From positions 1 to 36,479 of the forward strand of contig CAMZKG010000288.1 of assembly GCA_947311105.1 (NCBI GenBank): a stretch of 36,479 nt of DNA, given 5' to 3'. The stretch comes from an uncultured Saprospiraceae bacterium. GTDB taxonomy: Bacteria; Bacteroidota; Bacteroidia; Chitinophagales; Saprospiraceae. Shown piece after piece: positions 1-36,479 of this stretch; the first letter of the stretch is position 1, and each line of letters starts with the position of its first letter. Below the pieces are notes generated by a model. That model saw nothing but the letters and a program-made list of their open reading frames with translations, ran no database searches and was not told the origin of the DNA. Both the position numbers and the translations under genes were made by a program.

Positions 1-2
1 CG

Positions 3-329
3 TACAGCAACTTCACCAACAACAAACTCCCCGAGTACGAAGGTTATTACGCAAGTGTCATCTATGCGTATCTCGCAAGTTTGGGTATGACGGTCATTCC
101 TGAAGACATTACGAATCTTGGGCGGATAGATTTTACGATGATTTATGAAGACAAGGTATTTATTTTTGAGTTCAAACTCTCGGAAAAAGCTACCCAAAAC
201 GCCCTAAAGCAAATCAAAGAAAAACGCTATTACGAAAAATACCAGAATTACGATAATGTCTATCTCATCGGCATAGAGTTTAGTTCCAAAGAACGGAATA
301 TTGTGGGGTACGAGTGGAGCGAAGCGTAG
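3..329 (+). CDS. AAA-ATPase-like/PD-(D/E)XK nuclease family protein, C-terminal part
   Basis: The reading frame is open from the window edge to the TAG at 327-329, so only the last 108 residues are present and the start lies outside the window. The fragment opens with an EYEGYYASVIYAYLASLG-like segment. It continues with a GRIDFTM segment carrying a candidate catalytic Asp, then FIFEFKL, the E-x-K part of a PD-(D/E)XK core, and ends in a short helix and a YLIGIEF strand. This is the usual C-terminal domain (DUF1703 type) of a Bacteroidota family whose N-terminal half is an AAA-ATPase-like domain. That N-terminal half is assumed from the family, not seen. The biological role of the family is not well defined. 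The stop codon sits inside the first unit of a tandem palindromic repeat. Confidence 0.75.
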   Translation, partial: YSNFTNNKLPEYEGYYASVIYAYLASLGMTVIPEDITNLGRIDFTMIYEDKVFIFEFKLSEKATQNALKQIKEKRYYEKYQNYDNVYLIGIEFSSKERNIVGYEWSEA

Positions 330-558
330 AGACGAACAGCCGTTCGTCTGTCGAGCAATCACGTTACAGAATGCGCGTAGAGCCGAAGGGCCGTTCGTCT
401 GTTTAGCAATCACGTTACAGAATGCACGTAGAGCCGAACGGCCGTTCGTCTGTCGAGCAATCACGTTACAGAATACGTGTACAGCCGAACAGCCGTTCGG
501 CTGTACAGCAATCACGTTATAGGATGCAAGTAGAGCCGTTCGGCTCTACAGCAATCAC
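326..558. repeat. 51-bp tandem palindromic repeat, four full units and one partial
   Basis: Units start at 326, 377, 428 and 479 with an exact 51-bp period; a shortened fifth starts at 530. Each has a GC-rich inverted repeat followed by a conserved linker (AGCAATCACGTTACAGAAT). Unit 4 folds as GTACAGCCGAAC-AGCC-GTTCGGCTGTAC and unit 5 as GTAGAGCCG-TT-CGGCTCTAC. Paired changes (TAC/GTA context, GACGAAC with GTTCGTC, GCCGAAC with GTTCGGC) keep the stems intact. Because 51 is divisible by 3, both strands show long spurious open frames. The same core recurs at 19696 and 22852. Confidence 0.9.
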
Positions 559-1253
559 ACAGCTTTACATCCGTTAATAATCTCCAGCATCTGATCAAAA
601 TTTTGAGCATGATGTGTAGGAGTGATGCCGCTTTCATTTGGTTGGCCGTCTGGATTGTACCAACAAGTATCTACTCCATAGTTTACACCGCCTTTGATGT
701 CAGAATGTAGATTGTCTCCCACAATGAGTACCTTCTTTTTTGGCGGAAGCCCCATCTCCTTAAAAACATAGTCAAAATAGGCTGCGTCAGGCTTGGCTAG
801 ACCAATTTCATCAGAGACGACGATGACATCAAAGTAATGATCTGTTCGAGTATGTGTCAACCTAGGTCTTTGTACTTCCTTTAGTCCATTAGTGATGAGT
901 CCAAGTTTTATTTTTCCATGCAAATGGTCAAGTAGCTGTCGGGCACCGGGCAGCAATTCAGAATGCTCCACCAAGTTGTCCAAATATAGCTGATTGAAAA
1001 GTACAGGGTCTCTGTCCACTTCAATGTCTTCTAAGAAGAGCTCAAAACGCTTTTTTCGCAAGGTGATGGCATCAATCTGCCCATTTTCAAATGCGGTCCA
1101 AACTAGGTGATTGGCCTTTTTGTATCGGCTAAATAAATTGGGGCGATTGGGTATTTTGAGTTTGGTGACTGCTTGCGCGAAAGCTTTTTTAGAAGCACTT
1201 GTAAAGTCGAGTAGGGTATTGTCGGCATCAAAGAGTATCCAAGAATAGGGCAT
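555..1253 (-). CDS. yjjG: YjjG-family HAD nucleotidase (noncanonical pyrimidine nucleotidase)
   Basis: A cytoplasmic HAD-superfamily phosphatase of about 232 residues, the normal length for the YjjG/YfnB family, whose members dephosphorylate nucleoside monophosphates. Motif I is FDADNTLLD, with the nucleophile D9 and general acid D11. A helical cap follows. Motif II lies in GLITNG, the motif III lysine in GLAKPD, and motif IV is GDNLHSDIKGG. All catalytic residues are present. The start chosen is the ATG at 1253, because family members begin only a few residues before motif I. An in-frame ATG at 1274 would add seven residues and lies directly against a terminator hairpin. Neither start has a clear Shine-Dalgarno sequence. 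The function as a house-cleaning nucleotidase is inferred from the family. Confidence 0.82.
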   Translation of the reverse strand: MPYSWILFDADNTLLDFTSASKKAFAQAVTKLKIPNRPNLFSRYKKANHLVWTAFENGQIDAITLRKKRFELFLEDIEVDRDPVLFNQLYLDNLVEHSELLPGARQLLDHLHGKIKLGLITNGLKEVQRPRLTHTRTDHYFDVIVVSDEIGLAKPDAAYFDYVFKEMGLPPKKKVLIVGDNLHSDIKGGVNYGVDTCWYNPDGQPNESGITPTHHAQNFDQMLEIINGCKAV

Positions 1254-1276
1254 ATCATTATTTTGTGCAAACATAC

Positions 1277-1313
1277 TAAAAAGCCCCGATAGTACGAGAC
1301 CATCGGGGCTTTT
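1277..1313. terminator. Rho-independent terminator, bidirectional type
   Basis: AAAGCCCCGAT (arm), a loop of about 12 nt, then ATCGGGGCTTTT. There are T-runs on both strands. On the minus strand it would end transcription from the decayed lipoprotein tail upstream. It also lies only 4-25 nt in front of the yjjG start, so it could attenuate that gene. Confidence 0.75.
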
Positions 1314-1331
1314 ATTAATTTCTGCTAAGTT

Positions 1332-1463
1332 TTAGTACTTAATAGATACAGTATAAAAATCATTATTATCACTTGGAGTAACAGTGACAGTTGTAATCTT
1401 GAAGAGTACAGTCGTCATTGTACCATTGGCATCTGGTACTTGAGCAGAGTCCTGTGGAATAAA
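1332..1463 (-). pseudogene. Decayed 3' end of a lipoprotein gene paralogous to the one at 1838-2767
   Basis: On the minus strand this reads an open segment of about 43 codons ending at a TAA (1332-1334), with a stop just upstream at 1464-1466. It has no start codon of its own. The translation (IPQDSAQVPDANG, then TTVLFKIT, then SDNNDFYTVSIKY) aligns with the C-terminus of the neighbouring intact lipoprotein (EIPQGTKSD, then YVLFRFD, then NNDYYEISIKH). It therefore looks like the last exon-sized scrap of a tandem duplicate. The body of the gene is not recognisable further upstream. Confidence 0.7.
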
Positions 1464-1581
1464 TTATTTACTCAACTTTCGGCACTCTTAAAAGCCCGTC
1501 GTTATTGTGATATAACCTTTTGTAGTGATTTAAGCTAACCATTGTTATAACGATGCCTTACCGTGGATTGAAGCTCATTGT

Positions 1582-1618
1582 AGAAAAAAATCAAGGGCAA
1601 GATTTTTTAAGCCCTTGA
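1582..1618 (-). terminator. Rho-independent terminator, minus strand
   Basis: TCAAGGGC and GCCCTTGA arms (1591-1598 and 1611-1618) are followed on the minus strand by a run of seven Ts. It would stop minus-strand transcripts entering the decayed gene. Confidence 0.7.
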
Positions 1619-1756
1619 CCCTTAGCCCCCTTAGCCTTTTACCTTAGACCACCACCGGCGATAAGGATATACGTTATCGTTATACCATTTTGCCGTTAAA
1701 CCGCTGTACCGAAACTTGAGTAATAGAGAAAGATGAAATTAAATACTTCGAAGAAT

Positions 1757-1792
1757 AAAGAAGCTACCTAATGATATAGGTAGCTTCTTTTG
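1757..1792 (-). terminator. Rho-independent terminator after the lipoprotein gene
   Basis: A 12-bp perfect stem, AAGAAGCTACCT with AGGTAGCTTCTT, with an 8-nt loop. It lies 46 nt beyond the stop codon of the minus-strand lipoprotein gene. U-rich tails exist on both strands. Confidence 0.85.
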
Positions 1793-1837
1793 TTTCTTAC
1801 CTAAAACATAATAAAAAGGTGCAATACCTATATAAGT

Positions 1838-2767
1838 TTAGTGCTTAATAGAAATTTCGTAGTAATCATTATTTATACCCGCTTCATTATGGATTGTGTC
1901 AAATCTAAACAATACATAAGTATCACTATTGGTATCAGTAACTTTAGCTACAAAAACAGCACCTTCTCCAAAAGAATCTGATTTAGTGCCTTGAGGAATT
2001 TCTGTGCCAGCATCAAAGATATTTTGGATGTCTGCTTTAAAAGATGCGGAATCAAAGTCAACTCCCGATGTTGATTTTAGTACAGTTGTATAGTCAGGAG
2101 ACATGGCAGATGTGGCAGGAGAGATCTTATTGTCCCAGTCACCACCACGGTCGTAAATGTGTGGTTGGTCAGGTTTTGCAGTATTCGCAGATTGGGATTC
2201 TCCCGTTAATAGACTGATTCCTCCATCATGAGGACTTGCATTGTTGAAAAATTTATGCCCAGAAGAGTTGAAATCTAGGTCAGATGTAGGTTGCTCCAAT
2301 TGAATAACTAGGCTAGTTGTATCTTTTAATCCATTCTCATCTTCAATAACAAATTGATAGTTATGTGGGGAAAAATCATCTGGTGAGTTCACCCATATTT
2401 CCCAAGTAAACCCAGCTTTTTCAGCTGCATCAAGGATTGAAATAGGGTTTGAAGAAGCACCACTACCATTAATTTTAAATGCTGTAGTGTCCGTGAAATC
2501 CACCTTTGTACCGTCAAGGTAGTAGGTAAATAAGCTTAGGTCACCAGTTCCTTTGGCAGTAACCATGTCAAATACTTGGTAAACAGACGCATCTTGGATT
2601 AACATTGTATCTGCCAATTGTAATCCAGAAGTCCCAGTAAGTTTTATGGTAGGAGGATTCTTTACAGGCTCTGGCTCTTGTAGAGGATCATCTTTGGTAC
2701 ATCCAGTAGTGAAAACAGCTGTGCCAATCATAAAAAGGAAGGCAAATTTTAGCAAATTCTTAAACAT
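1838..2767 (-). CDS. Lipoprotein of unknown function
   Basis: About 309 residues. The start at 2767 is preferred over the upstream ATG at 2836 because it gives a classical lipoprotein signal: MFKNLLKFAFLF, a hydrophobic core, then TTGC with the lipidated Cys about 23 residues in, followed by the charged TKDDP. The mature part begins with a Pro-rich linker (EPEPVKNPPTI), then beta-rich sequence resembling an immunoglobulin-like domain. The rest is Ser/Thr/Asp-rich and includes HDGGISLLTG and DRGGDWDNK. I do not recognise a family. It is probably anchored in the outer membrane. A 3' fragment of a second copy lies just downstream. The gene has its own promoter-like sequence and a structured leader. 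Confidence 0.75.
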   Translation of the reverse strand: MFKNLLKFAFLFMIGTAVFTTGCTKDDPLQEPEPVKNPPTIKLTGTSGLQLADTMLIQDASVYQVFDMVTAKGTGDLSLFTYYLDGTKVDFTDTTAFKINGSGASSNPISILDAAEKAGFTWEIWVNSPDDFSPHNYQFVIEDENGLKDTTSLVIQLEQPTSDLDFNSSGHKFFNNASPHDGGISLLTGESQSANTAKPDQPHIYDRGGDWDNKISPATSAMSPDYTTVLKSTSGVDFDSASFKADIQNIFDAGTEIPQGTKSDSFGEGAVFVAKVTDTNSDTYVLFRFDTIHNEAGINNDYYEISIKH

Positions 2768-2788
2768 CGCAATTAGTTTTTGTGTGAA

Positions 2789-2858
2789 ATGGTCAAAGTT
2801 GACCATAAAATAAAATGAAGATGGTATAAAATGCATGTAAAGATAAAGCTATACCATC
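2789..2858 (-). promoter_or_regulatory. Two inverted repeats in the lipoprotein leader
   Basis: ATGGTCAA-AG-TTGACCAT (2789-2806) ends 21 nt before the chosen start codon. A second pair, GATGGTATA (2820-2828) with TATACCATC (2850-2858), lies behind it. Both could fold in the 5' untranslated RNA or act as protein operators. The sequence does not say which. Confidence 0.5.
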
Positions 2859-2872
2859 TATGTTTGACGGTG

Positions 2873-2904
2873 CAAAGCTACCAGCAATCTTTATAAGATA
2901 CAAG
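2873..2904 (-). promoter_or_regulatory. Bacteroidota-type promoter for the lipoprotein gene
   Basis: On the minus strand the -7 element is TAGCTTTG (2880-2873). A CTTG lies 20 nt upstream at the -33 position. The predicted leader is about 100 nt. Confidence 0.5.
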
Positions 2905-2920
2905 CAATAAAATGTTAATA

Positions 2921-3427
2921 CTAGGATTTTAGCTTAAAAGACCATGTCACTTTCATCTCGGAAGCGATTTCGCCTGAAGGCAAAATTCCTTTGGTTGTAG
3001 CGACAAAGGTGACCCCTTCACCAGTATTGGCAGCTTTTTCGATGGCTTCAATAAATTCTGGGCCTTGTTCGCACCTAAAAGTAAGTGTTTGGTTTGCTTT
3101 TTTACTAAATGTTGACTCAAATTGTACCACCAACATAGACAAAGGTGGGGCAGAAGCTTTAGCTGCTAAAACCAATAAACCCGTCGATAATTCTGCCGCA
3201 GCACATTGTGCCGCAAAATAAATGGATCTAAAAGGGTTTTGCGACCGCCATCTATAAGGGAGCACCACTTCCGCAAAATGTGGAGTGACTTTGCCTACAC
3301 GCATTCCGCTAAAGGCTGCCATCGGGAGTTTTGTCCAAAGATATAGCTTCATTTTGAAGTGAGAATTTAGCTTCTTTAGGAGACTTAGGACTTTGGGGTT
3401 GTTTTCGTCAAATTGGAAATTGGCCAT
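2921..3427 (-). CDS. DUF4442 hotdog-fold protein (thioesterase-like)
   Basis: 168 residues, no signal peptide, so cytoplasmic. The sequence has the layout of DUF4442 proteins: an N-terminal helix, KLPMAAFSGMRVGKVTPHFAEVVLPYRWRSQNPF spread over residues 33-66, then the IYFAAQCAAAELSTGLL helix that corresponds to the central hotdog helix, followed by beta strands ending VTWSFKLKS. Members resemble acyl-CoA thioesterases of the YiiD C-terminal type, but the substrate is unknown. It starts divergently from the MBL-fold gene, with 155 bp between the two starts. Confidence 0.75.
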   Translation of the reverse strand: MANFQFDENNPKVLSLLKKLNSHFKMKLYLWTKLPMAAFSGMRVGKVTPHFAEVVLPYRWRSQNPFRSIYFAAQCAAAELSTGLLVLAAKASAPPLSMLVVQFESTFSKKANQTLTFRCEQGPEFIEAIEKAANTGEGVTFVATTKGILPSGEIASEMKVTWSFKLKS

Positions 3428-3582
3428 AAATTACTTAGGTTTGTGGGCTCAAGATACAAATTATTTGTCACATTTTTCTTCTTTTTTGGCTTTATAACCG
3501 TACATTGTGAGTTGAAAGAAAAGGTGACAGATGGAACGGGAGAAGGGGATATTGGACAATCAACACCTAAAATGAGCAAAAC

Positions 3583-4467
3583 ATGAAAATAATTGACCTT
3601 AATTTTTTGGACTACTCCGATACTATTGCTTCTTTTTTATTGGAGTCTAATGATGGTTTGGTTTTGGTGGAATCCGGACCTTATTCGACCTATGGACATT
3701 TGACGCAAGTCCTAAATGATATGGGGGCTAAGCCCGAAGATGTTCGCCATGTGCTTTTGACTCATATACATTTGGATCATGCAGGAGCGGCATGGGCTTT
3801 CGCAAAAAATGGGGCGCAGGTTTATGTTCATCCGAAAGGATATAAGCATTTGGCTAATCCAGAGCGATTGTGGGCTTCCGCCAAAAGAATCTACCAAGAT
3901 GAGATGGAGTATCTTTGGGGCGATATGCAAGCGATTGATGATTCATTGCTTCATGCGATGGATGATGCGAAGGATTTGAAGATTGGCGGTCTGAATTTTA
4001 CACCATGGTACACGCCAGGGCATGCGGTGCATCATATCGCTTGGCAGCATGAAGGAGATATTTTTACTGGGGATGTAGGTGGTGTAAAAATCGGCGATAA
4101 TCTAGTTGCCCCCCCTTGTCCGCCCCCCGATATCCATATCGAAGATTGGAAAGCATCTATCGAAATAATAAATAAACTCAAGCCGAAATCCATTTATCTG
4201 ACCCATTTTGGGCGGGTGGATTCGGTGGAAGCCCATTTGGCAGAGCTAGAAGCAAGATTGGATAAATGGGCGGCTTGGATCTATCCTTACTTCCAAAAAG
4301 GAACGCCTACGGAAGAAGTAGTCCCTTTATTTCAGACTTTTTCTATTGAAGAAATGGAAGAAGCAAAAGTGTCTGAAGAAGACATTCAAAGGTACCTAAA
4401 AGCGAATCCGCCTTGGATGAGTGTGTGGGGCTTGATGCGGTATTTTAAGGTGAAGAGTAACGGGTAA
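3583..4467 (+). CDS. MBL-fold metallo-hydrolase
   Basis: 294 residues, no signal peptide. The metal-binding set is complete: THIHLDHAG (H61, H63, D65, H66), TPGHA with H147, TGDVGG with D164, and LTHFGR with H208. This is a two-metal metallo-beta-lactamase-fold hydrolase. The C-terminal 80 residues are helical with a conserved-looking WxxWxYPYF segment. Relatives include glyoxalase II-like and quorum-lactonase-like hydrolases, but the substrate cannot be read from the sequence. It is followed by a strong shared terminator and faces the large subtilisin gene convergently. Confidence 0.85.
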   Translation: MKIIDLNFLDYSDTIASFLLESNDGLVLVESGPYSTYGHLTQVLNDMGAKPEDVRHVLLTHIHLDHAGAAWAFAKNGAQVYVHPKGYKHLANPERLWASAKRIYQDEMEYLWGDMQAIDDSLLHAMDDAKDLKIGGLNFTPWYTPGHAVHHIAWQHEGDIFTGDVGGVKIGDNLVAPPCPPPDIHIEDWKASIEIINKLKPKSIYLTHFGRVDSVEAHLAELEARLDKWAAWIYPYFQKGTPTEEVVPLFQTFSIEEMEEAKVSEEDIQRYLKANPPWMSVWGLMRYFKVKSNG

Positions 4468-4509
4468 AGGGGGAAAATTTAAGGTAAAATCGATTGGGTC
4501 ATTTAGTAA

Positions 4510-4553
4510 AAAAAAACAGCGAAAGGAATAACAATTCCTTTCGCTGTTTTTTG
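4510..4553. terminator. Strong bidirectional terminator between convergent genes
   Basis: ACAGCGAAAGGAAT and ATTCCTTTCGCTGT form a perfect 14-bp stem with a 4-nt loop. It is flanked by A9 on the left and T6 on the right, so it works for both the MBL gene (plus) and the subtilisin gene (minus). Confidence 0.92.
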
Positions 4554-4593
4554 TAGTAAGCCGCCGTCTCCAAAAGTGGGAGCGATGCAAGGA

Positions 4594-7500
4594 CTATTCC
4601 TTTATCACCCGAATAGTGCCCGTATTGTCACTAGTTCTCAATTGTAGCATGTAGATACCTGCCGCCATCTGGCTACTAGGCGTAATCACCAATTTGTCCT
4701 GATTACTTATTGCTTTTATTTTCATCTCTTTTCCAAGAATATCAAATAAGCGAACATGAATGTTTTTGGCTGCAAAGCCATGAATCACCACTTCAAACTC
4801 ATCAGAGAAAGGGTTAGGCTGAACCGTAAAAGCATTTTTTCCGAAAGGAGCTTGAAGTCCTGTAAGGCACTGCGTCTTAAATAGATTAAAGGTTTTTTTA
4901 CCTAAGCCATTGGCACAGACTGCCCGTACTTGTGCTTCATACTCTGTGCATTCATCTAAGTTGGTGAGTTGGTAATTATTACCAGTAGTGGTAGCTGCTT
5001 CCCAAGTCCCACCGACTTTACGATGTTTGACGATGTAGCTAATACTACTATCGACGACCGCCCAATTCATATTGGCAGAATAATATTGAATATCATCCAC
5101 AAACAAGCTGTCAGGCCCAAGACAATATCCAGCTTCCTTGATGGTCACGCAGTAATCTTCGACTTCTCCATAAGTGAATTCTCCACAAGTATTCTCGATA
5201 AAACTATAGTTTAAGATGACTCTCATACGAGTAAGACCAGGAGTGGCATCCACAGGAACGGTGAAAGGTTGGGTTGTCGCAGCACTAACCTTGTCTGGAG
5301 TGTCAAAAATGACTTCATCATCATCAAATGTGCCATTTTGGTTAAAATCAATCCATGCTTTGAGATATTCACCATAGATAGTCCCTGAATAACCAGGGGT
5401 AATGGTCATCTCGTAAGTATTGTCTTGCGTGAAATTAATACCCAAATCCGAATAAAATTCATATCCTGTACTTGCCCCTGTTGGATTGTCAAAAACAGTT
5501 TCAACCGAGACAGAGTCAATCCATTCATCAGTAGAACCACCATTGCTTGCGCAATAATTTAAGTCTAGGCAAGCCCCACAACCAGTTGTCTTGAAGTCTA
5601 TCGGACTACTAAAACTTAAAGTATTTCCACTGCAATTGGTGCGAATTTTTGCTTGATATTTGGTGCATTTTGTTAAGCCAATTAGGGGAGTGGAAAGGCT
5701 AGATGTGGTAATGGTATCCCAAGTGGTAAAAGGCTCTTTAGCGTAGATGATGTCAAAGGAATTTGCCGCAAGGACACCTTCCCAAGTTAGTAAAGCACCA
5801 TTATCCATAATATTGGAGACCGCAAAACTATCAGGAAGCATACAACAGCCATCTGTTTTAAAGATAAAGCTCGGACTCAATGTGCTTAATGAATCGGCAC
5901 AATTGGTCTCTAAAACCACTTCATAATTGGAGCAGGCGGCTAAGTCTGTCATCATGTAAGGGCTACTGACATCCAATACCGTATCCCAAACAGTAGTGCC
6001 CACAGGACGATAATAGATATTTGCGGAAGCATCGTTTAAAGTGGTGAAGTGGAGTGTAGCAGAAATATCCAAGACATCAGATACACCAACTTGGAATGGA
6101 GCAATACAGGCATCATTGCCAAGAATATTTACACAGTAATCTTCAACTTCTCCGTAGGTGAAGGTACCGCAGGAATCTGTAATCACATCAAAATCCAATC
6201 GAACACGCATCCTCGTAAGCCCAGGGGCAGCTGTGACAGGAACGGAAAAGTTAAAACTAGTGGCTTCACTAATCGAAAAATCAGGATTAACAATGACTTC
6301 GTCACCTTCAAAAAGACCATTTTGGTTAAAATCAATCCAGACTTTGACATGTTCACTATATGCAAACCCACTATATCCTGGCGTGATAATTAGCTCATAT
6401 GGCTGTACGGGCAATAGGTTGATGTTCATGTTGTCATAAAAACCATAACCATCCGTTTCTGATCCAGAAGCGTTGACAAAAATACCGACTATCTCCACGC
6501 TGTCGATATACTCGGAAGTATTGTCGTCGCCGCTGCTTTCGCAATAGCTTAAATCTGTACATGCTCCACAGCCGCTAGTCTTGAAATCTACCGGATTACC
6601 ATAGTCAATCACTACGGAATTGGCACAGTTGGTACGTATTTTTGCTTGATAAGCGGTACAATCAGTTAGATTGTCAATGGTAATCGTTGTGTCAGAAGTA
6701 GATACAGTTGACCCTGTAGTAAAAGGGTCGGGTGCATAGGTGACATCAAAAGATGTTGCCGCAAGGACATAATCCCAAGCAAAAGTGGTACTATTGTTCG
6801 TGATGTTAGCGATATGAAAATTAGCCGGTAACTCACAGCATCCATCCGTCTTAAACGTGTATATCGGACTCAAATCACTCAAGGAATCAGCACATACCGT
6901 GTGCATGGCAACTTCATATTCTGTGCAAGCTTCTAATCCTGTAAAAGGGTATGGGGTAGATGCAAATAGGATGGTATCCCAATCGGTTGTACCAGCTGGT
7001 CGAAAATAAATATGTGCGCTATCGTTGAGTGCTGTAAAAGATAACGAAGCCGAAACATCCGTGATGTCATTGGCTTGAATAGAAAAAGGTGGGGTACAAG
7101 CTCCACATCCACCCATCAATAACTGCATGCTTTTGTGCGCATTAATCCGACCGCCTGTCTTAATTTCAGCGACCAATTGATCGGTTTGATCAACTCCATT
7201 AAAAAGATAGTCTCTAACCAACAAAGCCGCCACATCTGGTGACGTAAGAGACAAAGACGCAATATCTGGACAAGGAGCGGAGTAAAGTAACGCAATGACC
7301 CCAGCTGTCAAAGGACTAGCAAAAGAAGTCCCACTTGTAAATCCATAGCCGCCCCCACTTTCTGTAGTATATATATTGTCCCCAGGCGCCCCTACATCAA
7401 TCGTGTTGAGTCCCCAAGCGGAGAAATTACGAGAGTCATTATTGTCCGTAGCGGTCACCGCCACCATATATTCACTAGGGCAGGCCGTTGGTAAATCTCC

Positions 7501-8439
7501 TTCTATATCTACATCCCAAGCGGCATTGGCAGTTGCGCCACAGCTCAAAATACCATTGACGCCCAAAGAATCATAAAAAGCACACCATAATGGCGCATCA
7601 TCGGGCTGTCCCTGGTCAATGCCCCACGAAGAGTTAGTGGCGACCACAAAAGCCCCTTCTGCGCCGTTGGTTTCGTTGTATTTTTTCCGAAAGGCAAGGG
7701 CATAAGAGTAAGATTCAATGACTTCTGCTTCTTGAGCGGTACCCCCAACAATAGTCATTAACTTAACATGCCAGTTGGCTCCTACGCCCTGATTGCCATC
7801 ATTGCCTGTGGCACCAATCATACCAGCAACAGAAATACCGTGACCACCATTATTGACATCATTATTACCATTAATGGTATTCCATCCATTGAAGTCATCC
7901 ACGTATCCATTGCCATCGTCATCGATACCATTGTCGGGGATTTCGGCGTAATTGTGCCAGATATTGGCTTGTAAATCAGGATGGTCTAGTTGTGTGCCAT
8001 CATCAATAATCGCCACCACAATCGTATCTCCATTTGCGGTAATACCCCCAGTAGTTACATCCCAAGCTTGTTCTGCCGCAATGTTTTGCCACTGCCATTG
8101 AGTCCCAAATAGCGGGTCATTGGGTGTCGTCCTGCTATAGACCCTATGGTTGACTTGAGCGACCGCCACTTCTCGCTTGCGCAAAAGTAAATTGCTGACT
8201 TCCCTTGCGGAAATATCTCCGCCGTAGGTGATTTTCCAAATATTCATGTAGGGAGCGATTAAGCGTTTAGCCTTCAAAGGCATTGGACGCTTAGTGGACA
8301 TATCCAATCTCTGCCAAAATACATCCACATCGGTATTGGGTTCAAACCGCACAAGGACTTGGTTGGGTAGATAATTAGTTTCTTGAGCAAAAGCGGGGGC
8401 CATAAATAGAATAGCCAACGTAAATAAGAAAAATCTCAT
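4594..8439 (-). CDS. Secreted S8 (subtilisin) peptidase with FN3 and GEVED domains and T9SS sorting domain
   Basis: 1281 residues from the ATG at 8439, which opens a clear signal peptide (cleavage after AFA, residue 18); the longer frame from 8583 is not needed. The S8 domain spans about 110-440. It has the catalytic Asp in IIDDG (D146), His in GGHGISVAG (H200), Ser in SGTSFASP (S372) and a probable oxyanion Asn at 305. The DDDGNGYVDD stretch is a likely calcium site. Two copies of a 325-residue module follow (445-772 and 777-1100). Each has two FN3-like domains, a GCGAC link and a GEVED domain (WIDFNQNG, PGLTRMRV, TYGEVEDYC). A fifth FN3 and a type A sorting domain (QPNPFSDEF, then GIYMLQL) end the protein. 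It is expected to be exported by Sec, then moved across the outer membrane by T9SS and attached or released. Its substrates are unknown. Confidence 0.92.
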   Translation of the reverse strand: MRFFLFTLAILFMAPAFAQETNYLPNQVLVRFEPNTDVDVFWQRLDMSTKRPMPLKAKRLIAPYMNIWKITYGGDISAREVSNLLLRKREVAVAQVNHRVYSRTTPNDPLFGTQWQWQNIAAEQAWDVTTGGITANGDTIVVAIIDDGTQLDHPDLQANIWHNYAEIPDNGIDDDGNGYVDDFNGWNTINGNNDVNNGGHGISVAGMIGATGNDGNQGVGANWHVKLMTIVGGTAQEAEVIESYSYALAFRKKYNETNGAEGAFVVATNSSWGIDQGQPDDAPLWCAFYDSLGVNGILSCGATANAAWDVDIEGDLPTACPSEYMVAVTATDNNDSRNFSAWGLNTIDVGAPGDNIYTTESGGGYGFTSGTSFASPLTAGVIALLYSAPCPDIASLSLTSPDVAALLVRDYLFNGVDQTDQLVAEIKTGGRINAHKSMQLLMGGCGACTPPFSIQANDITDVSASLSFTALNDSAHIYFRPAGTTDWDTILFASTPYPFTGLEACTEYEVAMHTVCADSLSDLSPIYTFKTDGCCELPANFHIANITNNSTTFAWDYVLAATSFDVTYAPDPFTTGSTVSTSDTTITIDNLTDCTAYQAKIRTNCANSVVIDYGNPVDFKTSGCGACTDLSYCESSGDDNTSEYIDSVEIVGIFVNASGSETDGYGFYDNMNINLLPVQPYELIITPGYSGFAYSEHVKVWIDFNQNGLFEGDEVIVNPDFSISEATSFNFSVPVTAAPGLTRMRVRLDFDVITDSCGTFTYGEVEDYCVNILGNDACIAPFQVGVSDVLDISATLHFTTLNDASANIYYRPVGTTVWDTVLDVSSPYMMTDLAACSNYEVVLETNCADSLSTLSPSFIFKTDGCCMLPDSFAVSNIMDNGALLTWEGVLAANSFDIIYAKEPFTTWDTITTSSLSTPLIGLTKCTKYQAKIRTNCSGNTLSFSSPIDFKTTGCGACLDLNYCASNGGSTDEWIDSVSVETVFDNPTGASTGYEFYSDLGINFTQDNTYEMTITPGYSGTIYGEYLKAWIDFNQNGTFDDDEVIFDTPDKVSAATTQPFTVPVDATPGLTRMRVILNYSFIENTCGEFTYGEVEDYCVTIKEAGYCLGPDSLFVDDIQYYSANMNWAVVDSSISYIVKHRKVGGTWEAATTTGNNYQLTNLDECTEYEAQVRAVCANGLGKKTFNLFKTQCLTGLQAPFGKNAFTVQPNPFSDEFEVVIHGFAAKNIHVRLFDILGKEMKIKAISNQDKLVITPSSQMAAGIYMLQLRTSDNTGTIRVIKE

Positions 8440-8684
8440 TGATTTCGTTTTTGAGAATGCGACAAAATAGATTAAACTCAAAAGTAGTATTTTTTGGACA
8501 AAGTGGATGCGAAATACCCAAAAATGCTCAAAATTTGACGTAATTTCTGCTAGAAATAAAAAAAAAAGCTTTTTTTTACACAATTTAGCTAAAATTGTAA
8601 TTACTTTGTACTGATATTCGTTTTTGTGCAGATTTGAGTATTGATTTTAATATTCAATTAATTGTAAACGAACAAACTAACTCA
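8440..8684. promoter_or_regulatory. Divergent promoter region
   Basis: This separates the minus-strand subtilisin from the plus-strand TPR/SPOR gene. A minus-strand TACTTTTG (8486-8479) fits a -7 element about 40 nt before the subtilisin start; no good -33 was seen. An almost perfect A/T palindrome, A10-GC-T9, lies near 8559-8578. I could not place a convincing promoter for the plus-strand gene. Confidence 0.4.
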
Positions 8685-11414
8685 ATGAGAAAAATAATCG
8701 CCACCCTTTTTGTCCTTGGTTTTGCTAGCATCAGCTTTGGACAATCTCTTCTTGAAAAAGCAGACAAACAGTTTGAACTCAAAGCTTATCAACAAGCCGA
8801 GACTTCTTATCGAAAAATATTAGCGGATGATGCCAATAATGTAGCGGCTACCGCACACTTGGCTGACTGTTACTATTATACCAATGACATGAAACAGGCT
8901 TTGGCTTGGTACAAAAAAGCCATCAATATGCCTGATGTCGATCCAACCGCAATCTTGCGCTATGGTAAGGCTTATATGCGTAGTGGGGACTATTCTAATG
9001 CAGAAAAAATCTTTAAAGCTTACGCAAAAATCGATGCTAAAGTCGGACAACATTATGCTGACTATGCTCGCCTTGCTGCCGAAACGGCCACTTTGCCGCC
9101 TTTTTATCACGTAAAATGGGAGTATTTGAATACCAATAAGGCGGACTTTGGACCGACATTCCTTGGCAATAAAGTAGTCTATTCTTCCGCTCGTACCGAT
9201 ATCAAACGAAAATTTAACACGAAAGCGGGTAAAAACTGGGAAGGTAAATCTTACAATCAACTTTTTATCACCGCAAAAGATAAGAAAGGATACCTGCAAA
9301 AACCTAAGTTGTTGACCAACGATTTGGCTTTTAACTATAATGAAGGGCCTGTCGCTTATAGCGGTAATACGAACAAGCAAGTAGTCATTACTAAGAATCA
9401 ATTCATCAATGGTCATACACTAGAGTCTAACCTAACAGGAGAGATGGCGCTTTTAGCAGCTAATTATTTAGTCTCCGGAAGCTGGGGACATGCTAAAGCG
9501 ATGTCTATCAATCATGCAGAGTCTAGCTCGGGATTTCCTAGCTTTTCACCTGATGGCAAGACGCTTTACTTTTCTTCTAATCGCCCTGGTGGGCAAGGGG
9601 GATATGACATTTACGTAAGTCACTTTATTAATGATAAGTGGACAACACCTACCAACTTGGGCGCACCCATCAATACGCCTGGTGATGAAATTACCCCTTT
9701 CTTCGAAGGCCATAATCTGTTTTTTAGCTCCAACTGGCTGCCAGGTTTAGGTGGTTTTGACTTGTATCGTGCCGAACAAGGCAGTATGGGGACGGATGAT
9801 GACTGGTTAAAAGTCTTTCACTTAGGTACAGGTGTCAACTCTTCCTATGATGATTATGGGTTTATTTTTGATAACTCAAAAAATATCGGTTATTTTACGT
9901 CTAACCGTCGTGGCGTGAAGTCTGGTGATGATATTTATAAGATTACGAAAGTAAGCGACAAAATAGAGATTGTCGTACTCAATGCTTCTGACAATAACCC
10001 ACTTAATGGCGCAACGATTGACTTTTCAGAATGTGGCGAAGGGCAGCTAAAGACCAATGCTAAAGGAAAATCTGTTTTTCAAGCCCTAGCAGGATTAAAT
10101 TGTGATGCGACCATCAGAAAACCTGGTTATAAATCTCAAAAACTAAAAGTGGCTTCTTCTGGTAAGATGGATGCTAAAACCTTTATCGTGAAGTTAGTAC
10201 AATCCGATGAAGAGTTCATCGGAAAAGTGGTGAATAATGACGATAATGCGGGTATGGAGCAAGTATTAGTTACGGCGATTCCTTCTAAGGGAGATGCTTT
10301 TAAGACTTTTACTAACAATGTAGGGGAGTTTACGCTTCCGCTAAAAAGCAAAGAATCCTACACGATTGTTTATTCCAAAGCGGGATTTTCGGATGTAACC
10401 AAAAATGTCAAAACTGGTGATGGAAAAAATCGGACGATTTTGGGTATCCAAGCTATGGTGAATGCCTATTCTGATGTCGCTTTTGCCGTAAAAGGACCTA
10501 GCAAAACAGCAAATACTACTACGAAAAGTGGTGCAGATGTGGCTTCTAGTATATTAAATACTAAGGACACTAAATCCAAAACTGAAATAAAAGACAAAGC
10601 AAAAGCAGATGCCAAAGCAAAAGCAGACGCCAAAGCTTTAGCCGAAATAAAAGAAGCTGCCCTTAAAGCCGAAAAAGCCAAAATCGCTGCCGAAAAAGCT
10701 GCTCTAGAAGCTAAAGAAGAAATCAAGAAGCTGGCGGCTAAAGAAGCTTCCGATAAAGCCAAGTCTAAGCTTACGCAAAAATACGCAGTGCAAGTAGCTG
10801 CCTACGAAATTGATGGCAAGTCCATTAATATGTCCGAGTACAAAAACCTTTTTTCGGAAGGTAATGTATATTCGCGCCCTTCTGGAAAGCACATCAAAAT
10901 TCGTGTCGGTGTCTATAATTCTAAAGAAGAAGCTTCCAAGCATCTAAAGAAAATTAAGAAATCTGGATTTAAACAAGCTTTTATTACGAAGGAGTATTTG
11001 GAGCCGACCAAAGCGGACAAGTCATTGATTGTCAATAAAATGACCGAAAAATCAGTCCCTGCCGTAAAGGAAGTAAAAGCACCTAAAATCACGCCTAAGA
11101 AAAAAGTGGTAACCAAAAAGGCGCCCGTTAAGAAAAAAGCACCAACTAAGAAAAAAACAACCAAAAAGGCAAAAAGACAATATTATGTTCAATTAGCCGC
11201 CTACAAAAATGTTAAATACTTCCCTAGAGCTAAGGTGGAGCCTTTAGGAAAGATTGTCAATACCAAAAATAACAAATACACTACGATGTATGTTACTGGT
11301 TTTGATACGCTAGAAGAAGCCATCGACGCCCGCAATAAAGCCCTTAAAATTGGCTTTAGAAGACCTTATATCGTATATAAGCGCAATGGTAAGTTTGTAA
11401 GGATGAAGTTCTAG
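8685..11414 (+). CDS. PorE-like TPR/PD40/CRD protein ending in two SPOR domains
   Basis: 909 residues from the ATG at 8685, chosen because it begins a signal peptide ([20 protein letters not shown]). Domains in order: TPR repeats (about 20-135); a WD40/PD40 beta-propeller with [21 protein letters not shown] blades (about 150-420); two carboxypeptidase-regulatory-like beta domains (about 425-585); an Ala/Lys-rich coiled coil (about 630-695); SPOR 1 (YAVQVAAYE, about 698-770); a Lys-rich linker (about 785-829); and SPOR 2 (YYVQLAAYK, about 830-905). The first four resemble the T9SS lipoprotein PorE and related OmpA-family proteins, which end in an OmpA-like peptidoglycan-binding domain. Here two SPOR domains, which bind denuded peptidoglycan glycan strands, take that place. 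No lipobox is seen, so it is probably periplasmic. An envelope-tethering role is inferred. Confidence 0.85.
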
Positions 11415-11490
11415 TAAAACGGGCTTTGTCCCGTTAAAACCGCTAGTAAAACGGGCTTTAGCCCGTCAGTAAGATGTGCTTTAGCCCGCC
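11411..11490 (+). repeat. Three hairpin repeats overlapping the stop codon
   Basis: CTAGTAAAACGGGCTTTGTC starts at 11411, with close copies at 11443 and (diverged) 11467. Each carries an ACGGGC-TTTA-GCCCGT-type hairpin. The TAG stop of the SPOR gene lies inside the first copy. The half-element CTTTAGCCCGTC also overlaps the stop of dnaE at 15365-15376. Confidence 0.75.
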
Positions 11491-11519
11491 AAAATCAAGA
11501 AAAAGCTAGTTCTGCTTAC

Positions 11520-11558
11520 AAAAAAGCTTGATAGACTTCCTCCTATCAAGCTTTTTTT
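11520..11558. terminator. Rho-independent terminator after the SPOR gene
   Basis: AAAAAGCTTGATAG and CTATCAAGCTTTTT (11521-11534 and 11543-11556) make a 14-bp stem with an 8-nt loop and a T-run. Confidence 0.9.
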
Positions 11559-11586
11559 GTAAAGACGAAATTGTTTTATATCTTTG
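11556..11586 (+). promoter_or_regulatory. Bacteroidota-type promoter for the small membrane protein gene
   Basis: TTTG at 11556-11559, a 19-nt spacer, then TATCTTTG at 11579-11586: a full match to the -33/-7 consensus. It starts in the T-run of the preceding terminator. Confidence 0.65.
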
Positions 11587-11646
11587 GTCTTAGGATACAA
11601 CTTGCCTATTTGTTTAGGTGACTGCTTACAAAGAAAACTCTTTTTT

Positions 11647-11848
11647 ATGTTATCACTAGTTGCTTTAATAATTGGTGCCATAATGGCTTATTTTGTACAC
11701 ACAGATTCGCAGGGTCGTGGTATGAACCAAATGCTTTGGACGGTCTTTATTGCTTGGGGTATTAGGATTGATTGCTTATTTTATAGCACGTAAGCCAAAA
11801 AGAGCGGGGAATGACTCCGATTTGTTAGATGATGATATGTTTGACTAA
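11647..11848 (+). pseudogene. Small two-helix membrane protein gene with a 1-bp frameshift
   Basis: The first frame reads MLSLVALIIGAIMAYFVHTD, then QGRGMNQMLWTVFIAW, and then leaves the expected sequence and stops at 11793. Removing one G from the GGGG run at 11756-11759 restores IAWVLGLIAYFIARKPKRAGND, an acidic tail and a TAA at 11846-11848. The repaired 66-residue product has two transmembrane helices joined by a D-x-x-x-RGMN loop and ends in ARKPK. That is a layout I recognise from small conserved membrane proteins of unknown function. The homopolymer position makes a sequencing error, a recent mutation or phase variation all possible. Confidence 0.7.
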
Positions 11849-11869
11849 AAAGTACCTAACAGATACAAT

Positions 11870-11930
11870 AAAAAAAGCACCTAGCCAATTGACTAGATGC
11901 CTTCCATCCTGTTCATGTGATTATAATTAT
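11870..11930 (-). terminator. Terminator of the SdrD-B protein gene, duplicated at 15139
   Basis: On the minus strand GCATCTAGTC-AATT-GGCTAGGTGC is followed by a run of seven Ts, about 50 nt beyond the stop codon. The block including the upstream segment (CATCCTGTTCATG, then ATTATAATT) is repeated nearly unchanged at 15139-15199. Confidence 0.85.
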
Positions 11931-11949
11931 TTGTTCCAAAGCGGTCTAT

Positions 11950-14766
11950 TTAGTTGGTACGGTGCATCTGTCTAAAAGTACCAATTAAGCCTTTTTCGTT
12001 GGATAATTTGATGATGTACATCCCTTTAGATAGATTGCTAAGATTAATCTGATTATTGGAAGCCACACCGCTGCTAACCTGCTCCCCAAGTATATTGAAG
12101 ATTGCATAATTCAAAGGCTCATCTTGTTCTTGAGTACGTTGAATATAAACAATATCCTTACTAGGGTTAGGGTATAAGTAATTTACAGTATTCGTATTTT
12201 CAATAAAAGCCGAGACCGTGTGCGAAGTAGTTTTCTTTTCATCAAAGTCAGCTTGAATATATCGGTAGTAGTTGATACCCGCAAAAGGAGCATAGTCATA
12301 GACAATATATTGTTTTCGTGTATCAGAAGTACCTTGTCCGGTTATCCATTCTAAAGTAGTCCAGTTTTGTCCATCTTGGCTTTTTTGAATATCAAATCCA
12401 CGATTGTTTAGCTCCTGTTCTGTTGTCCAATCTAATACGACATAGTCTTTGATTACTCGAGCCCGCAAAGGAACAGCGACCTGAATCGGTAGAGTACCCG
12501 CCGGGGCAAACCCAAAATCAATAGCGTTGACATTAGCTCCAAATACTTGAGCTTCGGTGCTATTGATGCCAATAGAAGCGGTATTGTTGGCGTCTAAAGC
12601 TGCATCACTATCATTGTTTTCGGTGTTTGTTCCTTCGCCAATATTATTTAGCGTAAGGATTTTTCCCGCAAGGGCAGCCTGCTGAGAACTGCCTTCCGCA
12701 TTTAGAATTTGAAAAGTATATGCTTGTTGATTAGCTAGATCCAGATTATAGATTTCACTAGAAGTAGAACTTGCCACAGGGTCACTTGAAAAAATGACCA
12801 TGCCATTTCCGTTTGTCGAAGCAGTGGCTACGACTATCCCGTCTTTTACTAGAGAAACTTCAACATTAGGGATGCCTGGTTCTCCTGGATCCTGAATACC
12901 ATCTGCATCGGTATCTTCCCACACCCTGTTGCACATCTGAATAGGAGCATGATCAGTCAAAAATTCGATGTCGCCCATACCTAATCCTTTGCCACTGTAT
13001 GGCACAGCACCCAAAGCATACGTATAATACCCTTCGATGGCTCCAGTAGTAGTGTTGAGCGTTTCTGTGCCGTGACTGGTCCAATAATCTTCCCCTGTTA
13101 ATCCACTAGGATGCGGATCCATCATTTGAAGAATAAGTTGGTTGGAGCCAGGAATGATAGCAAGAGCACCATTGGAGCCATCGGGCTGTGCATCACCAGA
13201 TAGGTCGTCAAAAAACTCATTACCGTTGGTAGGACACGATCCTGTGCCTTCCACTTCAAAGGTGCCAGAAGTATTGCATACTTTAAGTATTTCACCTTTA
13301 GTTCTATGGTGTTCATCATTTTCGGTATTACCAGATACCGGAGTTGATTGGAAAAACCCAGTTTGAAGCCCAAAACGATCCATGAAGGCAAGATACATAT
13401 TACCCAATTCATCAAAATCAATATCAGAAAGTACAGGCTGTGTATAATATTGCCAAAATCCATTATAGTTAGGTGTAAAAGTTTCTAGCCAAGGATGCCA
13501 ATCTTCACCATCTTTGTCGTAATTAAGATCGATGGTTAATTCTGTTGTAAAGCCAGCCATGGGGTTATCTAGATCAAAAGAAAGGACATAAGCTTTCATG
13601 TCATTGATGTTTTGGCTCGAGATGCCATCATTCACTAATCCTAAATAGCCTTTACCACGATAAATGGTAATGGCCCAAGGGCGTAGTTCTCCACCTGTAA
13701 CAGAAGGCAAGCCTGGGATGGATGTTATCAAATATTGACTGACAGTATTGGTCATAGAAGCAAGGTCGCCCGAAGCGTCTATTTTGATGATACCTTTTTG
13801 GTTTAGGTTTATGAGCCAAATACTTTCTGTATTATTGTCGAAGTCTATACCACCAAAACCAACTTTTGCTACTTTCGTAAAAGCATCTAAGTCTATGTTC
13901 TTGGCATTATTGTCGATGATGTAGTCCGTTGCGACTCCTGTATTGCCGCTGTCGTTTGCGCAAGCTGCATCTCTACAAACAGATCCTAAATCAATATCTG
14001 CACCACCGTTTATAGGAGTTATACCTTGTAAATCAAAATTACCAGTTACCTGAGCCGAAGCTCCTGAATAATCCATCACGAAAATATTACCAAGTCCTGT
14101 GCCAGCCGCAAATGAAGCATGGCGCCACAAAACAGCTGGTAAAAACATTCTTTGCTTGGACTTTTGAAAAGTTTTGCTCCAGTTGCTACCGATTTCGGCG
14201 ATAAGCGCATCATCTACAGGAATAGGGCCTGTGCCTTGTACGCCTTGTGATGTGTTATAATTACTATTTAAACCATAGTAATTATAGCCTACGGTTTGGA
14301 TTGTAGCTAGTGTGTGACCAGCTGCGTCACCTGATACCTTTAAATTGGTTACATAGTCTGGGGTTGCCGTTGAAGAGTAATCATTGGGATCCTGTAAGCC
14401 AAAGTTAACGTTGCAATCGGCAGCCGCAATAAATCGAACAGGCATGTTCTGGGCACCATGGGAAGGCTGTAGCCAGCTTTGATTCCAAGAAAACTCCACT
14501 CTAACAGGAAAGGACGGATTTGGGATATTCCACTCTCCAGAATTATCGGTAGTCGTTGATGTCAGTATTCCTTGACTGTCATAAACATTAACTGTAATGG
14601 CCGAAATCCCTGGTTCATTGCTGTCTTTTATGCCATAAGTATTTGATTGAGACCCATTGGCTGGGAGCTCGAGATAGACGGTGCCACCGATATCGGTACT
14701 ACCGCATTGGGCTTGCATCTTGGCAGATAGCAATAAGATGGTTAGAAAGTAAAGTAATTTTTTCAT
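11950..14766 (-). CDS. Large secreted SdrD-B-like surface protein with T9SS sorting domain
   Basis: 938 residues with a signal peptide (MKKLLYFLTILLLSA, then QAQ). Residues about 22-130 look like an SdrD-B/Cna-B-type beta domain (GIKDSNEPGISAITVNVYD). Residues about 135-600 are a beta-rich region with repeated strand and turn motifs such as GFGGIDFDNN and LSDIDFDELGNMYLAF, consistent with a propeller. A second SdrD-B domain (RVWEDTDADGIQDPGEPGI) spans about 607-740. An FN3-like segment (LDWTTEQELNNRGFDIQKS, about 765-860) precedes a type A sorting domain (LYPNPSKDIVYIQ, then GMYIIKLSNEKG) in the last 75 residues. It is expected to be surface-attached or secreted through T9SS; an adhesive or structural role is a guess. 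No clear promoter was found in the 600-bp region upstream, which carries GTTATAAC palindromes. Confidence 0.85.
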   Translation of the reverse strand: MKKLLYFLTILLLSAKMQAQCGSTDIGGTVYLELPANGSQSNTYGIKDSNEPGISAITVNVYDSQGILTSTTTDNSGEWNIPNPSFPVRVEFSWNQSWLQPSHGAQNMPVRFIAAADCNVNFGLQDPNDYSSTATPDYVTNLKVSGDAAGHTLATIQTVGYNYYGLNSNYNTSQGVQGTGPIPVDDALIAEIGSNWSKTFQKSKQRMFLPAVLWRHASFAAGTGLGNIFVMDYSGASAQVTGNFDLQGITPINGGADIDLGSVCRDAACANDSGNTGVATDYIIDNNAKNIDLDAFTKVAKVGFGGIDFDNNTESIWLINLNQKGIIKIDASGDLASMTNTVSQYLITSIPGLPSVTGGELRPWAITIYRGKGYLGLVNDGISSQNINDMKAYVLSFDLDNPMAGFTTELTIDLNYDKDGEDWHPWLETFTPNYNGFWQYYTQPVLSDIDFDELGNMYLAFMDRFGLQTGFFQSTPVSGNTENDEHHRTKGEILKVCNTSGTFEVEGTGSCPTNGNEFFDDLSGDAQPDGSNGALAIIPGSNQLILQMMDPHPSGLTGEDYWTSHGTETLNTTTGAIEGYYTYALGAVPYSGKGLGMGDIEFLTDHAPIQMCNRVWEDTDADGIQDPGEPGIPNVEVSLVKDGIVVATASTNGNGMVIFSSDPVASSTSSEIYNLDLANQQAYTFQILNAEGSSQQAALAGKILTLNNIGEGTNTENNDSDAALDANNTASIGINSTEAQVFGANVNAIDFGFAPAGTLPIQVAVPLRARVIKDYVVLDWTTEQELNNRGFDIQKSQDGQNWTTLEWITGQGTSDTRKQYIVYDYAPFAGINYYRYIQADFDEKKTTSHTVSAFIENTNTVNYLYPNPSKDIVYIQRTQEQDEPLNYAIFNILGEQVSSGVASNNQINLSNLSKGMYIIKLSNEKGLIGTFRQMHRTN

Positions 14767-15044
14767 TTTGTATTTTTACTATTTAGTGGCTTGCGCCCAA
14801 TCATAATTGGAGATTCAGTTGTTATAACTTTGTCTTCTGAATCCAATTATTTTGACAGGCGCTGGTGAAAAGGTTTGAAAACATATAGCTCCGAATAGGT
14901 GAATGGGCTATATGCTTGGTTTGTATGAACTATTATTTTACTTAGTGTTTGTTATAACAATAGAAATACAAACAATAATCATGCAAAAGATATATCAAAG
15001 TAGTTGACTCCCTGTTACTTAGGCCTAATATTGATAAAAAACAC

Positions 15045-15064
15045 TTGAGCTTACTCCGAAAAGT
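15045..15064 (+). repeat. 20-bp repeat shared with 36388
   Basis: TTGAGCTTACTCCGAAAAGT is present here and again, identically and in the same orientation, at 36388-36407. The flanks differ. No transposase is visible near either copy. Confidence 0.7.
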
Positions 15065-15138
15065 TTTTTTTAAAAAATTGTGCAATCGCTCAATCGTTCA
15101 ACTGAGCGCAAACAAAATGCAGCTTACTGAATAGGTAC

Positions 15139-15199
15139 AAAAAAAGCACCTAGCCAATCGACTAGATGCTTCACATCCTGTTCATGAGATTATAATTGT
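15139..15199 (-). terminator. Second copy of the terminator block, downstream of dnaE
   Basis: The minus-strand stem GCATCTAGTC-GATT-GGCTAGGTGC is followed by a T-run, as at 11870-11930, and the neighbouring CATCCTGTTCATG and ATTATAATT segments match too. It lies about 200 nt beyond the dnaE stop and may serve that gene, or be the remnant of a lost relative of the surface protein gene. Confidence 0.75.
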
Positions 15200-15365
15200 C
15201 CGTCCCTAAAACGATTAGAACCTGTGGTTATAACCGCTTTTTGCTGGGATGAGTGGGATGGTGTCCTTCTTTCCCAAAAAACAATTTACTTTTTGCAGAA
15301 GCTTGTCCGAATATCTCCTGTTATAACATTGCAATAATTGTGCAAAAACTATATGTAATGAGCCT

Positions 15366-18353
15366 TTAGCCCGTCCTACTAACCGCCAGCCGTTCCATTC
15401 GCCCAACTTCCAAGGTCAAAAAGCCAAACTCATTCGCCACCTTGCCTTCCAATAAATAAATGCCTTTTCCCCGAAAGGGGCTGCGTTTTAACGAAGGAGA
15501 AAAGTGAACGGAATCAAAAAAGACCCCATCTTCATCATACCAAGTCCCAAAACTCATGAGTTTGCCCTTGGAAGTCCGCAGTCGCTTTTGCGCCACATAA
15601 TAACCTAATATCTTGACGTATCTCCCGACAAATTGGGAAAAATCATTCACCCTAAAAGAACGTGCCGCCTGCACCTTTTTTGCGGAAGCATCCAATAAGT
15701 CAAAAGGGGAGCATAGCGGAAAACCCAATAATTCAATCTCCGCAAATGCCTGCTCTTGTGGTTCTTGAGTTAGCTCGGGCAATTCAAAAGTCTCCGCGGT
15801 GGACTCAAAAAGTAAACCAGTGCCCGATAGATGCCCATCGGGAAGCACCCCATTTTTTTGCCACATCAACTCATATTTGCCTACTTCCGTAAAACGAAAA
15901 GCACCGATGCGAATCAAAATATCTAATTGTGTCGTCGAAACATCAATGCGATTGGTAAAATCTTCTAGATTTTGGTAAGAGCCATTTTGGAGTCGCTCTC
16001 GGACAATATTTTGCGCAAGCTGACGCTCCAATTGTTGTACATGAATAAAACCCACATAAATCTCTTTGTCATAAATCGTCGTCAAATAAAGGCTGTTATT
16101 GACGCAAGGTGGATGGATATTACCACCGTGTATTCGGGCTTCATGAAAATAGTATTCTGTCCGATAAAAGCCCCCAAAATTATTAATGACTGCGACCATG
16201 AACTCTAGCGGGAAATGCGTCTTGAGATAGAGACTTTGCATGGATTCCACCGCATAGCTAGCCGAGTGCGCCTTGCTAAATGAATAACCGCTAAAGCTCT
16301 CGATTTGTCGCCAGACTTCATCCGCTAATTCCTTGGGATATCCCCGCTCTTTGCAGTTGGCATAATACTTTTTGCGCAAGCGGTCGAAGGTGTCTCGGGA
16401 GTGTTTTTTGCCCGACATGATACGGCGCAAGACATCGGATTCATTTAAGTCCAATCCTGCAAAATAATGGACAATTTTAATCACATCTTCCTGATACACC
16501 ATGATGCCATAAGTCTCTGCGAGATGCTCCGCAAAAACGGGGTGCAAATACTCAAAACTATTGGGCGCATGATGCCGCTCGATGTAAGCTTTCATCATGC
16601 CCGATTTGGCGACGCCTGGGCGGATGATGGAGCTGGCGGCAACCAGTTGGAGATAGGTGTCGCACTTTAATTTGGTCAATAGCCCACGCATCGCAGGAGA
16701 CTCCACATAGAAGCAACCAAGCGCCTGCCCAGAGCGCATTTGGGTTGCTACATTTTTATCTTTCTTTATGCTTCTAATATCATGAATATCAATGGATTGT
16801 CCTTTGTTGATGCGAATATAATCTACGGTATTTTTGATGTGTCCAAGTCCCCGTTGGCTTAGTATATCGAACTTGTGCAAGCCCATTTTTTCTGCACCAT
16901 ACATATCAAAATGCGTAATCGGAAATCCCTTGGGCATCATCTGCAAAGCCGTAAATTCAGTGATGGGATTTTCGGTGATAAGGATGCCGCCTGCATGAAT
17001 GGATAGATGATTGGGGAAGCCTTCCAGCATCTTTCCAAAGCGTCGAATATGTACGCCATACGGATGGTGTTTGTCGGTCTGATTGGGGTAGTCAATCATC
17101 ACATCAATCTCGTCTTTGGGCAGCCCAAAAGCCTTGCCTAGTTCTCGAATAATCGACCGATTTTTGAAGGTGCTATAAGTCGCCAAGAGAGCGGTGTGTT
17201 CTCGCCCATATCGCTTGAAAATATAGTCCACCACATCATCTCGCTCACTCCACGAAAAATCAATATCAAAGTCAGGCGGCGAAGTCCGATAGGGATTGAT
17301 AAAACGCTCAAAATATAAGTCTAAATCTACGGGATCCACATCGGTAATTTCCAAACAATACGCCACAATAGAATTGGCGCCACTGCCACGTCCCACATGG
17401 TGATAGCCTGCACCCCGTGCATACCGAATAATGTCCCACGTAATCAAAAAATAAGCCCCAAAATCCAACTCCCGAATGACCTTTAATTCTTTCTCAATAC
17501 GCTGGATGGCATCACGTGGAATCTGCTCTTCGGGTGCGTCCGTATAGCGTTTTTTGGCTCCTTCAAAAGCCAATTTGGCGAGTAGTTTATGGTCATCGAC
17601 TTTAGAGCCAGTAAAAGTTTGGCGATTATTATCGAGTGTCGAAGGGATGGAGATGCTACATTGGTCGATAATTTTTTGGGTATTTTCGATGATGAATGGA
17701 TAGGCATGATAGGCTTGCGCAAAAAAGGATTCATCTCTAAATATTTCGGTAGGTTGCGCCACATCTTTGGGTTGTAGCTTGGTGACCAAGGTATTCAAGT
17801 CAATGGCTCGAAGCAATTTGTGCATACGGAATGCGGTCGCTTGTGCGTTGCTATCGCTTGTATCATCCGCCGACCCAAAAGTAACGGTATTGAGCACCAC
17901 CAATTTATCAGGATATTGGAGTAGGGGAGATCGAAAGAGTTGGTTGGTGGCATCGGGTCGAATCCCAATAAATTCATTTTCTCGAAAGAGCGCCATCGGT
18001 TTGACCAAATCTGGATAAATGATGAACGTATCGGGCATTTTGGGTGCGACATCAGGCAATGCCTGTCCATCCAGTGAAGCATCGGTCAGTAATTTGTTGA
18101 GTTGGGCAAATCCTTGACGATTTTTGGCAATACCGATAAAAAGCAGCCGATTCTCCTTGCGGAATTCGATCCCGACTATTGGTTTAATCCCTTCTTTTTC
18201 GCAAGCCTGAATAAATTCATAGGTCGCGGAAGTATTGTTGATGTCGGTGAGTGTCAAGGCTTTAACCCCATTCTTTTTGGCGCAAGCCACCAAATCTTGG
18301 GGCGCTAAAACCCCATATCGTAAACTAAAAAAACTGTGCGTGTTTAAATACAT
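15366..18353 (-). CDS. dnaE: DNA polymerase III alpha subunit, short DnaE type
   Basis: About 995 residues from the ATG at 18353, just before the PHP domain. A C-family replicative-type polymerase. The N-terminal PHP domain is present, but its metal ligands are weakened: LNTHS in place of the usual L-H-x-H-S, and TDIN in place of T-D-H. The palm carries the PDFDIDF aspartate pair, and the third aspartate is in LHKFDILSQRGLGH. A helix-hairpin-helix and an OB fold (VKILGYYVAQKR) follow. It stops soon after the OB fold and lacks the longer C-terminal region of many replicative DnaE proteins. This fits an auxiliary DnaE, such as the DnaE2 class of translesion polymerases, better than the main replicase. 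No ImuA, ImuB or DinB gene lies next to it, so that role is inference. The gene contains several copies of the GNAA mini-hairpin motif. Confidence 0.88.
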   Translation of the reverse strand: MYLNTHSFFSLRYGVLAPQDLVACAKKNGVKALTLTDINNTSATYEFIQACEKEGIKPIVGIEFRKENRLLFIGIAKNRQGFAQLNKLLTDASLDGQALPDVAPKMPDTFIIYPDLVKPMALFRENEFIGIRPDATNQLFRSPLLQYPDKLVVLNTVTFGSADDTSDSNAQATAFRMHKLLRAIDLNTLVTKLQPKDVAQPTEIFRDESFFAQAYHAYPFIIENTQKIIDQCSISIPSTLDNNRQTFTGSKVDDHKLLAKLAFEGAKKRYTDAPEEQIPRDAIQRIEKELKVIRELDFGAYFLITWDIIRYARGAGYHHVGRGSGANSIVAYCLEITDVDPVDLDLYFERFINPYRTSPPDFDIDFSWSERDDVVDYIFKRYGREHTALLATYSTFKNRSIIRELGKAFGLPKDEIDVMIDYPNQTDKHHPYGVHIRRFGKMLEGFPNHLSIHAGGILITENPITEFTALQMMPKGFPITHFDMYGAEKMGLHKFDILSQRGLGHIKNTVDYIRINKGQSIDIHDIRSIKKDKNVATQMRSGQALGCFYVESPAMRGLLTKLKCDTYLQLVAASSIIRPGVAKSGMMKAYIERHHAPNSFEYLHPVFAEHLAETYGIMVYQEDVIKIVHYFAGLDLNESDVLRRIMSGKKHSRDTFDRLRKKYYANCKERGYPKELADEVWRQIESFSGYSFSKAHSASYAVESMQSLYLKTHFPLEFMVAVINNFGGFYRTEYYFHEARIHGGNIHPPCVNNSLYLTTIYDKEIYVGFIHVQQLERQLAQNIVRERLQNGSYQNLEDFTNRIDVSTTQLDILIRIGAFRFTEVGKYELMWQKNGVLPDGHLSGTGLLFESTAETFELPELTQEPQEQAFAEIELLGFPLCSPFDLLDASAKKVQAARSFRVNDFSQFVGRYVKILGYYVAQKRLRTSKGKLMSFGTWYDEDGVFFDSVHFSPSLKRSPFRGKGIYLLEGKVANEFGFLTLEVGRMERLAVSRTG

Positions 18354-18357
18354 GATG

Positions 18358-18365
18358 CAAATATA
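18358..18365 (-). promoter_or_regulatory. Possible -7 element directly against the dnaE start
   Basis: The minus strand reads TATATTTG at 18365-18358, ending 4 nt before the ATG at 18353. If used, it would give an almost leaderless mRNA. No -33 element was found at the expected distance, so this may be chance in AT-rich DNA. Confidence 0.3.
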
Positions 18366-18612
18366 AAACAAATTGTTTTAAGATGTAGATATATTTGTAA
18401 TTATTTGTTTTGTTTGGTGCGGCGATTTGTAAAAAGGTAATTTGTGTATGAAATTAAAAAAATTGTTGATTTTGTTGTGAATAGTGCAAGATTTTCTGAC
18501 TAGGTTTTGCAAGCTGTTTGTCATTAGCCATTTTTTACATCCAAGAAGTGGGTATTTGTCTATTTTTTTCCTATCTTGTGGTAGGAAAATGAATCACTCA
18601 AAAAAAATGAAC

Positions 18613-19416
18613 ATGAAAAAAATCTTACTAAGTTTATATTCTTTGCTTTTGGCGGTGGGTTTGCAAGCCCAAATAGGTGCTGTTGCCCCAGATTTTACAT
18701 TGGTCGATATCAATGGAGAAACGGTAAAGTTGTATGAAGATATTTTGGACAAGGGATTGATAGCCGTGGTGGATGTATCGGCCACTTGGTGTCCACCGTG
18801 TTGGACATTACACCAGAGTCATGCTTTGAAAGAATTATATGAAAAACATGGGTCTGATGGTTCTAATCAATTGCGTGTGTTGTTTTACGAAGGAGATGCG
18901 TCAACTACGTTGGCTGATTTGAATGGTACAGGCTCTAACACAAAAGGGGACTGGGTTACAGGTGTGCCTTATCCGATAGTTAACGAAAGTCCGCTTTCAT
19001 TGGATTTAAATATTTGGGCGCCAGGTGGCTTTCCTACGGTCAATATTATTCATCCAGATACTAAGAAAATTGTTGGGGATAGTTGGAGTGCGAATTCTTA
19101 TAGTGCTCAAGTATCTGCGATTGTATTAGCCACGGGTATTGACTTGGTGGATGCCGTGACAGGATTGCCAACGGTGGAAAATGATGTTTTGACAATTTAT
19201 CCTAATCCGACTTCTGAAAGGTTTTATATCAATTCGGCTAGCTTAGCGGGCAAGACTACGGTGAATGTCTTTAATGTCTTAGGACAATCTATGATGCAGG
19301 TGACGGAAGTTTCTAACGGTATCGACGTGAGTAGTTTGAAAAAAGGGAGTTATTTGGTGAGAATCTCGAATAATGGCAAGGAGCTGACGACTCGGTTGGT
19401 TATTGCTCGACCTTAG
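18613..19416 (+). CDS. Secreted thioredoxin-fold protein with T9SS sorting domain
   Basis: 267 residues from the ATG at 18613, which begins a signal peptide (MKKILLSLYSLLLAVGLQAQ); ATGs at 18607 and 18589 are in frame but add only a few residues. Residues about 22-185 form a redoxin/TlpA-like fold with GAVAPDFTL and the active site TWCPPCW (C60, C63), followed by a GGFPTVNII segment with the conserved cis-Pro region. A type A sorting domain (IYPNPTSERFYIN, then KKGSYLVRISN) ends the protein. It should act outside the cell or at the cell surface, perhaps as a disulfide reductase; no partner is visible. The long upstream frame from 18484 is probably leader. A terminator follows closely. Confidence 0.87.
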   Translation: MKKILLSLYSLLLAVGLQAQIGAVAPDFTLVDINGETVKLYEDILDKGLIAVVDVSATWCPPCWTLHQSHALKELYEKHGSDGSNQLRVLFYEGDASTTLADLNGTGSNTKGDWVTGVPYPIVNESPLSLDLNIWAPGGFPTVNIIHPDTKKIVGDSWSANSYSAQVSAIVLATGIDLVDAVTGLPTVENDVLTIYPNPTSERFYINSASLAGKTTVNVFNVLGQSMMQVTEVSNGIDVSSLKKGSYLVRISNNGKELTTRLVIARP

Positions 19417-19437
19417 TTTTTAGGGGTTTATTCAGGA

Positions 19438-19477
19438 AAAAACGCATAGAACGGGTTGTTCTATGCGTTTTTTTTTT
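19438..19477 (+). terminator. Rho-independent terminator after the redoxin gene
   Basis: AACGCATAGAAC and GTTCTATGCGTT (19441-19452 and 19458-19469) form a 12-bp stem with a 5-nt loop. T9 follows on the plus strand and an A-run precedes. Confidence 0.92.
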
Positions 19478-19483
19478 GCTGTC

Positions 19484-19639
19484 ATTCTATTTTTTTAGCA
19501 GTTTAGGTAGCCGTAAATTTTGCCATAAAATGCCTATTTTCTGCCTAAAATAAGGGATACTTAAGTAGTTACCATTTTTTTTGAGTAGCCCACCCCCAAA
19601 TTTGAAAGAGCATGTTTCTATTTTTTTGGCAGTTTAGGC
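19484..19639 (+). repeat. Pair of 24-bp direct repeats
   Basis: ATTCTATTTTTTTAGCAGTT (from 19484) and TTTCTATTTTTTTGGCAGTT (from 19615), both continuing TAGG, lie 131 bp apart in a gene-free stretch. Between them I see AT-rich sequence without an open frame. Confidence 0.6.
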
Positions 19640-19695
19640 TAATTTGACCCCGCCAGACGGCCGCCAGACGGGGTATACCCGTACACCCTGTGACT

Positions 19696-19715
19696 AGACG
19701 AACGGCCGTTCGTCT
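19696..19715. repeat. 20-bp perfect palindrome, GAACGGCCGTTC family
   Basis: AGACGAACGGCCGTTCGTCT is fully self-complementary. Its core matches the stems of the tandem repeat at 326-558 and the element at 22852. It lies 14 bp beyond the stop of the Hpt gene (minus strand) and could act as an end-of-transcript hairpin. A GCCAGACG direct repeat lies just to its left, near 19655-19675. Confidence 0.75.
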
Positions 19716-19728
19716 TTCCATTCCACTG

Positions 19729-20103
19729 TTATATCCCCATCTCATCTACAGCCAATTGGACATCTTTCAATACCAAAGGTTGGAGTTTATTCATGATGGC
19801 GATAAGTTCGGGCAATTTATCAAGGTCTTGGTTGTTTTTGGCAATTTGTTCGATGGCTTTGTTGGCGGTCGTCATTTTGTCGTTAGCTACGAAAGCTAGT
19901 GTTGATTTTAGTTTGTGCGCGGCATTTTTTAGAGTAGGGATGTCCATGGCTTGGTGCGCATCATTTATTTTTTGGATTTCTTCAGGAATCTCATCAAGTA
20001 GCATAGAAAGCATGGTCGATTTTGTTTCTAAATCGTCACCGATTAGGGAGTTAAGGTAGTCCAAGTTGATGTACTCAAATGAAGTAGAATTAGCGTTTTT
20101 CAT
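19729..20103 (-). CDS. Hpt domain phosphotransfer protein
   Basis: 124 residues, all helical. The Hpt signature is AAHKLKSTLAF with the phospho-accepting H63. The N-terminal 20 residues carry no other domain, so this is a free-standing histidine phosphotransfer protein. It overlaps the 3' end of the hybrid kinase gene by 14 bp, which implies translational coupling. It probably takes phosphate from the kinase's C-terminal receiver. No separate DNA-binding response regulator is present nearby, so the output of the relay lies elsewhere. Confidence 0.88.
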   Translation of the reverse strand: MKNANSTSFEYINLDYLNSLIGDDLETKSTMLSMLLDEIPEEIQKINDAHQAMDIPTLKNAAHKLKSTLAFVANDKMTTANKAIEQIAKNNQDLDKLPELIAIMNKLQPLVLKDVQLAVDEMGI

Positions 20104-22342
20104 GTGTGCGGTTTAAGTGTGTTAGGATTTTTTCGTATAAAAGACCTGGATCAAAAGGTTTGACAATAAAGCCGTCCAGGTCGTATTGCAAATATTTGTC
20201 TCCTTCTTGAATTTGTGCGTCAGCAGTCATGGCGAGGATGGGCAAGGTTTGGATATTTGGGTTTTCGTGTTGTCGTAGTGCTTTGGTGGCAGCATAACCG
20301 TCCATTACGGGCATGTATAAGTCCATAAGGATGACGTCAAAATCTTCATCCACTAAATCTAAAGCTTCTTGTCCGTTGTTGGCGACGATGATGTCTAGCT
20401 CGGGCCAGCGTTTGGCCAAAAGCTTACGGGCGACGAGCTGGTTCATTTTGTTGTCTTCAACAATCATGATGCGTTTAGGGTTGACGATGACGATATTGCT
20501 GTTTGCTTCTTCTTTGTTTTGGACTTGGATGTTGTCACCAATCTCAAGCACTAGGTCAAAGAAGAAAGTAGAGCCTACACCGATTTTGCTGGTAACCCAA
20601 ATTTTTCCGCCTTGTTGTTCGATCAGGTTTTTGGAGATGGCGAGCCCAAGCCCTGTGCCTTCAAAGATTCGTTCTTTGTGTTTGATACGAGTAAACGACT
20701 CAAAGATGGCGTCATGTTTTTCTTTAGGGATGCCGATGCCTGTGTCTGCAATTGAAAATTTTACAAGTACGGTGTCACCACTTTGTCCGAGCAAATTACA
20801 GTTGATTTTTACGGAGCCTTTGTCGGTAAATTTGACGGCATTTCCCGCCAGGTTGTATAGGATTTGGTTGATTCTAAGCTTGTCCCCTTTAAGTATTTTG
20901 GGAAGATCAGGGTCAATATATAGCTCAATGACGACGTCTTTGTCAGGTGTTTTGTAGGAGAGATTGTGGACGATGTTTTGTAGGAGGTCATGGATGTCGA
21001 AGTTTTTGTTTTCAAAAACAATTTGCCCATTTTTCAAGGAGGAGATGTCCAAAATGTCATTCAAGATGCCGAGCAATTGTTCGGACGAATGATGAATAGA
21101 TTTTAGGTAACCGCGTTGCTCATCGTTGAGTGTTGTGTCTAGGAGTAGATTGCTGAGCCCAATGATGGCATTCATGGGAGTGCGCATTTCGTGGCTGATG
21201 GCTGCAATAAACTGCTCTTTGAGTTGGTTGGATTCCATCTCAAGAATGCGCGTTTGTTTTATTTTTTCGGCGATTTTCCGTTCGGTGATGTCACGCAGAA
21301 TACCTGTGTACATGTCTGATTCGTTAGAGAAATAGACGACAGATAACAGGCAATTGCGGATGGTGCCATCCTTGCGGATAATTTCAATTTCTCTATTTTT
21401 GATTGTTTTTTTATGACCGATATCGATGAGTACGGAGTGACCATTTTTTTTGTCAAAAAAGTGATGGAGATTGGAGTTTGGGATGTCTTTGTCTTTGATG
21501 TCAAAAATCTCAAGGCCAGATTTGTTACATTCTTTGGGTAGTCCCAAGATGGTGCTTAGATAAATGCCATCACTGGAGTTGGCAAAAATATCCATGTATT
21601 TTTGGTGAGTTTCTTCTAGTCTTTCATTGGCTTTTTTCCTTTCGGAAATGTCTTGGATGGTGCCTTTGACCACCGCTGGGATTGCTTTATCTTTAAAATT
21701 TTCGATGGTAACTAGGTAATATTTCTTTTCCTTAAGGACATCGTCGTTACCTGCAAGTACGTATTGGATTTCTTTTTGGCATATTTTTCCCGTAAGGGCA
21801 TCACTGATAGCAGACTCAATCTCTAAGGCCAAATAGGAAGCTTGGGCTTTATTAAGAAAAAAAAGAGCCTGGGATAAATCGACTTGTTTTTGGGAAGAGT
21901 TGTAAGACCAGGGCGCCAAAAGGCTCATGCGTTGCGCCCAATGGAGCTGTTTTTTATGTTGGTATTTTATTAGCGTGAATTCGATTTTATCGAGTAACTC
22001 TTCACTGGAAAAACGCCCTTTGACCATAAAGTCGTCTGCTCCTGCTTTTAAGGCATCAATGTTAAGTTTTTTGTCGTTGGAACTCGAAATAGCAATGGTG
22101 TAGGCATCTGTTTTTTGCGTAAGCAGCAAAAGTTGCTGGAGCTTAGATTCTGGAAAAAGCCCAATATCTACCAAGATAATTTGGTGAGATTGCTCTAATT
22201 GATTGTTGAGTACCGACTGGATATTTGGTGAGCTGGTAATGTTACCAACAAAGCTCCCATCTTTTAGCATAATTTGCAAAAGACGTGCATCGGCTGCAGA
22301 TTCATCAATGATTAGTATGTCTATAGTGTTTCTCTTTTTCAT
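20090..22342 (-). CDS. Hybrid sensor histidine kinase (REC-PAS-PAS-HisKA-HATPase-REC)
   Basis: 750 residues, with no signal peptide or transmembrane segment, so a soluble sensor. Domains: an N-terminal receiver (7-125) with D59 in ILVDIG and K108 in FMVKG; a PAS-like domain ending GTIQDISERKKA (about 140-235); a second PAS ending GILRDITERKIA (about 245-357); HisKA with H384 in AISHEMRTPMN; an HATPase domain with an N-box (QILYNLAGNAVKF), DTGIGI and GTGLGL; and a C-terminal receiver with D674 in LMDLYMPVMDG. With the overlapping Hpt gene it makes a complete His-Asp-His relay, and the N-terminal receiver suggests input from another kinase. The signal and target are not evident. Confidence 0.93.
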   Translation of the reverse strand: MKKRNTIDILIIDESAADARLLQIMLKDGSFVGNITSSPNIQSVLNNQLEQSHQIILVDIGLFPESKLQQLLLLTQKTDAYTIAISSSNDKKLNIDALKAGADDFMVKGRFSSEELLDKIEFTLIKYQHKKQLHWAQRMSLLAPWSYNSSQKQVDLSQALFFLNKAQASYLALEIESAISDALTGKICQKEIQYVLAGNDDVLKEKKYYLVTIENFKDKAIPAVVKGTIQDISERKKANERLEETHQKYMDIFANSSDGIYLSTILGLPKECNKSGLEIFDIKDKDIPNSNLHHFFDKKNGHSVLIDIGHKKTIKNREIEIIRKDGTIRNCLLSVVYFSNESDMYTGILRDITERKIAEKIKQTRILEMESNQLKEQFIAAISHEMRTPMNAIIGLSNLLLDTTLNDEQRGYLKSIHHSSEQLLGILNDILDISSLKNGQIVFENKNFDIHDLLQNIVHNLSYKTPDKDVVIELYIDPDLPKILKGDKLRINQILYNLAGNAVKFTDKGSVKINCNLLGQSGDTVLVKFSIADTGIGIPKEKHDAIFESFTRIKHKERIFEGTGLGLAISKNLIEQQGGKIWVTSKIGVGSTFFFDLVLEIGDNIQVQNKEEANSNIVIVNPKRIMIVEDNKMNQLVARKLLAKRWPELDIIVANNGQEALDLVDEDFDVILMDLYMPVMDGYAATKALRQHENPNIQTLPILAMTADAQIQEGDKYLQYDLDGFIVKPFDPGLLYEKILTHLNRTHEKR

Positions 22343-22441
22343 GAATTTATTCTAGTATAAACCCCTTAAAAATAATACCAAGTTAGGTATAAATCAATGA
22401 TAAAAAGGAATTTTGTCCTAAAAATCAAGAAAAAGGCGTTT

Positions 22442-22807
22442 TTATTGGTGCATAAATTGCTTGTCAATGGGGATATACAACATTTTGGCGTCATCTTCAT
22501 CTACCAAAAAGATACAAAAATATTTTTTGGGATCTTTATAGACCTTGCGGAAAATATCTACTGCTCCCTTGTTCATGATTTTCTTAGCGTAAAACTCTTC
22601 GAGTGAAGAAGCGTTGATATTCCAAGTTTTGCCGTAGTCTTGTCCATTGATGATGGGAATTCCTGCCTTGAAATGATCCAAAACAGCGACATAAATGGGG
22701 TATTTGGTGACTCCTTCAGCCATGATTGCACGAGTGGCTTGCACCAAAGTTGGCGAATAGGCTTTTAAGGATTCTATTAAACTGCTGGGTATTAGTTCTT
22801 TTTTCAT
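22442..22807 (-). CDS. Conserved-looking protein of unknown function
   Basis: 121 residues, soluble, no signal peptide. It starts with an amphipathic helix (ELIPSSLIESLKAYSPTLVQATRAIM), then alternating strands and helices including YPIYVAVLDHFKAGIPI and KKYFCIFLVDEDDAKMLYIPI. The mixed alpha/beta pattern and normal codon use support a real gene. I do not recognise a family. It lies 99 bp upstream of the kinase start on the same strand and could be co-transcribed with it. Confidence 0.6.
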   Translation of the reverse strand: MKKELIPSSLIESLKAYSPTLVQATRAIMAEGVTKYPIYVAVLDHFKAGIPIINGQDYGKTWNINASSLEEFYAKKIMNKGAVDIFRKVYKDPKKYFCIFLVDEDDAKMLYIPIDKQFMHQ

Positions 22808-22845
22808 TTTTTTTGGTTATTGGTTGTTACTCTTGGCTTTGGGAT

Positions 22846-22883
22846 GTCGAGCCGAACGGCCGTTCGGGTGTCGAGTTACTGTT
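22846..22883. repeat. Palindromic repeat, GAACGGCCGTTC family
   Basis: CCGAACGGCCGTTCGG (22852-22867) is a perfect 16-bp palindrome flanked by TGTCGAG on both sides. It belongs with the repeats at 326-558 and 19696. It lies between the EamA gene stop and the start of the 121-residue protein. Confidence 0.75.
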
Positions 22884-22920
22884 TTTCTGTTACTGGTTTG
22901 CTGGTTGTCCTTCACCTTGA

Positions 22921-23802
22921 CTAATCTACTCTTCTTAGGATATAAACACCGCTCAAAATTAAAGCCATGCCAATAAAATGAGCATACTTAATCGTCTCTC
23001 CGTCCCAATATCCCAAAATGGTAGCCACCAAAGGAAAGAAATAACCGACCATAGTGGCAAAAACAGCTCCTTCCTTTTGGACTAGATTAAAGAAAACCAT
23101 AGTGGCAAAAAAAGTTCCGAAAATGGACAAAAATAATAGATAATATAGGGAATTCCAGGCAGTTGGCGTGGTTTGTAGGATGTCTAAGACGTTGGATTGA
23201 CTCAAAATAATAGCGGCAGGAATAGCGATGATCGTAAAAGAGATGGCACTGAGCGCCGTAGGGTTTAGCTTTTTGAGCTTGGTGTGGATGATGTTGCTAC
23301 TGGTTGCATAAAAAGCAGTAGCAGCAATAATGAAAAGCCCATAACGCCAGTCACCACTGATGTCTCCATTGCCATAGATAATGAGCCAAGTGGCGCCCAT
23401 CAATCCTAGGATGACACCTATTAATTTGCGCAAGCCGCCAGATTGCCTGAAAAAGAAAACACCAATAATAAGGGTGAAAAGTGGGGTCAGAGAGCTGAGT
23501 ACACCTGCCATGGCGCTGCTGACCTTGGTTTGCCCGAAGGCAAAAAAGAATGCTGGAAAGAAGGAGCCAATAAATCCTACGGCAGCGATGTAGGGTAGAA
23601 ATTGCTTGCTGGTCTTGCGAAAATGATAAATGGCAATAGGTAAAAAGGCTAATCCTGTTGTTACAATCCGAATAGATGCTACTTGTATCGCACTAAAAGA
23701 CTCTAGCCCTTTTTTGATAAAAATATAGGAACTGCCCCACAAAAGCCCTAAAAAAATTAGTGAGATCCAACTTTTAGTGCTTCTTTTTCTGTGTGGTTTC
23801 AT
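22921..23802 (-). CDS. DMT-superfamily (EamA) transporter
   Basis: 293 residues with about ten hydrophobic helices arranged as two EamA repeats. The N-terminal repeat opens with LIFLGLLWGSSYIFIKKGLE and the second begins near residue 150 (DWRYGLFIIAATAFYATSSNI). It is an inner-membrane drug/metabolite-type exporter; the substrate cannot be predicted. The start at 23802 gives the usual short positively charged N-terminus. Its promoter is back-to-back with that of the DUF4293 gene. Confidence 0.87.
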   Translation of the reverse strand: MKPHRKRSTKSWISLIFLGLLWGSSYIFIKKGLESFSAIQVASIRIVTTGLAFLPIAIYHFRKTSKQFLPYIAAVGFIGSFFPAFFFAFGQTKVSSAMAGVLSSLTPLFTLIIGVFFFRQSGGLRKLIGVILGLMGATWLIIYGNGDISGDWRYGLFIIAATAFYATSSNIIHTKLKKLNPTALSAISFTIIAIPAAIILSQSNVLDILQTTPTAWNSLYYLLFLSIFGTFFATMVFFNLVQKEGAVFATMVGYFFPLVATILGYWDGETIKYAHFIGMALILSGVYILRRVD

Positions 23803-23843
23803 TTTGTGTTGGTGACTGTTTGAGAAAGTCTCTTTTGTGTGCT

Positions 23844-23874
23844 CTTGGAAATAGGCACAAAAGTACTATCTTTG
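23844..23874. promoter_or_regulatory. Back-to-back promoters for EamA (-) and DUF4293 (+)
   Basis: Plus strand: CTTG (23844-23847), 19 nt, TATCTTTG (23867-23874), 22 nt before the DUF4293 start. Minus strand: TACTTTTG (23865-23858), ending 55 nt before the EamA start, with a weaker -33. The two -7 elements are one base apart, so the promoters must compete. Confidence 0.6.
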
Positions 23875-23896
23875 TGGGAAAGAAACACAAAATAAA

Positions 23897-24355
23897 ATGA
23901 TACAAAGAATACAAACCGTTTTTTTGGCTTTAGCAGGCCTTTCAGGTTTTTCATTGTTTTTGAAGCCGATGGACTTTGCCTTGGTTAGTGGAGTGACGGA
24001 GCATCAGGCTGGCTTATCTATGTTGGCCGATGGGATTTATGACATTAACGATAATGATATTTTGATGATTTTGACGGTGATGTTGGGGTTAATTCCGATT
24101 ATCGGCATCTTTTTGTTTAAGAATCGTAAACTTCAAATGAACGTAGGACGTTTGGCTATTGTTATCGGAATTGTATTGTTAGCCGTTGCTGGATTCTTTT
24201 TTTACCAAGAGTTTGATTCGGTAAAAGATGTGGTTCATGCTTCTATGGGGGCAGGCTTAGCAGCACCTGTTTTGAGTTTTGTTTTTCTGTATTTGGCTAA
24301 TCGGGCGATTGGTAAGGATGAGAAGCTGGTGCGCTCGGCTGATCGATTGAGATAG
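23897..24355 (+). CDS. DUF4293 family membrane protein
   Basis: 152 residues with four transmembrane helices. It begins MIQRIQTVFLALA, the characteristic opening of DUF4293, and ends DEKLVRSADRLR, the conserved tail. It is an inner-membrane protein found in Bacteroidota; function unknown. It is transcribed alone from its own promoter. Confidence 0.87.
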   Translation: MIQRIQTVFLALAGLSGFSLFLKPMDFALVSGVTEHQAGLSMLADGIYDINDNDILMILTVMLGLIPIIGIFLFKNRKLQMNVGRLAIVIGIVLLAVAGFFFYQEFDSVKDVVHASMGAGLAAPVLSFVFLYLANRAIGKDEKLVRSADRLR

Positions 24356-24363
24356 GGAAGGGG

Positions 24364-24482
24364 GCGCTCCCTTTGGTCGCTGTTGGTCTTTAGTGCGCTC
24401 CTTCGTCGCTGTTGGTCTTTGGTGCGCTCCTTTGGTCGCTGTTGGTCTTTGGTCGCTCCTTCGTCGCTGTTGGTCTTTGGTG
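24364..24482 (-). repeat. Tandem array of a roughly 30-bp unit, four copies
   Basis: The unit GCGCTCC(TTTGG or TTC)GTCGC, then TGTTGGTCTTTGGT, is repeated with the two internal variants alternating. Its reverse complement is the unit of the array at 30389-30516. The open frame across it is a by-product of the repeat. Confidence 0.85.
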
Positions 24483-24788
24483 CTGCTGCAACGGCATGAA
24501 TGCGCACTATCGTTATACTTTTATGGTGTCAAGTAGATGTACTGAAGCTTGAATCGACATAGCCTGCCCCGATTCCATTTGCTGCCTTGATTAAGACAAA
24601 ATTTGAAGCTGTATGCGTCCCAAAGGAGTATCATTGTCAGAGTCTTCAAATTTTCCCTTACTCGGCGTTCACAAATTCCAACGGGACTCGCTATGCCTTA
24701 CACCTTGATCATCAATCTCTTACAATCTCTTACTTTTTGCGAAGAGACGCATAGTCGGCTCTGATGGATGGCATGTAATCATTATTTG
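24483..24788. other. Gene-free spacer
   Basis: About 300 bp with stops in all frames and no recognised gene, terminator or RNA. It contains a short direct repeat (TCTCTTACAA, then TCTCTTACTT) near 24717-24737. Confidence 0.4.
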
Positions 24789-25478
24789 TCAAAACCTATC
24801 CTGACGCTTAGACAAACTTTGGTTGCCATAGTCGTAATAGTATCGTGCAAACTGCTGACGGTGTCTAATATAATCATTTTCTGTTTTTATTTTCAGAAAA
24901 TCATGGATATAGGTCATTCTGGAAGCCTCTGTAGAAAGTTGCAAGTTGATGTTATAGGGTACGTCGTCAATATAGAATCGTATGGTCAATATTTTTTTAG
25001 CATGGATGATTTTTTGCTGTAATTCTAAAGGTAGTGTAAAGGTGGTTTTTACCAGATTTTTGCTTTCGTCATAGGTTTTCTCGGTGGACGAGCCGTCTTC
25101 CGTTGTTTCGACAACTAACTTTTCCTTTTTTAACCGATGGTTATTTATTTCTTCAAAGGGGAACTCAAAGCGCTCATCATCCACTTGAAAGAAAAATTTG
25201 GGCTGGATGGTTTCTGAAAAATCGGTGTTTAGTTTGAGTTTGAGTATTGTTTTTTGGTTGGAAGTACTAAGCTGTTTTTGGAGAGAGAGCGTGGTATTTA
25301 TGGCATGAATAGTTTGTGCGCTAGTGGCCAAATATTTTTGTTCGAGCTTGACCGTCTTGGTGTTTCTAAAGTCATCTTCATACCAATCAATATGGCCTGG
25401 ACTTTTATAAACACTATAAACATCTGAGCAGGAAGCAAAAAGAGTAAGGATAATGGCAAAATGTATTGTTTTTTTCAT
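24789..25478 (-). CDS. Lipoprotein of unknown function
   Basis: 229 residues from the ATG at 25478 (the upstream ATG at 25499 lies within the promoter). A short lipoprotein signal (MKKTIHFAIILTLFASC) puts the lipid Cys at about position 17. The mature protein is charged and beta-rich (KTILKLKLNTDFSETIQPKF, then DERFEFPFEEI) with a C-terminal basic and aromatic segment (RHRQQFARYYYDYG). It is not a family I can name. The likely location is the outer membrane, facing the periplasm. It has its own promoter-like sequence. Confidence 0.72.
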   Translation of the reverse strand: MKKTIHFAIILTLFASCSDVYSVYKSPGHIDWYEDDFRNTKTVKLEQKYLATSAQTIHAINTTLSLQKQLSTSNQKTILKLKLNTDFSETIQPKFFFQVDDERFEFPFEEINNHRLKKEKLVVETTEDGSSTEKTYDESKNLVKTTFTLPLELQQKIIHAKKILTIRFYIDDVPYNINLQLSTEASRMTYIHDFLKIKTENDYIRHRQQFARYYYDYGNQSLSKRQDRF

Positions 25479-25496
25479 GATATATAGGTTTTGAAA

Positions 25497-25526
25497 CAAA
25501 ACTATATAAAAATGAAAAGAAACAAT
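25497..25526 (-). promoter_or_regulatory. Bacteroidota-type promoter for the lipoprotein gene at 24789
   Basis: Minus-strand TAGTTTTG at 25504-25497, with ATTG about 18 nt upstream. The predicted leader is about 15 nt. Confidence 0.45.
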
Positions 25527-25585
25527 CGCAGATATAAAATTTTAACTAGAATTTAACTTTTTGGGAATGGCAGGAGGCCGTTTTC

Positions 25586-27157
25586 TCAGTATTTAGCGGC
25601 CATCTGTAAGGCCCGATACAAATTCACCACGCCCCCAGTACGGCATAATTCACGCATATTTGCCAGTTCTTGCGTATCGGTCTTTTTTACTTTTTGCGTA
25701 AGCGGCATGGTCGAAGCCATGATGATTTTTTTTACATCTTTGGCGGATAGGTTGGGGTAGTAGCCCATCAACACAGCGGCGACTCCAGCAGTTACGGGCG
25801 TAGCCATGCTAGTACCGTTATAGCTCGCATAAGTATTTTCGGGCGTGGTGGAATAAATCGCTACGCCTGGCGCAAAGACATCCACCGTATTTTGACCATA
25901 ATTGGAAAAAGTGGCGATGGCATCTTCTCCTTTTTTCCACGAAAGGGCTCCGACATCGAGCCAAGTTTTGACATATTTGGAGCCAAACCAACGTTTTTTC
26001 TGATAGTGGTCATTGGGAAAAACGATGAGTTTATCTACATTTTTGGAATCATTCATGGCGGCGTGGACTAACAAGACGCCATGTCTAGAAGCATATCGCA
26101 TTGCTTTGTCCACGGCTTTTTTGTCCCAAGAATACGGCTTTCCGAAGCTCATATTGATGATTTTCGCGCCATTGTCCACGGCATAGATGATTCCATTGGC
26201 AACGTCTTTGTCTCGTTCATCTCCGTCAGGTACGGCACGGACGGACATAATTTGTACATTGTCAGCGATGCCGTCCATACCGATGCCATTATTTCGTTTG
26301 GCAGCGATGATACCTGAGACGTGGGTGCCATGGGAAGAATCTGGCCCTTTAGAATCGTTATTGCCGTAATGTTTTTCGTAGGAGTTTGTGTAATTATCGC
26401 CGACGATTTTTCGTGCATTGAAATCAGGATTGTAGTAATAATTGACATTTTTGGCATAATAATCATAAGCACCTTCTAGTCGCTTGCGCAAATCAGCGGC
26501 CGTTCCGCCTTTGTGGAGCATTTGAATGATTTGACCAGCCAATGGGGTATTGACTTTGATATTAGGAATATCTTCTGCGGTAAAATCATCCTTCCCATAG
26601 GCTTTTTGCAAAGCGGTTAAAGCATCCAGCAAGCCTTCAAATCGATCAAAATTATCTTTTACCCCTTTGTATTGTTTGTCATAGTCTTTTTTGATGAGCA
26701 AGTATCTGTTGTATTCTTTTTTTTGCTTTCGCGAAAGGCTATTTGGGTCGGTATCTTTAAATTTTTTGGTATAATAACTATACAGGCGGGTGATTTCTAG
26801 CTGTTCTTTGTCAATATTCTTTCCATCTTTTCCACCGATAAAATTCCAACCATGAATATCATCTATATAGCCATTATGGTCATCGTCGATGCCATTGTTG
26901 GGGATTTCGCCAGGGTTAGTCCACATAATGTCCTTTAGGTCTTCATGCTTGTCATCGACCCCTGAATCCAAAACGGCAACGATAATGGTTTTTGCTTTTT
27001 TGTCTTTCAGGAGTTCTTTGTATGCTTTGTAAGAGCTAACGCCCATGTAGCCGTCAGTTTGTTTGTCTAAATGAAACCAATCTTTTGGAGGATTGGCTTG
27101 CGCCAAAAGGGTATTGGCCATTGCTAAAAAAAGAATGGAAAGAAGAAGATGCTTCAT
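25586..27157 (-). CDS. S8 family serine peptidase with a long insertion, no sorting domain
   Basis: 523 residues with a signal peptide (MKHLLLSILFLAMANTLLAQ). The triad is complete: D64 in VAVLDSGVD, H276 in SSHGTHVSG and S450 in YNGTSMATP, with the oxyanion Asn at 369 (HAAMND). A DDDHNGYIDD loop probably binds calcium. Between Asp and His sits an insertion of about 130 residues (about 110-245), rich in Lys, Tyr and helix. The protein ends right after the catalytic domain, so unlike the subtilisin at 4594 it has no T9SS tail and is probably periplasmic. It lies 27 bp downstream of leucyl aminopeptidase but also has a promoter of its own. Confidence 0.9.
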   Translation of the reverse strand: MKHLLLSILFLAMANTLLAQANPPKDWFHLDKQTDGYMGVSSYKAYKELLKDKKAKTIIVAVLDSGVDDKHEDLKDIMWTNPGEIPNNGIDDDHNGYIDDIHGWNFIGGKDGKNIDKEQLEITRLYSYYTKKFKDTDPNSLSRKQKKEYNRYLLIKKDYDKQYKGVKDNFDRFEGLLDALTALQKAYGKDDFTAEDIPNIKVNTPLAGQIIQMLHKGGTAADLRKRLEGAYDYYAKNVNYYYNPDFNARKIVGDNYTNSYEKHYGNNDSKGPDSSHGTHVSGIIAAKRNNGIGMDGIADNVQIMSVRAVPDGDERDKDVANGIIYAVDNGAKIINMSFGKPYSWDKKAVDKAMRYASRHGVLLVHAAMNDSKNVDKLIVFPNDHYQKKRWFGSKYVKTWLDVGALSWKKGEDAIATFSNYGQNTVDVFAPGVAIYSTTPENTYASYNGTSMATPVTAGVAAVLMGYYPNLSAKDVKKIIMASTMPLTQKVKKTDTQELANMRELCRTGGVVNLYRALQMAAKY

Positions 27158-27173
27158 TTTGGTTAATTTAGAA

Positions 27174-27205
27174 CAAAAGTAGGTTTAAGCAAGGCTTTTG
27201 ACAAA
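27174..27205 (-). promoter_or_regulatory. Internal promoter for the S8 peptidase gene
   Basis: Minus strand: TTTG (27205-27202), 20 nt, TACTTTTG (27181-27174). It overlaps the last codons of leucyl aminopeptidase and would give a leader of only about 10 nt. Confidence 0.55.
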
Positions 27206-28663
27206 GGCAACTAAAAGATGTACGCCAAAAGCAGTGGCATTGGCTTGGTTGCTAAATTCATTATCGTTGAGTGCTTGACCAGCGATATCCAAATGCGCCC
27301 ATTTAGGGTGTTTATTGGTAAAAACTTCTAAGAATTTTGCGGCAGTGATAGCACCGCCGTTGGGAGAAGAAGCCAGGTTTTTGATGTCTGCAATATCAGA
27401 TTTCATCTCATCCAAATATTCGTCCCACATCGGCATGGGCCAAAGGCGTTCCCCTGATTTCTGTCCAGCATTAATTAGTTGTTCGGAGAGTTCTTTATTT
27501 TGTGTAAACAATCCTGCGGCAGGCTTTCCGATAGCTCGAACGATACTACCCGTCAAAGTCGCCAAGTCAATCATGACATCGGGCTTAAACGCTTTATTTG
27601 CGTAAGCTAATCCATCTGCCAAAACCAATCGGCCTTCAGCATCGGTATTCAAGACTTCGATGGTTTTGCCGCTAAAAGAATCAATGATATCACCAGGTTT
27701 TATGGCCGTACTTCCGATGTTATTTTCAGCGGAAGCAACGACACCCACGACATGGATGGGGAGTTTTAGTTGGGCTATTACATCCATCGCTCCGATGACT
27801 GCTGCCGCTCCGCCCATATCACTTTTCATCAAGTGCATGTTGTGGCTAGGCTTTAGAGAAACTCCGCCTGTGTCGAAGGTAACGCCTTTGCCCACTAGGG
27901 CTACGGTTAGTTTTGCGGCTTTTTTGGGTTTGTAGTCCATGACAATCATGGCCGAAGGGTTGGGGCTAGCTTGACCGACCGCGTGGAGTGCATGAAACCC
28001 TTTTTTGACGACGGCGCTTCCGCTAAAAACGGTTAGTTTGTATCCCGAAGCTTTTGCATTATTTCTTGCAAGAGCGACTAATGTAGAAGGTATTTTTTTG
28101 TTGGCAGGTTTGTTGACTAGGTCAAAAATTTTGATTTGTGCATCAGAAAGAATGGATGCTTGGTCAATGGCTTTTTTTGCGGCAGCAGGTTTAGCATTAG
28201 AAAAGATGACCAATTTTGCGGAAGCCGAAAGGAAGCCAGTTTTCTTAGGTTTTTTGCTTTTGAAAAGGTTGTTATTGTAACGTCCAAGTAATGCGCCGTT
28301 GACGGATGCTGCTAAAAGCTGAGCGGCATCATATTTTTGTTGGTCATCCGCAAAGTGTAAATCCAACCCAACGGAAGCCTGGAATGATTTTTTGTTTTTA
28401 AAGACTAGGCTTCTGATTGCTCTAGTGATGGCGGTTTGGTTATTCGCCTTGCCTAAACCGACTAAAAACAAAGTTCGCTCACCTGCAAAAACAGTTAAAG
28501 TTTCTTTGTCTTCCCCAGCCCATTTGGCGGCGTTGAAAGCGGGTGGAGTGCCATAAGTTTTGGCAATTTGTTGGATGATTTCTTTAGAATCTTTTGATTT
28601 CCAAACAGGTATAATGACCGTTTTGGGTAGTCGATTCGTGGATGAAGTAAGGCTAAATTTCAT
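27185..28663 (-). CDS. Leucyl aminopeptidase, M17 family
   Basis: 492 residues, cytoplasmic. The catalytic domain is intact: VGKGVTFDTGG with K259 and D264, KSDMGGAAAV with D282, and the M17 signature NTDAEGRLVLAD with D341, E343 and R345. The N-terminal half (1-180) is the usual divergent regulatory domain. M17 enzymes are hexameric two-metal exopeptidases that remove N-terminal residues. It is probably the first gene of a two-gene unit with the S8 peptidase, which suggests linked peptide degradation. Confidence 0.93.
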   Translation of the reverse strand: MKFSLTSSTNRLPKTVIIPVWKSKDSKEIIQQIAKTYGTPPAFNAAKWAGEDKETLTVFAGERTLFLVGLGKANNQTAITRAIRSLVFKNKKSFQASVGLDLHFADDQQKYDAAQLLAASVNGALLGRYNNNLFKSKKPKKTGFLSASAKLVIFSNAKPAAAKKAIDQASILSDAQIKIFDLVNKPANKKIPSTLVALARNNAKASGYKLTVFSGSAVVKKGFHALHAVGQASPNPSAMIVMDYKPKKAAKLTVALVGKGVTFDTGGVSLKPSHNMHLMKSDMGGAAAVIGAMDVIAQLKLPIHVVGVVASAENNIGSTAIKPGDIIDSFSGKTIEVLNTDAEGRLVLADGLAYANKAFKPDVMIDLATLTGSIVRAIGKPAAGLFTQNKELSEQLINAGQKSGERLWPMPMWDEYLDEMKSDIADIKNLASSPNGGAITAAKFLEVFTNKHPKWAHLDIAGQALNDNEFSNQANATAFGVHLLVAFVKSLA

Positions 28664-28734
28664 GTGTTGTTACTTAGGTCAGAATTTTGTTTTAAATAAA
28701 AAATCACCCAAAAGTTTGGTCAATTTTCAATGGG

Positions 28735-28765
28735 CAAAGATAAAGAAAGTATGCGAAAATCCAAC
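28735..28765 (-). promoter_or_regulatory. Bacteroidota-type promoter for leucyl aminopeptidase
   Basis: Minus strand: GTTG (28765-28762), 19 nt, TATCTTTG (28742-28735). The predicted leader is about 65 nt. Confidence 0.55.
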
Positions 28766-28812
28766 AAAAATAACGTGTTTTTACGGCAATAGATACCAAA
28801 AATACTTAAAAG

Positions 28813-29841
28813 TTAGTCAAAATCTAACAATAAAGGTCTAAATTGAACTTTTGATGCTTCGATTAGTTGATTTCCGATGGCACTGATGGTCTGGTCAATA
28901 GGTCGATATTGGAAGTCAAAAGTCTGTGTAGATTTAGAGTTGTCAAATACAAAAGACTTGGCAGAGATCATGGCGGTTTCTTTAGTAATCATAGGCGAAG
29001 ATCCAAGAATTTTGGATTTTAGCCATTCTAGCCGCCAGGCGACGCCGCGAATAAAGGGATTGACGGGGATGGACGGAGCGGGTTTTTCAGTGGAATCCGC
29101 GATTTTTTGAAAAAAGTCTTTGAAAGGCAGGTTGGCACCATTGGCAATAAATCGCTCTGTGTGGATGTCGCTTTGCATCATTTTGATCATAAGTTCGGCG
29201 ACGTCTCTGACATCTACGAAGCCTGTTTGTCCTTCGGGAAAAAACTTTAGCCCTTTCCAAATCTCGTGAAAAATCTGAGTGGAGCCAGATTTCCAAACAC
29301 CACTACCTAAGATAATGGACGGGTTGATAATGACGGCATGGAGTCCTTCGGCGATTCCGCGCCAAACTTCTTTTTCCGCCAGGTATTTTGTTTTTGCGTA
29401 AGCTGTGTTGATGGGGCTGTCTTCCCATTTTTGATTTTCTTTAACGATGGGGTTTTTGAGATTGCGCCCGATGGCTGCGATGGAGGAGACGTGGACGAAT
29501 TTGGAGATTTTAGCGTTTAAAGCGGCATTGACGACATTGGCGGTTCCATTGACGTTGATGTGCTTCATTTTTGGTCGGTCGGAAGACTTGAAAGAAACAA
29601 TAGCGGCGCAATGATAGACTAGTTTGACTCCGCGCATGGCATCTTCTAGCCCAATCACGTCCAAAATGTCACAGTCTATCCATTCGATTTGATTTTTGAT
29701 GTTTTCGACTAGGTGTAGTTGACTGGTCGGACGTTTTAGTGCCCTGATGCGTGTGTAGCCGTCGATGATTAGCTTGCGCAAAAGGTAACTTCCTAGAAGA
29801 CCTGTGCCGCCTGTTACTAGTATTTGTTGGTTTTTATTCAT
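28813..29841 (-). CDS. NAD(P)-dependent epimerase/dehydratase (extended SDR)
   Basis: 342 residues. N-terminal Rossmann motif ILVTGGTGLLGSY (G11, G14, G17), a DIxD motif (DCDILD), and the catalytic YAKTK (Y148, K152) with a Ser pair at 119-120 in HVSSIAAIG. The closest type I recognise is the dihydroflavonol-4-reductase-like group of extended SDRs, but the substrate is not predictable. No signal peptide. Its promoter lies just upstream, and a repeat-rich non-coding region separates it from the TonB receptor gene. Confidence 0.87.
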   Translation of the reverse strand: MNKNQQILVTGGTGLLGSYLLRKLIIDGYTRIRALKRPTSQLHLVENIKNQIEWIDCDILDVIGLEDAMRGVKLVYHCAAIVSFKSSDRPKMKHINVNGTANVVNAALNAKISKFVHVSSIAAIGRNLKNPIVKENQKWEDSPINTAYAKTKYLAEKEVWRGIAEGLHAVIINPSIILGSGVWKSGSTQIFHEIWKGLKFFPEGQTGFVDVRDVAELMIKMMQSDIHTERFIANGANLPFKDFFQKIADSTEKPAPSIPVNPFIRGVAWRLEWLKSKILGSSPMITKETAMISAKSFVFDNSKSTQTFDFQYRPIDQTISAIGNQLIEASKVQFRPLLLDFD

Positions 29842-29859
29842 TGTGTTTTAGTCTCGGTG

Positions 29860-29867
29860 CAAAGGTA
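29860..29867 (-). promoter_or_regulatory. -7 element for the SDR gene
   Basis: Minus-strand TACCTTTG at 29867-29860 matches TANNTTTG and ends 18 nt before the ATG. No clear -33 was seen. Confidence 0.45.
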
Positions 29868-29898
29868 GGGAAAATTTTGTTGGTCTGCTGGGGTAGCA

Positions 29899-29921
29899 TA
29901 CCCCAAACTTTGTTTGGGGTA
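29899..29921. repeat. Perfect 10-bp hairpin
   Basis: TACCCCAAAC-TTT-GTTTGGGGTA. A second, looser GGGG/CCCC pair follows at 29926-29945. There is no T-run, so it is not a typical terminator. The opening of a similar GGGGTATACCC element is at 19675. Confidence 0.6.
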
Positions 29922-29992
29922 AAACTGGGGACCCCCTACGGGGTTAATGGTTTTTGCATCTGCGACTTGCTTGTAGCAGCAACGCGATGCGC

Positions 29993-30160
29993 ACTAAAGC
30001 CCAAACCAAAGCCCAAACCAAAGCCCAAACCAAAGCCCAAACCAAAGCCCAAACCAAAGCCCAAACTAAAGCCCAAACCAAAGCCCAATCTAAAGCCCAA
30101 ACTAAAGCCCAAACTAAAGCGCAAACCAAAGCTCAAACCAAAGCCCAATCTAAAGCCAAG
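29993..30160 (+). repeat. 12-bp tandem repeat, about 14 copies
   Basis: AAAGCCCAAACC (or AAACT, AATCT variants) is repeated with a strict 12-bp period. Two plus-strand frames read as Lys-Pro or Ala-Gln-Thr-Lys repeats, and minus-strand frames as Gly-Leu/Phe or Trp-Ala-Leu-Val repeats. None has a plausible start or context, so I treat the array as non-coding. Confidence 0.88.
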
Positions 30161-30388
30161 ATGTTAAAGCAACGCGAACAAAATATCAAAGGTTTAAGAA
30201 ACCCCTGTTTTTGATCTATCTGCTTGCATTTTCGGTTTGGGCTTACAAAAAGGTCAAGGGTGCAAGACGAAAGGGACAAGGCTTCCAAAAATAACCCACC
30301 AATTAATTTTTTTTACTTGACCATTCCGTACCGCTACACCCGTTACACCGCTATACCGCCCAAGAACAACGGCGTAAGCCGCTGCGGT
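30161..30388. other. Gene-free spacer
   Basis: No supported gene. It contains degenerate CCGNTACAC repeats at 30328-30360 and a CGGC-GTAA-GCCG hairpin at 30370-30381. Confidence 0.4.
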
Positions 30389-30516
30389 AGCACCAAAAGG
30401 GCGAAGCCCGCACCAAAGACCAAAAGCGACGAAGGAGCGCACCAAAGACCAAAAGGGCGAAGCCCGCACGAAAGACTAAAAGCGACGAAGGAGCGCCCCA
30501 AAAGACCAAAGAAACC
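30389..30516 (+). repeat. Composite tandem repeat, reverse complement of the array at 24364
   Basis: A conserved GCACCAAAGACCAAAAG is followed alternately by GGCGAAGCCC and CGACGAAGGAGC. The GGGCGAAGCCC hairpins at 30399-30409 and 30455-30465 have a GAA loop on a four-pair G/C stem. The CGACGAAGGAGC half matches the array at 24364-24482 on the other strand. Confidence 0.85.
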
Positions 30517-30579
30517 CAAACCAAAATAAAATTGTACTTTTACGTCTAGAAGAATCGTTTTACACGAAAATCTAAACTT

Positions 30580-32856
30580 ATGCCCAAATTACTCTTTTTT
30601 TTATTGCTCTCTTCTACTTGTGCTTTCGGGCAGTCTTTGGTTATTTCTGGGACGGTGGTAGATGCTGATTCGGGGCAACCCATCGCTTTTGCTAATATTT
30701 TTGCGCAAGCAGGAGGAACGACCACCGATAATGCAGGGAATTATGAACTTTCTATTCCTTGGCAGGAGGATGTGGTGGTGACTTGTTCTTTTTTGGGGTA
30801 TGAAGCGAAAGAACAACAGGTGAAATCTACCGATAATCATGTGATTAGCTTGGATTTTACTTTGGTTTTGTCCGATAACCTTCTGGAAACTGCGGTGGTG
30901 ACGACGGGAAGATTTGAAAAGAAATTGAGTAAAACGACGGTCTCTTTGGCTGTGGTTAAACCGAAATTGCTCGAAACGACTAATACAATTACGGTGGATG
31001 ATGTGCTGAATCGTCTGTCTGGTGTGGATGTCATTGATGGACAGGCCAATATACGGGGTGGGTCAGGTTATTCTTATGGAGCGGGTAGTCGGGTGTTGTT
31101 GTTGCTGGATGGGATGCCGATTATGCAAACGGATGCTGCTTTTCCGAATTGGTATGATATGCCCATCGAAAATATAGGCCAAATCGAGATTCTGAAAGGG
31201 GCAGCGTCAGCACTCTATGGTTCGTCGGCGATGAATGGCATCGTGAATATTCGGACTGCTGTGCCTACCGAAAAGCCTTATTTACGGATTGCGCCTTTTT
31301 ATACGACGTATTTTAGTCCCAAGGATAAAAGCCAGAAATGGTGGGATAAGTCGCCTTATGGGGCTGGATTGAGTGCGGTATATCGCCAACGATTGGGTAA
31401 GCTCGGGGTGAGTTTGGGTGGTTTTTATCTCAATGAAGAAGGGTATAAGCAGGGGACTTACAAGAAATATGGCCGTGGTTTTGTGGGGCTTGATTATCGT
31501 TTTTCCGAAAGGGTCGAAGCAGGAGTCCACGCTTACTATAATCCTGGTTCGACGGCTACTTTTTTCTTTTGGAATGATGATAGTACGGGGATTTATCAAC
31601 CGGCACCGAATACTTTATCGTCTTCCGAGCGGACGCGATTTAATGTGGATCCTTATGTCAAATATTTTGATGGATATGGCAATGTGCATAAGATTCAAGG
31701 GCGCTACCTTTCGGCAAATAACAAGAATAGCGCTAATCAAGGGGTGGTTTCCACGATGGCTTTTGTGGAGTATCAATATCTTCGACAGTTTAAGCAAATT
31801 GGCTTGACGGTGACTTCGGGATTGGCGACTACGGGGTCGTATGTCTCGGCTGAATTGTATGGAGATACGACTTATACGGCTCGAAATAATGCGGTTTATT
31901 TGCAGTTGGAGAAAAGTATTGAGAACTTGACACTTTCTGGTGGTGTGCGGTATGAGTCTAATGTGCAGCATAGTCCAGAAGTGATACCTACGACTGTATT
32001 TGGGGTGACTACTTATGATACGATACCTGGAGGAGAAAGCAAAGAATCAAAACCTGTATTTCGGGCAGGATTGAATTGGAAGCTGGGTAAAGCGACATAT
32101 ATACGGGCTTCTTTTGGGCAGGGCTATCGGTATCCGACGATTGCGGAGAAGTTTATTTCGACGGAGTTTGGTGGCGGGATACCTATCATGCCGAATGCGT
32201 CATTGGTTTCGGAGTCTGGTCATTCTGTTGAGTTGGGTGTCAAACAAGGGTTTCAGTTTGGGGAGTTGAAAGGCTTTGTGGATGCGTCCTATTTTGTTTC
32301 TCGGTATAATGATATGATGGAATTTGCTTTTGGTGGTCGGGATGGGCAAACCTTGGGTTTTGCGTCGATAAATATCGGCAATACGCGTATCTCTGGGTCG
32401 GAGTTTACCCTTGCGGGGAAAGCAAAAATTGGACGTGTGGAAAATCAATTTATGGGTGGTGTCATGTTTATAAATCCTAGCTATATAGATTTTACCCAAA
32501 GGATAAAAAATGCATCTAGCTCCAATAAGAATATATTGAAATATCGGTTTAAGAATAGTTGGAAGTTGGATTGGGAGTCCGTCTATAAAAAGGCGGCGTT
32601 GGGTGTGTCGGTGATACATAACGGTCCGACGGAGGCTGTGGATGCATTTTTGGAAAGCTTTATCAAGGGGGCTAAGCGATTTAGGGAAAATAATAATGGC
32701 TTTACTCGGCTCGATTTGCGTACGTCTGTGGCGTTTACGAAGCAGTATAAACTCTCTATTATTGGGCAAAATGTACTAAATCAGGCATATTCGCAAAGAG
32801 TTGGTAAGCTGGAAGCACCTTTTAACGTTAGTTTTCGTTTTGATTTTTTGTTGTAG
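30580..32856 (+). CDS. TonB-dependent outer-membrane receptor
   Basis: 758 residues with a signal peptide (MPKLLFFLLLSSTCAFGQ). Residues about 20-105 are a carboxypeptidase-regulatory-like domain (ISGTVVDADSGQPIAFANIF). The plug domain follows (VDDVLNRLSGVDV, then IRGGSGYSYGAGSRVLLLLDG, then IEILKGAASALYGSSAMNG). The rest is a 22-strand-type barrel rich in aromatic strands, ending with a terminal Phe-rich strand (FNVSFRFDFLL). It imports a siderophore, cobalamin or similar ligand using TonB energy. The length is that of stand-alone receptors, not SusC, and no SusD gene adjoins, so glycan uptake is unlikely. The ligand is unknown. Confidence 0.92.
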   Translation: MPKLLFFLLLSSTCAFGQSLVISGTVVDADSGQPIAFANIFAQAGGTTTDNAGNYELSIPWQEDVVVTCSFLGYEAKEQQVKSTDNHVISLDFTLVLSDNLLETAVVTTGRFEKKLSKTTVSLAVVKPKLLETTNTITVDDVLNRLSGVDVIDGQANIRGGSGYSYGAGSRVLLLLDGMPIMQTDAAFPNWYDMPIENIGQIEILKGAASALYGSSAMNGIVNIRTAVPTEKPYLRIAPFYTTYFSPKDKSQKWWDKSPYGAGLSAVYRQRLGKLGVSLGGFYLNEEGYKQGTYKKYGRGFVGLDYRFSERVEAGVHAYYNPGSTATFFFWNDDSTGIYQPAPNTLSSSERTRFNVDPYVKYFDGYGNVHKIQGRYLSANNKNSANQGVVSTMAFVEYQYLRQFKQIGLTVTSGLATTGSYVSAELYGDTTYTARNNAVYLQLEKSIENLTLSGGVRYESNVQHSPEVIPTTVFGVTTYDTIPGGESKESKPVFRAGLNWKLGKATYIRASFGQGYRYPTIAEKFISTEFGGGIPIMPNASLVSESGHSVELGVKQGFQFGELKGFVDASYFVSRYNDMMEFAFGGRDGQTLGFASINIGNTRISGSEFTLAGKAKIGRVENQFMGGVMFINPSYIDFTQRIKNASSSNKNILKYRFKNSWKLDWESVYKKAALGVSVIHNGPTEAVDAFLESFIKGAKRFRENNNGFTRLDLRTSVAFTKQYKLSIIGQNVLNQAYSQRVGKLEAPFNVSFRFDFLL

Positions 32857-32948
32857 CTGGAGGCTGATTGCTAGAGCTTGGGATGATGAGCCACGGCAAT
32901 TGAGAAGCTGAGCTTATTAAATCTGTGATTAAAAAAAAAATAAAAAGA

Positions 32949-34439
32949 ATGAATAGACAGGAAACACTAAATCGACTTTCTACGGAGTCTTATGATTTGC
33001 TCATCATCGGTGGTGGGATAACGGGGGCAGGAGTGGCGTTGGATGCGGCATCACGCGGGCTAAAAGTTGCTTTGGTGGAAAAAGGAGATTTTGCATCAGG
33101 AACAAGTAGTAAGTCCACGAAATTGATACATGGTGGTTTGCGATATTTGAAGCAATTGGAGATTAGTTTGGTGCGAGAAGTAGGTCAGGAGCGGGCTTTA
33201 ATACATAAGTTGGCGCCGCATTTGGTGATTCCTGAAAAGATGTTATTGCCGTTGATAAAAGATGGTACATTTGGTAAGTGGGCGACGACTATTGGGCTTT
33301 TTACTTATGATTTGTTGGCTGGAGTGTCGGGAAAGGATAAGTTTCGGATGCTCGATAAGGGGGAGACGATGGAGATTGAGCCTTTGTTGCCTGAAGAGAA
33401 GATTTTGGGTTCGGGTTTGTATGCGGAGTATCGGACTGATGATGCACGGTTGACGATAGAAGTGATGAAAACAGCAGCTCGGCATGGTGCTTTGCCTTTG
33501 AACTATGTCCTTGCGGACAAATTGATTTATAGTGAAGGAAAAGTGTCTGGCGCCAGGTGTAAGGATGTATTGACGGGCAAAGAGCTTGAAATAAAGGCAA
33601 AATTTGTGGTGAATGCGACGGGGCCCTGGAGTGATGAATTGCGCAAGCAGGATGGTTCGTTGACGGATAAGCGGATGTTTTTGACGAAAGGCGTACATTT
33701 AGTGTTTCCGTGGGCAAAATTACCGATAAAGCATGCGATTTATTTTGATGTGCCAGGTGGGCGGATGATTTTTGCGATTCCCCGACAGGGTATTGTGTAT
33801 GTTGGGACTACGGATACGCCTTATGATGGGGATTTGGATGATATACGTGTGGACGAAGAGGATATTTCGTATTTGTTGGGAGCGGTTAATAATATGTTTC
33901 CGAGTATTGAATTGAATAGTCAGGATGTACAGGCTTCTTGGGCAGGCGTGCGGCCTTTGATCTATGAAGCGGGCAAATCGGCGTCAGAGATTTCCCGGAA
34001 GGATGAGATATTTGAGTCGGAATCTGGCTTGATGACGATAGCCGGGGGTAAGTTGACTGGTTATCGGGTGATGGCGGAGAAAATTACCAATTTGGTGTGT
34101 AAACGATTATGGAAAGGGTATCAGTTGAATTTTGAGCCGTGTAAGACGAAAGAAATTCCCCTTACTGAAAGGTCTTTTAGTTCCTATCAAGCGGTATTGG
34201 ACTATGAAGCAGATTTGGCGCAAGCCCTTGCGGGAAAAGGATTGTCGGGTAAGGAAGCGACTTATTTGGTGCAGAATTATGGGCGGCAAAGTGATGAGAT
34301 CGTGTCACAAATGAAAGGGCGTGGGGCGGAGGCGATGATTGAAGCGGAGAAGGCGTTTACGGCTCGCTATGAGTGGGTGGAGAAAATGGATGATTTTTGG
34401 GATAGACGGTCTGGACGGCGTTTGTTTTTAGGGGGGTGA
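32949..34439 (+). CDS. glpD: FAD-dependent glycerol-3-phosphate dehydrogenase
   Basis: 496 residues from the ATG at 32949; a GTG at 32925 is in frame but lies in an A-rich leader, and the ATG better fits the family N-terminus. The FAD-binding motif is YDLLIIGGGITGAGVALDAASRG, split over residues 15-37. It is followed by the family-specific SSKSTKLIHGGLRYL. PLIYEAGK and TIAGGKLTGYR complete the FAD/substrate site. The C-terminal helical domain ends DFWDRRSGRRLFL. It oxidises sn-glycerol-3-phosphate to dihydroxyacetone phosphate and passes electrons to the quinone pool at the inner membrane. It lies 92 bp after the TonB receptor without a terminator, so co-transcription is possible. Confidence 0.94.
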   Translation: MNRQETLNRLSTESYDLLIIGGGITGAGVALDAASRGLKVALVEKGDFASGTSSKSTKLIHGGLRYLKQLEISLVREVGQERALIHKLAPHLVIPEKMLLPLIKDGTFGKWATTIGLFTYDLLAGVSGKDKFRMLDKGETMEIEPLLPEEKILGSGLYAEYRTDDARLTIEVMKTAARHGALPLNYVLADKLIYSEGKVSGARCKDVLTGKELEIKAKFVVNATGPWSDELRKQDGSLTDKRMFLTKGVHLVFPWAKLPIKHAIYFDVPGGRMIFAIPRQGIVYVGTTDTPYDGDLDDIRVDEEDISYLLGAVNNMFPSIELNSQDVQASWAGVRPLIYEAGKSASEISRKDEIFESESGLMTIAGGKLTGYRVMAEKITNLVCKRLWKGYQLNFEPCKTKEIPLTERSFSSYQAVLDYEADLAQALAGKGLSGKEATYLVQNYGRQSDEIVSQMKGRGAEAMIEAEKAFTARYEWVEKMDDFWDRRSGRRLFLGG

Positions 34440-34469
34440 TTATTTTTTGGGGGCTTGGTGGTGCTGCCT

Positions 34470-34640
34470 GGGACGCAACGTATCACGCAACGCCGCAACG
34501 CCGCAACGTATCACGCAACGACGCAACGTATCACGCAACGACGCAACGCCGCAACGTAGCATGCAACGACGCACCAATTAACCATCACACCCCCGATACA
34601 CCGATAAACCGTCATACCGATAAACCGCCATATCGTTAAA
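34470..34640 (+). repeat. Short tandem repeats, CAACGTATCACG and ATACCGATAAACCG types
   Basis: CGCAACGTATCACGCAACG occurs three times (around 34474, 34502 and 34522) with CGCAACG spacers. After 34575, two or three copies of GATA(CA)CCGATAAACCG follow. The small open frame across it is low-complexity and has no support. Confidence 0.75.
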
Positions 34641-34653
34641 TATTAGATTTTCC

Positions 34654-34684
34654 CTTGTTATTTCCAATTAATGGCATATATTTG
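34654..34684 (+). promoter_or_regulatory. Bacteroidota-type promoter for the LysM gene
   Basis: CTTG (34654-34657), 19 nt, TATATTTG (34677-34684), giving a leader of about 45 nt. It lies inside a longer open frame and so supports the ATG at 34733 as the true start. Confidence 0.7.
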
Positions 34685-34732
34685 CGTTTGTTTTACAGGT
34701 GTATCCTGTCACACATTAACAAACAACAAGAT

Positions 34733-36361
34733 ATGAGAACCTTTTTGATTTTATTCCTATCCTTTGTCAGTATGACATTGAGTGCTATTCAGACGAAGTA
34801 TATTCTGTTTGATCCTAATTGTATGGATCGATTGGAGTATAGATATAGTGGGTCGAATACGGACTATGTGACATACCAAATTCATACAAATTCAAGTATC
34901 CTAGCTTTGGAAGTGGGTATAGAAAATAAGAAGAATTATAGTTATTTGCCGAAAGGTACAGTTGGATGTGGAAGTAGTTTGTTTGATGAGAAATTGGTAA
35001 AATCTATTAATAATAATTTGATAGATGTTTTTGTGGTGATGCGTCAGCCCGATGGTCAATATCATATTTCGCCTGCGCGTATGGCTAGTTTTATGAATAA
35101 AGACGCTAAGTCTGGTCGTATTATTCGCCCGGATTACGAATATACTTATGGAAGTGATGTGTTGAATACTGGTGGGAATTTGGCGACAGCGAGTTCGGAG
35201 TCACAAGTGTTTTATTCGGGAGAAGATGTGAATGCTTGCCGACCTTTTCATTTTACGAGCATCAGTAAGAATACTTGCCGTCCAAATACAGACATTTATT
35301 ATTTACATGGAATAGGGATTGTGGAGGAGCGAGTGGGCTCTACTTTGGAAGAGTCTAATGCTAATACTTATCGCTTGCGCAAAATTAATGGGGTGACGTT
35401 GGATGAATTTAAATCTGCTTTCTGTAAAGGTCGCCGCATCCAGTTGGGTAAGGTGTCTCCTGCGCCTGCACCCAAAAAGTCTGCTCCTGTAGCGAAGGTG
35501 GCTGCTCCCGTAAAATTTGTTCCGAAAAGGTGTCATGGCGTTGCGAAAGCCAATCATCACTTGGTTCAGTACGGGGAGAATCTATTTTCTATTGCTAGAA
35601 GAGAAGGGGTGACCGTGCGCCAACTACGTAGATGGAATAACTTGAAATCTACCAAGATATATGCTTGTACGCAATTGCGTGTAACGGCTCCACAGTATTC
35701 TTTAGCAACTAAAAAGGCGCCTAAACGGAAATTTAAGGCGAAAGGGATTGCCAAAAAGACTGTTGTAAAGAAGAAAACACCCAAAAAGTATGTAGCTAAG
35801 AAAAGAGCACCCAAAAAGTATGTGGCTAAGAAAAAATATGTGGCAAAGAAGAAAGCCCCAGTCAAAAAGTACGTGTCAAAGGTGAAACCAAAGAAATCTA
35901 CAAATGGCGTGCACGTTGTAGGGAAAGGAGAAAATCTATATATGTTGGCGACTTTGTATGGATATACGGTGGAGCGTTTTGCCCACATGAACGGGATAGA
36001 TGAAAATACAGTTTTACAACCTGGAATGGAGCTGTTTACAACGGATTGTAGCTGCCCAACGGAGTCAGATGCTAAGGTTAAACATAAGTCTGCTCCAAAA
36101 TCAACCGTAAAAGCAAGGAGTTTGGAGACGGAAGTTATCGTGAAGGAAGGGGAATTACCTGTTTTGTCAGGTAGTAGCTCCATTCCCGCTGAAAGGGTGG
36201 TTGTGGCTCCAAAAGTGACTTACCATATCGTCTCCGAAGGCGAAACCATCTGGTCTATCGCTAATGCCTATGGGTTTGATACCAGTAAATTGATGAAGAG
36301 AAATAATCTGGACGCCGGAGAAGTGCTAATTCCTGGTCAGAAGATTTATTTTCCTAAGTAA
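34733..36361 (+). CDS. Secreted protein with three LysM domains
   Basis: 542 residues from the ATG at 34733, which starts a signal peptide (MRTFLILFLSFVSMTLSA). Residues about 20-245 form a domain I do not recognise, with several cysteines (PNCMD, VGCGS, NACRP, NTCRP) that could pair. LysM domains follow at about 275-320 (VQYGENLFSIARREGVTV), 393-437 (VGKGENLYMLATLYGYTV) and 496-541 (VSEGETIWSIANAYGFDT). They are separated by long basic linkers; the main one (about 330-392) is built of KKYVAKK and APKK repeats. LysM binds N-acetylglucosamine-containing glycans, here most likely peptidoglycan in the periplasm. No hydrolase domain is seen. The Lys-rich linkers resemble those of the SPOR protein at 8685. 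Confidence 0.85.
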   Translation: MRTFLILFLSFVSMTLSAIQTKYILFDPNCMDRLEYRYSGSNTDYVTYQIHTNSSILALEVGIENKKNYSYLPKGTVGCGSSLFDEKLVKSINNNLIDVFVVMRQPDGQYHISPARMASFMNKDAKSGRIIRPDYEYTYGSDVLNTGGNLATASSESQVFYSGEDVNACRPFHFTSISKNTCRPNTDIYYLHGIGIVEERVGSTLEESNANTYRLRKINGVTLDEFKSAFCKGRRIQLGKVSPAPAPKKSAPVAKVAAPVKFVPKRCHGVAKANHHLVQYGENLFSIARREGVTVRQLRRWNNLKSTKIYACTQLRVTAPQYSLATKKAPKRKFKAKGIAKKTVVKKKTPKKYVAKKRAPKKYVAKKKYVAKKKAPVKKYVSKVKPKKSTNGVHVVGKGENLYMLATLYGYTVERFAHMNGIDENTVLQPGMELFTTDCSCPTESDAKVKHKSAPKSTVKARSLETEVIVKEGELPVLSGSSSIPAERVVVAPKVTYHIVSEGETIWSIANAYGFDTSKLMKRNNLDAGEVLIPGQKIYFPK

Positions 36362-36387
36362 ACTTTAGGTGTTCAGTTGGGCAATTG

Positions 36388-36407
36388 TTGAGCTTACTCC
36401 GAAAAGT
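36388..36407 (+). repeat. 20-bp repeat shared with 15045
   Basis: An identical 20-mer, TTGAGCTTACTCCGAAAAGT, in the short tail after the LysM gene. The remaining bases to the window end hold no gene. Confidence 0.7.
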
Positions 36408-36479
36408 CGTTGTAAACTATAGCTAAAGAGTGAAGCAAAACTTTATTTTGTTCAATTGTGCGGTTTGAGAAACCTTGCC

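Follow-up and report, generated by a model that had tools for sequence, protein, structure and literature searches.

T-run mini-hairpins as a possible structural self tag in the genomes of some Saprospiraceae

Mini-hairpins and the ten-mer in the window

The window (the whole stretch of 36,479 nucleotides analysed here, from an uncultured Saprospiraceae genome designated G000 below) carries 47 hairpins in which a run of T precedes a short stem closed by a GNAA loop. The commonest form, the ten-mer TTGCGCAAGC, is found in the hairpins at 13955..13965, 16009..16020, 16369..16381, 23425..23435, and 30698..30711 (ten-mer at 30701-30710) on the plus strand, and at 8175..8186, 17713..17726, 26482..26492, 29772..29783, and 35373..35384 on the minus strand. 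Two further copies, at 5545..5554 (minus) and 33639..33648 (plus), stand outside the tally because their T-run is only 2. Other stems of 2 bp lie at 6020..6030, 7681..7694, 9610..9620, 25691..25703, 27597..27607, 28214..28225, 29391..29403, 31500..31512, and 35419..35429 (plus) and at 3796..3809, 8203..8213, 9018..9030, 10769..10781, 21638..21648, 22543..22554, and 23613..23623 (minus). Stems of 3 bp occupy 736..751, 1261..1273, 3699..3711, 4835..4849, 12660..12674, 15676..15690, 17977..17990, 21784..21798, 22111..22125, 27498..27510, and 34214..34226 on the plus strand, with 3873..3886, 13870..13882, 15882..15894, and 34225..34238 on the minus strand. Stems of 4 bp are found at 911..927, 15465..15480, and 18274..18289 (plus) and at 27094..27108 and 33507..33521 (minus), and one of 5 bp at 4763..4780 (plus).

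Exact copies of TTGCGCAAGC number 12 in the window, against a mean of 0.05 and a maximum of 1 in 100 dinucleotide shuffles, and 783 in G000 as a whole (376 forward and 407 reverse), where the reversed word, a control, occurs 0 times. A preliminary description of this DNA had called the ten-mer over-represented and directional, and both claims are confirmed; ten of its eleven coordinates were right, but it missed the copy at 5545-5554 and gave 30711 for the one starting at 30701. All 12 copies lie inside long ORFs, as it had stated for its own set, and protein sequence does not explain the excess: in 20 synonymous codon shuffles of 371 ORFs, the check that it had proposed, the ten-mer averaged 9.55 copies (maximum 17) against 120 observed. 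Its statement that every TTGCGCAA octamer has GC on exactly one side is true of the window (12/12) but not of 296 kb of the genome, where 69 of 82 octamer sites have GC on one side and 0 on both. Restriction of the excess to the window, which it had also raised, is contradicted by the genome-wide count and by those within the genus: 613 copies in G001, 693 in G002, and 370 in G004, with G003 (32) as the exception.

Architecture and placement of the hairpin

The signal reported earlier is thus real, directional, and hyperabundant, but its unit is neither a ten-mer nor a palindrome; it is a hairpin, consisting of a T-run and a stem of 2-5 bp whose sequence varies, closed by a GNAA loop. Hairpin statistics refer to 41 stretches of G000 (569,165 bp, window included), and simple patterns (the ten-mer, CC..GG, AC..GT, and CC..GC) were counted in whole genomes. 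The 569 kb hold 688 T-run hairpins with GNAA loops and 38 of the A-run version. TTT followed by NN-GNRA-NN with a pairing stem was observed 613 times against 159.5 expected, compared with 118 against 112.7 for the AAA-prefix control. A T-run of at least 3 stands directly at the helix foot in 214/442 hairpins with 2-bp, 151/242 with 3-bp, and 30/63 with 4-bp stems. Among G/C stem ends, 617 are complementary and 10 are not, demonstrating covariation, and the whole genome holds 1541 CC..GG and 421 AC..GT forms against 27 of the mispaired CC..GC. Covariation extends to several genera (paired vs mispaired, whole genomes: 1467 vs 49 in G157 and 1073 vs 68 in G163). The TTGCGCAA palindrome arises incidentally from GC-GCAA-GC, one of the stem forms; those with CC and AC stems are not palindromic.

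Within the loop, position 2 is free and positions 1, 3, and 4 are mainly G, A, and A; GNA triloops are not enriched, GNCA, GNTA, and GNGA loops hardly so, and GNGA is nearly absent (3 vs 617). GC and CC are the commonest stems, while AC, CT, and AT stems hold fewer G-C pairs. Folding predictions for DNA gave -1.1 to -3.4 kcal/mol for four hairpin forms and left a mispaired control unfolded; the test sequences are predicted to fold as RNA too. Outer stem pairs are Watson-Crick in 706 cases and G-T or T-G in 40; wobble is only suggestive as a discriminator between RNA and DNA, being mostly absent yet with an outer G-T cell (31) above other mismatches. Codon-shuffled genes contain 54 hairpins against 624 in the existing ones. 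Among T-run hairpins, those with TTNC loops likewise outnumber those with other loops (103 in G000, 92 in G001), and we take them as putative elements followed by an A-run, read from the opposite strand. Pairing was kept in 6 of 11 double changes at orthologous sites, too few to serve as evidence of compensation.

Hairpins occur on both strands at about 1 per kb, and 635 of the 688 lie inside ORFs, evenly spread along them; relative to genes, 267 are sense, 368 antisense, and 53 intergenic or partial, with 278 antisense vs 247 sense in G001. Density per kb and strand is 0.32 in intergenic and 0.54-0.75 in coding DNA. The spacing check proposed earlier showed that same-strand hairpins avoid each other: pairs 100-2000 bp apart number 1186 against 1277.8 (sd 22.8), a value as low as this arising in none of 3000 shuffles, although the deficit is only 7%. 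For T-run hairpins with other loops, the tendency up to 2 kb is reversed. This spacing suggests that the hairpin is read per strand. The strand-bias check, run on stretches of at least 10 kb with GC skew as a proxy for the origin, found 596 hairpins on the G-rich and 557 on the C-rich strand, and strand along contigs likewise showed no polarity (χ2 = 19.8, df 33, and 13.9, df 25). The longest hairpin-free gap in the G000 sample measures 5.9 kb; ORFs in the eight longest gaps looked ordinary (first residues, by eye), and no hairpin-poor mobile elements were picked out among them. At least 80 loci on viral contigs, among 120 stretches, matched one 14-mer form; the 80 listed span 735 kb and hold 110 hairpins, of which the selection itself accounts for 80 or more, against 48 controls with an A-run, and no listed locus was rich in the element.

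Distribution among relatives and candidate readers

The element is patchy within the Saprospiraceae, and across 290 genomes from elsewhere in the phylum it never exceeded about four times the control. Relatives in the same genus share the excess apart from G003, where it is nearly absent: CC..GG forms number 1517 in G002 and 40 in G003. These two genomes were apparently binned from one metagenome and differ 38-fold, and a sequencing artefact is therefore rejected. G000 and G001 have 60 of 112 sites in common at 75% DNA identity; with about half of the sites differing, we conclude that there is turnover. Retention is moderately higher for the element (36/77) than for other loops (83/355). A 'dialect' in G003 was considered, but the two word groups most enriched there are repeats that lie largely outside ORFs (20/26 and 31/32 matches), and no replacement motif was seen in 184 kb.

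We searched gene families in 34 sampled relatives (draft genomes, 84-100% complete) and found no reader gene among the families searched. The competence-gene check returned ComEC in 33/34 genomes, motif-rich and motif-poor alike and including G003, the one without a match being the motif-rich G252 (93% complete); ComEC therefore does not discriminate. Full-length type IV pilus or type II secretion ATPases (PF00437, E<1e-100) occur only in G226 and G153, both motif-poor; the remaining matches cover only part of the family and are weak (best 2.7e-6), with G126, G124, G031, and G022 just over the cut-off. A type IV pilus machine was rejected accordingly for the motif-rich genomes tested. The Y1 transposase (PF01797) matches in 18/34 genomes and has no match in 16/34, including the motif-rich G157, G252, G163, and G031, and it too was rejected as reader. 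The PDDEXK_1 nuclease domain (PF12705), presumably of the AddB/RecB kind, is present in 34/34 genomes, rich and poor, as a domain match rather than an enzyme identification, and does not discriminate either. RuvC-type cleavage follows the WTT/S rule; a junction cut of this kind at the T-run was rejected, the first pair after the run often being T-A. A restriction or methylation word was rejected because the sequence of the element is free.

Possible roles of the hairpin

Several known systems share features with the element. The DNA uptake sequences known as DUS in Neisseriaceae and USS in Pasteurellaceae are fixed 9-12-mers at a density of about 1 per kb, recognized in double-stranded DNA by way of a type IV pilus machine. 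Like them, the element is hyperabundant (783 ten-mers; 688 hairpins in 569 kb), present on both strands, lineage-specific, subject to turnover between relatives, and a would-be self tag. The DUS analogy of the preliminary description nevertheless fails, there being no fixed core word (CC..GG and AC..GT are both high in G000, with CC..GC at background) and no full-length pilus-type ATPase in motif-rich genomes tested. REPs and intrinsic terminators are intergenic, and terminators have their T-run on the 3' side. The element has short hairpins, a conserved flank, and many copies in common with terminators and REP/RAYT (Y1) systems; its T-run, however, is 5' of the hairpin, its copies lie along ORFs, and PF01797 is without a match in several motif-rich genomes. 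The cyanobacterial HIP1, GCGATCGC, is linked to methyltransferases and consists of one fixed, double-strand palindromic octamer, whereas the element is pairing plus loop with no word, and on this point the second analogy fails too. The likeness lies elsewhere: according to PMC4390886, HIP1 is frequent genome-wide, low or absent in exceptional lineages, and unsettled in its role.

No natural genome-wide use of stable mini-hairpins was found among the literature matches listed, nor, among matches mostly outside subscription journals, any comparable hairpin element; to our knowledge, such mini-hairpins are known as synthetic oligonucleotides. PMC4686876 describes d(GCGAAGC) and d(GCGAAAGC) as extraordinarily stable DNA, and GNA/GNNA loops with two G-C pairs as nuclease-resistant. 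Both oligonucleotides share the GNNA-type loop class with the element, whose commonest forms (GC and CC stems) have at least two G-C pairs and belong to the same fold class. GNA triloops, by contrast, are unused in the Saprospiraceae element.

We tentatively favor a reading in which the ten-mer is the commonest form of a hairpin element, about one per kb, that may serve as a 'self' tag for a putative reader of single-stranded DNA, and we infer DNA transfer or recombination as its most likely setting. The hairpin would fold once DNA is single-stranded, for example after import through ComEC, which may admit either strand. Nuclease resistance is a property of mini-hairpins in this loop class, so that tagged strands would be protected or passed to recombination more often than untagged foreign strands. 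Biased incorporation, which has been proposed for the accumulation of uptake sequences, could then let tags accumulate across the genome. A separate copy would be required on each strand, accounting for the spacing of same-strand hairpins, and loss of the reader, perhaps in G003, would let tags decay. The presence of ComEC in 33/34 relatives and the turnover of sites fit this reading. Other observations count against a self tag. Motif-poor genomes have ComEC just as often, the same-strand deficit is small, and the excess in site retention is only moderate. Intergenic density is below coding, which is not so for many uptake sequences. G022 has 81 copies of the ten-mer against 7 controls, yet no excess of CC..GG or AC..GT forms.

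An unlikely alternative is that the hairpin halts or re-programs an exonuclease in the cell's own break repair, as a Chi-like signal or nuclease barrier with no role in DNA exchange. Chi is a fixed short word, usually strand-polar. Like Chi of RecBCD/AddAB, the element would be read in single-stranded DNA and is dense in coding DNA. It looks read per strand and is frequent enough to be near any break; a PDDEXK_1 domain is present in every sampled genome, and mini-hairpins shield 3' ends from exonuclease (PMC4686876). It is, however, structural instead of fixed in sequence and unpolarised by GC skew or along contigs, and the Chi analogy drawn earlier fails on both points. A housekeeping repair signal would also be expected to be shared, whereas the element is patchy even inside a single family and G003 lacks it.

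A mutational or gene-conversion bias of the lineage, creating and preserving very stable mini-hairpins in single-stranded DNA without any function, is still less probable. Turnover, even scatter along ORFs, and a loop class unusually stable in DNA (PMC4686876) agree with it. Such a bias does not fit the lack of enrichment of the very stable GNA triloops, the requirement for a 5' T-run with no A-run accepted, the lower density in intergenic DNA, which is least constrained, or the mutual repulsion of same-strand copies.

GNRA tetraloops are classical RNA loops, most copies are within genes, RNA folds are predicted for the test sequences as well, and the outer G-T cell is raised; a hairpin working in messenger RNA, for instance as a binding site or in transcript stability, is nonetheless very unlikely. 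Antisense copies, which would give mRNA without a GNRA loop, exceed sense copies in both genomes, and this split, with the scarcity of G-T pairs and GNGA loops, suggests that the hairpin acts as DNA rather than RNA. Least credible is an uptake or methylation word of the usual kind, read in double-stranded DNA like DUS/USS or HIP1, as first suggested: density, both strands, coding location, patchiness, and single-species absence recall those systems, but the stem letters vary freely while paired and are therefore invisible to a double-strand reader, and the full-length ATPase is confined to two motif-poor genomes.

The known hyperabundant signals (DUS, USS, HIP1, and Chi) are words, whereas the Saprospiraceae element is a fold in which pairing is kept, and surveys that count words can overlook or misread structural signals. 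The contrast between G002 and G003 offers a natural comparison within one genus. Put more broadly, and held slightly more readily than the uptake version though still with reserve, some Saprospiraceae may encode self-recognition across the whole genome in DNA structure instead of sequence, through thousands of T-run mini-hairpins, with a separate set on each strand, by which a dedicated single-strand reader would distinguish own DNA from foreign in exchange or repair. If the hairpin is a tag, cells could mark their own genome through single-strand secondary structure, and their reader proteins would form a new class to be sought.

The hairpin unit

The 10-mer TTGCGCAAGC is over-represented in the window, as the preliminary description had reported, with 12 exact copies against 0.05 in shuffles; that account had counted 11, overlooking the copy at 5545 and placing at 30711 one that lies at 30701. 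The excess extends to the genome from which the window derives (G000; 3.83 Mb in 328 contigs, 98% complete), which holds 783 copies (376 on one strand, 407 on the other) and no instance of the reversed 10-mer. When synonymous codons were shuffled within ORFs, copies of the 10-mer fell from 120 to 9.55 and T-run hairpins from 624 to 53.8 in G000 (371 ORFs, 20 rounds), and from 70 to 6.85 and 519 to 50.2 in the same-genus genome G001 (347 ORFs), with mispaired controls unchanged (3 vs 3.5 and 7 vs 4.0, respectively). The excess is thus neither coding nor chance.

In 498 kb of G001, the words TTTTGCGCAAGC, TTTTGCGAAAGC, TTTTCCGAAAGG, and TTTTCCGCAAGG all lie far above fourth-order Markov expectation. 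Analysis of 569 kb from G000 recovered the same four: the first took 12-mer form, the second and third were 10-mers, and of the last the 8-mer core appeared. They have no fixed word in common, only one fold: a T-run, a stem, a GNAA loop, and the complementary stem. The one-sided GC beside the palindrome TTGCGCAA, described earlier as the mark of a directional motif, is explained because one form of the element is TT followed by GC-GCAA-GC, but the unit is a hairpin, not a word.

Across all two-base stems before GNRA, a TTT prefix precedes 613 paired stems in G000, where 159.5 are expected, and 507 in G001, where the expectation is 136.5; with an AAA prefix there are 118 (112.7 expected) and 112 (96.8 expected). 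Stems in excess include GC, CC, AC, CT, CG, and GT. With TTT-[G/C]C-GNAA-G-[G/C] held fixed, the outer letters were complementary in 617 cases and non-complementary in 10 (both genomes combined). The loop has mainly G, A, and A at its first, third, and fourth positions, and its second is C in 271 cases, A in 207, G in 80, and T in 59. GNCA is slightly enriched (21 paired vs 7 unpaired), and GNGA loops and triloops show no enrichment. A T-run of at least three directly adjoins the helix foot in 214/442 2-bp, 151/242 3-bp, 30/63 4-bp, and 3/19 5-bp stems of G000, a count whose six-base flank cuts off longer-stem cases. G000 has 688 GNAA hairpins adjoining such a run, or 1.21 per kb, and G001 has 587, or 1.18 per kb; when an A-run takes its place, the counts are 38 and 39, respectively. 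The window has 47 with a T-run and 2 with an A-run. T-run hairpins with other loops number 7–103 per loop in G000, TTNC being the highest.

Pairing and distribution across genomes

Whole-genome counts on both strands, given here over their reversed-pattern controls, show high paired and low mispaired forms, so that pairing, not sequence, is conserved. The CC..GG form TTNCCGNAAGG reaches 1541/30 in G000, 1545/50 in G001, 1517/57 in G002, 1467/34 in G157 (59% GC in the sample), 1138/65 in G107, and 1073/74 in G163, and 40/25 in the same-genus G003. The mispaired form TTNCCGNAAGC gives 27/37, 56/40, 89/48, 49/56, 74/48, 68/64, and 33/16 in the same order. The A-T form TTNACGNAAGT is in excess in G000 (421/35), G001 (386/40), G002 (430/45), G163 (508/101), and G107 (78/22), and shows none in G157 (60/80) or G031 (39/42). 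Pairing is therefore kept across genera of differing base composition, and the choice of pair varies by genus.

The window is assigned to Saprospiraceae (Bacteroidota), all five of the closest relatives by DnaE being MAGs of that family. Within the genus, the 10-mer is frequent in G001 (613), G002 (693), and G004 (370), but not in G003 (32). Outside the genus, 51 of 55 relatives carry 0–37 copies, the outliers being G031 (180), G022 (81), G034 (49), and G049 (49). The signal is uneven: G022 has 7 control matches for its 10-mers, but 71/100 for the CC..GG and 43/125 for the A-T form. Among 248 genomes of the family, ~25 stand at ≥5 times their own control and many at or below it, and the phylum scan of 296 genomes, 290 of them not Saprospiraceae, shows none above about 4 times control (top, G359, 87/22), both judged by eye on a single element form, which other dialects would escape. 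Of 80 Bacteroidota loci around the DnaE homologue, only the two belonging to the closest relatives are rich, and the 72 with the lowest counts together contain 88 T-run and 85 A-run hairpins in 1.28 Mb. The element is a patchy quantitative trait in Saprospiraceae.

In an 84-kb alignment of G000 with G001 (75% identity), 60 of 112 G000 sites have the element in both genomes, often with a different loop letter or stem pair; the corresponding figures are 12/28 for G002, 7/30 for G004, and 0/21 for G003. In the examples listed, element-less counterparts differ through substitutions, with few gaps. Retention in G001 was moderately above controls (36/77 paired, 36/120 unpaired GNAA, 83/355 other loops).

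Placement and other repeats

By greedy ORF calling, copies are sense, antisense, and outside or across ORFs in 267, 368, and 53 cases in G000 (0.54, 0.75, and 0.32 per kb and strand) and 247, 278, and 62 in G001. They are roughly uniform along ORFs, in every codon phase, and strands are balanced along contigs (χ² 19.8, df 33; 13.9, df 25). The strand bias suggested as a check was absent by GC skew (596 vs 557). Same-strand pairs at 100–2000 bp are 7% too few, a small deficit (1186/2613 vs 1277.8 expected, sd 22.8) that none of 3000 strand shuffles equalled; among T-run hairpins with other loops the deficit is absent and there is instead an excess within 2 kb. We read this spacing as each strand being covered separately.

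The region also contains other repeats. The palindrome CGAACGGCCGTTCG (435–448, 19699–19712, and 22853–22866) is a dispersed, mostly intergenic repeat; the 569 kb of G000 contain 21 sites, giving 42 matches over both strands, of which 34 lie outside ORFs of ≥100 aa. An intergenic element at 19485–19582, resembling a dispersed repeat with ends reading like CTAAACAGTTAC, occurs in many copies in both G001 and G002 and is also present in G003. Short intergenic tandem arrays at 24367–24483 (four copies of ~29 nt) and 30392–30503 (two of 56 nt) are matched by numerous dispersed copies in G001 and by some in G002. G003, which lacks the hairpin element and has 52% GC in the sampled sequence, carries a dispersed repeat of its own containing GTAAGTGCGGGA; this occurs in 10 of 25 stretches (L111–L115, L201–L219), and 20 of 26 matches lie outside ORFs. 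Rfam gave no match anywhere in the window at gathering scores.

Known systems and possible function

DUS, USS, HIP1, and Chi are words, whereas this element is a structure, and REPs and terminators are intergenic hairpins, whereas it lies inside genes. As a structural, strand-specific, genome-wide intragenic element it matches none of these, and no description appeared among the papers listed by a full-text literature search partly aimed at such elements.

Because stem letters are free but complementary, and a reader of duplex DNA cannot demand complementarity, we infer that the fold must form, whether in RNA, in single-stranded DNA, or as an extruded cruciform. RNA is disfavoured by orientation relative to genes and scarce G-U pairs, and two-base-pair stems are probably too short for a cruciform, so single-stranded DNA remains. 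As DNA, mini-hairpins that combine a GNA or GNNA loop with two G-C pairs are described as exceptionally stable and nuclease-resistant, with 3' ends also protected (PMC4686876). Stability alone neither picks GNAA over GNA nor needs the T-run, from which we infer a reader, a putative protein binding T-run and GNAA hairpin.

The main rivals to a role in DNA exchange are mutational bias and a Chi-type repair signal; Chi-type repair, like replication, predicts polarity, and none was found. In transformation, ComEC imports either strand. Of the competence genes proposed for inspection, ComEC is present in 33 of 34 sampled genomes, without distinguishing rich from poor. No full-length pilus-type ATPase was found in the motif-rich genomes of this sample. 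A full T4P/T2SS-type ATPase (PF00437, E < 1e-100) occurs in the motif-poor Saprospiraceae G226 and G153 (loci L285 and L286), the other 32 being without. Riemerella columbina, also of the Bacteroidota, is described as preferring its own DNA in transformation with no established signal (PMC7965970); self-preference therefore exists in the phylum. Together with the absent polarity and either-strand import, this favours an exchange tag. The element may thus, as a tentative reading to which we give somewhat less than even weight, be a putative single-strand self tag that would serve DNA exchange in these Saprospiraceae.
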